DNA from: Siphonodentalium dalli
Lineage: Eukaryota; Mollusca; Scaphopoda; Gadilida; Siphonodentaliidae
Assembly (NCBI GenBank): GCA_032622095.1
Contig: CP136065.1
Span: 154,757,577-154,821,576, forward strand
Direction of reading: 5' to 3'
DNA length: 64,000 nucleotides
Shown here piece by piece: positions 1-64,000 of this stretch. Positions within the stretch are counted from its first letter, which is position 1. Every line of letters starts with the position of its first letter. The notes below the pieces were generated by a model. That model was not told where the DNA came from. It made no database searches and saw nothing but the letters and a program-made list of their open reading frames with translations. The position numbers and the translations under genes are program-made.

Positions 1-505
1 TGAGTCATTAGCCTAATTAGTTGTGAAAATTATGCTAAAAAAATACACCAAACAGGAGTCAATGGGCAACATATATCGAAAAACGTGCATTAACATCGCT
101 AAATTAACGGACTACCTAGAAAATAGGGAACATTAAACAAGTATAAAATGAAGTCTTTTAGGCATATGGTCCATGTTTGAGCCCATATGCATTTATTGAC
201 TCAATTTGATATGTGAAGGGGTGTTGGTTAATACAATTTAAATGAGTTTGTACATATTTGTATATCATATATGACAAGTGATTGTTTCATTCTATATTCT
301 GTAGTTAAATTTGAGTGATAGGTAGGCATTAAAAGGTGTAACACTAGTATGGATTCAAACATTGAGCTTTTGTAAGAACTGTGGTCGGTTGAGGATATTT
401 TTTAGCAGGTTGAATATTGTTCACATATAGGGAATTAATGCTTTAATACAGTATACTATTATAGGATAGCCACGGCAAGGGAGTGAACTCTAAATAGTCA
501 CTTAC
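1..505. other. No gene seen
   Basis: AT-rich sequence with no supported coding exon, RNA gene or recognisable repeat boundary. Probably intron or intergenic DNA. Confidence 0.5.
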
Positions 506-547
506 CATACCACCAAAGGTATGAATGATATTTGACACTAAATTGTC
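506..547 (-). CDS. Possible 42-nt micro-exon of the minus-strand split gene
   Basis: On the minus strand an AG acceptor (ending atgtaatcacag) precedes 42 nt, followed by a strong donor gtaagtgac. Read with two leading bases, as in the stronger exons at 4131, 15623 and 25907, it is open for 13 codons and again ends one base into a codon, so it would fit as the next phase-1 exon after 4131-4214. The peptide, QFSVKYHSYLWWY, is not recognisable. A short open exon with one good splice site can easily arise by chance, so this is weak. Confidence 0.2.
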
Positions 548-726
548 CTGTGATTACATAAATAATAAACGTCCATTGACTGTTGATTATTTGTAAATAG
601 TAAAGAATTCGGAGACAGTAAGCCACATGTCCTGTCATTGTGAAAATTTCACAGGCACCATTCTGAAATGACCAGCTCCATCCATTTGGTAAAATGACAG
701 GCAGTAAAAAAAAAAAAAATTGAGCC

Positions 727-795
727 TTGTAGAGAATGCATTGGCACAGTTTTTTTCCCCATAATTTCAGGAAGCTCCAGTCATGGAAGGGTCAA
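727..795. mobile_element. Fragment of TTAA-type foldback MITE
   Basis: This is the right end of the family seen complete at 27574-27821: gagaatgcattggcacag, a 'tttcaggaagctccagtcat' block and an aagggtcaa end where complete copies have aagggttaa. The left part is missing. A 14-bp oligo-A run precedes it. Confidence 0.6.
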
Positions 796-920
796 AGATG
801 TAATGTATCTCTTCCCTGAATTTCTGTATAGATTCATGGCTGTAAAACAATAATTTTGAGCCAGAGATACCCAGTAAACAGCAGCCTTTGTCACTAGGAT
901 ATCATATTTTTCCAATATGG

Positions 921-993
921 TTTTCCCTGAAACAAGACAGAGAATGTGGCTATTCTAAAAACAGCCACATTCTCTGTCCCGGTTCAAGGAAAA
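921..993. repeat. Hairpin, 31-bp arms
   Basis: Arms 921-951 and 963-993 are inverted with 26 of 31 matches; the inner 16 bp (gacagagaatgtggct) are perfect. The loop is 11 bp. It resembles a very small foldback element. An open frame running from here to about 1320 on the minus strand shows no domain and is not called. Confidence 0.7.
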
Positions 994-1697
994 ACATTTT
1001 GGGAACAAATGTAATACTTGCACAACCTTAATCAAACGACCTTTCCAAGCTCTCTTATGAAATAGGAGTTCCGATCGACTGACCAATAAAAGAAGAAATC
1101 CCATTAGTCGGTTCTGCTCATAATCAATTCTTTCAGTGTGATAATATGCATTATGCAAAATTGGGTTAAAAAGTAATGCAAGAATGTGTGCACTTGAAAT
1201 AAAAATTGATTTCGGCTCGGATACATGCATTGGGTTTGATGGAAGTGATGGAAATTGTCTGATGCAATTGATCTCGAGATCAATAGACCCACGAGGAAGG
1301 ACCCGATAACAATTGATCATAGTGCACTACGGTAATAGACCCATAAAAGGGATCAATATAGTTTTGTTTGTTGTGAGACGATTTTCATTCAAAATTTAAC
1401 AGAATGTTACTATATTTGATATTTCGAGACAACTGTTTTGTATGGATGGCTGGTGACAGTCAATAACTGTTGAGATGCCTTCCTCTACACCCCTTCCCCA
1501 TTGCCATCACCTACCCCATAACAGCTTTGAAATCAAGAATTAATGGTCTATATAGACATACCTGTAAGATTATCAAAACCTTACTGATAAAATATCAAAA
1601 TTATTATATGTAACATTGGAATTTATATATTATTATACTAGTACCAATCTTAAATTGAACAGCATATACAGCACTGCTCAAATTAAGCGACCTGTTT

Positions 1698-3169
1698 TAA
1701 CGAGGTGTACATGCGTTCATACCGCGGTGCACTACCGCTACATACCGCCGATTCGCGGTTGCATTACCACGCGCATACCGCGGTGGTGACGTTCATGGTA
1801 CCACCGCACTACCAGCGGTAACGAATGTTGGTAGCGCGGTGGTACGCGGTAATGCACCGCACAAACGCGGTGACATTACCGCTACGCGGTAGCATTTTTG
1901 TAACGAGGTTAATGACGGGATTCGATGGCTGACCGTCAATCTTCCAAAATAGGACGGCCGTTCTCACGATCTCCGTCCATGATTGTGTACCGTGAAGTGT
2001 ATTATTAAAATATTGAAATAGATGAAAGCCGAGTATCGGGAAATATGCCCATTATAACAGGCTTCCAGATTAAGTAGTAAAGGTAAGTATAAGTTACTTT
2101 GAGAAAGTCATTTTTCAATTAATGTGAATATTAAAATATTACAATAACATTTCTAGTCTCGTTTTATTGCCAAAAATTCCCGAGAACTACAAGTGCACGC
2201 CCTCGCCAAAACTTGCAATTTCACATCAAACGATGCCGCCCGAATCGCACTGGTGAGCTCAATGGATGTTCACGTAACAAAATCAAAGACTGATTTGACA
2301 ACGTTGTGTCTTTCAATGTTTTGTGTTTTGCGTGTGTCCTTTGTCGCGCACATTGGTGATGATAACAACTTTACTTTGCTGCATGACATATATTGTGCCA
2401 TGCTTTCTTATAGTTGTACATTTTATTCCCACCAACAAGAAATCTTCAGACGCAAATGTTTGTAAATTGCTTTACTATTTCACGCATGCGTACAATCATA
2501 CGTCTTGGCGACAATATACTATTTACGCGCCGATTATGTTTGGCATATAATGAATATGAATATTTCTGCAATGATCGCCGCCCTGGCCTCTAATACTAAA
2601 ATCGGACTCAGTGATACTAATGCACCGTCCCCGCTGGTTTCGACCAAATTCAGATAAATGGAGGATTTACTTTTCCCATTTTATAAGAAATTTAGATTTC
2701 GGAAACACAAACAAAACAAAAAATTCCGCATGAGTGGAAACCGATACATGAATCGGGTGCGTAAATCATTTGACGATATGTAAGATAGATGCTAACAACA
2801 AAACTATTACTCCACGGTGTTTTGCGTAATCCAGTCACCGTAAGCAACTATAGCTGAGTTCATAAACCGCCGACGTGATGTACATTTGTAATATGTTACA
2901 TGTAAACCCGACATGTTCATATGTAATCCGATTGCATTATTATTCATTTATATTCATTACGTATACATAATTACATGCAGCTTACAGGTATTCATTCAAT
3001 ACAAAAGTTATTCATAATCATTTACCTACCGTGTGACGCCTTGTTTCAGTCGTGTTCTCTCCGCGGTGGAGGGCCGTTAGCGGTAATTTGAATGCGGTTA
3101 CGAAAAAAATAACGCGGTGTATGGCGGTAACGAACACCAATAACGCGGTGACCTGCGGTAACCAACCTT
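1698..3169. mobile_element. Unclassified element with GCGGT/ACCGC arrays at both ends
   Basis: Two blocks dense in GCGGT and its complement, at about 1715-1895 and 3060-3165, flank an AT-rich interior of about 1.15 kb. The left block holds well over a dozen copies in both orientations. A related longer core, gcggtaacgaa, occurs in both blocks, and outside them the motif is rare. Arrays of short motifs inside both ends are typical of transposase-binding regions in hAT, CACTA and Kolobok-type transposons. TAACGAGGT is repeated at 1698-1706 and 1901-1909 around the left block. Clean terminal inverted repeats and a target duplication are not evident, so the superfamily is open. Interior open frames (for example 2193-2465) show no transposase motif. 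Confidence 0.55.
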
Positions 3170-3276
3170 AGCGCTCTTTCCATCAATGTATCACATTATT
3201 ATAATCAATAAATTTGAAAAATGATCAAGGAAATATGGGTTGATACAAAAATCGAACTTGGCACTGAAAGGGTTAA
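3170..3276. mobile_element. Half copy of TTAACCCTTTCAGTGCC foldback MITE
   Basis: Matches the right arm of the complete palindrome at 21784-21992, from the central agcgctctttccatc to the terminal ggcactgaaagggttaa. The left arm is missing; the GCGGT-array element abuts the palindrome centre, so the missing arm was probably lost with that rearrangement. Confidence 0.8.
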
Positions 3277-3597
3277 CCCTTGATATCCCAGCATTTTGCT
3301 ACATGTATCTAATTATATGTTTAAGCACTGCACTGTCTGTTTACCGTTAACCAGTCACGTAATTTTCATGACCGGTCATGGCCGTGGTGACCGGTTGATC
3401 GGTTAACCATTCCAGCCCTAGAAACAAGGAACTTTTTTCTTTGGCCTTACTCAAACACCCCTAAAATTTTCAGCACTTCCAGGACTAGAATTAGAAATGT
3501 CATTTTCCATGACTTTTCAAGGATTTTCAGGACCGGTACGACCCCTGAACATGAGCACCTCATCACATATATACGCAAAAGAGTAGCCCTTTCACCA

Positions 3598-4033
3598 GGC
3601 CTGCAAATATTGTGTCTGTCATTTGCACAATGAGGTCCTCAGAGGGTGAATTTAGTGATTCTATACCACACAGTGGGCAAGCATCACCAAATTCACCCAC
3701 TGGGGACCTCATTCTGCTTTACAAGCCTAATCATCTGGGAAGTATCTATAGTCTTAAATTAACATGGTTTTTAGTTACTTCTTCCCTTCTGGGAAGTTTC
3801 AATATCCCCTAATTTGCAGAAGATGAAATGCATAATCGACATGACTAATGGGTGAACATCATCAACATCAACTGGAGAACTTCAAACTGATCCTAGGTCC
3901 CCCATAGCAGTTGAGGCCTAAGAAGAATGAGGTTCCCAGAGGGTGAAATTGGTGATGCTAGCCAACCATGATGGATAGCATCACTAAATTCACCCTCTGG
4001 GAACCTCATTCTGCAAATGACATTCAGCTGTGT
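3598..4033. mobile_element. GGGTGAATTTAG-hairpin MITE, copy 1
   Basis: About 430 bp. Each end carries its own hairpin (gagggtgaatttagtgat pairing with its complement, then aggtccnnagagggtgaa), and the ends are inverted relative to each other, starting gcaaatattgtgtctgtc. The core of about 250 bp contains 'tatcccctaatttgcagaagatgaaatgcataatcg'-type sequence shared with the copies at 13384 and 48181. Eight copies lie in this window. No transposase is encoded and no target duplication could be fixed. Confidence 0.8.
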
Positions 4034-4130
4034 ATTTAGTCTGAACATGAGTTTGAAAGTGGATCTATTGTCCTTGTAATAGATAAGAACATATGTTTAA
4101 GCTTATAAATATGTATGTATATGTTAGTAC

Positions 4131-4214
4131 CTTGTTCAGATACGGTCTGAGCCCCAGTCATCAAAGCCTGCGTGACAAAATCCATCCCTCCAAATGTCCT
4201 TTGTACTTTGGCAA
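4131..4214 (-). CDS. Coding exon of minus-strand split gene (84 nt, phase 1-1)
   Basis: The minus strand has a pyrimidine-rich acceptor (tattcaatttcag), 84 open nucleotides, then AAG and a gtactaac donor. Two leading bases plus 27 codons plus one trailing base make it a phase-1-1 exon, like those at 15623, 25907, 36064 and 38551. The translation contains VQRTFGGMDFVTQALMTG and AQTVSEQ. It resembles exon 25907-26008 (shared pattern FV..A....G..TVSE.G), which hints at exon duplication within one gene. Product unknown. If the exons are joined it is the most downstream strong exon here, so the gene continues beyond the window. The donor is weaker than those of its sister exons. Confidence 0.7.
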
Positions 4215-4439
4215 CTGAAATTGAATACAGCACATGTACAAGTGAGTACACAAACTCTTAGTTCACATACTAAGCCTTGACAAATGTGAAAATAGTGCAT
4301 GTGTAATGAGTCGACAGCTAAGGCCACTATTTTTTTTATTTGTCAGTTTACATATAATTGTTCTTAACGATAGAGTAGGAGGAGCGAAATAATAAAATGG
4401 TTATGAATTTAATTTTTCATTTTATCAAAACTTTGAGTA

Positions 4440-5311
4440 GGAAGATAAAAACAAATTCAAAATTTAAGTATAAATTCATATATATCAAATCAAATCAAAT
4501 CTTTTATTGAATATATGCTCTGAAATGAGCAGTCAAGATTGATCCATTTCCCATAATAATTAGGACAGTTTCTGTCATTGCATCAGTAGAAAGGGACCAA
4601 CTCACCCTTGTTCACATGCACATAAGCTCTATTAACAATAATGAAAGTGTCAATGACACTGTAGCTCAACTTGGAAAGGGAATAATTTAATGTGTTACTG
4701 TCGATGGAGTGATTAGGAATGTGGAAAGTTGAATGTCTAATACTAGTTTATCAACATGAAGATATATATATATACATGTATATAAAAGTAAAATCTAAGA
4801 TGGTTGCTGGCGGCTATGTTTTCCAACAATTCAAAAACATTTGATAGCTTTAGTCATGCAAAGAGTAGAATCCAAGGAAGATAAAAACAAATTCAAAATT
4901 TAAGTATAAATTCATATATATCAAATCAAATCAAATCTTTTATTGAATATATGCTCTGAAATGAGCAGTCAAGATTGATCCATTTCCCATAATAATTAGG
5001 ACAGTTTCTGTCATTGCATCAGTAGAAAGGGACCAACTCACTCTTGTTCACATGCACAGAAGCTGTAATAACAATAATGAAAGTGTCAATGACACTGTAG
5101 CTCAACTTGGAAAGGGAATAATTTAATGTGTTACTGTCGATGGAGTGATTAGGAATGTGGAAAGTTGAATGTCTAATACTAGTTTATCAACATGAAGATA
5201 TATATATATACATGTATATAAAAGTAAAATCTAAGTTGGTTGCTGGCGGCTATGTTTTCCAACAATTCAAAAACATTTGATATCTTTAGTCATGCAAAGA
5301 GTAGAATCCAA
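4440..5311. repeat. 436-bp direct tandem duplication
   Basis: Two adjacent copies, 4440-4875 and 4876-5311, start gaagataaaaacaaattc and differ at only a few positions (for example near 4625/5061 and 4800/5235). Exact period and very low divergence point to a recent unequal exchange or replication slip. The unit contains (caaat)3, a tatata/tacatgta tract and the sequence 'gtcaatgacactgtagctca', also found diverged at 41350, so it is the upstream part of the dispersed repeat whose downstream part is the 155-bp array. Confidence 0.9.
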
Positions 5312-6545
5312 GATGGCCACTGGCAGCCATGTTTTAATGCCGGTTAACCCAAAAATGACTCGTTCCCATCTACATGTCAATGTCAAAAGTAAAGACAAAT
5401 TTCATAATGATCCGACCAAAGGTACGACCTGTAGCCCCTGCCAAAGGATTTAGTCATGCAAAGAGTAAAATCCAAGATGGCTGCTGGCCGCCATGTTTTT
5501 TGGCCGAATGACCCCAAAATTACTTGTTCCCATCTACATGTCAATATTAACATCCGTGATAAATTTCATGATGATCAGATGAACAGTACGACCTGTAGCC
5601 CGTGCTAATGGATTGAATTTTGAAATCCAAGATGGCCACTGGTGACCATGTTTATTGTCCGAATGACCCCAAAATGACTCGTTCCCATCTATATTCCAAT
5701 TTCAACAGCCATGACAAATTTTATGATGATCAGACTAAAGGTACGACCTGTAGCCCGTGCTAAAGGATTTAGTCATACAAAGAGTAAAATCTAAGATGGC
5801 TGCCGGCGGCCATGTTTTTTGGCCGAATGACCCCAAAATTACTCATTCCCATCTACAAGTCAATGTTAACACCCACGACAAATGTCATGATGATCAGATG
5901 AACAGTAAGACCTGTAGCCCGTGCTAATGGATTGAATTTTGAAATCCAAGATGGCCGCTGGTGGCCATGTTTTTTTCTTCGAATGACCCCAAAATGACTC
6001 GTTCCCATCTACATTCCAATTTCAACAGCCATGAAAAATTTCATGATGATCAGACTCAAGGTACGACCTGTAGTCCGTGCTAAAGGATTTAGTCATACAA
6101 AGAGTAAAATCCAAGATGTTTTTCGGCCGAATGACCCCAAAATGACTCGTTCCCATCTACATGTTATTGTTAACATCCATGACAAATTTTATGATGATCA
6201 GACTACAGGTACGACCTGTAGCCCGTGCTAAAGAATTTAGTCATACAAAGAGTAAAAAGATGGCTGCTGGTGGCCATGTTTTTTGGCCGAATGACCCCAA
6301 AATTACTCGTTCCCATCTACATATCAACATTAACATCCATGACAAATTTCATGACAATAAGGCGAAGAGTACGGCCTGTAGCCCGTGCTAATGGATTGTA
6401 TTTTGAAATCCAAGATGGCCACTGGTGGCCATGTTTTTTTCCGAATGACCCCAAAATGACTCGTTCCCATCTACATGTCAATGTCAACATCCATGACAAA
6501 TTTCATAATAATCGGACCAAAGGTACGAACTGTAGCCCGTGCTAA
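5312..6545. repeat. Tandem array of about eight ~155-bp units
   Basis: Units begin near 5306, 5470, 5622, 5788, 5944, 6110, 6255 and 6408 with aatccaagatggcc or a close variant. Each continues with a 'gaatgaccccaaaatgactc' block, a 'tgacaaatttcatgatgatc' block and ends gtacgacctgtagcccgtgc. Two subtypes largely alternate: one preceded by agtcatacaaagagtaaa, the other by ggattgaattttgaa. Open frames of 60-106 codons here, on both strands, follow the repeat period and are not genes. The array ends with aaaggaaattgttg, as does the diverged copy near 42190. Confidence 0.9.
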
Positions 6546-6559
6546 AGGAAATTGTTGAC

Positions 6560-6646
6560 GAATCACGCACACACATACACACACACGCACGACGAATACC
6601 AATCCATGGCAATAGCTCAAACTTTACAAAGTAAAGTTGAGCTAAC
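6560..6646. other. CA-rich low-complexity tract and short spacer
   Basis: acacacatacacacacacgcac at about 6567-6588 is a short degenerate CA repeat between the tandem array and the next element. Confidence 0.7.
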
Positions 6647-7252
6647 AAGAGGTGTGCACTCGAGTGCTAGCATACCCCCACCGTGGCAAATTCAACCCGC
6701 ATTATCCGTAAACCCAACAAAAAAGATTTTTAACTTTAAAGACAAATTCGGACAAATAATATCGATATGGTGTCACAAGAAGCTTGTACAGAAAAAATTA
6801 TTCAAATTGGTTGATATTTGTTGAAGTTATTAAGTCTGACAGAATTTTCTAAGTCAAAATAAGTCGAAAATGAAGTGTAATATTACGAAAAACAGTCTGA
6901 GCCAATCCTTAGCCGCATCATGTAGAGAGGGTATTGTGAGAAGCATGTATACCAAAAATTATTGAAATCGGTTCATATTTGTTAAAGTTATTATTAAGTC
7001 GGACAGAATTTTCTAAGTCAAAATAAGTCGTAAATGAGGCGTAACTTTTTTTTAAAAAGTCGGACCAAACCGCAATTAGCATTATGCAGAGAGGCAGTCT
7101 TAAGGAGATTGCATACATTATTGAAATCGGTTCATAGTTTTTCGAGTTATGAGGTCGGCCGGACGGACAGACAGACAAACGGAGGGAGAAAACGTGACGG
7201 ACGCAGTCAATCCAGTATAACCCCCATTTTCTTCGAAAGTGGGGGTATAATA
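6647..7252. mobile_element. AACAAGAGG...GGGGGTATA element, copy 1
   Basis: Starts caagaggtgtgcactcgag, has internal direct repeats built on 'ttgaaatcggttcatatttg' and 'gacagaattttctaagtc', then a ggacggacagacagac run, cagtcaatccagtat, and a terminal hairpin of complementary C5 and G5 runs before tataataa. The copy at 8171 shares the structure throughout. No coding capacity. Such elements are common in mollusc genomes; I cannot assign a class with certainty. Confidence 0.75.
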
Positions 7253-7258
7253 ATCAAT

Positions 7259-7712
7259 CCATTTATTACACGCAATCAACAGGTACCACGTTCCAATGCG
7301 TGGGACAATTATTACCCTGATGAGCCTTCAAACACTCAGTAACCATCTACTGCTCCCCGGGGACAGGGGGAGGTACAGACACAATGTGGCTAGCATACTG
7401 ACAATATCTTTCACGAGTCATAATCAGGTACCCTTTTCAACTCATGGGTGGTGTGAAACAGACACAGTAAGAGCAACCTTGCTCAAGGGTTACAACTTGG
7501 AGCGAAATATGAACAGCGTACAATCTGACAATTGCACATCGATCAATTCGGCCAAGCCACTGCTGTGTGAAACTCACATTAGACCAGCGGTGGGCTGTGA
7601 ACTCGCCATTCAAATTTTGCTACCTTCTATGAGCCACAACCGAGGAGACCACAGCTCAGAGAAGGTAGCTCAACCTAAATACGGATCTCGGAGACCCACA
7701 TGGCGGTGATAA
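7259..7712 (-). mobile_element. tRNA-type SINE, copy 1
   Basis: Read on the minus strand it shares a long body with the copy at 9115-9352: cacacagcagtggcttggcc, then 'aacccttgagcaaggt', then a catgagtt block. Its 3' part adds 'actcgtgaaagatattgtca' and a G-rich stretch. The head at 7712 differs from the head at 9352, so two SINE subfamilies with different heads may share one body. Open frames on the plus strand (7034-7709) arise from this repeat. Confidence 0.55.
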
Positions 7713-7722
7713 CCTACATGTA

Positions 7723-7921
7723 CAGTAATGCCCGAAGTATATGACCCTTTAACCATAGTAGAATTATGGGAAATTTTTCAGGATTTTGTCGGAAATAAGC
7801 CTTGTTGCCATTCATCGAGAGCTTTCCGATGAATGGCAGTAAGCCATATTTCCGACTAAATCCTGAAAAATTTCCCATAATTCTGCTGTGGTTTAGGGGT
7901 CGATTATTTAGGACATTACTG
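7723..7921. mobile_element. CAGTAATGCCC foldback MITE, copy 1 (TA target site)
   Basis: Near-palindrome of 199 bp flanked by TA. Ends read CAGTAATGCCC-type and, inverted, GGACATTACTG. The arms contain cagaattatggg and tccgatgaatggc. TA duplication and a CAGT terminus are features of Tc1/mariner/pogo elements, so this is probably a non-autonomous member. About ten copies occur in the window. Confidence 0.85.
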
Positions 7922-7923
7922 TA

Positions 7924-8170
7924 GATGTATAGAGACTTCACAGGGGAAATGATACAATACACATCAATTTTATATCATAATCCTATTGTCTTGACACATT
8001 TCCTCGCTCGTTTCCATGTTAGTAGACATTTAGGCCAATATCAAAAATATTCTATTTTTTGCCCGCCTCGAAACATTATATTATGAAGATTTAGTTCTAT
8101 TTATTATAAAGCCTTTAACTGTATAAAAATAAACAATGCTATTAACTATTCTACCAGCCATACTTGAACA
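7924..8170. other. AT-rich spacer
   Basis: No supported feature between the foldback MITE and the next AACAAGAGG element. Confidence 0.5.
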
Positions 8171-8757
8171 AACAAGAGGTGTGCACTCGAGTGCTAGCAT
8201 ACCCCCACCATGGCAAATTCAACCCGCATTATCCGTAAACCCAACAAATAAGATTTAAAGAAAAATTCGGACAAATAATATCGATATGGTGTCACAAGAA
8301 GCTTGTACAGAAAAAATTATTCAAATTGGTTCATATTTGTTAAAGTTATTAAGTCGGACAGAATTTTCTAAGTCAAAATAAGTCGAAAATGAAGTGTAAT
8401 ATTACGAAAAACAGTCTGAGCCAATCCCTAGCCACATCATGTAGAGAGGGTATTGTGAGCAGCATGTATACCCAAAATTATTGAAATCGGTTCATATTTG
8501 TTAAAGTTATTAAGTCGGACAGAATTTTCTAAGTCGAAAATGAGGCGTAACTTAAAAAAAATAAGTCGGACCGAACCAAAATTAGCATCATGTGGAGAGG
8601 CAGTCCTAAGGAGATTGCATACAAAAAATTATTGAAATCGGTTCATAATTGTTCGAGTTATGAGGTCGGACGGATGGACGGAGAAATGGAGGGAGAAAGC
8701 GTGACGGACGCAGTCAATCCAGTATACCCCCCATTTTCTTCGAAAGTGGGTGTATAA
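8171..8757. mobile_element. AACAAGAGG...GGGGGTATA element, copy 2
   Basis: Starts aacaagaggtgtgcactcg and follows copy 1 at 6647 closely to the terminal C-run/G-run hairpin and tataatta. Differences are mainly short deletions in the internal direct repeats and a G-to-T change in the terminal G run. Confidence 0.8.
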
Positions 8758-9114
8758 TTATGCATCCTCAAAGCCTTTGGTATATTGAGAAGTAGACTAC
8801 CACATACATTGTTGAACTAGCCATGGCTGGCTTTGTTGGCATGAATAAAAAATAAAAAACAAATTTGCCCACACACCAGCTGCACGCACCGCAATTTTTC
8901 AAAATAAGGATAAGAATCTTTCAATTTGTTTTTATTAATAATGACAGTTTTATAAAGCGATTAACCGATTACTTGCTCTAACATGCTTTTAAACATTACA
9001 ATATTAACCCAGTCATTTTTGTACAAGCCAACTAATGAACTGGCTGCAGCCATTGCAGGTGCTGCTCTACTTTGATCAGAACATGCTCTGATACTCAACA
9101 GTATGACAAGCTGA

Positions 9115-9352
9115 CTGGTACTCATTTAACGCATGAGTGGTGCGAAGCAGACGCAGAACGAGCGACCTTGCTCAAGGGTCACAACTTGGCACGGGATTTG
9201 AAACAGCGAACAATCCGAAAATTGCAAGTCGCTCAAAGTGGCCAAGCCACTGCTGTGTGAAGACTCACAATAGACCAGCGACAAGCTGAGAACTCACATC
9301 GCTGTGTTTACAGCGAATACAAGTCATGCTAACCACTGGACTAAGGAGCTCC
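9115..9352 (-). mobile_element. tRNA-derived SINE, copy 2, with A box
   Basis: The minus strand begins ggagctccttagtccagtgg; TAGTCCAGTGG (9333-9343) matches a Pol III A box and resembles tRNA-Glu/Asp 5' halves. A B-box-like gtttcaaatccc lies further in, so the promoter is interrupted or composite. The body, including cagcagtggcttggccac and cccttgagcaaggtcgctcg, matches 7259-7712 at roughly 75-80%. The element ends near gagtacc. Confidence 0.65.
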
Positions 9353-9856
9353 ATATTTATTGTGGACTTATGTGATTATAACCTATTGTCTTATCAGCAA
9401 CTTCCATCGAATCATCATTGTTGAAACCAAATTATCTGATCAGCTATATAAATATAGTAATGCTACAATGCCATGTCGTTTCAAGTTTTACCAGGGTTTA
9501 GTGTGACGACTCTATTGTTATCACTAAACGACCATGCATGTAAGATCTCACATGGGTTAAGTGTGAAAAGTACCAAAGGGAATGCTCACGATGCCATGTC
9601 AAATTATCAACATTCGTGCTTGTCCGCACTAATATCAAGATTATCGTTTACTTTATTTTCCTGAAGAACAATCCAAGCAAGAAGTATTGGCTTTGACGGA
9701 AATGGCCTGTCTGGGTCAACAGATGGCAGACACTAACAATACGTATGAGTTTTGCCCAATATTTTTTAACGAGGGTGAAAAAGATGTGACATAAGTATTT
9801 GATGTAGTACAAAGTCATACGGTATGTAACATGTATACATGTACAATGCAGTGGTA
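9353..9856. other. No gene seen
   Basis: The short open frame at 9473-9664 has no recognisable motif or splice support. 'atcaagattatcgtttac' and 'aagtattggcttt' recur near 10830-10890, so this is probably part of a dispersed repeat. Confidence 0.4.
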
Positions 9857-10068
9857 CAGTAATGCCCTAAATAACCGACTCCTTAACCACAGCAGAATTA
9901 TGGGTAACTTTTTAGGATTTAGTTGGAAATATGGCTTGTTGCCATTCATCGGAAAGCTCTCAGTGGAGCTTTCCGATGAATGGAAAAAAGCCATATTTCC
10001 AACTAAATCCTGAAAAGTTACCCATAATTCTGCTGTGGTTAAGGAGTCGATTATTTAGGGCATTACTG
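9857..10068. mobile_element. CAGTAATGCCC foldback MITE, copy 2
   Basis: 212-bp near-perfect palindrome with TA on both sides (9855-9856, 10069-10070). Centre near 9963 within aagctctcagtggagcttt. Apparently complete. Confidence 0.9.
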
Positions 10069-10233
10069 TATACTCAACCTAAACCATTCACATTTTAACC
10101 TCTAGGAAATCAACATTTGCATTCAGGTTATTTTTCTAACTGCTCAAGTTTAACTTTAAATTAATGTATTCCAAAAGTTAAGGTACCCGTAATAGACAGG
10201 CTAGCTTGATTCATTTTCCGTAATAATGTTAAA

Positions 10234-10660
10234 AGTCAGGCCTTAAAATGAGTTCCCCCAGAGGGAGAATTGTAGTGATGCTACCGGGCTAGTGTGACTA
10301 AATTCAGGCACTGGGGACCTAATTCTACTTAGGCCTCATCTTCTCTGGAAAGTATCTTTATTATCACTTTAACAAGTTCTATAGTTTCTTTTTCTTTTTT
10401 TTAGTTTAGTTTCTCTATATCACCAAATTGGCAGACGACACAATGCATTATTGAGGTGCCCAATGGGTGCACATCACCATCTTCACCAATTTGAAACTTA
10501 AATCTGTATCTAGGTTTCCCATAGCAAATGAGGCCATGCAGAATGAGGTCCTCAGAGGATAAATTTGGTGACACTATTCCGCTGTGCGGGATAGCGTCAC
10601 TAAATTCATCCTCTGGGGACCTCATTCAGCAAATATCCAGCACTATATTTTGAGGCCTGT
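10234..10660. mobile_element. GGGTGAATTTAG-hairpin MITE, copy 2
   Basis: Ends caggcctt... and, inverted, ...tgaggcctg. The left hairpin has decayed; the right hairpin (gaggataaatttggtgac pairing with its complement) is well kept. Confidence 0.75.
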
Positions 10661-11166
10661 TGATAGTTTCGGTCATTGTTTGCAACAGCAGAAAGTTGCC
10701 AAACTAACAAAATGCTCATGACGCCAATAAAATAAAATTATTTTTTTTCTCCACAAGACAATACTTTCTGATAGTGATATGACTCCTTGGCTTTTTCAAA
10801 GCGGATAACTCACGAATCGAAAAACAAGATTATCGTCCATTTTATTCAGCTGAAGAACAATCCAAAGACGAAGTATTGGCTTCCACGGAATGGCATTAAG
10901 TCTGTCTGGGTCAACAAATAGCAGACATCATAGCAATCTATAAGACCAGATTACATGATAATAGTTCCTCAGACTGGAAGGGACTCTCGCATTTCTGATG
11001 TGAGCAAAGGAGATAGATCAAAATGAAAGTACATGCCACGCTGAAAACTCAATACTCGATGACGAGTAGTTACTTGATATCCATGGATTCATTTGTTTGA
11101 TTTCTCAGCTAATGAGTTCACCGAAGAGCATTTAGGCTGTCTGTCAAAATAATCAGCGGAATGTCC
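10661..11166. other. Dispersed repeat remnants, no gene
   Basis: Contains the 'aagtattggcttccacgg' block also seen near 9690 and an oligo-T run. No exon with convincing splice sites. Confidence 0.4.
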
Positions 11167-11633
11167 TTAAAGGTACTTAATCCGATCAGACGGTCCCCAT
11201 ACCTTCAAGATACAACAACAACAACATTTCTTCAAAATACGCTTTAGTTATCAGAAACGATTTATTGCAACAAAATACTGCTAACCACTGTCAACTTTGG
11301 TATAAAATTTCCCGAAACTTTTTATTTATCAACATTTTGTTCAACAAAATATTGCCGTATTATCACTAAAGTGTCACAAAATTTGACTGCATTACCACTT
11401 GATTTTAGAGTTATCCATCTTCATCTGCAATTTTGTCCGAGACCCTCCATTTGATCACGTGTTTCTGGGCCACATATTATTACACATCTCGAGAAATAAC
11501 AAACTTCAAAAATCGATATCTGATCACTCTGAGCTTTGATGGGTGGGTTCCTCGACTCGAATCAAATAATTTTTACCCCCGAAGCCAAAGAAATAGTAAT
11601 TTAGGAGCGTCTGATTGGATTGAGTACCTTTAA
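11167..11633. mobile_element. TTAA-flanked AGGTACT element, copy 1
   Basis: TTAA lies at both ends (11167-11170, 11630-11633), with inverted ends AGGTACTTAATCC and GGATTGAGTACCT. The interior contains (aac)n near 11214-11224, 'atcaacattttgttcaac' and 'gaagccaaagaaatagtaat'. Two other copies lie at 22614-23830 (interrupted) and 29112-29556 (opposite orientation). TTAA target and short inverted ends suggest piggyBac or Kolobok-type mobilisation. Confidence 0.75.
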
Positions 11634-11711
11634 AGTGTTTCTCTGACTGTTGTCAGCTTGTAGTATCTGAACAAGCCTTGATATGAACAATTGACCATTC
11701 CAATGTACACT

Positions 11712-11957
11712 TTAACCCTTTCATGACTGGAGCTTCCTGAAATTCTGTGAAAACCATGCGCCAATGCATTCTCTTATTTATATATGCGAGTCTCCCATAG
11801 AATACATTGGCCTAACAGTATTTACCTTGACCATGTAAGCCAGTGCATTCTCTTATGTATGTGAGGCTCCCTATGAGAGACTTGCATATATAAGAGAATG
11901 CACTGGCACAGGATATGTAATGATGCACCAGTACAGCTCCCGTCATGAAAGGGTTAA
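11712..11957. mobile_element. TTAACCCTTTCATGAC MITE, inside a duplicated ~80-bp flank
   Basis: TTAA at 11712-11715 and 11954-11957, ends ccctttcatgactggagc and, inverted, gctcccgtcatgaaaggg. Inside are pairs of inverted blocks of cattctcttatatatgcgag, giving a multi-hairpin structure. TTAA plus CCCTTT ends are piggyBac-like. The flanks 11636-11715 and 11958-12037 are direct copies of each other ('gaacaagcc' to 'ccattccaatgtacactttaa'), much longer than a target duplication and related to the TTAACCCTTTCTATAC family. Confidence 0.85.
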
Positions 11958-12361
11958 AGTGTTTCTCTTCCTGTTGACAGCTTTTAGTATCTGAACAAGC
12001 CTACATATGAACAATAGACCATTCCAATGTACACTTTAATGAGAGAATATATTCAGTGATAGAAAATATATTAAGATTAACCTAATCCAAGACTGTCAAA
12101 AGGTGCAGCCAAGAGTTTACCCTGGTAGGATCATATACACATGTATGATCGTTAGAGATATCAATAGAATCATCACACTTTACCCGGTTAACGCTTGAAA
12201 CGACCTGGCATTTTAAAAATACTATATATATTCGATCAGATGATGCAGTTATAGCAATGATGATTCAATGAAAGTCACGGATATAAGTAGGTTAATAGGT
12301 TAATCGAGTAAAGGTCTACTCAAGTGAAAACAAGTAAGAAAGTGTGTCAAAATAATATGCT

Positions 12362-12501
12362 TACTCTCATGTGCCTAATAATCGTGATGGCCTAATATAG
12401 TGATGGGTGAGGAAATAGGCTGAAATTAATAATAGTGATCATTGGGAATTTTCTCCAAAATTAATAATCATGCTGACACTATTATTAGGCACCTGAGAGT
12501 A
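12362..12501. mobile_element. 140-bp MITE with 20-bp inverted ends
   Basis: Left end tactctcatgtgcctaataa and right end its complement with one mismatch (attattaggcacctgagagta). TA is present at both outer edges. Only one copy seen here. Confidence 0.75.
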
Positions 12502-12509
12502 TGACAATT

Positions 12510-13380
12510 GACAAAGTGTCAACGTGTATCGTACTAATTTCACTTCAGCTTGTGAGATCTCAATATAAACTTAATCTGAATAACGCTAACCCAATATCCG
12601 GATAGCTAAACGATGTATTTTGCATGTTCGTGTGATCAAGACTGTTTCTAATATGCTGGTGACCCATGTGCAATGCACTTTAATACATCAGAAATATTAA
12701 TACTTCAACGTAAACCAGTCTGATCCTACCAATTTCACTAGCTGGTTTACATCGATTAAAACTTGGGACTATCATATGACAGGAAATGAAAGGGTCCACA
12801 AAGTGTAAGTTCTGTACTAGACATAATTACGTATTGTATCAAATGACCATTTTACCATGACTAACACATGGTCACTATGGAGTCGTAACCACTGACAAAT
12901 GTGGCATTATTCTGTCTGGGACAAGCAATACAGACGCCATAATGACCAATTAGTAATCAGGCGATGGAATCCAATACCCCGTGGAATAAGGGGCTAAGAT
13001 GAGTTATTCCCAATCGCACCTCTGATAGGTATTGATAAAACCAAGTCTACCAGGACACTCTATCCACATTGAATAATGGCAGTCTGGAACCTCGACATAT
13101 CACCCAATTACGTCACAACCCAACCATACCAACTTTAATGACAAAGAGAAATTGGTGGAGATAGGTCACTGCCTTTCTGATAATTTCCATATGGAGCAAG
13201 ACAGACGGGGTTATTGGCCTTTTAATAGAGAGCTATAAATATCAAAGAAAATTATCTTCTGAGACATTGGTTGGTTTCTAGTGTCCGTATATTATGCCTC
13301 GCCCACGGCGATATTCAGGGAAATGTCACGTGGGTGTAAATTCTCTCAGAGGAACATTATTTGGTGAAAATCTCATATTC
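12510..13380. other. Mostly unclassified sequence
   Basis: Contains a block at 12725-12755 that is the inverted counterpart of 14504-14540 (aaaccagctagtgaaattgg), so a repeat family is present in both places. An open frame beginning at 13294 (MPRPRRYSGKC...) follows an acceptor-like tggtttctag but runs straight into the MITE at 13384 with no good donor; not called. Confidence 0.4.
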
Positions 13381-13383
13381 TTA

Positions 13384-13798
13384 ACCAAGCCTACAAACAG
13401 TTTGCCCTCAGAGGACGAATTTAGTGATGCTACTAGTATATTGCACAGTGGCCTAGCATCACCAAATTCACCCTCTGAGGACTTCATTCTGCTTAGGCCT
13501 TATCTTCTGGGAAGTATCTATAGTCTCAAATTAACATTGTTATTAGTGACTTTTTCACTTCTGGGAAATTTCTATATCCCCCAATTTGCAGAAGATAAAA
13601 TGCATAATCGAGGAGGCTAAATGGGTAAACATCACCAACTTCAACTGGGGAACTTCAATCTGATGCGAGGTTTCCCATAGCAGTTGAGGTCTAAGCAGAA
13701 TAAAGTTCCAAGAGGGTGATGGTTTTCTAGCATCACTATATTCTCCCTCTGGGGACCTCATTCTGCAAATTACAGACACAATATTTGCAGACTTGTTC
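13384..13798. mobile_element. GGGTGAATTTAG-hairpin MITE, copy 3
   Basis: Both terminal hairpins are recognisable. The right end reads attctgcaaattacagac then acaatatttgcagac, the inverse of the left end of copy 1. Open frames 13294-13620 (+) and 13555-13779 (-) overlap it and are repeat-derived. Confidence 0.8.
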
Positions 13799-13833
13799 TT
13801 ATCCCTAGAAAAGTGACAACTTGTTTTTAGCTC

Positions 13834-14085
13834 TTAACCCTTTACCCAACAGAACGGCCCTGTGCCAATGCATTCTCTTATATATGCGAGGCGACCTATG
13901 GTCGACTCGCATATATAAGAGAATGCATTGGCACAGGGCATAACTGTAACCATCACAATGTGGTCAATGAGCCGGTTCCAATGATATCCATATTTGTATG
14001 GTTTTATTGAGACAGGCCCAAGATATTTTAGACTGTTGAAGCTTTATTTGGGCGTTTTTGGCCGGTTTGTTGGGTAAAGGGTTAA
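13834..14085. mobile_element. TTAACCCTTTACCCAAC variant MITE, copy 1
   Basis: TTAA on both sides; ends ccctttacccaacagaa and, inverted, ttgttgggtaaaggg. It shares the central hairpin (cattctcttatatatgcgag and complement, at 13872-13928) with the TTAACCCTTTCATGAC family but has different terminal and flanking sequence, so hairpin cores have been exchanged between families. The copy at 38764 is the inverted, longer form. Confidence 0.85.
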
Positions 14086-14368
14086 AGCTGGTGTATCTCT
14101 TCCCTGAATTTTCTTCATAAATGATAAGATGGCAGGAATTGAATGATAACACCTTTACAGACTCATTAGTTTATAATGCACACAAGCTTTAGGCCTCTTG
14201 TGAAGCTTTTTATTGAGTGAAATGACAATAGATGAAACACGTTTGAAGTTCAACATTTTGATGTCAGTGCAGGCTTGGGAATTCATGATGTACCGTAATA
14301 ATTAATGTCCTGAAAACAAGTTCATAGAAATGTAGTCCATGTTTCCTTCGATCTAAGTACGATTGCCA

Positions 14369-14985
14369 TACTCTTCTATAGCTGACTTTACATCCAGATC
14401 CAGTGGCGGGATTTTTCTTCAATTTTAAACGACTTTATCATACAAATCAATACCAAATGCTATATTTATCGGAAAGACTGATATGTAGTACTTACAGGTT
14501 TCCTTCGATGTAAACCAGCTAGTGAAATTGGTAGGGATAATATAAGTTTACGTCAAAGTAAGGTTACCTTACTCTTCTAAAGCTGACTTTACGCCAGATC
14601 CAGTGGTGGGAGTTTTCGTTAATTCTAATTGACTTTATCATACAAATCAATACCAAATGCTATATTTATCGGAAAGACTGCTCAATATCTTATGGTCATA
14701 ATGATTATTATAATCAAACTTTTATGATTAATTACACACAGAATGCCATGTAATTAGGAATAACTCAAGTTCAGTCTGTGTTTATTTACGATCAGAGAAG
14801 ACCCAAACTGTCACAAAGTAACTACTTTCAGTTGACAACTCTTGTAGAGTTCAGAACATATATAATCTTTTCTATGGAAGAAACCAGGTTTCTTTCACAT
14901 TTGTGACATTTTATTACCATTATTTGGTGATTTTGGATGAGTGGTACTTTACGTTTAAAGTCTGCTATAGAAGAGTAAGGCAACG
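14369..14985. mobile_element. Inverted-end element with internal 206-bp direct repeat
   Basis: The left end gccatactcttctatagctgac is inverted near 14958-14983 (gtctgctatagaagagtaagg). Inside, 14372-14480 and 14577-14688 are direct copies ending in the identical 'caataccaaatgctatattt' and 'atcggaaagactg'. Non-coding. Confidence 0.6.
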
Positions 14986-14987
14986 TA

Positions 14988-15126
14988 CATTAATGCCCTA
15001 ATTAATCGACTCCATAACCACAGCAGAGAGCTTTCCGATGAATGGCAACAAGCCATATTTCCGACTAAATCCTGAAAAGTTACCCATAATTATACTGTGG
15101 TTAAGGAGTCGAATAGAGCATTACTG
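14988..15126. mobile_element. CAGTAATGCCC foldback MITE, copy 3, internally deleted
   Basis: The ends are present (cattaatgccctaat and, inverted, agcattactg) with TA flanks, but most of the left arm between cagcaga and gagctttcc is gone. The right arm is intact. Confidence 0.85.
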
Positions 15127-15139
15127 TACTTCTTATAAA

Positions 15140-15375
15140 TTAATACTTTCTTTTCTAAATACTCATTGACCAGTAGTTCCATTAGGAAAAATTAAGATAA
15201 TAAGTTCAACAAATGACCAAGCAATTGATATAAATCCTTCTCCCCTGGTATTATCTTTTGGCCTGTCTGTCATCTGCTTACATTGCCTGAACAACACTCC
15301 AGACGGATAATAGAACATCCCAATGTATACTTTAATAATTGTGTGGGAGAAACCATTCAGTAAAGAAAGGGTTAT
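15140..15375. mobile_element. TTAACCCTTTCTATAC-family MITE, copy 1
   Basis: TTAA at the left, TTAT at the right; 'ctaaatactcattgaccagtag' near the left end and ccattcagtaaagaaagggtta at the right. Members lie at 16790, 24731, 29962, 34052 and 34938. They share TTAA + CCTTT ends with the other piggyBac-like families. Confidence 0.65.
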
Positions 15376-15389
15376 CACAGCCTCATGCA

Positions 15390-15602
15390 CAGTAAAGCCC
15401 TAAATAATTGACTCCTTAATTGCAACAGAATTATGGGTAATTTTTCAGGATTTAGTTGGAAATATGGCTTGTTGCAATTCATCGGAAAGCTCTTACTGAG
15501 AGCTTTCCGATGAATGGCAACAAGCCATATTTCCGACTAAATCCTAAAACATTACCCATAATTCTGCTGTGGTTAAGGAGTTGATTATTTCTGGCATTTC
15601 TG
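15390..15602. mobile_element. CAGTAATGCCC foldback MITE, copy 4
   Basis: 213-bp palindrome, cagtaaagccctaaataat to ggcatttctg, with TA on the right and CA on the left. Its right end lies only 20 bp from the exon at 15623-15718, just downstream of that exon's donor on the minus strand. Confidence 0.85.
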
Positions 15603-15622
15603 TATTAATAAAATAAACTTAC

Positions 15623-15718
15623 AAGCTTCAGCAGGTAGTTTCTCTGAGAGTAAATCTTTTGGCATACTTGTTCCTGGCAAGAATATAGCAGGAGATTCTG
15701 ACTGGCTGACACCGTTTA
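15623..15718 (-). CDS. Coding exon of minus-strand split gene (96 nt, phase 1-1)
   Basis: The minus strand has a strong pyrimidine tract and acceptor (tttatatttttcag), 96 open nucleotides, and a strong donor gtaagttta. Two leading bases, 31 codons, one trailing base. The peptide includes NGVSQSESPAIFLPGTSMP and KDLLSEKLPAEA: Ser/Pro/Leu-rich, no recognised domain. The other two frames contain stops or give worse matches to the phase rule. Splice-site quality and the shared phase with 25907, 36064 and 38551 are the evidence; function unknown. Confidence 0.75.
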
Positions 15719-15764
15719 CTGAAAAATATAAAGGAATATATAAATATAAATGCCAAGGAATATG

Positions 15765-16633
15765 TAACGAGATGGACTGTCGTCCGGTGCATACCCCCTC
15801 GTGGCATACCGCCTCGTGTGGGCATATCTATAACTTATGAGGGCTATACTCAGACAGATGGACCCAAACACCAGCATTTTCATATAAACAAAGATGAGTA
15901 ACTATAGAACAATAAAAACAATAACAAACATTTGAATGTGCCATTAAGTGTCCTTATAGTGGTGAACATCCATAAAAAATTTCATTGAGATCCGAGCATT
16001 ACTGTTCAAGTTATGAGCTGAACAGACATTGGATGGACCAAACAACCAATATTTCCAGATAAACAAAGATGAATAACTCTAGAATGGAAAAGCAGAACAG
16101 AACAATGGAACCCTCTATTGGATGTCCTCATAGTAGTGAACATCCATACCAAATTTCATTGAGATCCCAGCACAACTGTTGAAGTTACGACATGAACAGA
16201 CACCAGACGGACCAAAAAGCCAACATTTCCAGATAAACAAAGATGTATAACTCTAGAATGGAAAATCCGAACAAAACAATGGAACCCTCTTTTTAATCTC
16301 CTCATAGTAGTGAACATCCATACCAAATTTCATTGAGATCCCAGCACAACTGTTGAAGTTATGACATGAACAGACACCAGACAGACAAATCCAACATTTC
16401 AAGATAAACAAAGATGAATAACTCTAGAATGGAAAATCCGAACAAAACGATGTAACCATCTATTGAATGCCCTCATGGTAATGAAAAGCCATACAGAATT
16501 TCATTGAGATCCGAGCACTACTGTTCAAGTTATGACATGAACAGACATCGGACGGACGTACGGACGCACGGTACGACGGACGGACAGGTGCAAAACAGTA
16601 TACCCCCCTTTTTTAAAAAAGGGGGTATAATAA
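15765..16633. mobile_element. GACGGACGG element with tandem ~120-bp units
   Basis: Five or so units built on 'ccagataaacaaagatgaataactctagaatgg' (15880-16520), each ending 'caaatttcattgagatcc' and 'agcac(t)actgttgaagttatgac'. Then a run of gacggacg and a perfect terminal hairpin (16599-16629; tatacccccc paired with gggggtata). The same architecture as the AACAAGAGG elements; the start is degraded, so the left edge is approximate. Confidence 0.7.
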
Positions 16634-16789
16634 ACATCATATGGACAAAATGTCTGTCCTGGTTGTAACTTTTAACGCTTTGAAAATGGAATACTGATTG
16701 ATGAGTTCTGCATTCCCTTTGATTCATTTGAAGGGTTGGCAACTAATTAAGTTCAATTGACCGTCTATAAAGTTAGGTTTGCAGCTGAC

Positions 16790-16970
16790 CTTTTAATAAT
16801 TAAATACTTATAGTGAGTACATGTTCGCTCAATTGGGAAATATTTAGATAAAAGTTCAACAAGCAGCCTACATGTTATCAAACCATTCCCTCAAAATGAT
16901 TGAAGATGACTTCTGTCTTTTATAACAGAATGGGAGAATCCATTCAATCATTCAGTAATGAAAGGATTAA
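16790..16970. mobile_element. TTAACCCTTTCTATAC-family MITE, partial copy
   Basis: Right end gaatgggagaatccattcaa ... aaaggattaa matches copies at 15140 and 30160; left part is diverged. Confidence 0.45.
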
Positions 16971-17029
16971 TGGGACCCAAGGCACACGCTGTGGGTAAAT
17001 GCGCAAAAAAATATAAAAGTCTAGAAACA

Positions 17030-17290
17030 TCGTCACTAAGAAGAACATGGAGAAATATATCAACTTTGTTCTTATATTAATTTATTGATAGTAATCCAAT
17101 AACAACAAAAAATTTGCATGTTGAAACTTGTTATGTAAACAAACTGTCACAGTGATTTTGTCAAAAAACATTGCTAATCATGTAAAAAGTTCAAATATTT
17201 TAGTCAAAATATGATTTTAAGAATATTTTTCAATGCTTTGACCTTTTCCAATGTTTACAGTAAAGTTTTGATTAAACTTTAGGCCAAATA
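17030..17290. repeat. Dispersed repeat, inverted relative to 54540-54845
   Basis: tgtttacagtaaagttttgatt here corresponds to the complement of tttatcaaaacttgatggtaaaca near 54607, and the match continues through an oligo-A/T interior (atgttcttcttngtg-type block at the far end). Old, diverged pair of one family. Confidence 0.5.
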
Positions 17291-17679
17291 AAAATATATA
17301 ACTGTGTTTATGGTGACATGCAAGAAAAAAACATGGGTGGGGGGTGGCTTTTCATTTTATTTTATTTTTTCATACTATTTTCAACTTTGCTCCAAATAAA
17401 TGTGAATACCACCAAGACTGCTAGGTTCTGTAACATTTTTAGCTTTTGTTTACATAACAAAGCATATGAACTTGGCAATAACAGACTATTCATGCGCTAT
17501 TTATGATTTGTGTATGAAGTTATTTAAAGAACAAAGTCTGACTACTGGTATATTTACCACCGAGTGTAAGAATAATATAGCGCAAAACTTAAAATTACTT
17601 CCATCATATACGGAGTGTCCATCAGTCTTCTCCATTTAAAACACCACCAGGGAACATTTTAAAGTTCTCTGACACCACA

Positions 17680-17900
17680 AACACAACCTGAAGTTTGATT
17701 CGACTGTGATCTACTTGATGTGTGGTATAATTTCCAGTTTAACACCACATACGATGAGCCCATTTTACATGGAAATAAATCGGTTTACATGGATAATAAA
17801 ATGGGACGCACACACTCATTTTGAAAATCAATATAATGAAAATGATCGGGGCTCTGGAATAGGGTCAGGTGGGTCACCAGAAACACAGATTTTTTTTTTA
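17680..17900. repeat. Dispersed repeat, direct copy of 25570-25780
   Basis: Both contain aagtttgattc, 'tccattttatatggaaat'-like sequence and end with a tgggtcaccagaaacacag block followed by oligo-T. Roughly 75% alike by eye. The open frame at 17706-17927 lies within it. Confidence 0.7.
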
Positions 17901-17939
17901 GTTGGCCTTAGTATTTTATTGGACTAATTAGACATTTAT

Positions 17940-19290
17940 CAGTAAAAGTAGTGTTTAAATATTAAACATGGTTTTGGACATGCAAAATTTCATTATTGGA
18001 GAGTTATTAAAGACATATTATGGACTTGTTCGAGTGCGACAAAGTTGTAAGTTTGTTCTCAGGCTATATGCCAACCTGGGGAATGTAGCATTCTACTAAC
18101 ATCACCGAAAAATTCAAAGAAATTGATCGTACCACTCCATAGAAAACAGTCAGAACTATATATGCTCAATTGTAAATATTTACACCTCAATTCGGGACGC
18201 AACAATCGGCAACAAACTAACGCAAACGATTTCGCCATCCAGAGTAATTGCATTTAATTAATATATACCATAAGGCCAAACAAAAAAAGTATTTTGATTC
18301 TCGGGCAATTTTTTTGAGAATCGATGAGGGAGCGAGGGTTTTATTTTTATTTTTTATTTTTGTTATGGGATAATGCCCATAGTTAGCATGGGTTATTATA
18401 ACTTCCCAGGTTAAGAAAATGTAAGGAGAACATTGTTTTGTATAAACTAATGAATTCCACTATAAAGAATTACCAATTATCACATTGTACTACCCGTACA
18501 TTAAATATAAATAAAGAATGACATAAATATGACATTGTACTATCCTACATCATATAGCCTATTATAGGATTTACCAGAATGATATATATATACAATGTAT
18601 ATTTCAAATTACTATTGTTGATATATTTGAAATATGTATGTACCTTTTATAGTATATATCTATTTATATCTATCTATATACTTTAATATTTATCCATCTA
18701 TACTATAGTAACTATACATGCTAGCCATAAAAACTTCAAATATTATTATATTAAACCAGCAAACACATCGCCATTACTTGGGGTTTGGGCAGCTTGTGGT
18801 GACAATATACCTGGTAGTTATCTTGCCTAGTGTCTGTTTTTTGAATACTAACACATACACCATTGTATGTCTATAATATTTGATGTTTGAAACAAATAAA
18901 TTATGTTTTCTAGTTTCCTATTTTCGTGTTATCATGACAGCTTCGGTCAAATTGAAATTCGTAATAAAATGGTTCAACGAGGGCCATTTTTCCAGACGAG
19001 GCTATGCCCGAGAATCAAAACCCTTTTTTTTTTTGGGCCTAAGAGATATACCATAAGAGTGATGGTGTGTGTTGTCAATTTTGATTAATATTCATAAAAA
19101 TAACTACTTTGAGCAAGATTATTCTCCATTTCTATTTGAACACCCTACCTACGGGAGTGTTTCACGTCACTTTAATAATGAAAATATGAACAAATTCAAT
19201 CTATTTTTGTATGTACTTGTTGATAGCATTTTACAGACATTTATATTATTTCACATGAACCCATTCGAAGGCTTTGTGTCCCTTAAAAGG
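17940..19290. other. AT-rich dispersed repeats, no gene
   Basis: Blocks near 18060-18250 and 19030-19180 are diverged relatives of the repeat at 20930-21395 (gtgttgtcaattttgattaa, 'ttcataaaaataactacttt'). Tracts of tata/tcta repeats lie at 18570-18720. No coding exon found. Confidence 0.5.
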
Positions 19291-19291
19291 G

Positions 19292-19547
19292 TTAACCCTT
19301 CCATGCCTGGAGCTTCCTGAAAGTTTGCGGAAACCCTGTGTCAATGTATTCTCTTATATATGTGTGTCTCTCAAAGGAAGCCTCGAATATATTAGAGAAT
19401 ACATTGGCCTAACAATATTTACCTTGACCATGTAAGCAAGTGCATTTTCTTATATATGTGAGTCTCCCTACTCACACATATAAGAGAATGCTTTGGCACA
19501 GGATCTTTAATGCTGCACCAGCGCAGCTCCCATCAAGAAAGTGTTAA
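19292..19547. mobile_element. TTAACCCTTTCATGAC MITE, copy
   Basis: TTAA at both ends; two internal inverted hairpin pairs around cattctcttatatatg. Right terminus decayed (atcaagaaagtgttaa). Confidence 0.8.
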
Positions 19548-19914
19548 AGCTGTTGTTGAACTTATTAGCTGAACATCTCTACAATTGAATCCTCGGTCTG
19601 TCTTCCATTTCAACACAAATGGTATGAACTACTTTAATATTAGCAGTAAAGTCCCTCCCCTGTGGGTGTTTTATATTCATAGCATTTCCTCGGATGCTAT
19701 CCAGACATGTTGATGATTATGCTCTTCAATTAGTTCCAACCGTTATTTCTAGTCAGCGAATAAGCATTTAATTGAAAACGATGGCCCAGACTTGCTCGGT
19801 CAACTTGGGTCAGTTCACCGATATAAACAAATTCTCTATCAGCATGCAGGAACACTTTCAGTACTTATCAGATGCCACTCACAAGTTCATAAAGGCATAT
19901 TGTGTACTTATTTC

Positions 19915-20598
19915 TAGGGTTGCAACAATTCAGAACTTCATGGTGCGATGCTAATCGCGATTTTGCTATCACGATGTGATGCGCATCGCTATGCAAATTT
20001 TTGGCAACTGACAGCTGTGAAAACTAGATGAACCACTTAATCATTTGTATATACAGTAATGCCCTTAATAATCGACTCCTTAACCACAGCAAAATTATGG
20101 GTAACTTTTCAGGATAAAGTCGGAAATATGGCTTGTTGCCATTCATCGGAAAGCTCTGAGAGAATTATGGGTAACTTTTCAGGATTGAGAGCTTTCCGAT
20201 GAATGGCAACAAGCCATATTTTCGACTAAATCCTGAAAAGTTACCCCTCATTCTGCTGTGGTTAAGGAGTCGATTATTTAGGGCATTACTGTATATATAT
20301 ATAATCATATGTATATTCTCATCAGTGTTCATTTTCATTGAAGTAAATTATAAGACCTAACTAAAATGACCAAAATGCATGGCCAGGTATTAGAAGTAGA
20401 CTATAATAGATAATACAGTCACCAGATCAACCCAAATGGGAAATTTTGAGAGGAAAAGTTTGAATCTTTGACTATTTAAAACTCTGCATATGTACAAGAA
20501 TTGTTTTTGCATCGCATCACACCCTCCCAATACAATGCATTGCATCGTGAACTTTATAACGGAATGCATCAGAATCGCGATGAATCATGGCAGCCCTA
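19915..20598. mobile_element. hAT-type element with 8-bp target duplication
   Basis: Ends TAGGGTTGC... and, inverted, TAGGGCTGC (684 bp). Flanks are CTTATTTC (19907-19914) and CTTGTTTC (20599-20606), 7 of 8 identical, as for a hAT duplication. Removing it restores tgtgtacttatttcagtgat, which matches the uninterrupted relative near 20963. Subterminal GCGAT/ATCGC motifs cluster at both ends. It contains a later foldback MITE (20054-20291) and no transposase. Confidence 0.85.
20054..20291. mobile_element. CAGTAATGCCC foldback MITE, copy 5, nested in hAT
   Basis: TA-flanked. Near the centre an extra copy of agaattatgggtaacttttc (20160-20184) has been inserted into the left arm, apparently by template switching. 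Younger than the surrounding hAT element. Confidence 0.9.
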
Positions 20599-20606
20599 CT
20601 TGTTTC

Positions 20607-21395
20607 AGTGATTCAACTGATAAGTGAATACCCAGACACTTTGCGCACTGAAAGGGTATAGTATTTCACTAATATTGATTTATACATAAGAATAAAGTTG
20701 TGTGTTGTCAATTTGGATATAAAATTTATGAAAATAACTATTTTATTATATATTCCCATTCAATCACGCAGCATTGTTCCATATCACTTCAAGTCCATAT
20801 AGTGCATATTTGAGAGAGATAAAGAGATAGACCAGTACAGAAAGACCAATCAAAATATGCATAAATTCAGGAAATTCGATTCAGAATCTTTCGTCTGATT
20901 CGATTCAATTGGAAATCGGTTTCCCTGGTTCAAAGTATTCTTTTAAAGACATATTATGTACTTATATCAGTGAATCAAACTGATAAGTGAGTACTCAGAC
21001 ACTTCACCTACAGAAAGAATGTAGCATTCAACTAAACGTTACTATAAAGAATTACAGCCACTCCAATCGTACATTTTCAGAAAACACAATGTCGGAATAT
21101 GCACAATTGTGAACAAATAAACCTCAGGTTAGGACGAATTTTCGCCAATAAACAAACGACAATGCTTCTTCCTCCAGTGAGAGTCACTACATATAACTTA
21201 TACATAAGAATGAAGTTGTGTGCTATCAACTTGGATTTTATAATTTATGAAAATAACTACTTTATTATATATTCCCATTAAATCACGCAGCGTTGTCCCA
21301 CATCACTTCAAGTGCATATAATGCATATTTGAGAAGGATAAAGAGATAGAACAGTACAGAAAGGCCAATCGAGATATATGCATAAATTCAGGCCT
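20607..21395. repeat. Two direct copies of a ~280-430-bp dispersed repeat
   Basis: 20607-20875 and 20963-21395 share 'tattatatattcccatt', 'aatcacgcagc', 'catatttgaga' and 'gataaagagatag' in the same order. The second copy has about 160 bp of extra sequence in the middle. Non-coding. Confidence 0.75.
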
Positions 21396-21607
21396 TAAGG
21401 CCATCCAAAATCAATTATTCGTTTCTCAAGAAATCCATCACTTAATTTTGAGAGACTCATTGATTTTTTTTATTGTACATGTACATGTATGTAATTTGTA
21501 CGAAATGAAATACCATGGCGATTGCTTCTATTAACATGAATGGTTCAGAGTTGTGAAAAGCTAAACAAGCATACTGGCAAGGCCGCCGGAGCAGGGGGAA
21601 GATGGGA

Positions 21608-21722
21608 CCCCCCCCCCCCCCCATTGTCCTCAGTCCTCAGATGATGCTGATGAATAATGATGATGATGATGAAAATGATGATGATGACGACGATGATGAT
21701 GATGGGGATGTTGATGATGATG
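21608..21722. repeat. Poly-C run and GAT/ATG microsatellite
   Basis: Fifteen C residues at 21608-21622, then an imperfect (gat)n block to 21722. Apparent Asp-rich and His-rich open frames on either strand come from this tract. Confidence 0.95.
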
Positions 21723-21783
21723 TAAGTGACCCCATTGTATATATGTATATATCCATGTTCTGCATAATTTGCAGCATTGACAA

Positions 21784-21992
21784 TAAACCCTTTCAGTGCC
21801 AAGTCCGATTTTTGTATCAACCCACTTGATCACTTTTCAAATTTATTGATTATAATAATGGGATACATTGATGGAAAGAGCTCTTAGAGCTCTTTCCATC
21901 AATGTATCACATTATTATAATCAATAAATTTGAAAAATGATCAAGGAAATATGGGTTGATACAAAAATCGGACTTGGCACTGAAAGGGTTAA
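21784..21992. mobile_element. TTAACCCTTTCAGTGCC foldback MITE, complete
   Basis: Nearly perfect palindrome of 209 bp, centre agagctcttagagctct near 21888. Ends aaaccctttcagtgccaag and, inverted, cttggcactgaaagggttaa. TTAA present at the right, taaa at the left. Arms of about 100 bp would form a long cruciform or an RNA hairpin. Confidence 0.9.
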
Positions 21993-22613
21993 AGCATTCA
22001 TTCATTCAGGCACACTTGCCCATTGCAGGACTCCAATCTGTCCATGTATAAGCTTGTAAATGCCACAATCACACCTCCATCCTACCCATTTGAACCCAGA
22101 TGGTACTTAGTGGTGTCAGTTATAACTTATAGATAAACATCATGGTGAATTCTAATGCAAGATATCTGGTACTAAGTAGTTGTCTGAAAAAAAAAATAGA
22201 CTGACACAATCAAGTGTTAATTGGCAAATTCTTAATAATAAGATTAAGCTATGATTCGTCTAGCTTTATAATTTTACTATACTAACAATGCCATTCTATG
22301 ATGCACGTTATAAGTCCAGTGCCTCATGGGTGCTACCCCCCCCCCCCCCCCCCCCCCCCCGACCATTCATCTTCTGGCAACCCTGCATACTGGCCTCAGA
22401 AGTAGACCAAGAGTACAGTAATGCCCTAAATAATACATATTATATTATTATAAAATGGTAACCTTGTCTGTTGTTTAGTTGAAAATCACTTAACAGACAG
22501 CCCACAATCAAACCAATTTATTAAATAATGATAAAGATAAACCTTTAAACAGTGAGGATTTGGTCAAAGAGGGTGATGGCTGTATATTCTTATAAACATT
22601 AGTCAAAATTGAT
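21993..22613. other. No gene; 25-bp poly-C tract
   Basis: Homopolymer of 25 C residues at 22336-22360. A 19-bp fragment of the CAGTAATGCCC MITE end lies at 22416-22434. Nothing else supported. Confidence 0.6.
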
Positions 22614-23830
22614 TTAAAGGTACTCAATCTGATCAGACAGTCCCCATATCAAAGATACAACAACACTATTTCTTCAAAATACCCTTCAGTTATCAGAATC
22701 GATTAATTGAAACAAAAACAAGAGGTGGCATCAGAGATGCTGTGTCTCGTTTTCGGTGGCTTACCACCGGTGGCTACCGCCAATTGGTGTGCATCAGTAT
22801 CGGTAGACTAATTAATAGGTAAAATCGAAAAATGACTAATTAAGGGCCATAACTCTATCAAATTTTATCGGGCCAGGCTGGTTTTCGAACTCGTCCGAAA
22901 TATTCTTGGCAAGTATGTCTATTCCAAATTTGAAACAAATCGGAGGACGTTTGTTGAAGTTATCGCGCTAACGAGCTAAAAATTCATGAAAAATGACTAA
23001 TTAAGGGCCATAACTCTATCAAATTTTATTGGGCCAGGCTGGTTTTCGAACTCGTCCAGGATATTATTGGAAGACACTTATATACCAAATTTTAGTTGAA
23101 TAGGATGATGTTTGTTAAATTATCGCGCTAACGAATTGAAAATTTGTGAAAAAATGACTAATTAAGGGCCATAACTCGATCAAATTTTATCGGACCTGGC
23201 CGGTTTTCGAACTCGACCGAGATATTCTTGGGAGACACCTATATACCAAATTTCAATCAAATCGGATAACGTTTGTTGAAGTTATCGCGATAACGAGCTG
23301 AAAATTCGTGAAAAATGACTAATTAAGGGCCATAACTCTATCAAATTTTATCGGACCAGGCCGGTTTTCGAACTCGTCCGAGATATTCTTGGGAGACACC
23401 TATATCCCAAATTTCAATGAATCAGATAACGTTTGTTGAAGTTGTTGCGCTAACAAGCCTAAAATCAGTGAAAAATGGCAAAGGGCCATAACTCTGTAAT
23501 AAATGTGCGGACGAACCCGATTTTTTTGTCTGCAGCTTACGTGCATGGAAATATACTCACACACCAAAATTTTTTTTAATCCGTCAATAAACGGTTGAGT
23601 TATAAGCAAAACACGCCGCCCGCCTGCCCGTCCGCTGCCCGCCCGCCCACCGTCCCTCATCAAACTATAAGTCGAGTTTAGGAAACTATGGTATCAAATT
23701 TCCAAAAACGTGTTATTTATCAACATTTTGTTCAATGAAATATGGCTGTATTATCACTTGAGTATCATGAAATTTTTCTGGGCCACAAATAATTGCACAT
23801 CTCGACAAATAAAAAACTTCTTCATTTATT
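22614..23830. mobile_element. TTAA-flanked AGGTACT element, copy 2, interrupted
   Basis: The left part (22614-22716) and the right part (about 23685-23830, from ggtatcaaatttcc to ctcgacaaataaa) align to consecutive parts of the copy at 11167-11633. Between them sits the AACAAGAGG element 22717-23665, inserted after ttgaaacaaaa. Confidence 0.75.
22717..23665. mobile_element. AACAAGAGG element with four ~155-bp internal repeats
   Basis: Starts aacaagaggtggcatcag directly inside copy 2 of the AGGTACT element. Units built on gggccataactctatcaaat begin near 22840, 23000, 23160 and 23320; each ends 'gtttgttgaagttatcgcgc'. The end is a C-rich cccgcccgcc tract (the complement of the usual GGACGG type is not present) and the terminal hairpin is missing. 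Confidence 0.75.
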
Positions 23831-23949
23831 GATTTGTTTTTGGTTATAAGGAGAATCAACATAAGACTCTCATATATTAATTATGGCTTCCATGTAAGCA
23901 TATTCAAGATACTGACCATCCTAATAGTCGGGAATGAAAAATAAAAATA

Positions 23950-24305
23950 ACAAGAGGTTGCATCATCACAGGTGCTAGGATACCCCTATGGTGATAATTG
24001 AAATATGGGCAGGTCGGAAATCAAATTGTGAAAAAAAAATTGACGAACGAACAAATAACTTAACAAAGATGGACGGAAATCCAACATTTTCAGATAAACA
24101 AAGAGGGATAACTCTTGAAAAGGAAGATGTCAATGAACCTTCTTTTGAAAGCCCTCCTGATGACAAACCTGCATACCAAATTTGATTGAGATCCGATCAA
24201 CCCATGGTTGAGATATATGAGCGGACGGAGGGATGGACGGACGTCCCGACGGATGTATGTAATCCAGTATACACCCCATCTTTTGGGATGGGGGGGGGGT
24301 ATAAA
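23950..24305. mobile_element. Short AACAAGAGG...GGGGGTATA element
   Basis: aacaagaggttgcatcatc at the left, one 'agataaacaaagagggataactct' unit, a gacggagggatggacggacg run, atccagtatacaccccatc and its paired gatgggggggggtata. At about 355 bp it is a compact, structurally complete copy. Confidence 0.8.
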
Positions 24306-24730
24306 AACCTCCTTCCCTCATTGATCTGAATAATAAATTGCCAAGAAAACATTGAATTAATTTGCTGGCCTAATTCCAACACTCCAGAAATATTGTATTG
24401 ATGTACTTTAATATAGTTGTGTCAAGATCAGCTACCGCATTGAGAACTTATGTTGGAAGGTGACTTGATAAAATTTCAGTTTAACCTCTAAGTACTATAT
24501 GTCCGAACACTCTATGTAAACATAAATTCTAATTAGGCTAACATATTAGAACCCATTATATCGATGCCCGCTAGAGTTTGACACATATCGTAAAAATATC
24601 TCACATTATTGGCCTTATATGCTCCTGTTTGTATTCCCTTAAGAGAATAGAATAAAATTAACTATAATAATGTGTTGAATCTGTTGATGAGATAGTATGC
24701 AGTCTGAAACACCATGCTCTCATTTCTCAA

Positions 24731-24910
24731 TTAACCCTTTTTATACTAAATGGATTCTCCCACTGAATTATAAAAGTATACACTGGAATGGTCTATTATT
24801 CATCTGGGGGAGAAGGAGACAACAGATAATACCAGAATGACTCCTCTTTATTGGAGGGAAATTTCCTGAGGGAACTAGTCCTCAAAGAGAGTTTAGTAAA
24901 GAAAGGGTAA
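24731..24910. mobile_element. TTAACCCTTTCTATAC-family MITE, copy
   Basis: TTAA then ccctttttatactaaatgg at the left, agtttagtaaagaaaggg at the right, inverted. Internal block tggaatggtctattattcat matches the copy at 34052. Confidence 0.7.
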
Positions 24911-25227
24911 AATATTCAAATGTGAATTGATTTATACTAGTAATGTGAACTTGGATTGCAGCACACACATGTTATATATAACCTTAGGTTTTCTTTGTAT
25001 TGGGCCATGGGGGGATGGGAGGATATCATGGGACATGGACAGCATCACAGCCTTGGAACATATTCATCGGGTTTACGCAAAACAGAAAAGTCTGTGGTGT
25101 CAACATATTCTTATGTGATCACTGTATTAGGCTACCGTATACTAACACCCAAATGTGATATTGAAATTTAGGTGTACATTCCTAAACTAGTAAGAACAAA
25201 ATGACAACATTCTTTCGACGGGCCTGC

Positions 25228-25332
25228 TTAACACTTTATGATTCATGGTTACTAAACAAAACTTTACGATACCCCCAGAAAAGGAGCCAGTGAAGGTATC
25301 GAGACTGTGTGTCGTGCAACCTAAAGTGTTAA
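25228..25332. mobile_element. 105-bp TTAA-ended mini-MITE
   Basis: TTAACACTTTA at the left and its exact complement at the right. Tiny, single copy here. The open frame at 25187-25417 overlaps it and is not called. Confidence 0.5.
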
Positions 25333-25569
25333 TTATCATGGCCAGGGGCGGTGGGTATTGGAATTGAGGAATGTACAGAACAAGATTCCAAATGAACTTT
25401 GCATGTAATAAACACAATATTAAATATTTTTATACTTTCTTTGTTATTTTGGGACAATATTAATTTTTGAAAGCATATACTAGTAATGTATAAATATAAA
25501 ATATTAAAACTAAGTACATAATATTAGAATATAGAATAATTTATTGTTTTATTGAATAAAACATGAAAA

Positions 25570-25780
25570 AATAAGTTTGATTCAGCTGTGACTAATTGAA
25601 GTGTGGTATCATTTCTGGTTTAACAGTAGTCAGTGCACATGATGTGTCCATTTTATATGGAAATGAATTGGTTTCCACGAAAAATAAAATCGATGAGTAC
25701 TAACTTTGCAAAATCAATAAAATGAAAATGGTCAGGGGCGCCGGAATAGGGGTGGGCGGGTCACCAGAAACACAGGGTTT
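25570..25780. repeat. Dispersed repeat, direct copy of 17680-17900
   Basis: See that entry; the shared end reads gtgggcgggtcaccagaaac then oligo-T. Confidence 0.7.
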
Positions 25781-25906
25781 TTTTTTAAATTTTGGCCTAT
25801 CATGCATTGATCTATTGATCATAGCAGTTCAGCTAATTTTATCACTAACAGTATAATGTGTATGATACTGATACATGTATTTAATTATATAAAAAACTTC
25901 ACTTAC

Positions 25907-26008
25907 TATTGTGTAGTAAACCTGCCTCAGAGACGGTCAGACCAGGTTTGATTGCTGACATAACAAATGTGGGTAACTGTGATACAAGGATTGGCCCTGG
26001 TGACTGAC
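25907..26008 (-). CDS. Coding exon of minus-strand split gene (102 nt, phase 1-1)
   Basis: The minus strand has a long pyrimidine tract and acceptor (ttcttctgctttgcag) and a near-consensus donor gtaagtgaag. Two leading bases plus 33 codons plus one base; the other two frames have stops. The peptide contains QSPGPILVSQLPTFVMSAIK and PGLTVSEAGLLHN. It resembles exon 4131-4214 (FV..A....G.TVSE.G). Best splice signals in the window. No domain recognised; hydrophobic/Ser/Pro composition would suit a flexible or regulatory region. Confidence 0.8.
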
Positions 26009-26088
26009 CTGCAAAGCAGAAGAAACCAAGAAGAGTTAAGAGTCTTGCTTTTATTCAAAAGATATAATATTTTGCATGTATTTGCCTA

Positions 26089-26235
26089 CAGTAATGCTCC
26101 AAGTAATTGACTCCTTAACCACAGCAGAATTATGGGTAACTTTTCAGGATTTAGTCGGAAATATTCCGACTAAATCCTGAAAAGTTACCCATAATTCTGC
26201 TGTGGTTAAGAAGTCGATTACTAAGAGCATTACTG
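26089..26235. mobile_element. CAGTAATGCCC foldback MITE, copy 6, short
   Basis: 147 bp, TA flanks, perfect outer arms; the central tccgatgaatggc part is deleted so the arms meet at ggaaatattccga. It lies 80 bp upstream (minus-strand sense) of the exon at 25907-26008. Confidence 0.9.
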
Positions 26236-26639
26236 TATATGCTAAACAGATAGAACCTACACTAAGTGGTCTGCTTAACATTTTAAAATTATGGCAGGGG
26301 TCATAGATCTATGTACAGTATATCTAATCTGACAATTATATCACGATGAATTGTTTGTAATTGGTCAATCACTTGATGGAAATCAATGACTGTTATCGGA
26401 CCAATGAAATGATGCATAGTCTAGACCATGATGCTATATCATACCAAATCGTTGTTGGTTGGAATTTTGTATTAAACACAATATATAAATCAATTCTGAA
26501 TTTGACAAATGCATCTATTTCATTAAATTGTGTGTTTAGAGAAGAATTGGACGGAATTTCATAGGACAGCATCTATCTCAACCAATCTCATAGGTTTGAA
26601 AAAATTTGGTCTATCATGTTTGAGAGCTTTCCAATACTA

Positions 26640-26895
26640 AGTCGAAAAAGGGCCGTAACTCATATAAAAATAATTGGACAGAACCAATATTCGAACTTGG
26701 CCTGTATTTTGAGCTGGGAATAACATATTCCAACTTAATTTGGTTCAGATCAAATAATCCAAATGAGAGTTATCAGTCGGAAACCAAAAATGTTAACTGA
26801 TGGATGGACTGACGGACAGACGGACAGACGGACCGACAAACTCACAGACGGACAGACTGATTACATAATGTGATATATTTTTCAAAAGGGCTTAT
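26640..26895. mobile_element. GACGGACGG element tail
   Basis: One unit (agggccgtaactcatataa ... gagttatc), a run of gacggacagacggacagacg at 26812, and a terminal ttcaaaagggcttataaaaa. Its left part is missing. Confidence 0.65.
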
Positions 26896-27573
26896 AAAAA
26901 AATGAGGCAAAAGCAGCGAAGTTGAAACAAGGACAATTCAACAAGCCCATTGATTATTCTGAATGGGCATATTTATATGTTTCAGAGAGTTCAAGAAGGG
27001 CAGTAATGTAGAAGATAAAAAACGCACTCGAACAAAAAGGTAGTGTAGGCGAATGACATATTTATCATAATAGTAACTATTTATCATAACATTAACGAGG
27101 CATATAACAGCGCAGGAAGCATGCAGTATTATCACAGTATATTATAAATCCAGACCACCCATGACTCCAGACAAACCATGTCTCATTATGTCCTCATATA
27201 TGTGCTTTAGAGCACAAATTGATTCAAATCTACACCATCAGACAAGCATCAGCTGATCAGCGTGCATCATCTGATGTTTTAGGCAAGTGATCAGAATCGG
27301 TCTGGTTGATGACATTTCTGATGCATCGGCCCTAATTGAAAGTCATTGGTCTGTAGAAATGTGAGCGCAATTCAGGCAATCTCAACATCTGGGACAGACA
27401 CTAAACCCAGGGACTCGGTACATGAGAACTCAATCATTCTGGACAGTGTTCCTAGTTTTAAAGCCAATTAAATATTTTGAACACGATATGATAGAATTTT
27501 TTTTTAAATATCCAGGCATTAGGCCACTATGATCCGTTACATGTAAACAAACACACTAAATTACTGGTCTGTA
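26896..27573. other. No gene seen
   Basis: Unclassified AT-rich sequence. The minus-strand open frame at 26938-27135 has no splice or domain support. Confidence 0.4.
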
Positions 27574-27821
27574 TTTACCCTTTCATGACAGGAGCTTAGC
27601 TGGTGCAGCATTAAAGATCCTGTAGCAGTTATTCTCTTATATATGCGAGTCTTTCATATATAAGAGAATGCACTGGCTTACACGGTCAAGGTAAATGTTG
27701 TTAGGCCAATGTATTCTCTTATATATGTGAGGCTCCCTATGGGAGACTGGCATATATAAGAGAATGCATTGGCACAGGGTTTTCACAAAATTTCAGGAAG
27801 CTCCAGTCATGTAGGGGTTAA
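27574..27821. mobile_element. TTAACCCTTTCATGAC MITE, copy
   Basis: accctttcatgacaggagc at the left, 'tttcaggaagctccagtcat' and gtaggggttaa at the right; inverted relative to the copy at 29643. Two internal hairpins. Confidence 0.85.
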
Positions 27822-27839
27822 AGTATTTAATTTCACTCC

Positions 27840-28284
27840 CCAATCATCCTCTGGGAACCTCATTTTGCTTCGGCCTCAACTGCTAAGGGAGACCTACCCT
27901 CAGATTGAAATTCCCCAGTCGAAATTGGTGATGTTCACCCAATAGTCACCTCGATAATACAATTCATCCTCTGCAAATTAAGGGATATAGAAACTGAACA
28001 GAAGGGGAAAACCCGGAAAAGTAACTAAAACAATGATAATTTTAGATTATAGATAGAGGGTGAATTTGGTGATGATTGCCCGCTATGTGGGGTAGCGTCA
28101 CTAAATTCACCCTCCAGTGATCTCATTCTGCAAATGACCCGCTATGTGGGATAGCTTCACTAAATTCACCCTCCGGCAGTGATCTCATTCTGCAAATGAC
28201 CCGCTATGTGGGGTAGCGTCACTAAATTCACCCTCCGGTGATCTCATTCTGCAAATGACAGACACACTATTTCAAGGCCTAAAT
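27840..28284. mobile_element. GGGTGAATTTAG-hairpin MITE, copy 4, with triplicated end
   Basis: The terminal hairpin half (tgacccgctatgtgggatag, tcactaaattcaccctcc, ctcattctgcaa) is present three times in tandem at about 28076-28258, period 60-65 bp. Ends with caaatgacagacacactatt. Confidence 0.85.
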
Positions 28285-28467
28285 ATTGAGCTAATAAGTT
28301 TTCAGATTAAACCTATCCTATTTAAACTATAGACAACTATAATTCGAGAATAATTGCTACAAATAATTAGTGACGAATAATCACTGAAAATATGCCTATA
28401 ACAGTAGGTACATGTATACCGTAATAATAATAATGGCTAGCTTTGATATAGCACTCAAAGCAACCTG

Positions 28468-29041
28468 TAATATTCTGCGAATCGGCCATTTTCAGTTCGA
28501 ATCGAATCTCAAATCGAATCAGCCAAATGATTCTGAATCGCATCGAATCTCGAATCGAATCATTACATCAGACGTCAATAGTGAGGATGTAGTTATCACA
28601 AGTGATCGTCGGTATATAATGTAAATATTATCCATAAATGAATCAAATTCGCATTTAACCAATAAAGTCTGCATTCTTTGTGGCTATCTCTGCTATAGAA
28701 TATCAAAATGTTATCACAAGCAATAATGAAGTCAGTAAGCATTCATGTAGCTGAAGTTCGACATTTATATGACATTTTACTAGATCAGTTACATCAATCG
28801 TGCAATGCTTCGGTGGTCTATATATTATAGCTCAGTCTACAACAGTGTTTGTAATGTGTGATTTTTCATTGGTATCATAAGCTGTCTTCGCGAAAAAGCA
28901 ATGTTGTTCGTTACCGTAATGAGAATACAACTGGTGCCAGTGATTCGAAACAATTTAAATCAGGACAGCCGATTTCGAATCAAATCGAATGAGATGAAAT
29001 ATTCCGAATCACATCGAATCGAATCAATTCGCAGAGCCCTA
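28468..29041. mobile_element. hAT-like non-autonomous element with CGAATC arrays
   Basis: The right end, inverted, reads TAGGGCTCTGCGAAT, matching TAGGGTCCTGCGAAT of the hAT at 56450; the left end TAATATTCTGCGAAT is its decayed partner. CGAAT motifs cluster at 28485-28562 and 28970-29035. No matching 8-bp flank remains. Open frames at 28412-28624 and 28901-29110 come from these arrays. Confidence 0.7.
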
Positions 29042-29111
29042 GTAGTAAATTGTACTGTCTTTGAAACACAGATAATCCAACTCAATCAACTGGACCAAGG
29101 GATAAATTAAA

Positions 29112-29556
29112 GATGCATAATCCGAATTAATGCTCCCAAATGACTATTTCTTTGGCTTCGGGGTGACAAATGTTAGATTCGGGTCAAGGAACACACCCAT
29201 CAAGAGTGATCAGATATCGATTTTATAAATTTGTTATTTCTCAAAATGTGTAATTAGTTGTGGCCCAGAAACGAGTCGTCAAACCGACTGTCTCGGACAA
29301 AATTGAAGATAAAGAAGGATAACTCTAAAATCAAGTGGTAATACGGCCAATTTTGTGATAGGAAAGTTATAATACAGCCATATTTTGTTGAACAACATGT
29401 TGATAAATAACTCGTTTTGAGAAATTTTATACCATAGTTGACAGCAGTTAGCATTATTTTGTTGTAATTAATCGATTCTGATAAAAGCGTATTTTGAAGA
29501 AATGTTGTTGTTGTAACTTGATGATATGGGGACTGTCTGATTGGATTGCGTAACTC
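29112..29556. mobile_element. AGGTACT element, copy 3 (inverted)
   Basis: Aligns in reverse to 11167-11633: agacactttgg... region, 'cgatatctgatcactct' complement near 29205-29225, ttgttgttgta near 29503. The end TTAA motifs have decayed. Confidence 0.7.
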
Positions 29557-29642
29557 AAAAAAAAAAATTTGGGCACACTACCAAATAGCATTCTACAGCA
29601 TTAAGCCAGAATATTCAAGCTCATGTCTAGAGCATCTTTATA

Positions 29643-29904
29643 ATAACCCTTCCATGACTGCAGCTTCCTGAAATTTTGCGAAAATCCTGTGCCAATGCAT
29701 TCTCTTATATATGCAAGTCTCCCAAAGGGAGCCACGTGTTATAAGAGAATGCTTTGGTCTAACAATATTTATCTTGACCTTGTAAGCCAGTGCATTCTCT
29801 TATATATGCGAGGCTACCTATGGGAGACTCGCTTATATAAGAGATTGCATTGGCACATGATCTTTAATGCTGCACCAGCGCAGCTCCCGTCATGAAAGGG
29901 TTAA
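29643..29904. mobile_element. TTAACCCTTTCATGAC MITE, copy
   Basis: ATAACCCTTCCATGAC at the left, gtcatgaaagggttaa at the right. Two hairpin pairs around cattctcttatatatgc. Confidence 0.85.
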
Positions 29905-29961
29905 GAGTAGTATGTTGGTGGATTGAGTGCTATATAAAACAAATTACTATTTTCATAATTA

Positions 29962-30194
29962 TTAACAATTTCTATACTAAATACTCATTGATGAGTAGTT
30001 CCCTTATGAAATGTTCAGATAATAAGTGATTATCTGAATATTTCCCACCAATGAATATGAATAATTTTGATCTTGTATTTTCTTTTCTCAAGGCTGTTGT
30101 CTGCTTTTATTACCTGAACATCCATCCAAATGAATAATACTATTCCAATGTATTCTTTTATAACGGAATGGGCGAATTTAGTATAAAGGGTTAA
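29962..30194. mobile_element. TTAACCCTTTCTATAC-family MITE, copy
   Basis: TTAA both sides; 'actcattgatgagtagttcc' near the left and 'ggcgaatttagtataaaggg' at the right end. Confidence 0.65.
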
Positions 30195-30327
30195 ATTATT
30201 TTAGGAGCAACAGAAAGCATTCTAAAAATGCTAGCTATGGTCAAGAATATCCTAGAAAATATAAGAAGCCTTCACAAAGATTGTACCATGTCGGATGTTG
30301 GAATGCAATTTTAAATGTTTCTCACAC

Positions 30328-31868
30328 TAAGGTGACGTTCACACATAGCCGGTGAAGCCGTTACCCGGCGAACCCGTTAGCCGGCGAAGGTTGGGCAGAG
30401 TGTTTACACATCGCCGGCGAAGATACGCATATATTCATGTGTCTCCTTTACTTGTTAATAGTTTTCGTTTTAGTTCTCACTGAACTGCAATATGATATTG
30501 CTGTACACCTGTAAACATCTAGCCGCTTCCTATTAAATATATGGTTGGGCAGTATAGTGAAATGAAACTTTTTAGAAATGGAAATGCTGAAATTATTAAT
30601 ATCCAACTCAAACTTTCAGGTATTGCTATTGGTAATTTTATAGATATTTAAAAAACATTGTTAATGGTTTGTTTGGATTCATATACAGCATGTGAAGTGA
30701 GTGTCGCACCAAAAGCATGGCCATTGTCAGTTTTGAGATCTTTTCGTCGCATACATCTACAAATTGGTGTCTAATCATTCTGATTGGATTTTATATTATA
30801 TATATAAGTTTCAACATCGCGAATCTATTGTGACACATTTTCCGTTTGCACATTATACAATAAAATATGTTTTTCATTTTACTCGGGCGTTCACCATGTC
30901 CATGTATATAGGGCCGTGGCGATGGGGTGTCTCATCCCAACTTTAATCAAAATATTCAAAAGCTGGAAATTTCATACCTGACACGGCAATAGTTGGACAT
31001 TTGACACCAGCAATATGTTGAAATTGTTCTCGTAGTTTTATTTTCATCAATTTGTTATTGGTGATTTCTTTAGGCAACATTTGCTTATTTTTTTACCAAA
31101 TTGTTGGACTGAAATGACCATCAGTTGGAAATGATCCAACCTTATTAGAGGTGCGTCAAGTTTGGAAAATGTCCAACAATTGGAAATATTAAGGCTGAAT
31201 GCTAGGGATTTGCAATTTTCAGGGTTCAGATTCAAAAAAATTCTCACACCTGCCATAACCACGGTCGGTCGATAAATTCCAAAGATGAACAGTCCCACAC
31301 TCAGATTTAGATTATTGAACTAATTTTCCATTAAGTTTGAATCCATAGAAACGTGCCATCCCATTTCCTCCATATATATATATGGACATACATGTACATG
31401 AATTAATTCCCTCGAATGCGCAACAAATGTACCATGCACATGCAGAGTACGTGTACCATCATCGGTTAGTATTTATAATAATAGCTTATAACCAAGGTGC
31501 GTGACCACCGACCTGACAGCTGATTAGAGACAATCAAACTGGCACACTGACCAATATATACACAGGTGAAAAGCGGGCTGGTCTATCAGAGATTACACAA
31601 TACTATTGTTCGAGTTAATTGTTGAAAGGAAATCACCCATGACGGCATGACCCCAGATAAACATCTATTACTTAACCGCAGAGCGAATTAGAATCCATAC
31701 GACAATCAGGTGCTTGTACTAAATCATTTTATCCAAAAGTTGAAAACCGTATAGCTGAGTATCCGGATAGCCGTAATTCTTATCCGGCGAAGTATAAACA
31801 CCCTATTGTTATCGCTGCCGGCTAAAGCGAATGCGATCTTCGCCGGGTAATGTATAAACACCCCCTAA
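30328..31868. mobile_element. Unclassified 1.54-kb element with CCGGCGAA subterminal motifs
   Basis: The left end taaggtgacgttcacacata and the inverted right end ttagggggtgtttatacatt are similar over about 30 bp and continue into GCCGGTGAAG / CCCGGCGAAG. CCGGCGAA or a close variant recurs four or more times at the left (30349-30420) and three times at the right (31785-31850), and not in between. No target duplication and no transposase frame seen; the open frames at 30764-30946 and 31047-31298 lack motifs. Confidence 0.65.
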
Positions 31869-31885
31869 ATGGAGAATTTCATAAG

Positions 31886-31988
31886 GATTAACTGTCATGT
31901 GGACTGTTTTTATGGAGATGTAACCGTGAGGTAAGTGGTCATAACTTGTGTAAAATCTCCATAAAAACAGTCTACATGACAGTTAATC
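31886..31988. repeat. Hairpin, 34-bp arms
   Basis: Arms 31886-31919 and 31955-31988 match at 33 of 34 positions (gattaactgtcatgt..., agtctacatgacagttaatc). Loop 35 bp. It begins 18 bp beyond the CCGGCGAA element. Origin unknown; probably a small foldback element. Confidence 0.85.
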
Positions 31989-31989
31989 A

Positions 31990-32940
31990 TTGACCTTATA
32001 ATTTATATACATTTAGCGAAAAAGCAACTTTTGTAAATGTATTTCAATCGAAAAGTGTATCGTGACAAAACCAGCCCAAAATATCCCATAGCACCCTTGG
32101 CAAAAGTTAACAGGAACAATTTCTCTTTATATTGAAACCCGATGATTTATTAAGTCAATCCTGCGTTAGTCCAAATGCGCCCAAAACATTACGCGTTCGT
32201 CTTTCCAAACCCAATGACGTGTCGATGTTGTTATGAGGCTGCAGTTATTAGCTGTTGCGCATTCACCGAGAAATAATTGCAACTAGCCACGTGGGCGCCG
32301 ACCAATCGGAATGCTGGATTTAGTGATGATCACACTTAGGATGTAAATATAACTTGATAACGTCCCATCATAAAGTTCAAATAGTCGTACAAATTGGCTA
32401 TTTGATCAAACACCAACTTTTATTTATAAACTGTTTCTAATCATACAAAAACATTTAACCCACCACAAAATTATAACTTCAAAATAGTAAAATAGTTTTC
32501 AACCATTATCCTAAAGACTATTGTAATGAGAAGTGGATGAAAAAAAAATCCAGACTGCACTAAATTCTCTAATAACTTCCTATTCTGTCACGAGTTCGAC
32601 CGTACTTATCAGGGCGAAAACATATCCCACAATTGCGGGAGGAAGTCAACAAGACATGGCACTCACGCCTAATCAGAAGTCATGCTAAGATCATTGATCT
32701 AGAGTCTTGTCTACGAACCCAATAATCCGTCGGTGGAAAGGTTTCAAATCTATTCTGATGAACATCAAGAACCCATAAGTTTATGCATATAAATCTTCAT
32801 ACACGGATCATAAGCAGACTAATCAATAATCGATTAGTAATCAGGCTTTACACGTTAAAACTGACACATTGTACTGAGGACATTTTTTGAACTGTGAATG
32901 ACACTGTAGCATAACCTGTGTAATCAAGCAGTTTATTACC
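31990..32940. other. Low-repeat unclassified stretch
   Basis: Richer in CpG than most of the window between 32160 and 32330 (acattacgcgttcgtc, cacgtgggcgccgacc). No open exon with paired splice sites. Could be a regulatory or old element-derived segment. Confidence 0.35.
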
Positions 32941-32943
32941 AAA

Positions 32944-33388
32944 CCTGAGTTCAGTGTGCCTGTCATTTGCAGAATGAGGTCCCCAGAGGGTGAATTTTGT
33001 GATGCTATCCCGCAGTGGGCTAGTATCACTAAATTCACCCTCTGGGGACCTCATTCTGCTTAGGCCTCACATTCTCTAAAAAGTTTCTTTATTATCAAAT
33101 TTCTATAGAAATTCTTCACATAGATTCTATTTTTTTTTTAGTTTAGTTTCTCTATATCCCCAAATTATATGATGAAACATTGCATAATCGAGGTTCCCAA
33201 TGGGTGTACATCGCAATATTCACCATTTAGAAACCTCAATCTGAGTCTGTCTCCCACAGCAGATGAGGCCATGTAAAATGAGGTCCCCAGAGGGTAAATT
33301 AGGTGATGCTAGCCCACTGTGTGAGATAGCATCACTAAATTCACCCTCTGGGGACCTCATTCTGCAAATGACAGGCAAAACTCAGACT
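32944..33388. mobile_element. GGGTGAATTTAG-hairpin MITE, copy 5
   Basis: Left ctgagttcagtgtgcctgtc and right, inverted, agtctgagttttgcctgtc. Both terminal hairpins are well preserved, so this is a good structural reference copy. Confidence 0.9.
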
Positions 33389-33399
33389 TGAATGGAGTA

Positions 33400-33550
33400 C
33401 AGTAATGCCCTAAGTAATCGACTCTTTAACCACAGCAGAATTATGGGTAACTTTTCAGGATTTAGTCGGAAATATGGCTTGTTGCCATTCATCGGAAAGC
33501 TCTCTGAAAAGATACCCATAATTCTGCTGTGGTTAAAGAGTCGATTACTG
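33400..33550. mobile_element. CAGTAATGCCC foldback MITE, copy 7, half-deleted
   Basis: TA flanks. The left arm is complete up to ggaaagctctc, the right arm begins only at tgaaaagatacccat. It lies 11 bp from the end of the neighbouring MITE. Confidence 0.9.
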
Positions 33551-33650
33551 TATGAGGGGGCTAACAATCCTCCAAATCATGAAGAGCAAGTCCTATCTTT
33601 CGTTCAATACCCAAAACCAAGAGAGTTTTTTTAGTTGGAAATTGCAACTG

Positions 33651-33912
33651 TTTAATGACGGAAGCTGTGGCGGTGCACCATTAAAGATCCTGCACGAATA
33701 CATTCTCTTTATATATGCGAGTCTCCCATAGGGAGCCTCCCATATATAAGAGAATGCACTGCCTTTATACAAGGTCAAGTTGTAAATAGTGTTAGGCCAA
33801 TGCATTCTCTTATATATGCGAGGCTCCCTATGGGAGACATGCATATATAAGAGAATGCATTGGCACAGGGTTTTCACAAAATTTCAGTAAGCTCCAGTCA
33901 TGGAAGGGTTAA
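33651..33912. mobile_element. TTAACCCTTTCATGAC MITE, copy
   Basis: The left end lacks the CCCTTC hexamer (tttaatgacggaagc); the right end ccagtcatggaagggttaa is intact. Two hairpin pairs. Confidence 0.8.
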
Positions 33913-34051
33913 GGGAAAATATGGGGGAAATCTTGACTACCTCCCATTGGGAATGGGGCACATACTCATTATCTGGTGCCTGATTTGAGCATTGGATGGT
34001 GTATGGCACTACTTTTTAGCACTCCCAGATAATCATACCAGGCTTACGCTC

Positions 34052-34291
34052 ATAGCCCTTTCTATACTAAATGGATTCACACATTCAGTTATAAAAGTAT
34101 ACATAGGATTGGTCCAGTATTCATTTGGAGGGAAATTCAGGAAATAAAAGCAGACGACAGATAATTCTATTGCAGAAGGATTCCTACTAATTGTAAGGAA
34201 ATTAATGGTCATTTGGCAAACTTACATGTATTATCTGAACATTTCCTAAGGGAACTACTCGTCAATGAGGATTTATTATAGAAAGGGTTAA
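34052..34291. mobile_element. TTAACCCTTTCTATAC-family MITE, copy
   Basis: gccctttctatactaaatgg at the left, tagaaagggttaa at the right; related to 24731-24910 in the left half and 29962-30194 in the right. Confidence 0.65.
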
Positions 34292-34380
34292 TGGGACAAT
34301 TGAAAAACATGTAAGATTGACTGTTTATGCATTCACATAAACAGCGATATCTGAGATAATACAGTAATCAAATCAAACTA

Positions 34381-34582
34381 CAGTAATGCCCTAAATAATC
34401 GACTCCTTAACCACAACAGAATTATGGGCAACTTTTCAGGATTTAGTTGCAAATATAGTTTGTTGCCATTCATCGGAAAGCTCTCAGTGTGAGCTTTCCA
34501 ATGAATGACAACAAGCCATATTTCTGACTAAATCCTGAAAAGCTACCCATAGTTAAGGAGTCGATTAATTAGGGCAGTACTG
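34381..34582. mobile_element. CAGTAATGCCC foldback MITE, copy 8
   Basis: 202 bp with TA flanks. A short deletion near the right end removed attctgctgtg. Confidence 0.9.
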
Positions 34583-34833
34583 TAGCTCCTGCTTTAATAC
34601 AGGTCTTATTGTTCATGAACAAAATTAAACCTGTAATGGGATATGAGAAACATTTTTGTGGTTTCCTCATATCTGGTAGCAACAGACTAATTTTCCCACC
34701 CACTCATGAATCGCAGGTCCTCGAGGATGGAAACTTGAAAAATTTCATACCAATGATTTTCTGAGATAAGCCACCGAAGGTCGGAATTTACAAAACAAAT
34801 TTCAATGCAACAAAGCAAAATATAACAATTTAC

Positions 34834-34936
34834 CATTGACATAAGCATGCAAGAATTTCTTGTTTGGCGCCAAATTAAATTTGTGGGATATTAGTATTTC
34901 AACACCATTCAAATAAACAGTCCGAACTCTTGCCAT
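34834..34936 (-). CDS. Possible coding exon abutting a TTAA element
   Basis: Minus-strand frame from an ATG at 34936: MARVRTVYLNGVEILISHKF then NLAPNKKFLHAYVN, ending one base before a gtaaattg donor, again phase 1. The ATG lies directly next to the TTAA boundary of the element at 34938-36035, so an upstream acceptor would have to be supplied by that element (ttttaaag, in phase 1, is a weak candidate). The V.xVYLNG start faintly resembles a doublecortin-type repeat, but it is too short to call. Either a first exon, an exon truncated by the insertion, or chance. Confidence 0.35.
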
Positions 34937-34981
34937 ATTAATAACCTTTTCTTTAAAATGCTCATTGACGACTAGTTCCTT

Positions 34982-35358
34982 TAGGGCCCTGCAAATCGGA
35001 AATTCGGCAACTGTATCGAATCTCGAATCGAATCGGTTGTTTGATATCGACATCGAATCTGAATCGAATCAGGACAATCACTGAACCACAAGTGTTTAGA
35101 ATGTTATAACAGTTACATGTATATGTACATCCGCGAAATGGCGACAGACTATTATTGGATGCAATCACGTAAACTCTCAATTACATCATACGCGGCACCG
35201 GCGAGACCTCCATATGGGAAAACACGATTCAATGCGGAAATTGCTTCTTTAATTGAGCCCCATAAATTAGTTGTTTGTCCCCATAAACAGGAAAGAATGG
35301 GCCGTTTCGAAAATATACCAATCGAATCTTCGAAGCTTCACAGCTTCACAGGGTCCTA
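34982..35358. mobile_element. hAT-type MITE with perfect 8-bp target duplication
   Basis: Ends TAGGGCCCTG and, inverted, TAGGACCCTG. AGTTCCTT flanks it on both sides (34974-34981, 35359-35366). CGAATC motifs cluster near 35015-35065. Related to the 56450 and 28468 elements. 377 bp, no coding capacity; the open frames here are repeat-derived. Confidence 0.9.
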
Positions 35359-35399
35359 AGTTCCTTTAGGAAATGTTCAGATAGTAAGTTCAAAAAACG

Positions 35400-35545
35400 G
35401 CCTGCGGAGGATATCACCACCGGTTTACAAGATCCGTATTTAGGTTGAGCTATCTTGTCTGGGCCAGGACAAGATGATTGCAGCTCAGATGTAGCAAGAT
35501 TTGAATACCAATCTCAGGAACCTACAGGGTGGTGATAACCAATTT
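35400..35545. mobile_element. SINE-head fragment with inverted arms
   Basis: agatccgtatttaggttgagct matches the head of the SINE at 7259-7712 (there on the minus strand). tatcaccaccggtttac near 35412 is roughly inverted at 35515-35538 (gtaggttcc... complement, gtggtgataacc). Confidence 0.5.
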
Positions 35546-36063
35546 ATCATTCATTCAACAGAATAAAGAATAGAATGTATTTTGGCATAGGAACTGTCGT
35601 TTCGCATATGGAAAGCACACTGCACATTTGATGTCAATATGCGTCACTTCATATCTATTACATCATTAACGATTCACTGTCTCAAAATAGGTCCGTTTGT
35701 GCATACGCTTTGAATAAGAAAACTTGTATCTCCACAAACCACATGTATTCACTGTTGCCATCCAGGATACGGCTTATTGCCATCCAGGATACAGAATCAG
35801 AAACTGCCTAGTCGTTTATACTATTACTATATTTGAGGAATAGAAGCTAATTGTAAGATAAGATAAAACTTATGATCTGAACATTTCCCACCAACCAATA
35901 GAAATCATTATGCACTTGTATTAACTGTTGTCTGCTTAAACGTTTCCTAAACATCCCTCGAAATGAACAATAGACCATTCCAATGTAGATTTTTATAACT
36001 GGGTGGGAGAATACATTCAGTAAAGAAAAGGTTAAAGTCTATTACATGTATCTATAAACTCAC

Positions 36064-36165
36064 CGTTCATATGGTTCACAGATGTGCACGCCGTGTATAC
36101 ACCTGATACTGTATCTGGTTCAACATATGATGAAGTCTCAATGCTCGAGGGTGCAGTCACAGCAA
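36064..36165 (-). CDS. Coding exon of minus-strand split gene (102 nt, phase 1-1)
   Basis: Acceptor gacgtgtgtcctttcag and consensus donor gtgagttta on the minus strand bracket 102 open nucleotides (two bases, 33 codons, one base). The peptide includes AVTAPSSIETSSYVEPDTVS and GVYTACTSVNHMN: Ser/Thr-rich, no domain recognised. Same phase as its neighbours. Downstream, on the minus strand, the composite TTAA element begins 28 bp after the donor. Confidence 0.75.
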
Positions 36166-36224
36166 CTGAAAGGACACACGTCATTATGTTATGATCAGTG
36201 TCTTTAATGAGAGGCCGATCGAAT

Positions 36225-36690
36225 CGGCAGATGTTTAACCCATACCATGTATCTTGGCGATAGAGATCAGCTATTTTCAGCTTGGATGCTAAATTACATA
36301 ATATTCAATGTTATATCTTCAAAGATTTTTTTCGAAAAATGGCCATAACTCCGTTAAAACAGTGGGATCAAATCCATATTCGAACTCGATTCTGTATTTT
36401 GGGCTGAGAAACTGACATATCAAATTTGGTTTTGATCAGATGAAATATTTTGAGTTATCGCAGCATGCGAGAAATCTAAGTAAAAAAAGGGTCATAACTC
36501 TGTAAAAAAAAAAAAACACATTCAAACTCGTTCTGTATTGTGGGCTGAGAAACACGTATACAAAATTTGGTTCCGATGGGAGAAAAAATATTAAGAGTTA
36601 TTGTGCCATGCGTAAAGTGTCTACGGACAGACAGATGGATGAACGACGAGTGGTCAACGGACGTCGACACTATGTATACTATGGTACACA
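36225..36690. mobile_element. GACGGACGG element, 'gtacacata' subtype, copy 1
   Basis: Starts cgatcgaatcggcagatg, with internal ~175-bp repeats (ccataactccgttaaaac / tcataactctgt; 'gtattttgggctgagaaac'). Ends gacggacagacagatgg, gaacgacgagtggtcaac and a hairpin-like tatgtatactatggtacacataaaa. Same subtype at 45245 and 62240. Confidence 0.7.
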
Positions 36691-36707
36691 TAAAAAGCCT
36701 ACCTACG

Positions 36708-37246
36708 ATAATCTTATCAGATTTACGTCTCTGATCCTATTTCTAGAACGACGGGGCTATATAAAGACAATGTAATAAATTGTTTCCAATGCGTGTTCTT
36801 GCTATAGTAAATGTTGTGAGGATTGTAGTATTTAGTAGTTGTTATAAAACAACACAATAATAATAATCAGTAATAAATATTGTTGACTGATAAAAACTAG
36901 AAGACCATGTCTCCTAATACATGATGAGTATAATGTATTATGTATATATCGCCTGTATTCTGTATTATAAAATTTATTGTGTTTCGCTATCAATGAAAAA
37001 TTGTCAACACTTCATTATAAGAATCTAGATACTGAATTCAACAGCTCAACTTTGAGTATCTGTTCAGAATTCAAATTAATTTCTTTAAAAAGACTGGAGA
37101 AATCCACTTGCAATGAGCGGTTTACTCAATGAACCAATGAAATAGCACCCAGTCTGATATATGACCAATAGAATGAAGGGAATGTCACCAATACAGAAAT
37201 CAAATCCGAGTCAGAGTTCTAGAGACGTAAATTTTATAAGATTATT
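36708..37246. mobile_element. 540-bp element with 25-bp inverted ends
   Basis: Left ataatcttatcagatttacg then tctct; right, inverted, ataatcttataaaatttacg then tctct. AT-rich interior without coding capacity. Single copy here; superfamily unknown. Confidence 0.7.
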
Positions 37247-37374
37247 GTCAGCTTTTTAAAGAGACAGTGTAGTGATCAAAGTTGTAATAACTTAATAGTA
37301 TTATTGGTCGGTCGGTTAGTTTGGGTTTCATGTTTATTTGAGTAGTTATGCATGGCCATATCACAACACAGTTA

Positions 37375-37484
37375 TAGTAATGCCCTAAATAATCGACTCC
37401 TTAACCACAGCAGAATTGTGGGAAATTTTTCAGGATTTAGTCGGAAATATGGCTTGTTGCTATTCATTGGAAAGCTCTCAGCGA
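37375..37484. mobile_element. CAGTAATGCCC foldback MITE, copy 9, left arm only
   Basis: tagtaatgccctaaataatc through to ggaaagctctcag, then unrelated sequence. The right arm is absent. Confidence 0.85.
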
Positions 37485-37678
37485 GTTTTGAAAGTAATTG
37501 TAAGTAATTACTTTGGGTAAGTAATTGACCCAGCATTACAAGCGAAAGAATTATCCACATATCGCAAGTTCCATCCACCCACAGCTATAAGAAAAATGTC
37601 ACTATGAACATTTAACATTATACATGTTGAGCATCAGGTGTTGGATTATGATCCTTTGATATAGTATATCTATGATAC

Positions 37679-38271
37679 CAGAGTTTCCGCTAATTGGGGA
37701 ATTTTTCTTTTTTTTTCTTCTCCTAGCTCATACATGTATTTCCCCTCAAGACACCTTCCCTGCTGCCAGTTAGGAAAGATAATTAAACAAAGATAATTCT
37801 ATTTGCCAGCTATAAACTCTGACCACTAGTGAATCATTTTACAATAAAATATTTGCACACATACAGCAGTGATTGCCTTATTCTAATAGATATATATAAA
37901 GTGGACATTTGCTAAAATCCATATGTTTGATTCTACCTGGCTACATTGCAACCTTACTAAATATTAAAACATGTTAATATTGGTTGATATCCTGATATGT
38001 ACTGATTATTTAGACCACATGTTAGCATGATGAGGAATATTCCATGGCTAACCAAAGCTTTCTTGAATTTAGTGAAGTCAATTGCACAATTTAACAGTTT
38101 GCTCTGTCACTGTTGGTGGCAGTACGAAAAATTCTCAACTTAACACGCTAATATGTTACCCGCAGATTTAAATTAATGTAAAGATATATTCATAGTTGGT
38201 TGCATGGACTGATATTCTCCCCAACTGTTAATATAGAGGTCCCATTCCTCCAACCCCAAGCGGAAACCCTG
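37679..38271. mobile_element. CAGGGTTTCC-ended element, copy 1 (hAT-like)
   Basis: Left cagagtttccgctaattggg; right, inverted, cagggtttccgcttggggtt. 593 bp, nearly the same length as the relative at 47483-48076. No clear 8-bp duplication remains. Ends of this type occur in hAT elements. Confidence 0.55.
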
Positions 38272-38550
38272 ATTATACTAATGGGGGGTATACCGGGAAC
38301 GCATCACTTAGCAGTGCAACTGTTTCATTGTCTTGTCAGAAAATGGAATTCCTTCAATAATAGCACTTCAACCCAATTCTTTAAACTGACGAATACATTC
38401 TTAGTTCCTGTGCAACTAAGACTTTTTGTTAGATATTAAGGTTAAAAAGCTGACATTCAAGTAAGTTAAATGTCATAGTTAGTCAGCATATATCATGATT
38501 AACATGAATGCACTTGTGTGAGGAATGTAGACTGCATTTAATGTACTTAC

Positions 38551-38646
38551 CATTTAGTAGTACTTTTCTGTCCATTTCGTGGTTTGAAGCACATGTTGTT
38601 GGCATTATATATACTTTTCTGTCAGAAGGATGTACTAGTAGTCTAT
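38551..38646 (-). CDS. Coding exon of minus-strand split gene (96 nt, phase 1-1)
   Basis: Acceptor with a CT-rich tract (gtactctctcttgcag) and donor gtaagtacat bracket 96 open nucleotides on the minus strand: two bases, 31 codons, one base. The peptide contains RLLVHPSDRKVYIMPTTCAS and NHEMDRKVLLN, where RK-V patterns recur. No recognised domain. Upstream in the gene is the 54873 candidate, downstream 36064. Confidence 0.75.
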
Positions 38647-38763
38647 CTGCAAGAGAGAGTACAACTCATACTCGGTTTGTAAGATTAAAATCATAACCTG
38701 GTAAAAAAGATGCTGCTACGCTACCGACAATTATTGGTTATAAAGGACAAGTTTCTTCTTGAC

Positions 38764-39163
38764 TTAACCCTTTACCCAACAAACCGGCCAAAACCGGCCA
38801 AATAAAGCTTCAACAGCCTAAAATATCTTCGGTCTGTCTCAATAGAACCATACAAATATGGATATCATTGGAACCGGTTCCTTGACCACATTGTGATAGT
38901 TACAGTTATGCCCTGTGCCAATGCATTCTCTTATATATGCGAGTCGACCATAGGTCGCCTCGCATATATAAGAGAATGCATTGGCCTAAACAAATTTTTG
39001 TTTTAACACTTTTTACCATTTTTTCTCACATTCTTTAACAATTTTATAATTTTTAATGTGTTAAGCCAATGCATTCTCTTATATATGCGAGGCGACCTAT
39101 GGTCGACTCGCATATATAAGAGAATGCATTGGCACAGGGCCCTTCTGTTGGGTAAAGGGTTAA
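38764..39163. mobile_element. TTAACCCTTTACCCAAC variant MITE, copy 2, with two hairpins
   Basis: TTAA at both ends. It carries the copy-1 sequence (13834) inverted, plus a second cattctcttatatatgcgag hairpin separated by a T-rich spacer (38990-39060). Two near-perfect hairpins in tandem. Confidence 0.9.
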
Positions 39164-39561
39164 TGTGGGGCTGACCCGGCTGAGGTGACAAATTTTAATA
39201 ACCACCTCACATAAATTGTAGTTCTTTAGAGCTATGGGTATAGATCTTTTTGCGAAATGAAGGTACTGTTGAAATTCAAAGAGATTGACATGTTTTTGAG
39301 TGCAGAGCTTGTGGTTTGTGTACATTGAAGGCTTTACTGGTTTAATAAGTATGGCAACACCAATCTATTTTGTTTTTGCTGAAATTTACGATCTCTCACC
39401 AAACCGTTTTATCAGTCACATAATAGCATGGAAAAATTATAATAATTGAGATATTGTTGTGTTGATTTTATTTATTTTATAATCAAAAATTTATTTCAAG
39501 TGAATATATGAGATTTACATTCACCACAATCACCAGTAATCGCCAATCGGCATGTCAAAAC
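39164..39561. other. No confident gene
   Basis: An open 55-nt interval near 39200-39252 on the minus strand has a fair acceptor (gaatttcaacag) and donor (gtgaggtgg), but its length breaks the phase-1 rule of the other exons; not called. Confidence 0.4.
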
Positions 39562-39732
39562 CTTTCTCTATATCCCCAAATTGGCAGATGACACATTGCA
39601 TAATCGACGTTCCTAATGGGTGACATCACAATATTCACCATTTGGGAACTTCAATCTGAGTACAGGTCTCACATTGCATATGAGTGCATGCAAATGAGGT
39701 CCCCAGAGGTCAATTTGGTGATGCTAGACCAA
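39562..39732. mobile_element. GGGTGAATTTAG-hairpin MITE, copy 6, truncated
   Basis: Core (tatatccccaaattggcag ... ttgggaacttcaatctgag) and the start of the right hairpin; both outer ends missing. Confidence 0.75.
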
Positions 39733-39954
39733 CTAATGAAAATGCTGTGGCCTAATCAAATATCAGAACATAAATAAATGGAAGATAATTCAACGCCCAT
39801 TCAGCTGCTGCGTGGAAATAGTGTGCACATTAATTATTGAGGAAAGACCAAAGAGAGGGTTAATTTCACTGGAAAATCACTCCACGTCACATACAAACCT
39901 GTGTCCCCACCCCTAATTTCCAATAAGCAATAGACAAACTAGCCCAGATGCACG

Positions 39955-40090
39955 AATAAGGTTACCTTGTTTTTTCGTGGAACATAAATCCATACTTTAC
40001 TGGGAATCAAACCAGATGAGCTATCACTGGAAAACTCTATGGCAGCCTAATGCAATATGCACATCACTGACTGAGCCACAGGAAACCCCC
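39955..40090 (-). mobile_element. Possible tRNA-derived SINE fragment
   Basis: The minus strand reads tttcctgtggctcagtcag (A-box-like) and, about 67 nt later, tagctcatctggtttgattc, which combines another A-box-like TAGCTCATCTGG with a B-box-like GGTTTGATTCC. Spacing is irregular, so it may be two fused tRNA-like heads. Confidence 0.35.
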
Positions 40091-40585
40091 TTAGACATTG
40101 ATAAAGTGTGAAGAATCATAAATGGAAAGAAAAGCTCATTGCCCCAAAGGCGATTAATCATCATCCACGAATCTAAATTGCACTTGAATGCAAGTCATCA
40201 ACCAATCTAAATTTTGTTTATTCCATGCCTCATGATTCCACAGAAAACACCGATATCTGTGAAATAGGAGATTGATCCATGTGTCTGGCTCTGGTGGTCC
40301 CAATATTATTCCTGGAAAGTATATACTGTATATCCGGGTGGCAATAAAAAATAATCCATACGGTACCACAAAACCATTGTCTGGGCTGAGCTCGGGGTCA
40401 GGGTCACTCGTGGCTCGGAAGGAGCAATACCCTCTATATAGCTACGTGTATTTGAGGCATAGCACAGCCAGCGTTCTCGAAGATAACTATATAAGGAAAC
40501 ATCACAGTAATTAAATTAGAAAGAATATTACTTTGTGTGAGAGGGAAAGGCCTGTTTATAGAAAAGGAAAATCTGTTCGGAAAGG
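40091..40585. other. Unique-looking sequence, no gene called
   Basis: GC-richer than its surroundings around 40270-40460. Open frames on both strands (40272-40514 plus, 40154-40369 minus) have no recognised motif. Confidence 0.35.
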
Positions 40586-40856
40586 TTAACTCTTCCATGA
40601 CTGGAGCTTCATGAAATATTGCGAAAAACCCTGTGCCAATGCATTCTTTTATATATGTGAGTCTCCCATTGGGAGCCTCACATATATAAAAGAATACATT
40701 GGCCTAACAATATTTACCTTGTCCTTTTAAGCCAGTGCATTCTCTTAATACATGTATGAGAGGCTCCCTATGGGAGACTCCAATATATAAGAGAATGCAC
40801 TGGCACAGGATCTTTAATGCTGCACCCTGATGCAGCTCCTGTCATGGAAGGTTTAA
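40586..40856. mobile_element. TTAACCCTTTCATGAC MITE, copy
   Basis: TTAACTCTTCCATGAC at the left, ctgtcatggaaggtttaa at the right; two hairpin pairs, the second partly disrupted (cttaatacatgtatgag). Confidence 0.85.
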
Positions 40857-41150
40857 TGGGGAGCCCAGTCTGCTTGCGGGATTCCAGGTTTGCCTCTCTC
40901 GCTGACTCTCGCCTCTTTATGCGAGGGTGGGGGAATATGTGTCATACATGTATGCCTTGTGCCAAGTAATAATTGGTGTAATACACATTCACTGAAGCAA
41001 ATTTGATAAGGCACAAGTGCTAGCACGGCCTCGAGTTCTATCTATGGCACAAGTGCCGTATCAACAAACCCATTAACACACTCATGATGTTCTGTGTGTA
41101 TTACACACCACTGGTCCCAGAATCTCAGAATTAAACAAAAACAGACTTAC

Positions 41151-41227
41151 AAAGTTGATTCAGGTACATTTAGGGCAAGTTTTATTATGTGTGATGATGC
41201 TTTTATGTTGTATTTCCAGTTTCATGA
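41151..41227 (-). other. Possible non-coding or poison exon
   Basis: The minus strand has a good acceptor (cattcgcttcag) and a strong donor (gtaagtctg) around 77 nt. In the phase used by the other exons it is open for 21 codons then hits TGA just before the donor; the other frames stop early. It may be a regulated cassette, a UTR exon or chance. Confidence 0.25.
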
Positions 41228-41349
41228 CTGAAGCGAATGTCATTTACGCCATGTGACATCAACGGGATGCGTATGGAACGTGTGTTCCATATGGATTTGT
41301 AAATATGGAACAGAAGGAACACTGTAATTCTAGGGGTATTTAATAATCA

Positions 41350-42200
41350 AATTGTCAATGACACTGTAGCTCAACTTGGAGAGGGGATAATGTCACACAT
41401 TACAGTCAAAGGAGCAAACAAGAATGTGGAAAGTTTACATGTTTAATTAAGTCAACCCGAAGAGCCAATTGAAGTTTTGGTATCAATTGGATGAAAAATG
41501 TTGGCTGTAGGGCATGCAGAAGTATTTAGTGATGCAAAGAGTAAAATCCATGATGGCTGCCATCTAGATGTGATCCTAAACATGCCTATTAATTTTCAAA
41601 ACAATTCTCTTATAATTTATATAAATGCAGACTGCAGGGTGCACGAATGGATACAAATTTGAAATTCAAGATGACTACTGACGCCATATTTTTTAACATA
41701 TTTGGAAATAATTATGGCTCCCATCTAGAGGTCATCCCGAAGATGCGTATGAATTTTGGTGATGATCATATGCGGGATGTGGCCTATAGGGGGTGCCAAA
41801 GTATATAGTCATGCAAAGAGTAAAATCTAAGATGCCACTGGCGTCCATGTTGACAAATTTGATGGCTCCCATCTAGAAATCACCCAAAACACCATATAAA
41901 TTTGGTGATGATCGGATGAGGGATGGGGTCTCTAGGGTGTACCAAGGATTTAGTCATGCAAAGAGTAAAATGCAAGACAAGATCCTAACATACCTGCATT
42001 ATCCAATAAATGCAGCCAGCAGGGTGTGCATGGATTCAAATTTAGTATCCAAGTAGGCTGCTGGCTGCCATGTTTTTGTTTTTTTTCTTCAGAAAAAATT
42101 GATTGCTCCCATTTAGAGGTCACCCCAAAGATGAAGTTTGGTGATGGTTGCATGAGAGATGTGACCTGTACTAAGGGTGTGCAAAAGGAAATTGTTGATG
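41350..42200. repeat. Diverged copy of the 4.4-6.5-kb repeat
   Basis: Starts tgtcaatgacactgtagctc as at 4650, continues with units containing agtcatgcaaagagtaaaat, 'caagatg..' and 'ggtgatgatcggatgaggga', and ends aaaaggaaattgttgatg as at 6546. Four degenerate units, much older than the array at 5312. Confidence 0.75.
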
Positions 42201-43815
42201 TTGGATGGACGTATCAATAACTGGGATTTATGGGTTTATCGACATGTAAGCTTATTTTTAGTTATAACTTATGAGTTTCTTAATCAAATGCTAACATTTG
42301 ATACTTATGAGCTACATGTACTATAAAATTGTAAGATTTACTTTTACTGGATCATAACACATTTGTTTTCTTGGTGATATATCCATACATATGCACAGTC
42401 ATAAACTCCAATGTCCAATAAGTTGGTCCCATGGTGAAATTTGAATAAGTATTTTCATGTCATTATACATTATATGTGAGCCCATAATACAATTTACTTC
42501 ATAAATCCTCGGATAAAGGTTCCATAAGGTGGACATATTTTTCATCCATGTTTTAGAGGGTTATACATGTAGTTCTCATGTTATATTAGCTCATAAAGAG
42601 TGACTGGGCATTTATTTGGAATAATGAGCTAAGCTCATAAATCGGAGAAAACCCACAGTGATGGGCTGGCCAAATAAGTACCCCATAATTACCAAATGTT
42701 AGCACGGACGGACGCTGACTTCTCCATATTAAAGCGATGAGCAATCCTCATTCTTGCTTAATGTTTTCTAGAGGACCCTATTGCTCGCTTCAGTTGAAGG
42801 AAATCCTATATGTGTCACTAGTTGTTGTCTGAGTAATGGTCATTCTCAGGGGCGTAGCGGGCATACAATTATTCGTACGGCCGAATAATATGGGGCTCAA
42901 TTTACATATGCTGTGAAGCATTATCTGAGTTGCAAAGCAGTGAGTGGGGGAGAACACAAGAGTGGGGGAGAACACAAGAGGAGAGTTTTCTCTCTTGTAG
43001 GAGGGTGTTCGGGGGGGGGGGGGGGGCCTGCCCTGGGGAAATTTTTAAATATTGCATTAAAAATGATGCATTTTACTTGGTTTACTGATATATATACATG
43101 CATATAAAAGTGCTTAGAAAAATGGAAATCAGTAATATTTACTGTAATATTGAGTTAGATTAACTCGATCTTGATGACATCGGTTGTATTTCAAGTAGAT
43201 TATGTGCATGACTGAGTGACAATTACATAATTACATGTACATTCGCCAATGTATGTCACTGCAGAAGTTGGTGAGGGGAGTGTGGAGTATATATATCATA
43301 CAAGTGGGGTAAATCAAGCTCCAGTGATGTTATGTATACATGTTAGTAACCAAATTGTATTTATACAACATGTCGATGTTCCAACTACGAAGTTGATCAT
43401 GATGTGGGAAATTTACTGCGAATTGAACAGCTCAACTGCATGCTAGTTAAATTTATTTGAGCACCAGTCTCTTGGCTGACCATTACCATCGAGCCACACA
43501 TCACAGAAGAAAGATCAAGTTTGAATAACAAACTTTTGTCTAAATGTCAGCATGTGCAAATGTTTAGCGAATGAACAGTCGACATAGTTGCTTGTGTTTG
43601 TTGGTTTATTGTGTCGGTTCAATGTTACAATAACTCTGTATTCTCATATCGGTCATGAAACTGTGACAATGTGCAGGTTTAGATCTTGGAACATTTAACT
43701 TCAAAGTTCAATTGTCATGATCACTAACCAGGCTTTTTTCCCCGAAATATATTGTCCAACTTGTGCAGTGTGCGAAAATATATCGTAGGCGACTGTTTTT
43801 GTTCTTTTTCAAAAC
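42200..43815. other. No gene; short tandem and poly-G tracts
   Basis: A 19-bp direct repeat (gtgggggagaacacaagag) at 42945-42982 and a 16-bp poly-G at 43011-43026. An open frame at 43249-43446 follows an acceptor-like atgtcactgcag on the plus strand but has no matching donor. Confidence 0.5.
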
Positions 43816-43938
43816 ATGGCCGAACAAAATAACGAACAGGGTTCAACAAAAACACCTGTTTGGAGTTATTTTACGCGTCTAACTGGAGACGACTCCAAAA
43901 AATGTCGCTGCTTAATATGTCATAAAAACTTCGCTTAA
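43816..43938 (+). pseudogene. BED zinc-finger N-terminus of a hAT transposase, relic
   Basis: Forty codons from ATG: MAEQNNEQGSTKTPVWSYFT, then RLTGDDSKKCRCLICHKNFA and a TAA stop. The aromatic W-x-YF stretch followed by K.C.C(L)IC is the first half of a BED zinc finger, which binds DNA at the N-terminus of hAT transposases. The second half (H...H) is not in frame; the following sequence (caggctaactatatgaatgc) may be its frameshifted remnant. It is followed by an inserted GACGGACGG element and then by a hAT-like end, inverted TAGAGATGGGCGG, at 44946. Dead copy. Confidence 0.8.
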
Positions 43939-44032
43939 GCCAGAGTCAGGCTAACTATATGAATGCGGAACACAAGTCCAAACAAGAGCTACGCTGGGCG
44001 TGCAATATACGCCCTCTCTTGGGTCAGCGGAA

Positions 44033-44935
44033 ACTGGTAAAAAAAGGGGCATAAAAATTGGCGGACGGAACTCAAATTTGAACTTGACCTGTGTTTTGGT
44101 GGGAGAAAGTAATATACCAAATTATCATTGAATCCGATAAGCTCTAGTAAAGTTATCATGCGGACAACAAATTTCAGGGATTTTCTAAGTCAAATGACGT
44201 CAAATAAGGGGCATAACTCCGGTGAAAATTGGCGGACGGAACCCAAATTCGAACTTGAACTGTCTTTTCTCCTAATAAACCCACATACCAAATTTGATTG
44301 AAATCGGTTCACTCTAACTAAAGTTATCATCCGGACAACAAATTTCAGGGATTTTCTAAGTCAAATTACGTCAAAAAAGGGGCCATAACTCCCGCAAAAA
44401 TTATCGGATTAAAACGAAATTCGGACTTGAGCTGTATTTCGATATATGTAATCCACAAAAAAACGGGTTTTGCGTATAAACATTCCAAAATCGAGTTATC
44501 ATCTGGAAACCAAAAAACATAAGAAAAACGGAATTTTCTGAGTCGAAAAAGGGGCATAACTCTGCCAAAAATGGTCGGACAGAACCCAACAGAACCCGAA
44601 CTTGACCTGTGTTTTGGTGGGAGAAAGTAATATACCAAATTTGGATTCATTCCGATAAACTATACTAAAGTTATCAAATTTCAATTTCAAGGATTTTCTA
44701 AGTCAAAAAACGTTAAATAAGGGGCATAACTCCGGTGAAAATTGGCGGGCGGAACCCAAATTCGAACTTGAACTTACTTTTCGGCTAATAAACCCACATA
44801 CCAAATTTTACTAATTTTGGTTCACTCTAACTAAAGTTATCATCCGGACAACAGGTTAACGGACGGACGCCCGGACGGACAGACCAATACTATAATACGG
44901 CCTTTTTTTCAAAAGGGCGTATAAAAATCAAAACC
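44033..44935. mobile_element. GACGGACGG element with ~165-bp units, inside hAT remains
   Basis: Units start aaggggcataactcc(ggtgaaaattggcgg) near 44040, 44207, 44376, 44545 and 44716 and carry 'ataccaaatttg' and 'aaagttatcatccggacaac'. Ends acggacggacgcccggacgg, then ttcaaaagggcgtataaaaa. Immediately after it, ccgcccatctcta (44934-44946) is a hAT-type end. Confidence 0.75.
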
Positions 44936-45244
44936 GCCCATCTCTAATATCGTAACAACTATAATTACCAAAATCCACACGTCAATACCACGTACACATT
45001 TGGCCCATGCACTTTCCTGGCTGTGCTTAGCCCTGGAGCATAAATTAGGAATAGGCCTATACAGCCCTATATTGGAAAGGAGTTTGTGTTATGGCTGAAA
45101 GGGCCATTGGTGGGTGTGTTCATATATAATGCCAGATCTATACCATGCATATACATACATGTATGCACGGAATATGATGCAACTTATCATAACTATGTGT
45201 AGTGCTCAAATATTATGATAAATTTGTTGTTCCAATACTCTTAA

Positions 45245-45590
45245 TAAGTTAATTGGACATACCGGGAATGGCAGGAGCTGAACTTATCGAAAATGCATTG
45301 TGCCGTGATCGTGCCCTGGTCCTGCATGTTGGAAGTATATCATTCACCTTTGCCAGCAAAATATTGGTATGGCCAAAACCGTCCAGCCGTACCCAGAATT
45401 GTGCCCTCGGTCATTCTTGTTGGTCAATATATTCCAATTAACCTCGAAAAAGTAAAGTGTCTACAGACAGACGGACAAACAGACGGATGGATGGATGGAC
45501 GACAGACAGAAGGACGGACGAACGACGAGTGGTCAATCCAGACTTCGACACTATGTGTACCATACTATAGTATGGGTACACATAAAAACA
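45245..45590. mobile_element. GACGGACGG element, 'gtacacata' subtype, 5'-truncated
   Basis: ggacagacagaaggacggacg, gacgagtggtcaatccagac and a hairpin (gtgtaccatactatagtatg/ggtacacata) at the end. The long overlapping frames here (45253-45607) include a QTDGQTDG run encoded by the GACGGACGG repeat; not genes. Confidence 0.7.
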
Positions 45591-46240
45591 CAAAATCTGA
45601 ACTATGATCTTTATTGTTTGACTTGTAGGATGATGCAAACATGTTATGGCATGTGGATATAAGATACATGTAAGATAATATTTATTAGCAAATCATAGAT
45701 AATATGATGTCTGCTACAAAAGTGACATAAATAATTTTGACAATATAATACAATATGGATGGGATTAAGAGACATTATATACAGTCTAATACTAATATAT
45801 ATCCAATGAATGAACTGTAAATATTTACTATTTAACCCGGGACGAGCGTTTCATAAACATATGGCAATGATTCCAACTACGAGAGACGATGCATATAATT
45901 AATGTACAAGAATGATGGCTCCTTTTGGATATAATGGTTGAGCAAATACTACTTTGAGGAAGATTATTCTCTATTCACATTCGATAACCCCAGCGGAATG
46001 TTTCACATAAATTTAAATGTTCTCACATGAGAGGGACTGATGTCGGGATCCTCTGGCTATTCATAAATAGCTCAATTTCAACAAATGTGTGATATATATG
46101 AACCAGGCCAATGCCCCGAGGTAATCAACTAAAAACAGGGTAATGGATTCTCATTAAATGTGTATAAACTTGTGTTAATAAATCCCTCAATATAGACCTC
46201 CCATGAAATGCAAACAGGTTACTGATGAATGTTTTCATCA
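45591..46240. other. AT-rich, no gene
   Basis: A block near 45880-46020 is a diverged copy of 19080-19170 (ttgaggaagattattct, 'gaatgtttcac'). Confidence 0.4.
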
Positions 46241-46628
46241 AGCCTGTGGGCTAGCAGCACCAAACTCACCCTCTTGGGACCTCATTCTGCATGGCCTCAT
46301 CTGCTTTGAGAGACATAGACTCAGATTGAAGTTCCCAAATGTTGAATATTGTGATGTACACCCATTGGGAACCTCGATTATGCATTGTGTCGTCGCCAAA
46401 TTTGGGGATATAGAGAAAGTAAACTAAAAAAGAAATATAATCTATGTGAAGAAGTTTCTATAGAAATTTGATAATAAAGAAACTTTCCAGAGAAGATGAG
46501 GCCTAAGGAGAATTAGGTCCCCAGAGGGTGAATTTAGTGATGCTAGCCCACAGTGCGGGATAGCATCACTGAATTCACCCTCTGGGGTCCCCATTCTGCA
46601 TATGACAGGCACACTAAACACCAGCTTG
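46241..46628. mobile_element. GGGTGAATTTAG-hairpin MITE, copy 7
   Basis: Left hairpin reduced (agcagcaccaaactcaccc), right hairpin intact (agggtgaatttagtgatgct and complement). Opposite orientation to copy 5 by its core sequence. Confidence 0.85.
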
Positions 46629-47104
46629 GTTTTCATGCATGATAAAAAACCATGCTGTCTGTTGATACCCATCTCTATAACCAGCAAAGTGCATCTTGAA
46701 TACACATTTAATAGTACAGGGTGCATGTACGAACTCAGCAATGTGCAAATATTGGGTCCGTAAATAGGACAGTGAGACAACTTCCTCTTTACGCTAATCT
46801 GGGGCAAGATAACCCCAAATACTTAACATTCAAATGTAACTAGTTTATATAGATCAAACTCTAACCAGGACACTGGAGTTGTTTACAACTTCAGAACTGT
46901 ATGTAGAGCTGTTTGTGCGTGTGGAATCATAAAAGTGCATTTAGCGGTCATACTAGTACTAGAGTAGTTATTGAATACTGACAATATTGAACATTACGTA
47001 TTGAAAGTAGCGACCAGGGGAACTCAATATTTACCATAATTTGCAAAAATAGGAATGTGACTGAATTTAGTTCATTTAGACCCAAAGCCTGGGATAGCAC
47101 AGTA
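46629..47104. other. No gene seen
   Basis: A 26-nt interval near 47035 has an acceptor and donor on the minus strand but is too short to support. Confidence 0.4.
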
Positions 47105-47352
47105 TTAACCCTTTCATGACTGGAGCAAAAACCCTGTGCCAATGCATTCTCTTATATTATGCAAGTCTCCCATAGGGAGTCTCACATTTATAAGATAATG
47201 CATTGGCCTACAATATTTACCTTGACCTTGTAAGCAAGTGCATTCTCTTATATATGCGAGGCTCTGTATGGGAGACACACATATATCAGAGAATGCACTG
47301 GCACAGAATCTTTAATGCTGCACCAGCACAGTTCCCATCATGAAAGGATTAA
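47105..47352. mobile_element. TTAACCCTTTCATGAC MITE, copy
   Basis: TTAA at both ends. The block tcctgaaattttgcg near the left end is deleted (gactggagcaaaaaccc). Two hairpin pairs. Confidence 0.85.
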
Positions 47353-47482
47353 AAGGCTCATAATAGTGCCATATTTCCACCATGTCCGAATGTCTGATGA
47401 CTTAAATTTGATCCATCAGGCCATTTTGCCATTTACCAGTTATTTTTATTGCCACAGTAAGGTTTTTTAACATGCACATATT

Positions 47483-48076
47483 CAGGGTTTGCGATAGGGG
47501 TTGGGGAATGGTACCCCTATGGTCGCTAGGGGAAATCCCTTCAAAAAATTGCGAATATCTAATAGTAAATCAGTCAATAATTTAAGCCAAGTTCTGAATA
47601 TCAAATATAATATACAAGTAGATAAAGTAAAGGAATCATAATTGTTTTATATTTATGACAATTTGAAGGGTTAATGTACGGATGTTGTCATTTGGCACTG
47701 CATGTAAACATTGATATTGTACAGGCACTGTAAACTTTGCGACAGGTGGAGTTAAATTTGCATGTAAAATAAGTGTACTGACAATTATTGTACAACCATC
47801 AACAATGGTGGATGAAATTTACTTTGATGTCCAACTTCACTACATTCATAATAACATGTTATATTTACCATGAAATATTCCTGATCATTCTTCAGTGGCA
47901 GCCGGCAAATAAAATTATCCTTGTTTATCACCCCATTGGTTTTATTTAGTGGGATATACACACGTGTTGTAGGTATTAACCTGTGGATCGGGTAGGAGAA
48001 TATCGGAGGAGAAATTAGGGTGAGGGGAAAGAAAGGACCTTGATAGGGACTCGCTGCCCCTATAGTGGAAACCCTG
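47483..48076. mobile_element. CAGGGTTTCC-ended element, copy 2 (hAT-like)
   Basis: Left cagggtttgcgatagggg, right inverted cagggtttccactatagggg. 594 bp. By its ends it lies in the opposite orientation to 37679-38271. A 101-codon minus-strand frame at 47785-48090 lies almost wholly inside; it has no domain and is not called. Confidence 0.6.
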
Positions 48077-48180
48077 GCATTGTGTTGCACATGGGGCAGC
48101 CATAAGTGTCAGCACCTTGATACCATGGTGTACCCAGCATAAGGTTATCCCTGAACATGATGACATGAGAGGATTGGAGG

Positions 48181-48620
48181 CAAGTCTGAATTTAGTGTGT
48201 CTGACATTTGAAGAATGAGGTCCCCAGAGGGTGAATTTAGTGATGCTACCCCATACAGCAGGTTAGCATCACTAAATTCACCCTCTGGGGACCTCATTCT
48301 GCTTAGGCCTTCTGGGAAATATAGATCTATAGTCTCAAATTAACATTGTTTGAGTGACTTTTTCCCTTGTGGGAAGTTTCTTTTTCTCCCTAATTTGCAG
48401 AAGATAAAATGCATATCCGAGGTGACTAATGGGTGAACATCACCAACTTCAACTGGGAAATTCAATCTGCTCCTATGTTTCCCATAGCAGTTGAGACCTA
48501 AGCAGAATGAGGTCCCCAGAGGGTGAATTTGGTAATGCTGGCCTGCCTGTGGGATAGCGTCACTAAATTCACCCTGGGGACCTCATTCTGCATATGTCAG
48601 ACACACTAAATTCAGACTTG
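48181..48620. mobile_element. GGGTGAATTTAG-hairpin MITE, copy 8, best preserved
   Basis: Inverted ends of about 40 bp (caagtctgaatttagtgtgt, then ctgacat) nearly perfect, both hairpins clear. 440 bp. Useful for defining the family boundaries. Confidence 0.9.
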
Positions 48621-48621
48621 A

Positions 48622-48801
48622 GCGGAAGTAAAACATTTATCCAAGAGGTTTTGTGATGAGTCTGATATTCTGTTGGTCTGGAAGAGCATTGCTCATTGCA
48701 TCGCTGATCGATTTTGTGATGATCATGGTACTGAGAATGCAGATGGCGACAAAATGTCTGACAGATACCATGTCAAATTTGAACGCCTAGCCATGTCGTA
48801 G
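48622..48801 (+). other. Open stretch of 59 codons, origin unclear
   Basis: Between TGA at 48619 and TAG at 48799 one plus frame is open and protein-like: KHLSKRFCDESDILLVWKSI, AHCIADRFCDDHGTENADGD, KMSDRYHVKFERLAMS. It has no ATG near its start and no clear splice acceptor. 'taccatgtcaaatttgaacg' near the end resembles blocks of the GACGGACGG repeats, so it may be repeat-derived. Confidence 0.25.
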
Positions 48802-49419
48802 ATGTAGCTCAAAAGTTGGCCCACTATAATTACACAACTGAGCAATCCACTTCTCATATTTACTAGTAATTAGATAACTTGTCTGAACCATATTGCAATT
48901 ATTTTCCAGTTTGAATGGACATTTTATTTCATGAAAAAATTACATTGAATGGCTTCATTCAGGAGTGCATAACTTAAAGATGGTCTATCTCTTCCCAGAA
49001 AGTTTTATATAGATTCTGGACTATAAAATAATAGATATGAATCTTTCTGGAAAATATTCTACCATTATCAATTTTAGTTAGAATTTCTTTTGACATTTGT
49101 GGGTGGAACAGTTTTAGGGGCTCTTTTTAGAACAGAAATAAATGCAAAAACGATTGGAATGTACCATGAGTGTACCAAGAGAGAGCACTCTATCTTGTTA
49201 GCACTCCCAATCAAGGCAAATTGCAGATCAGCTATGAGATTTATCATGATTTACAATAAAAAATAAACCACTTTATTATGCCTCTAGACAAGTAATATAC
49301 ATGTACCCCATCTTAGGTTTTATCTGTATTTTTTCACAAAATAGCTATTTGTGGTCTTGAAATTGTGATTTATAAAAATATGTTGTTGTTGTAATTGTGG
49401 TCCGACAGAAATGTTTAGT
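48802..49419. other. AT-rich, no gene
   Basis: 'ctatctcttccc' plus 'tatatagattct' near 48990-49020 is also found near 808-832 and 14096, so another dispersed repeat is present. Confidence 0.4.
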
Positions 49420-52400
49420 CCACCAAAATCGCTCACAAAATCACTTAAATCATGACATTTTGAGATTGAACCTTCCCCTACAGTGAAGTACATTATTAAG
49501 GAACAGATAATAACTAAGAAATATATTCCCTGCAATTTACTTGAGTAGCTCATGGTGGTTTTGTATGCACTTGTATGTCCAGAGCTAAACTCTTCATGAA
49601 ACCACTAATTGAAGGTCCAGGAACAATATTTGGTTGGTAACACATTTCCCATTGAGGGCGAAATGGGTGAAATGGCCACGCCCTTTTTGCGCGAAGTACT
49701 ACCATCCATATCTCCAGGACCGTTGGACATAGGTTTTCTGACCACTCAAAGTGTGAAGAATGGCCACATTATGGGGGGTCAGTAATACATTTTCATATCC
49801 AAAAGTCAATGGTTTTTAAGATAATTGCCAAAAACCCAAAAAAATCCATTTTTAAGGGTCTGAACCCCAATTTTGGGTTCAGCACATTTATCTCAAAGTT
49901 GAGCCCCCCAATTAGAATTTTATTGACCTATATCCATCGGTGCCACATACATGTATCATTTCTGATATGTTCTGTACATTTATCGGATGGGATTGACCTT
50001 CAAGGAGCTCTTGATCCTGAAAATAAGGTTTTTGGATGGAATATATTGGTTGTAGCATGAAAAAAACAGACATTTTCCCAATAACAATGATGTTGAAGAA
50101 ACCATCAATTATAGGGTATTTGATCAGTAACCTAAAACTCCTGCAAAAAGGTTACCTGGTGATATAATTGGATGTAGTTCATCTTTTGTTTTGTTAGTTC
50201 ATCTAGATTTCATGCCCTTTGATGTAAGAAAACAAGTCATAAGAAAGATGCAGTTGCAGTAATATTAAAATATATTGTCCTGTTCAAAACTAACAAATGC
50301 ATGTCTATTGGTTATTGGTGTGATATCCAGTAATAAAGACTGAAAATAATCCTTCAGATTATTTTATAAGGGCTTTAGTCCAGTTATAATAAATCCACAC
50401 ATTAAAAATATAGGGCTTCCATACATACAGAATACCTTCCAACTTGACAATCGTTCCTTGTGTTCAACTAAGTGAGTTCATGTGAGGTTCATGGAAACTT
50501 ATTTGGCAACCTTGATTCTAAAGTGTCTAGCTTTATGGGCTTGAAATTCCGAATGCAATCCAGTTGCGTCATGAGTTCAGAGTGAGTTAGAAGAAAAATA
50601 CAAGCATTATTTTTTTTATGTATGTATATGTGCCACTCCAAAAATGTTAGTAAAAGTACTGTAATCCGTTTGGTTTTATGTTATAGGCACAGGAGTTATA
50701 TATATACTTTACATGTAAAATATTGTGAACCATGCAGGTACATGTATGTGTGTCAGTCGCTTTAGGTGTGTGGTGTACATGCAGTAACTACATGTATATT
50801 TTAGTGAAATTAATGGTCTGCACTCTGCAGTATTTCAAAAAACATGCTATGGCCATGCCTACATATACATATGTACACTGATTCTAACACTATGATTGTC
50901 AGGTTATAATCTATGTTTGAGGAAAGTTACTATGTATTTTTCATTTGTGTTGCATTTGTCAATATTAATGGGTCCCAGAAGGCGGAAGCCCAGATGTTAC
51001 TAGTGCAGAGCCCATTTAATTTTCATGAGACTGGTGGACTGCATGTCCATACTCCTATATAACATGACTTCTATCAAACCTAGATGGTATTGTGTAGGTT
51101 TTACTAGAATTATATTTAGAAAAAACTCAACCATTATTTTCCACTGCCCTTATTATATATCACAATATATTCATTTGGCAGTATTCATCCCAAGTTTAGT
51201 GGTGATGCTAATAAATTTGGTATGATACTCAGGTAGAGCAAAGCGATCTGAACAAATCGAGGATAAGCCACTCTGTGTAGAAAACATTAAAAAACATGTA
51301 TATTGTGAAATATTTTAATAATGGCTGCTGGTTTTTACAAACTGGCCATAATTGAGATCACTATTCCTGTTGTTTACCAAACATCAGCGTACACATTAAA
51401 TATTTTGAAATATATATGTTCTTGAATGTTTCATACAGACACTGACTTTTGCACAAATTGCTCGGATTAGCCAAACAATGCAAAAATAACCAACTTTAGG
51501 TAAAATGATGGTACTCTTTCTTAACAGAATCGCTTTGACCTACAAACATCATAGCAATCCAGTAGTACCCATCAGCATGATATAAATTAGCAGGACCACT
51601 TAACCTGGGGTGGTATTGAAAATGAAAATATCTTTAAAATGGTAAGTTATGAGGGCTATTAGCTATTATGAAGAATTATGTTAGTGAAATTATAGACCAT
51701 CATCTTCTTCAACCTGCAAGTGCTGCAACTATCATGGCCAATCAAAACTAATGTGGGACTGCATGACAAAGGCTCATTCTACTATTGATTGAATAGTGAT
51801 GATTCCATCATTTCCTAAATCTTTTTGTGAGATGAGGTGTCCTTTTGGAAGAATTGATTACTTCTGAAATATATACTGGTATATATGGTCATCTCTTATC
51901 TGATTACAACATGTTTTTACTATGCCAAGATGCAATACCTATTTTAATATTGCAACATGTGGCTGCTGCATGAAGCAAACAGCTGGTCATTCCATTTAGT
52001 AAAAGTGTTTAGCATGTTTCATAGCTTTGTTGATAACAAATTATGAAAACCTGTTTTGTTCAATCTGTACATTTCTGTTGATTAGAGCACAATTGTTACC
52101 TGATTTTTGGTAAAGCACACCAGTTTCCAAGGCATGTTCAAAGTCGGGAAGAGCATATGTTGTGTGTCGGGATCAACACATTCTCAGCAGCAATTTCCAG
52201 CTAATCCCATTGTGTGTGGTCAATTGTGCTCTTAAGTCGGTCAGAGCATGGGGATAGTTCTTTAAAAAGTGTCATACATATGTTGTGGCCTTGGTGGTAT
52301 TGTATACCTGTGGTGCGTAACATGCTGAAATCGGTTTTTGGCAATTATCTTAAAAACCATTGACTTTAGGATATGAAAATGTATTACTGACCCCCCATAC

Positions 52401-53915
52401 TGTGGATTTTCAGGGTCAAGAGCTCCTTGAAGGTCAATCCCATCCGATAATGGTACAGAAATTATACCTGTATGTGGCACCGATGGATATAGATCAATAA
52501 AATTCTAATTCGGGGCTCAGTTTTGAGATAAAAGTGCTGAACCCCAAAATTGGGGTTCGGGCCCTTAAAAATGGAATTTTTGGGGGTTTTGGCAATTATC
52601 TTAAAAACCATTGACTTTTGGATATGAAAATGTATTACTGACCCCCCATAATGTGGCCATTCCGCAAATTTTGTGTGGTCAGGCAACCTCCTATGTCCAA
52701 CGTTTCTGGAGATATAGTCACGTCGGATGGTAGTACTTCGCACAAAAAGGTCGTGGCCATTTCACCCATAATGGGAAATGTGTTACCAACCAAATATTGT
52801 TCCTGGACCTTCAATTAGTTGATTCATGATGAGTTTAGCTCTGGACATACAAGTGCATACAAAACCACCATGAGCTACTAGAGTAATTATATCTCGACTT
52901 TATAAGGTTCCCTGTCAAAACTTCAAAAAAGTTCCAAGGTTTTTCACTGGTGAAATATGATCTCTACAGGCGTTAGCAAGAGTAGCGATTCATGGCATGA
53001 TCTAATGTATTCAAATCCTGCAATAACTGCTGATTTAGATGTTAAAAAGGTTTTAAACTTGCCAGAAAGCTACAAAGCTTGAAAATGAAGCTGAGGTAGG
53101 CCATTCCATTGATTGATTTAATATCAAATCTATTGGCATCTAACTTTCCCACCACAGAATGAAAACCCATCCTGATATTGGCATTTCCGCAAGACATTGC
53201 AAGAATCCAGCCCACACATGTTTACACACCGTCATTCCATCATCATGTGCAAGCAGATCACGAGATCAAAAGAATGATATTTAACTCTTTAATCCCGAAT
53301 GAATTCTCCCATTAAATTTGTAAATTATAAAACATTATTCTTCATTTGTAGGGAAGTTTCTGATAATTTATACAGAGACACATCATTGGATTCTCATTCA
53401 ATATTAAGTAGATCATGCCATGAATCTCTACAAAGTACAAAGCCTTGGAACTTTTTGAAGTTTTGACAGGGAACCTTTAATATAAAGGTGAAAAATTACC
53501 GTGGGGAATATATTTCTAGTTATTATATGTTCCTTAATATAAATGTACTTCACTGTAGGCCAAGGTTCCAACTCGAAATGTCATGACTAAAGTGACTTTG
53601 TGAGCGATTTTGCTTTGCGTCACTTACAATTATGGAATTTATACTGGGTAATTAATTCAATGTTTATTGCGATATTGGCTCAGAAAAGTCACAGTAAAGC
53701 ATGCAATTTTGAGTTGGGACCTTGGCCTACAGTAAAGTACAGTATTACTAGTAAAGAACGGATAATAACTAAGAAATATATTTCCCACGTTATTTTTTTC
53801 GACTTTATAAGGTTCCCTGTCACAACTTCAAAAAGTTTCAAGGCTTTGTACTGGTGGAATATGATCTCTACGGGCGTTAGCCAGAGTAGAGATTCATGGC
53901 ATGATCTAATTCAAT
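49420..53915. mobile_element. 4.5-kb inverted-repeat complex
   Basis: The left arm 49420-50025 is inverted at 52403-53615, the latter interrupted by a separate element (52896-53490). Shared landmarks are aaaatcgctcacaaaatcac, 'gaaggtccaggaacaatatt', gtagtacttcgc and 'gggattgaccttcaaggagc'. Within the right arm, ggcaattatcttaaaaacca is duplicated (52340 and 52590). A further direct copy of the outer segment at 53676-53915 makes a second palindrome centred near 53645. The 2.3-kb middle (50030-52320) holds no recognised gene. This could be a large foldback transposon or repeated insertions of one element in both orientations. Confidence 0.7.
52896..53490. mobile_element. AAGGTTCCCTGTC element nested in the inverted-repeat complex
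   Basis: Inverted ends of about 40 bp: aaggttccctgtcaaaactt, then caaaaaagttccaagg. Removing it rejoins the arm sequence ctactagagtaatt / ggggaatatatttctagt, matching 49507-49556 inverted. A partial copy of its left end lies at 53796-53915. Confidence 0.75.
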
Positions 53916-54018
53916 AAGATGCAGGGATGCTCAGACTGAAGGCCTTTAAAGTGGGCTCATATGATATAACATAATTTTTTATAAAAGTCTATAAAACAAC
54001 TGTCATCATCAACAAGTA

Positions 54019-54170
54019 CATGTAATGCTCTAAATAATCGACTCCTTTAATAACCACAGCACACCGAGAGCTTTCCGATGAATGGCAACAAGCCATATTT
54101 CCGACTAAATCCTGAAAAGTTACCCATAATTCTGCTGTGGTTAAGGAGTCGATTACTTAGGGCATTACTG
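54019..54170. mobile_element. CAGTAATGCCC foldback MITE, copy 10, left arm deleted
   Basis: catgtaatgctctaaataatc, then a jump from accacagcac to gagagctttccgatg; right arm complete. TA flanks. Confidence 0.85.
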
Positions 54171-54539
54171 TAAATAAAAATAGAAAGACTTTGTTCTTAT
54201 TTTCATTATTAACCTTTAACAGACGTAAACGTACACGTCACGTGCTATATGGTCCATAGGTACTACAGACCTACTTCAGCACACTAGCAGTAGGCCATTA
54301 GTCATAACTGGAATTCAGATACTGTTGCATCGGAATAACTGTATCTCGAAGTTTCAAACAGTGTATGATGTTCCACGATTGTAAACGATAATCATAATAG
54401 CCTTTCAACTGAGTCAGTTTTATGGTTCTTGTGATATTCCCATTATATTTTTTCATTAGAAATGGCAATAACGTCAACAGCCCAGCACACAACGTCATTT
54501 AGCAGTGAAGAGGTTAATAACTCTCCATTAATGAGATTT

Positions 54540-54845
54540 CACATGTCAAATCCATTGTTATGTAAACATTACTGTTACATTGACATAGTCCAATAAGTAC
54601 CCAAGTTTTATCAAAACTTGATGGTAAACATTGGAAAGTTTCAAGCATTGAAAAATATTCTGAAAATTATTTGAATTTACTACACTACACGATTAGCAGT
54701 GTTTGTTGACAAATCACTATGACAGTCTTGTTATCATAACAATGGTTTCAACACACAAAATTTCATTATTATCGAACTATTAATAATGAATACAAAACAA
54801 AGTTTAACTATTTCTCCATGTTCTTCTTGGTGGTGATCTTTTAAC
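54540..54845. repeat. Dispersed repeat, inverted relative to 17030-17290
   Basis: Contains ttttatcaaaacttgatgg and ends at atttctccatgttcttctt. It ends less than 30 bp from the donor side of the exon at 54873. Confidence 0.5.
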
Positions 54846-54872
54846 AGACTTTTATAATTTTTTCACATTTAC

Positions 54873-54957
54873 CTGCTTCGAAGGCCTTTAACATTGCAAT
54901 AAGAGTGCCTTTGGTCCCTTTAACAAACATCCTAGTACTCATTAGCTCAACATCCAT
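54873..54957 (-). CDS. Possible first coding exon of minus-strand split gene
   Basis: Minus-strand frame from ATG at 54957: MDVELMSTRMFVKGTKGTLI then AMLKAFEA, ending GCA G before a gtaaatgtg donor. The phase (1) matches the acceptor phase of 38551-38646, so the join would be in frame. A TAA lies upstream in the same frame near 54980. If it is an internal exon instead, an acceptor after a CT-rich tract (cattcatttctatggatgttgag) would give phase 0, which fits less well. The protein is not recognised. The plus-strand frame at 54905-55168 overlaps and is judged a shadow. Confidence 0.6.
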
Positions 54958-55355
54958 AGAAATGAATGAATGGGAATGTTATAACTATCTATCTCTGAGT
55001 GTCGGGTTATTTAAAGGGTTACCTGTCTCATCCTCACTAATTTCTGAAGCAGGGGTAAATGAATGCACTACTCTAATTGAAAGTCGGAAAACATTTAAAC
55101 AGGTCATTGATTGTCCTGATAAATTCATCTTTGACCTCTTAACCCACATCTCCTGTACACATGATTAAAGTTGACATACTTGTGCTATGCTATCCAGTAA
55201 TTATTGCATCAAAAGCACTCATGGAAGGACTGTCCTATTATATTCAATGGGGTCAAATCAATTAAGATCTGTCTGGTCATATGATCAATAGATACTTGTA
55301 AGACCATATGTCCTTATGAATTATAGGTACACAAAGTGTATTTGATTTAAGTGCA

Positions 55356-55612
55356 TTAACCCTTTCATGACGGGAGCTGCATGATGGTGCAGAATTAAAG
55401 ACCCTGTGTCAGTGCATTCCCTTATATATATGAGTCTCCCATATAAGAGAATGCACTGGATTATAAGATCAAGGTAAATATTGTTAGGCCAATGCATTCT
55501 CTTATATACGCGAGGTGCCCTATGGGGCCGTATGGGCGACTCGCATATATGAGAATGCATTGGTACAGGGTTTTTGCAAAATTTCAGGAAACTTCAGTCA
55601 TGAAAGGGTTAA
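55356..55612. mobile_element. TTAACCCTTTCATGAC MITE, copy
   Basis: TTAA at both ends, aaccctttcatgacggg and, inverted, cttcagtcatgaaagggtt. Two hairpin pairs, the second partly decayed (ggggccgtatgggcgac). Confidence 0.85.
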
Positions 55613-56449
55613 AGCCACACATGTTTTTTAAAGAAATTTGGGGAAACGGCGTTGTTGTCATTGGGGTACATGTGCCCCAACGACCACAGCACCGTATTCC
55701 CAAATAACACACACACCCACTGAATTCATTTCTCATATATATATATATAGCTTTTTGACGATTTATTCCCATAAAAAGCTGAGTGTATTCTGATTTATTT
55801 TCACAAAATCTGCCAAGAATTTGAGAGTAGCCCATGCATTAAGTCAGCCCAATATAAGATTTCCAAGACTTAGCAATGATAACATGGTCAAATATAGTAT
55901 CTGTAAATAACTATCTTCAGATGCAATTCGGCTGAACTTTGAAAAGCACACCCAATTATTCTGCTAACCACTTTTAGTGATTAGGTCAGATTGGGTCAAC
56001 AATTTGTGATGTCATGTTCGTGTTACGGTCTGTGTGTTATTGGGGTATGAAACAGGTGACCCAATTGACAGTTGACCAATCACCGAACAGGATTTAGTGT
56101 TAACACAGAAGGGCTATGTAAATATTATTATTTAAGTGGGAGGTCAAAAGGCTAATTTTAAATGGGAGTTCCCATGTAGGAGTACATCTGTTCAAAGATC
56201 AAACAGTATAGAAGTAATGTGTCACCCACTACACCCCCCCCCATGAAAGAGATATTATGATGACAATGCCATCAGAACAAATACCACATGAGGGATCAAT
56301 AGATTACATATTATTTGATTATAAGTTTCTTTCCCCAATTCACATGTTAAAACTTAATGAAAAAAATCGAGATATCTAACGATGTTCACCTCATTAATGA
56401 AACAACAGGCTATATATATCAATTCTGACTGACGGTAGATACTTCAGGG
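55613..56449. other. No gene; one dispersed repeat
   Basis: gatattatgatgacaatgcc and 'taccacatgagggatcaata' at 56250-56310 recur at 58410-58470 (direct). A (ta)n tract lies at 55734-55749. Confidence 0.5.
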
Positions 56450-57545
56450 TAGGGTCCTGCGAATATTCGATATTCGATTCGAGATTCGATTCGAAAGTCA
56501 AATTCGATTCGAATTCGATTCGAAATTGCCAACTCGAAATTTCGAATATACACTGATGGAAAGTAGGCTGTTTACGGGCAGGTACACACGTCGATCTTAG
56601 ATGTTTTGTGCCATTTAATTACAGAAAATGATGTATATATGTTTCTTATAATTCTCATTGTACATAGCGATTATATATATTAAATATAAGTATAGACAGC
56701 AATTAGCCACTATATGACAACTAAATACGTCTGATTTCTATCTTTGAACATGGTAGCCAAAAGCTCGGAGATCGTCGATGGACCGACGACGCGCGTAAAT
56801 TATAATAGCTATGAGACTGATCAACCGCTAGCGTTATCCGCGGTCTATCCGTCTCAGATTCCGCGTTATGTAATATAGCTCAGAATTTAAACAACACGTG
56901 TTCCCGGCATCGAAAACTGCATTTTCGCAGTGTTTTCTTTTGAAGTTTACTTTCAATTTTGGAGCGTTTTTGACACTTGACAAAACGTCATCCGTTATTC
57001 ATGTTTATTTTAAACATGATAAAGCTGTAGGCTTACACATATGATGAATGCAACATGGTGTATAAATCGCAAGCATCTGGGACAACGACCCACCTATGGA
57101 ATCATCTGTCCAAGAAGCATCCAGCACTACATAAACAGGCTACACTGCGACTGTTGTTGCATCTTCAAGTTTATAACAACGGGTGATTCCGAATGTTGAT
57201 TTGCAATTTTGCATGCACATGCAATCTGTACAAATTTTGCGTGATTTTAGTTCCAATAATCCGTTTAGTGGTTATATATTAATCGTCGTGACGGCCGCTT
57301 GGACGTTTTAATCAATTATTAATTGAAGTTAATAGTATTGCAAATGACGGTTCATCGCCACATACGTTATGATTTAACTTCGTGCACGTAGTTCATGGAA
57401 CGTTTCACAAATCGTCTAATCGTTGACAAAACATGCCCAATTGAGAATACAACATACAGATACGATTCGAATCGATATTCGATTCGATTTCCTGCATTCT
57501 ATTCGATATTCGATTCGATCAAAATCTCCAATTCGCAGGACCCTA
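56450..57545. mobile_element. hAT element with perfect target duplication and BED relic
   Basis: Terminal inverted repeat TAGGGTCCTGCGAAT, 15 of 15 matches. CTTCAGGG lies on both sides (56442-56449, 57546-57553). ATTCGA/CGAAT motifs are dense at 56459-56550 and 57465-57535. At 1,096 bp it is an internally deleted derivative retaining a piece of the transposase N-terminus (57031-57183). It is the best-defined transposon in the window. Confidence 0.95.
57031..57186 (+). pseudogene. BED zinc-finger fragment of hAT transposase
   Basis: Open from 57031 to TGA at 57184. The translation includes ECNMVYKSQASGTTTHLWNH followed by LSKKHPALHKQ. The G-T-T-T-H-L-W-N-H-L-x-x-K-H-P pattern is the second, histidine-containing half of a BED finger; the first half retains one cysteine (C-N-M-V), the second Cys position being Val. 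No catalytic domain or dimerisation region follows. Confidence 0.85.
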
Positions 57546-57553
57546 CTTCAGGG

Positions 57554-57989
57554 TTTAACATACCTGTAACTTATTATCAGATCTGAAAATAGATCAGGTT
57601 TTCCCAGTGACGTTCAACATCACAATGTCTTGTCCAATCAAATCTTGTTTCATATAATAAAACTGGCCCTTGGAAGTCAATATTCACCTCCGCCTACGGC
57701 CTTGGTGAATATTGCCACTAATACTGGTACATGTACTACCATACTATACTGCATAGCAAGATATATTTCTCATTATGAAACTCGCCTGACAATTTTCCTA
57801 GTCCTACATGTGACGTGTGCCAATTTAAGTACAATCATTCATGCGACAGAGACATTGTTCACTTTAATCAGCACACCAAGAGCTCTGTCAATTCTTAACT
57901 ACTGCAATAACAGAACAGTACTGATCAAGCAATCATGTCCGCAGATAAGATATCGTCACAATGTTTCATTACTGATTTTGCCTGATACT
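57554..57989. other. No gene; small hairpin
   Basis: aatattcacctccgcctacg and its partly paired ggtgaatatt at 57679-57715. The 173-codon frame 57630-58151 crosses this and the GGTCCG block below; see rejected list. Confidence 0.4.
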
Positions 57990-58112
57990 CATTACCATTG
58001 GGCGAAAGTGGACTGGACAGGAGAGGGTTGGACTGGTCCAAATGGTCCGATCACGGCTATGGTCCAGGGGCGGACCGGACCGGTCAAGGGTGCTCCGGTC
58101 TGGTCCGCATCC
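57990..58112. mobile_element. Solo end of a GGTCCG-type hAT-like element
   Basis: GGTCC/GGACC motifs recur at least eight times in 57998-58105 and the block ends ggtccgcatccctac; inverted this reads TAGGGATGCGGACC, a hAT-style terminus. No partner end found nearby. Confidence 0.45.
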
Positions 58113-59214
58113 CTACATACTATGATTGGAATGGAACAGCACAGAAGTTGATGTTTGGTTCAGTAACAGGGTTTGTAAGGGCAGATATGTGACGCATAAG
58201 AGCCAGACAGGACATGGAGGTCAATATCCATTGAGACAGGATCGCTTTCAATTCTGAGAAACGACCTCATACAACCACTGCAAATTTGAGAATCATGGAA
58301 GACAAATCTTTGAGATCATTGAGGAGCTCTCACGGCACCTAATCGTAGATCACCCCATTTCATAGACACAATTGAGATTCCAATGTCAATCAGACGACGA
58401 GGCACGCTAGAGATATTATGATCACTGTGCCGTCAGGACCAATACCACATGAGGGATCAATAGATTACATAATGTCGGAGCTTCTAGTTCTCTTTCCATC
58501 TAATAAACCTGTCTCGTCGGAGAATAAACATTCCGACAATTGGATATCTTGATCAAGCCAGCTACACCTAGGAAATATAAACTAGTCTCAGCTACAGACA
58601 CTAAACCATTAGTGGGGAGTTGAAATATGTAGGACTCTTATTATCAATTCATTGAGTGATATCCTTCTACTATACACAATCATGAAATGAGTCCCGCATG
58701 AGTCACTATAAAACAGCGATATTGCTGCCAGAGTGGAGTGTGCCATTGTTATATGTAAATTGGTATTTATCGATACTTGCAGAAAGTCATGTAGCAGGGT
58801 ACCCACAGGTCAGACATAATGAATGTCAAGGCTGTCAAGGCCATTTGAGAAATCTTCAGGGGTTTCCAAGTCACTCTTTTCTGCAATTCAGAGGCATTCA
58901 AAGCTGTTTGTTGGCAATATTCCAAGTTTTAAAAATATTTGCAACTAGCTGAAATGGGAAGGGAGCCTTTATTCAGAGTCAGAGGGGCCTGCGGCCCCTG
59001 CACAAAAATGGACTGTGGAGCACACATTTTGATATTAGACAGAGCCTTTATTCAGCAGCTGCCCCTTTGCACTTCATGCACATTTTGATTGTTTAAACAT
59101 TTTGATTTTGTTTTTTAATTAAAAACATTTTTTTTTAGAACTCCTTGCTCAATCTCACAAAAAAAATTTGTTTGTTTGTTTTTTAAATCCAAATTTTGAA
59201 AAACTGACGCTAGC
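58113..59214. other. No confident gene
   Basis: Direct repeat of the 56250 block at 58410-58470. Short open frames lack motifs. T-rich tract near 59110-59190. Confidence 0.4.
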
Positions 59215-59345
59215 ATAACATCCGTCAGGGTACCCTGAGTCAACACACCAAATTTGGTTGAAATTCGTCCAGGGGTCTGGGAGAAAAATTGCAAACAGAC
59301 AGACAGATGGATAGACAGGTCCTACTCTTTATTATATACATGTAT
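59215..59345. mobile_element. Short GACGGACGG-type tail
   Basis: 'ccaaatttggttgaaattcg', gcaaacagacagacagatgg and cctactctttattatatac at the end. Confidence 0.55.
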
Positions 59346-60035
59346 AAAGATGCAATAGATCGCTAGCAATGAAGTAATTACACAGAGAGTAATTAGTCTG
59401 GCTGTCGATTTTGTCTGAGACAAATTCAAGGCAGAATGTAATGTCAAATCTATCACAGTTAATAGTTAATAGACAGTTAAACATATTGTTAGTAAATCAA
59501 ATATCATCTAAAATTTATAATTGTAATACCAAAGACTACCTGTGTATAGAAGAATTTTAAAATAACGGTTTAACACCTGGATGTGATGTTCATGGATGCT
59601 ATCTAATAGGCTGAAAGCAGATTTAGTGAGGCAGTGAGGCATACATGTTCACATCAATTCTCAAACGACAAAGTCATCAAAAAACATTGAACAGTGTCAA
59701 CAGTGAAATCCCACCCTCTCCCCCAGCCAGAATGGAATGGCCATTGTGATTGGCTAAATCCAATTCTGCCAAAAGTGCATGTCCTTGTGGATTCCAAAAT
59801 TGTTGATAATGACTAGAAATCTTGTATGTGCTGTTCATGCAAATTTAAGAATAAATAATACTGGAATGTGACTCACCTGAAATAATTTCTATTTTTTTAT
59901 TTTTATCTCAAATTCCAAAGAATATACGTCTCTAGAAACGTATTTGTATCTTCTCAGTTGCAAGGAAAACAGGGTTTTCTGGACATGAAATTTCATTTTA
60001 ACCCTGATTTAATATACAATTTTAGAATTCATAAC
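59346..60035. other. No gene; isolated strong donor
   Basis: On the minus strand, aattatttcag is followed by gtgagtcac (boundary 59876/59877), a consensus donor. The upstream sequence is not open, so at most a 5' UTR exon ends here; transcript data needed. Confidence 0.3.
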
Positions 60036-60037
60036 TA

Positions 60038-61221
60038 CAGTAAAACCTCTGCAAACCAAACACCCTTTCTGTTTGGTTTTATAAAGAGGTGTTCGGTTTA
60101 TAGAAAATCGCACCACCATCGGAATGTATTGACGTCGTTACTAAGAGCTGTCGAAGCACAACCAACTCATTATTTAATTTAACTTTATTCAATAAAGTAC
60201 TGAATAAAATATAAATAACAGATGATACATGGTAAAATAAGAATTAAAACATGGTATATTGATAAGACATAATACATGTACCGGTATGTGTAGCGCATGT
60301 ATTGTAGTTTTGTACTGTAGAATAAGTGTATGTCCGAATTTAATTAATTTATCTTTGTTCGGCGAATGCTTTGAACTGGATTATAACAGCAGGTGTCATA
60401 TTAGATAACTGTGCTTATTTCACACATTGAGTGAACAATGGTGACTTCACGGAGAATAGAGCACCGACACTATGTTTTTTACAACAATCATCGAGCTTAG
60501 GTGGACTCTTATTTTTACAACCACTGTCCAAACAAAACACTAATGAAGCTCGCTAAAAGTGCACGATGGCAGTGTATTGTCACCAATTCAGTTTTAATTG
60601 TAAAGGATCCCCAGTTTTCACCAAAGCCAATGTGTGAAGGAGAAGATCATTCGATCTTTTCGACCATCCTGGACACGATATCCCGGGTGTTTCGCACCCA
60701 ACTACTCTCTCTCTCTCCAAAGCCAATAAGAGCCCAGCATTTCCGTGTTCAGATTTCGGAGGTAAAAATTGATGTACTTGTTCAATTATGGACTAGAAAA
60801 GCCAGCTGATGTTCGGAATAGAGAGTTTCCGGGTTATAGAGGTAATTTTTTGTGAGAATGCATTTGGTGAATTCGGAACCAGACAAAGCATTCAGAGGGA
60901 TTTGGTTTATAGAGTTTTAATTGGAAAGTTTATTGTTTATTTGTATGGATGTTCTCATTATATTTTTCAATTAATCATTCTTCTATTATATCTCCAGGTT
61001 TCTCCTCATTCACTTGCATGGATTTCTGTTGTTAAAAAATAACACTTCTCAACATTCCTGATACTTTCATCTGATATGTCTCATTTTATATTGGTTTATT
61101 TTGACACACTCTTTGCCCCTATTGATCGATTAATTAATTTTTATTTTTATGTGTACGCATACCATAGTATGGTACACATATTGTCGATGTCCGGATTGAC
61201 CAGTTTGGAAAGGTATTACTG
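60038..61221. mobile_element. pogo/Tigger-like element with TA target site
   Basis: Ends cagtaaaacctctgcaaacc and, inverted, cagtaatacctttccaaac, with TA on both sides (60036-60037, 61222-61223). The GTTCGGTTTATAGA motif family near both ends is typical of pogo-type elements. Inside, frames at 60501-60809 and 60809-61042 show no DDE motif. The right part includes the 289-bp segment duplicated in inverse at 62673. Confidence 0.75.
60913..61201. repeat. Left arm of inverted duplication (partner 62673-62966)
   Basis: Nearly identical in reverse complement to 62673-62966 over about 290 bp, from agttttaattggaaagt to ccggattgacc. Differences are a few substitutions and a 5-bp indel. Confidence 0.9.
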
Positions 61222-61223
61222 TA

Positions 61224-62235
61224 TTATTAAACTTCCCGGTCATAATCGGCACAGAAAGTCAGCAATTCAACGTGACCATGATTTTGGATACCACTAAGTG
61301 ACAACCCCTTGTATATGTATATTAAAATACCGGTATTATAAACACATTTGTTTATACAAAGGGCCCCTGTGATTCAGAGGTGCAAAGCCAATAGTGACCG
61401 AAGGTCTTGATCATTCAAAAATGTTCAGCTGTGAATGGGTTAATAAATATTTAGGAACACTGACTGAGAGGTGCTAGTGTTCGGATCTCAGCACTTGAAG
61501 GCAGACAGAATTTATTGAATAAATCGGTTGGCTGATGACGGTATTCCCAGACAAAAGTCGATGAACATGGAATTACGCTACATCGTCTGCATAGTTATTC
61601 AATTAACATTACTAATTTAAATTTATCTCGTAATATCCCGATTCCGCTCAAGACAGAAATCAATATTGCCTGACAGGGAAATACATCGAAGCAACACTGA
61701 TACATTACGTAAACCCAACGGTGCATCAGAAAACAGCGTACGGCTGCTATTATTATCCAGGATATGTTTTGTGTGAACATGAATCAGACCCAATGATTTA
61801 ATGAACATGATACCCTGCCGGCTGCTAGCACCAGATGTTAGAGATGGTGGTTGAAGAAGGTGCAGTGTAATCAATGTTGGTAGAGGGTGATATAAGTGCA
61901 CACCTCACAACTGCACAGTGAAGGCTAAAGAAAGGTCATGTTACTGTATGAACACTATATTCCAACAATTTTTTAGAAAACAAATTAGAATCAGATTGCA
62001 GTTAATGCCAGAAGATATATGTGTTGCTGGAAGCTGGAACACTGTGTCCATAATAAAAAGTAAAATCTCAAGTTGACCTAGAACTCCAGAATAGAGTTGA
62101 CAAGCTAAACTAAACGAAAGGATCATATGCCCTTGTGAGAAAAAAAGAGCTTGTAATCAACTCTCAAGTTATGACAGATGAAGGTTGCTCTTCCCTTTTA
62201 ATATAAATATCATCGAGCAGCAATACAAAATAAAA
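61224..62235. other. No gene seen
   Basis: Short open frames on both strands (61595-61901 minus) overlap one another and lack motifs or splice sites. Confidence 0.4.
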
Positions 62236-62239
62236 CGAG

Positions 62240-62725
62240 AGGCTGAACACGATCGGCAGATGTTTAACCCATACCTTGGCGATAGTGATTAGCTATTTTC
62301 AGCTAGGAATCTAAAATCCATAACATTCAATGTTAATCTTCAAAGATTAGAACAAGTATTTTTTTTAAATATGCCCACACCTGTGTTAAAAAAATTGGAT
62401 CAAATCCATATTCGAATTCTATCTGTATTTTGGGCTGAGAAACTCACATACCAAATTTGATTTCAGATATTTTTTTTTTTAGTTATTGCAGCATGAGTGA
62501 ATTCTAAGTCGAAGAAGGGCCATAACTCCATAAAAAAAAACTTAGATCAAACCCATATTTTAACTTGATCTGTATTTTGGGCTGAGAAACAGATATACAA
62601 AATTTGGTTCTGATTGGATAAAAAAATGTTTGAGTTATCGCACCATGCGTAATGTGTCTACCACTCGTCGTCGGTCAATCCGGACATCGACAATATGTGT
62701 ACCATACTATGGTATGCGTACACAT
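62240..62725. mobile_element. GACGGACGG element, 'gtacacata' subtype, copy 3
   Basis: aacgagaggctgaacacgat, gcagatgtttaacccatacc and 'gtattttgggctgagaaac' as at 36225. The GACGGACGG run itself is lost; the end ccactcgtcgtcggtcaatc and the tgtaccatactatggtatgc hairpin are kept. Confidence 0.75.
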
Positions 62726-62966
62726 AAAAATAAAAATAAATTAATCAATCAATAGGGGCAAAGAGTGTGTCAAAATAAACCAATATAAAATGAGACATAT
62801 CAGATGAAAGTATCAGGAATGTTGAGAAGTGTTATTTTTTAACAACAGAAATCCATGCAAGTGAATGAGGAGAAACCTGGAGATATAATAGAAGAATGAT
62901 TAATTGAAAAATAAAATATAATGAGAACATCCATACAAATGAACAATAGACTTTCCAATTAAAACT
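62673..62966. repeat. Right arm of inverted duplication (partner 60913-61201)
   Basis: Begins inside the end of the 62240 element and continues about 240 bp into its flank, so the duplicated piece includes flanking DNA. Confidence 0.9.
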
Positions 62967-62994
62967 TTTAGAACTGAATGCAGGCCTTAAATTC

Positions 62995-63090
62995 CGACGC
63001 GAATCACCGAATCGATTCGCGTAATGATTCGCGCTGCCGATTTCTTGCGAATCAAAAATGATTCGCGTACATGGCTTATTTGATTCGCGC
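62995..63090. repeat. CGCGAATC/GATTCGCG motif cluster
   Basis: At least six copies of ATTCGCG or its complement in 85 bp, beginning after aggccttaaattccgac. Looks like one end of another hAT-like element; the other end is not seen. An 11-bp poly-C follows. Confidence 0.55.
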
Positions 63091-63099
63091 CAATATTTT

Positions 63100-63469
63100 T
63101 CCGTCCCCCCCCCCTGTTCCCCCTGTATGTTTGTTCGTAGAGCTTATCATATTTTTACTCTGCTAAACGTAGTGGAGCGAAGAAGTTCGCCGATGTCGCA
63201 AAGCAAGGCGAGAGTCACCTTTTAGACACTGCCTAATAATGGGACGTAACTCCGCACTTCCGGCCGGAAAATTACATTTTACACTTCCGATTCCGATAAT
63301 TTCAAAAATAAAATGCCGAAATTGCTCGATGTTTATAAAACAAGACAGTCAATGACTGTGGGGTCGCTCACCAGACTGCAAAGACTGATAAGACTGGGAC
63401 TCTGGAGACCACAACAGTCAGAACTTTTCATAATCACTTTAAAAGAAGTAGATATCTAAAGAGTTAAAT
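63100..63469. other. No gene seen
   Basis: CpG-richer than average (63160-63270). Possible interior of the hAT-like element whose end lies at 62995. Confidence 0.3.
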
Positions 63470-64000
63470 CTAAAACAAAAAATTTGGAGTTATGTCCCTG
63501 GCCCCGCCCACATTTGACCCAGTGACCTGATTTGAACAAATCTGAACCCCAGTCACCCAAGGATCCTTCATACCAAATATGAACCCATATAGCCTGATGG
63601 TATTTGAGAAGAAGTCACTTTAAGAATACTATGGAGGGAAAGAGTTATGGCCCTGGCTTCGCAACTATTTCAAGTAAACTCATTTGAACAAATCTGAATG
63701 TGAGTCACCTAGGGAACATTCACACCAAATATGAAACCATTCGGTCTTATTGTTCTGAAGATGTTTAAAAGAATTACTATGGTGGGAAAGAGTTATGGCC
63801 CTGGCTTCGCAACTATTTGACCCAGTGACTGCATTTGAACAAATCTGAATGAGAATCACCTAGGGAACATCCACACCAAATATGAACCCATTTGGTCTTA
63901 TGGTTCCAGAGGAGAAGATGTTCAAATAATTGTTGTCGGACGGATGGACGGACAGACGATAGACGGACGAGGAGTGATGACTATAGCTCCGCCGGAGCAC
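63470..64000. mobile_element. GACGGACGG element with ~155-bp units, cut by window end
   Basis: Units built on gagttatggccctggcttcg, 'catttgaacaaatctgaatg' and 'accaaatatgaacccat' near 63490, 63650 and 63800. Then cggacggatggacggacaga, ggacgaggagtgatgac and tagctccgccggagc, a palindromic end differing from the other subtypes. Confidence 0.75.

Follow-up and report, generated by a model that had tools for sequence, protein, structure and literature searches.

Six short stretches on the minus strand of a 64,000-nucleotide window of Siphonodentalium dalli DNA (the window being the whole stretch analyzed) can be read as successive exons of one coding sequence, here called E1 to E6 (Table 1). Joined, they give 565 nt, or 188 codons, with no stop. 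Every internal boundary is in phase 1, and AG and GT are present at the edges of each of E2–E6, E1 having a donor only. An earlier note on this DNA had proposed the six stretches, their stop-free joined frame and the uniform phase of their boundaries, and all of these are borne out. From the coordinates, E1 and E2 are separated by 16.2 kb, and the introns from E2 to E6 measure about 2.4, 10.1, 10.2 and 11.4 kb in turn. The splice scores given below are log2 odds from approximate animal weight matrices, and the coding scores come from a generic codon model of general frequencies; both are untrained.

Table 1. Candidate exons and tandem arrays in the window (positions counted from its first base)
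Feature	Positions	Strand	Properties
E1, possible first coding exon	54873-54957	-	85 nt, ATG to donor, ends in phase 1; donor 4.8
E2, internal exon, phase 1-1	38551-38646	-	96 nt; acceptor 4.9, donor 5.9, coding 1.0, total 11.8
E3, internal exon, phase 1-1	36064-36165	-	102 nt; acceptor 2.0, donor 6.6, total 15.6
E4, internal exon, phase 1-1	25907-26008	-	102 nt; acceptor 8.2, donor 2.0, total 12.5
E5, internal exon, phase 1-1	15623-15718	-	96 nt; acceptor 4.1, donor 2.5, total 14.5
E6, probable internal exon, phase 1-1	4131-4214	-	84 nt; acceptor 1.4, donor -0.1, coding 7.7, total 9.0
Tandem array	4439-5312		period 436 nt
Tandem array	5285-6549		period ~164 nt
Tandem array	15855-16557		period 174 nt
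Tandem array	22827-23495		period 161 nt
Tandem array	44053-44853		period 171 nt
Tandem array	63487-63910		period 151 nt

In each of E2–E6 the claimed frame is open and scores highest for coding, and one to three stops close each of the remaining sense frames; some antisense frames are also open in E2, E3, E5 and E6. GC content is 0.43–0.48 in E3–E6, against 0.34–0.39 in the 4-kb blocks of the window. E2 has its weak points here, namely its coding score and a GC content of 0.34, despite good splice sites. E3 is the highest-scoring symmetric candidate of 78–108 nt on the minus strand. None of E2–E6 overlaps a self-repeat; E1 shares just one base with such a repeat. The donors of E4, E5 and E6 are modest or weak.

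The exon scan was run without the coordinates of the earlier note; its length limits of 78–108 nt, which bracket the claimed exons, and its score cut of 11.5 were chosen after the finding had been seen. Requiring symmetric phase, a length within these limits, at least 1 for each splice site and a total of at least 11.5, the minus strand yields no candidates in phase 0, four in phase 1 and none in phase 2, and the four are E2–E5. The plus strand yields one, two and none, all three in repeats: a GAT microsatellite (21641-21721), a self-repeat (42093-42176) and an overlap with a tandem array (3050-3157). Third-order Markov shuffles, 400 in number, gave on average 0.09 candidates in phase 0, 0.05 in phase 1 and 0.06 in phase 2, with never more than two in any phase. 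Since four phase 1 candidates were found against a mean of 0.05, E2–E5 are beyond chance.

On splice sites alone (60–250 nt), E2, E4, E3 and E5 come first, second, third and fifth among 11 minus-strand phase 1-1 candidates. With 60–160 nt, a total of at least 10 and each site still at least 1, half of the eight minus-strand candidates are E2–E5; the other half consists of two overlapping reads of a tandem array (3026-3152) and two stretches lying wholly in self-repeats (46270-46423, 33224-33361). At the loosest limits (50–300 nt, sites from -1, total at least 10) the minus strand has 11 non-overlapping candidates, E2–E5 included, versus a mean of 4.05 for all phases in second-order shuffles (n = 20); five are in phase 1-1, four of them E2–E5, where the shuffles average 0.55 and reach 3 at most. 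The seven additional candidates include 45263-45321, 57996-58119 and 1813-1940, which are in other phases and outside self-repeats, as well as 34834-35058, which is in phase 1-1 and is described below. The strictest thresholds, used in the initial exon scan, passed E2 alone, and the looser ones were used afterwards.

The two ends of the model are less firm. E6 has a total under the 11.5 cut, and its frame continues without a stop for 30 codons beyond its weak donor; it probably belongs to the same gene as E2–E5. A usable acceptor was sought for E1 and none was found (the best nearby scores -2.4), so that E1 is possible only as a first exon. Its start context is weak, with T three bases before the ATG. 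Among minus-strand ATG-started reads ending in phase 1 (60–150 nt, donor at least 4.7) there are four donors, with scores of 13.8, 10.6, 4.4 and -2.0; E1 (10.6) is second, behind a read that extends E3, and on the plus strand the same limits give three reads scoring 4.6–6.3. Shuffled sequences contain on average 0.083 starts scoring at least 10.5. Because an equally good start is present at least once in 8% of 300 shuffles, E1 is a plausible start exon, not an established one. The “good splice sites” of the earlier note are therefore a fair description for E2–E5 and a generous one for E6, with no usable acceptor at E1; its single gene is, by the shuffles and the frame control, the best reading for E2–E5 and probably E6, its start in E1 having the standing just given.

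Several other stretches in the window resemble exons. Possible further starts end at 57688, 55023 and 59715, and there is a terminal candidate at 3347-3417; none is a clear winner. The first of these starts (57688-57742, minus strand) is signal-peptide-like and ends in a phase 1 donor (3.9), with 0.42 such starts expected per shuffle; it is at chance level, and a lead only. A minus-strand stretch of 225 nt at 34834-35058 is open and in phase 1-1 (score 10.4), with one fifth of its length in self-repeats and no significant match in Pfam. On the plus strand, 42093-42176 is exon-like and in phase 1-1, with an acceptor of 8.3, three Cys and a score of 15.3; it lies wholly inside a self-repeat and has no Pfam match.

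The surroundings are rich in repeats: 39% of the bases in the window are in self-similar repeats, and there are 25 tandem repeats and 96 inverted-repeat pairs of at least 40 nt within 9 kb. Among the 25 longest of the 96 pairs, one (60957-61201 / 62673-62917) has arms of 245 nt that are 99% complementary and 1,471 nt apart, and has the look of a young element bounded by terminal inverted repeats. Two other inverted pairs, at 49537-49877 / 52543-52886, have arms of 147 and 130 nt, 92–94% complementary and 2.7–3.1 kb apart, and cover open, exon-like stretches that are similar to each other and lie on opposite strands. A family of MITE-like hairpins (7715-7929, 9855-10070, 15389-15603, 20040-20305) has arms of 103–118 nt, 84–96% complementary, with loops of 5–30 nt; the third ends near E5. 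The repeat word AAGGGCCATAACTC, which is common in bivalves, has six copies in the window, five of them within the array of period 161 nt. Repeat words from the window gave no hit in viral or prokaryote contigs, nor in the literature searched. No tRNA (ARAGORN, bacterial code) and no Rfam family was found in the window. The earlier note had described introns full of transposons. Their repeat content, in self-similar sequence, inverted pairs and tandem arrays, agrees with this; the transposon part finds no counterpart in Pfam, where ten sequences, seven long ORFs out of the 393 stop-to-stop ORFs of at least 50 aa in the window and three exon candidates, gave no transposon domain. The only Pfam row in that scan was DUF5433, below its cut-off (E = 0.099). 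On these ten sequences, the repeats look non-autonomous.

The joined protein was said to be unrecognizable, and it is so in the databases searched. Pfam returned no family up to E = 10 for the joined protein, E2–E3 or E4–E6, and NCBIfam none for the joined protein; in PDB the joined protein had three chance-level rows (E 0.86–1.7) and E4–E6 none. No relative was found in viral contigs (IMG/VR), nor for E4–E6 in prokaryote genomes (with a query approximate at its junctions), as is to be expected of an animal gene. The predicted fold of E4 alone is not informative (mean pLDDT 66, pTM 0.24). The description of the protein as rich in Ser, Thr and Pro is correct as a count (19, 17 and 12, or 48 of 188 residues, 26%) and somewhat strong as a characterization: the enrichment is modest, at 27.5% in E2–E6 versus about 20% in an assumed background. 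By eye, E4, E5 and E6 have in common a hydrophobic pair followed by a Ser-Glu pattern. The summed peptide similarity of E2–E6 against residue shuffles has p = 0.045 (global) and 0.065 (local), and the best of 15 exon pairs in each mode are E4–E6 (local, p = 0.006) and E2–E3 (global, p = 0.032). With p near 0.05, a peptide repeat family common to the exons is suggestive only, and not established.

Mucin-like or linker stalks of extracellular proteins are enriched in Ser, Thr and Pro and encoded by modular exons, without a recognized domain. E2–E6 are like these stalk regions in all three respects, and differ from them in that the enrichment is modest and no repeat unit is established as common to the exons. 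The peptide encoded by E2–E6, mildly enriched in Ser, Thr and Pro, may be a flexible linker or stalk within a larger protein.

Taken together, the likely reading is that E2–E6, possibly with E1, are exons from a single protein-coding gene of an animal, which lies on the minus strand and is incomplete here. What else might produce such a pattern? One possibility is that there is no single gene: two or three of the exons (E3, E4 and E5) would be real and the rest frames open by chance whose ends resemble splice sites, or more than one gene would be represented. The weaker members of the series lend this some weight, E1 having no acceptor, E6 a weak donor and E2 a low coding score, as do the frequency of shuffled starts as good as E1 and the further same-strand candidates admitted by looser limits. 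It is nonetheless unlikely: the four strongest symmetric minus-strand candidates of 78–108 nt are all in phase 1-1 and outside self-repeats, and the other two phases of that strand yield none.

Decay of a former gene, leaving remnants or exons that are no longer translated, would be consistent with the repeat-rich surroundings and with the lack of a recognizable homologue in Pfam or PDB; five internal exons clear of self-repeats, with no in-frame stop and with AG and GT at each edge, make a pseudogene very improbable. Still harder to credit is pure chance, by which 64 kb of A+T-rich sequence (GC 34–39% across 4-kb blocks) would hold open frames that happen to be flanked by splice-like dinucleotides. 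Single candidates do arise in this way, at a mean of 0.28 per shuffle for phase 1-1 and a score of at least 8, and the plus strand is also richer than the shuffles, with its three at 11.5 or above. Those three sit in repeats, however, and four in one phase at that cut were reached in none of the 400 shuffles.

For the single-gene reading, the remaining question is how unusual such a gene would be. Mean introns of 2,805 bp in Arctica, 2,171 bp in Panopea and, depending on the method, 3,060–4,848 bp in Anodonta are among the values in the available parts of the bivalve sources. The introns of about 10 kb in the model exceed these averages (2.2–2.8 kb, and 3.1–4.8 kb for Anodonta), as far as those excerpts extend; they are long, not extraordinary. 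Long phase 1 introns together with 1-1 exons are known from mammalian brain genes, and phase 1 introns of more than 50 kb mark a set of 153 human-mouse genes that are enriched in 1-1 exons and of which 83 have a signal peptide at the start (PMC7259759, available text). The model is like the genes in the available text of that study in that its introns are long and all in phase 1 and its internal exons all 1-1. It is unlike them, on the same text, in that theirs are mammalian with introns of more than 50 kb, whereas the introns from E2 to E6 are of 2.4–11.4 kb and a signal peptide is not established. On the signal peptide count and the 1-1 enrichment given in that text, an extracellular or membrane protein is therefore the more likely class here. 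Genes for proteins of this class typically have 1-1 exons, so by analogy the host protein is probably extracellular or membrane-bound, a role read from exon phase and composition alone. E2–E6, possibly with E1, probably form part of an ordinary animal gene whose large introns are rich in repeats, a structure of a known kind.

If so, the region from E2, or perhaps E1, to E6 would be transcribed from the minus strand and its exons joined in that order. The pre-mRNA would span more than 34 kb from E2 to E6 and carry cassettes of 28–34 residues, each between phase 1 introns. All introns seen are in phase 1, and single exons are therefore skippable without a frameshift: any one internal exon could be kept or skipped with the frame intact, and the cassettes may be spliced optionally. 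The modest donors of E4–E6 would fit such optional inclusion. The end of the gene, any conserved domain and perhaps its true start would lie outside the window. A more far-reaching version can be imagined, in which a lineage-specific protein is encoded by a long series of symmetric, rapidly diverging cassette exons of about 33 residues, with one repeat per exon over more than 50 kb, giving many isoforms in any combination; this seems quite improbable. Should the single-gene reading be true, the locus would be one more animal gene without an assigned family, of a kind, with short exons and long introns, that is easily missed by gene predictors, and, with all of its cassettes between phase 1 introns, it would be a candidate for combinatorial splicing.
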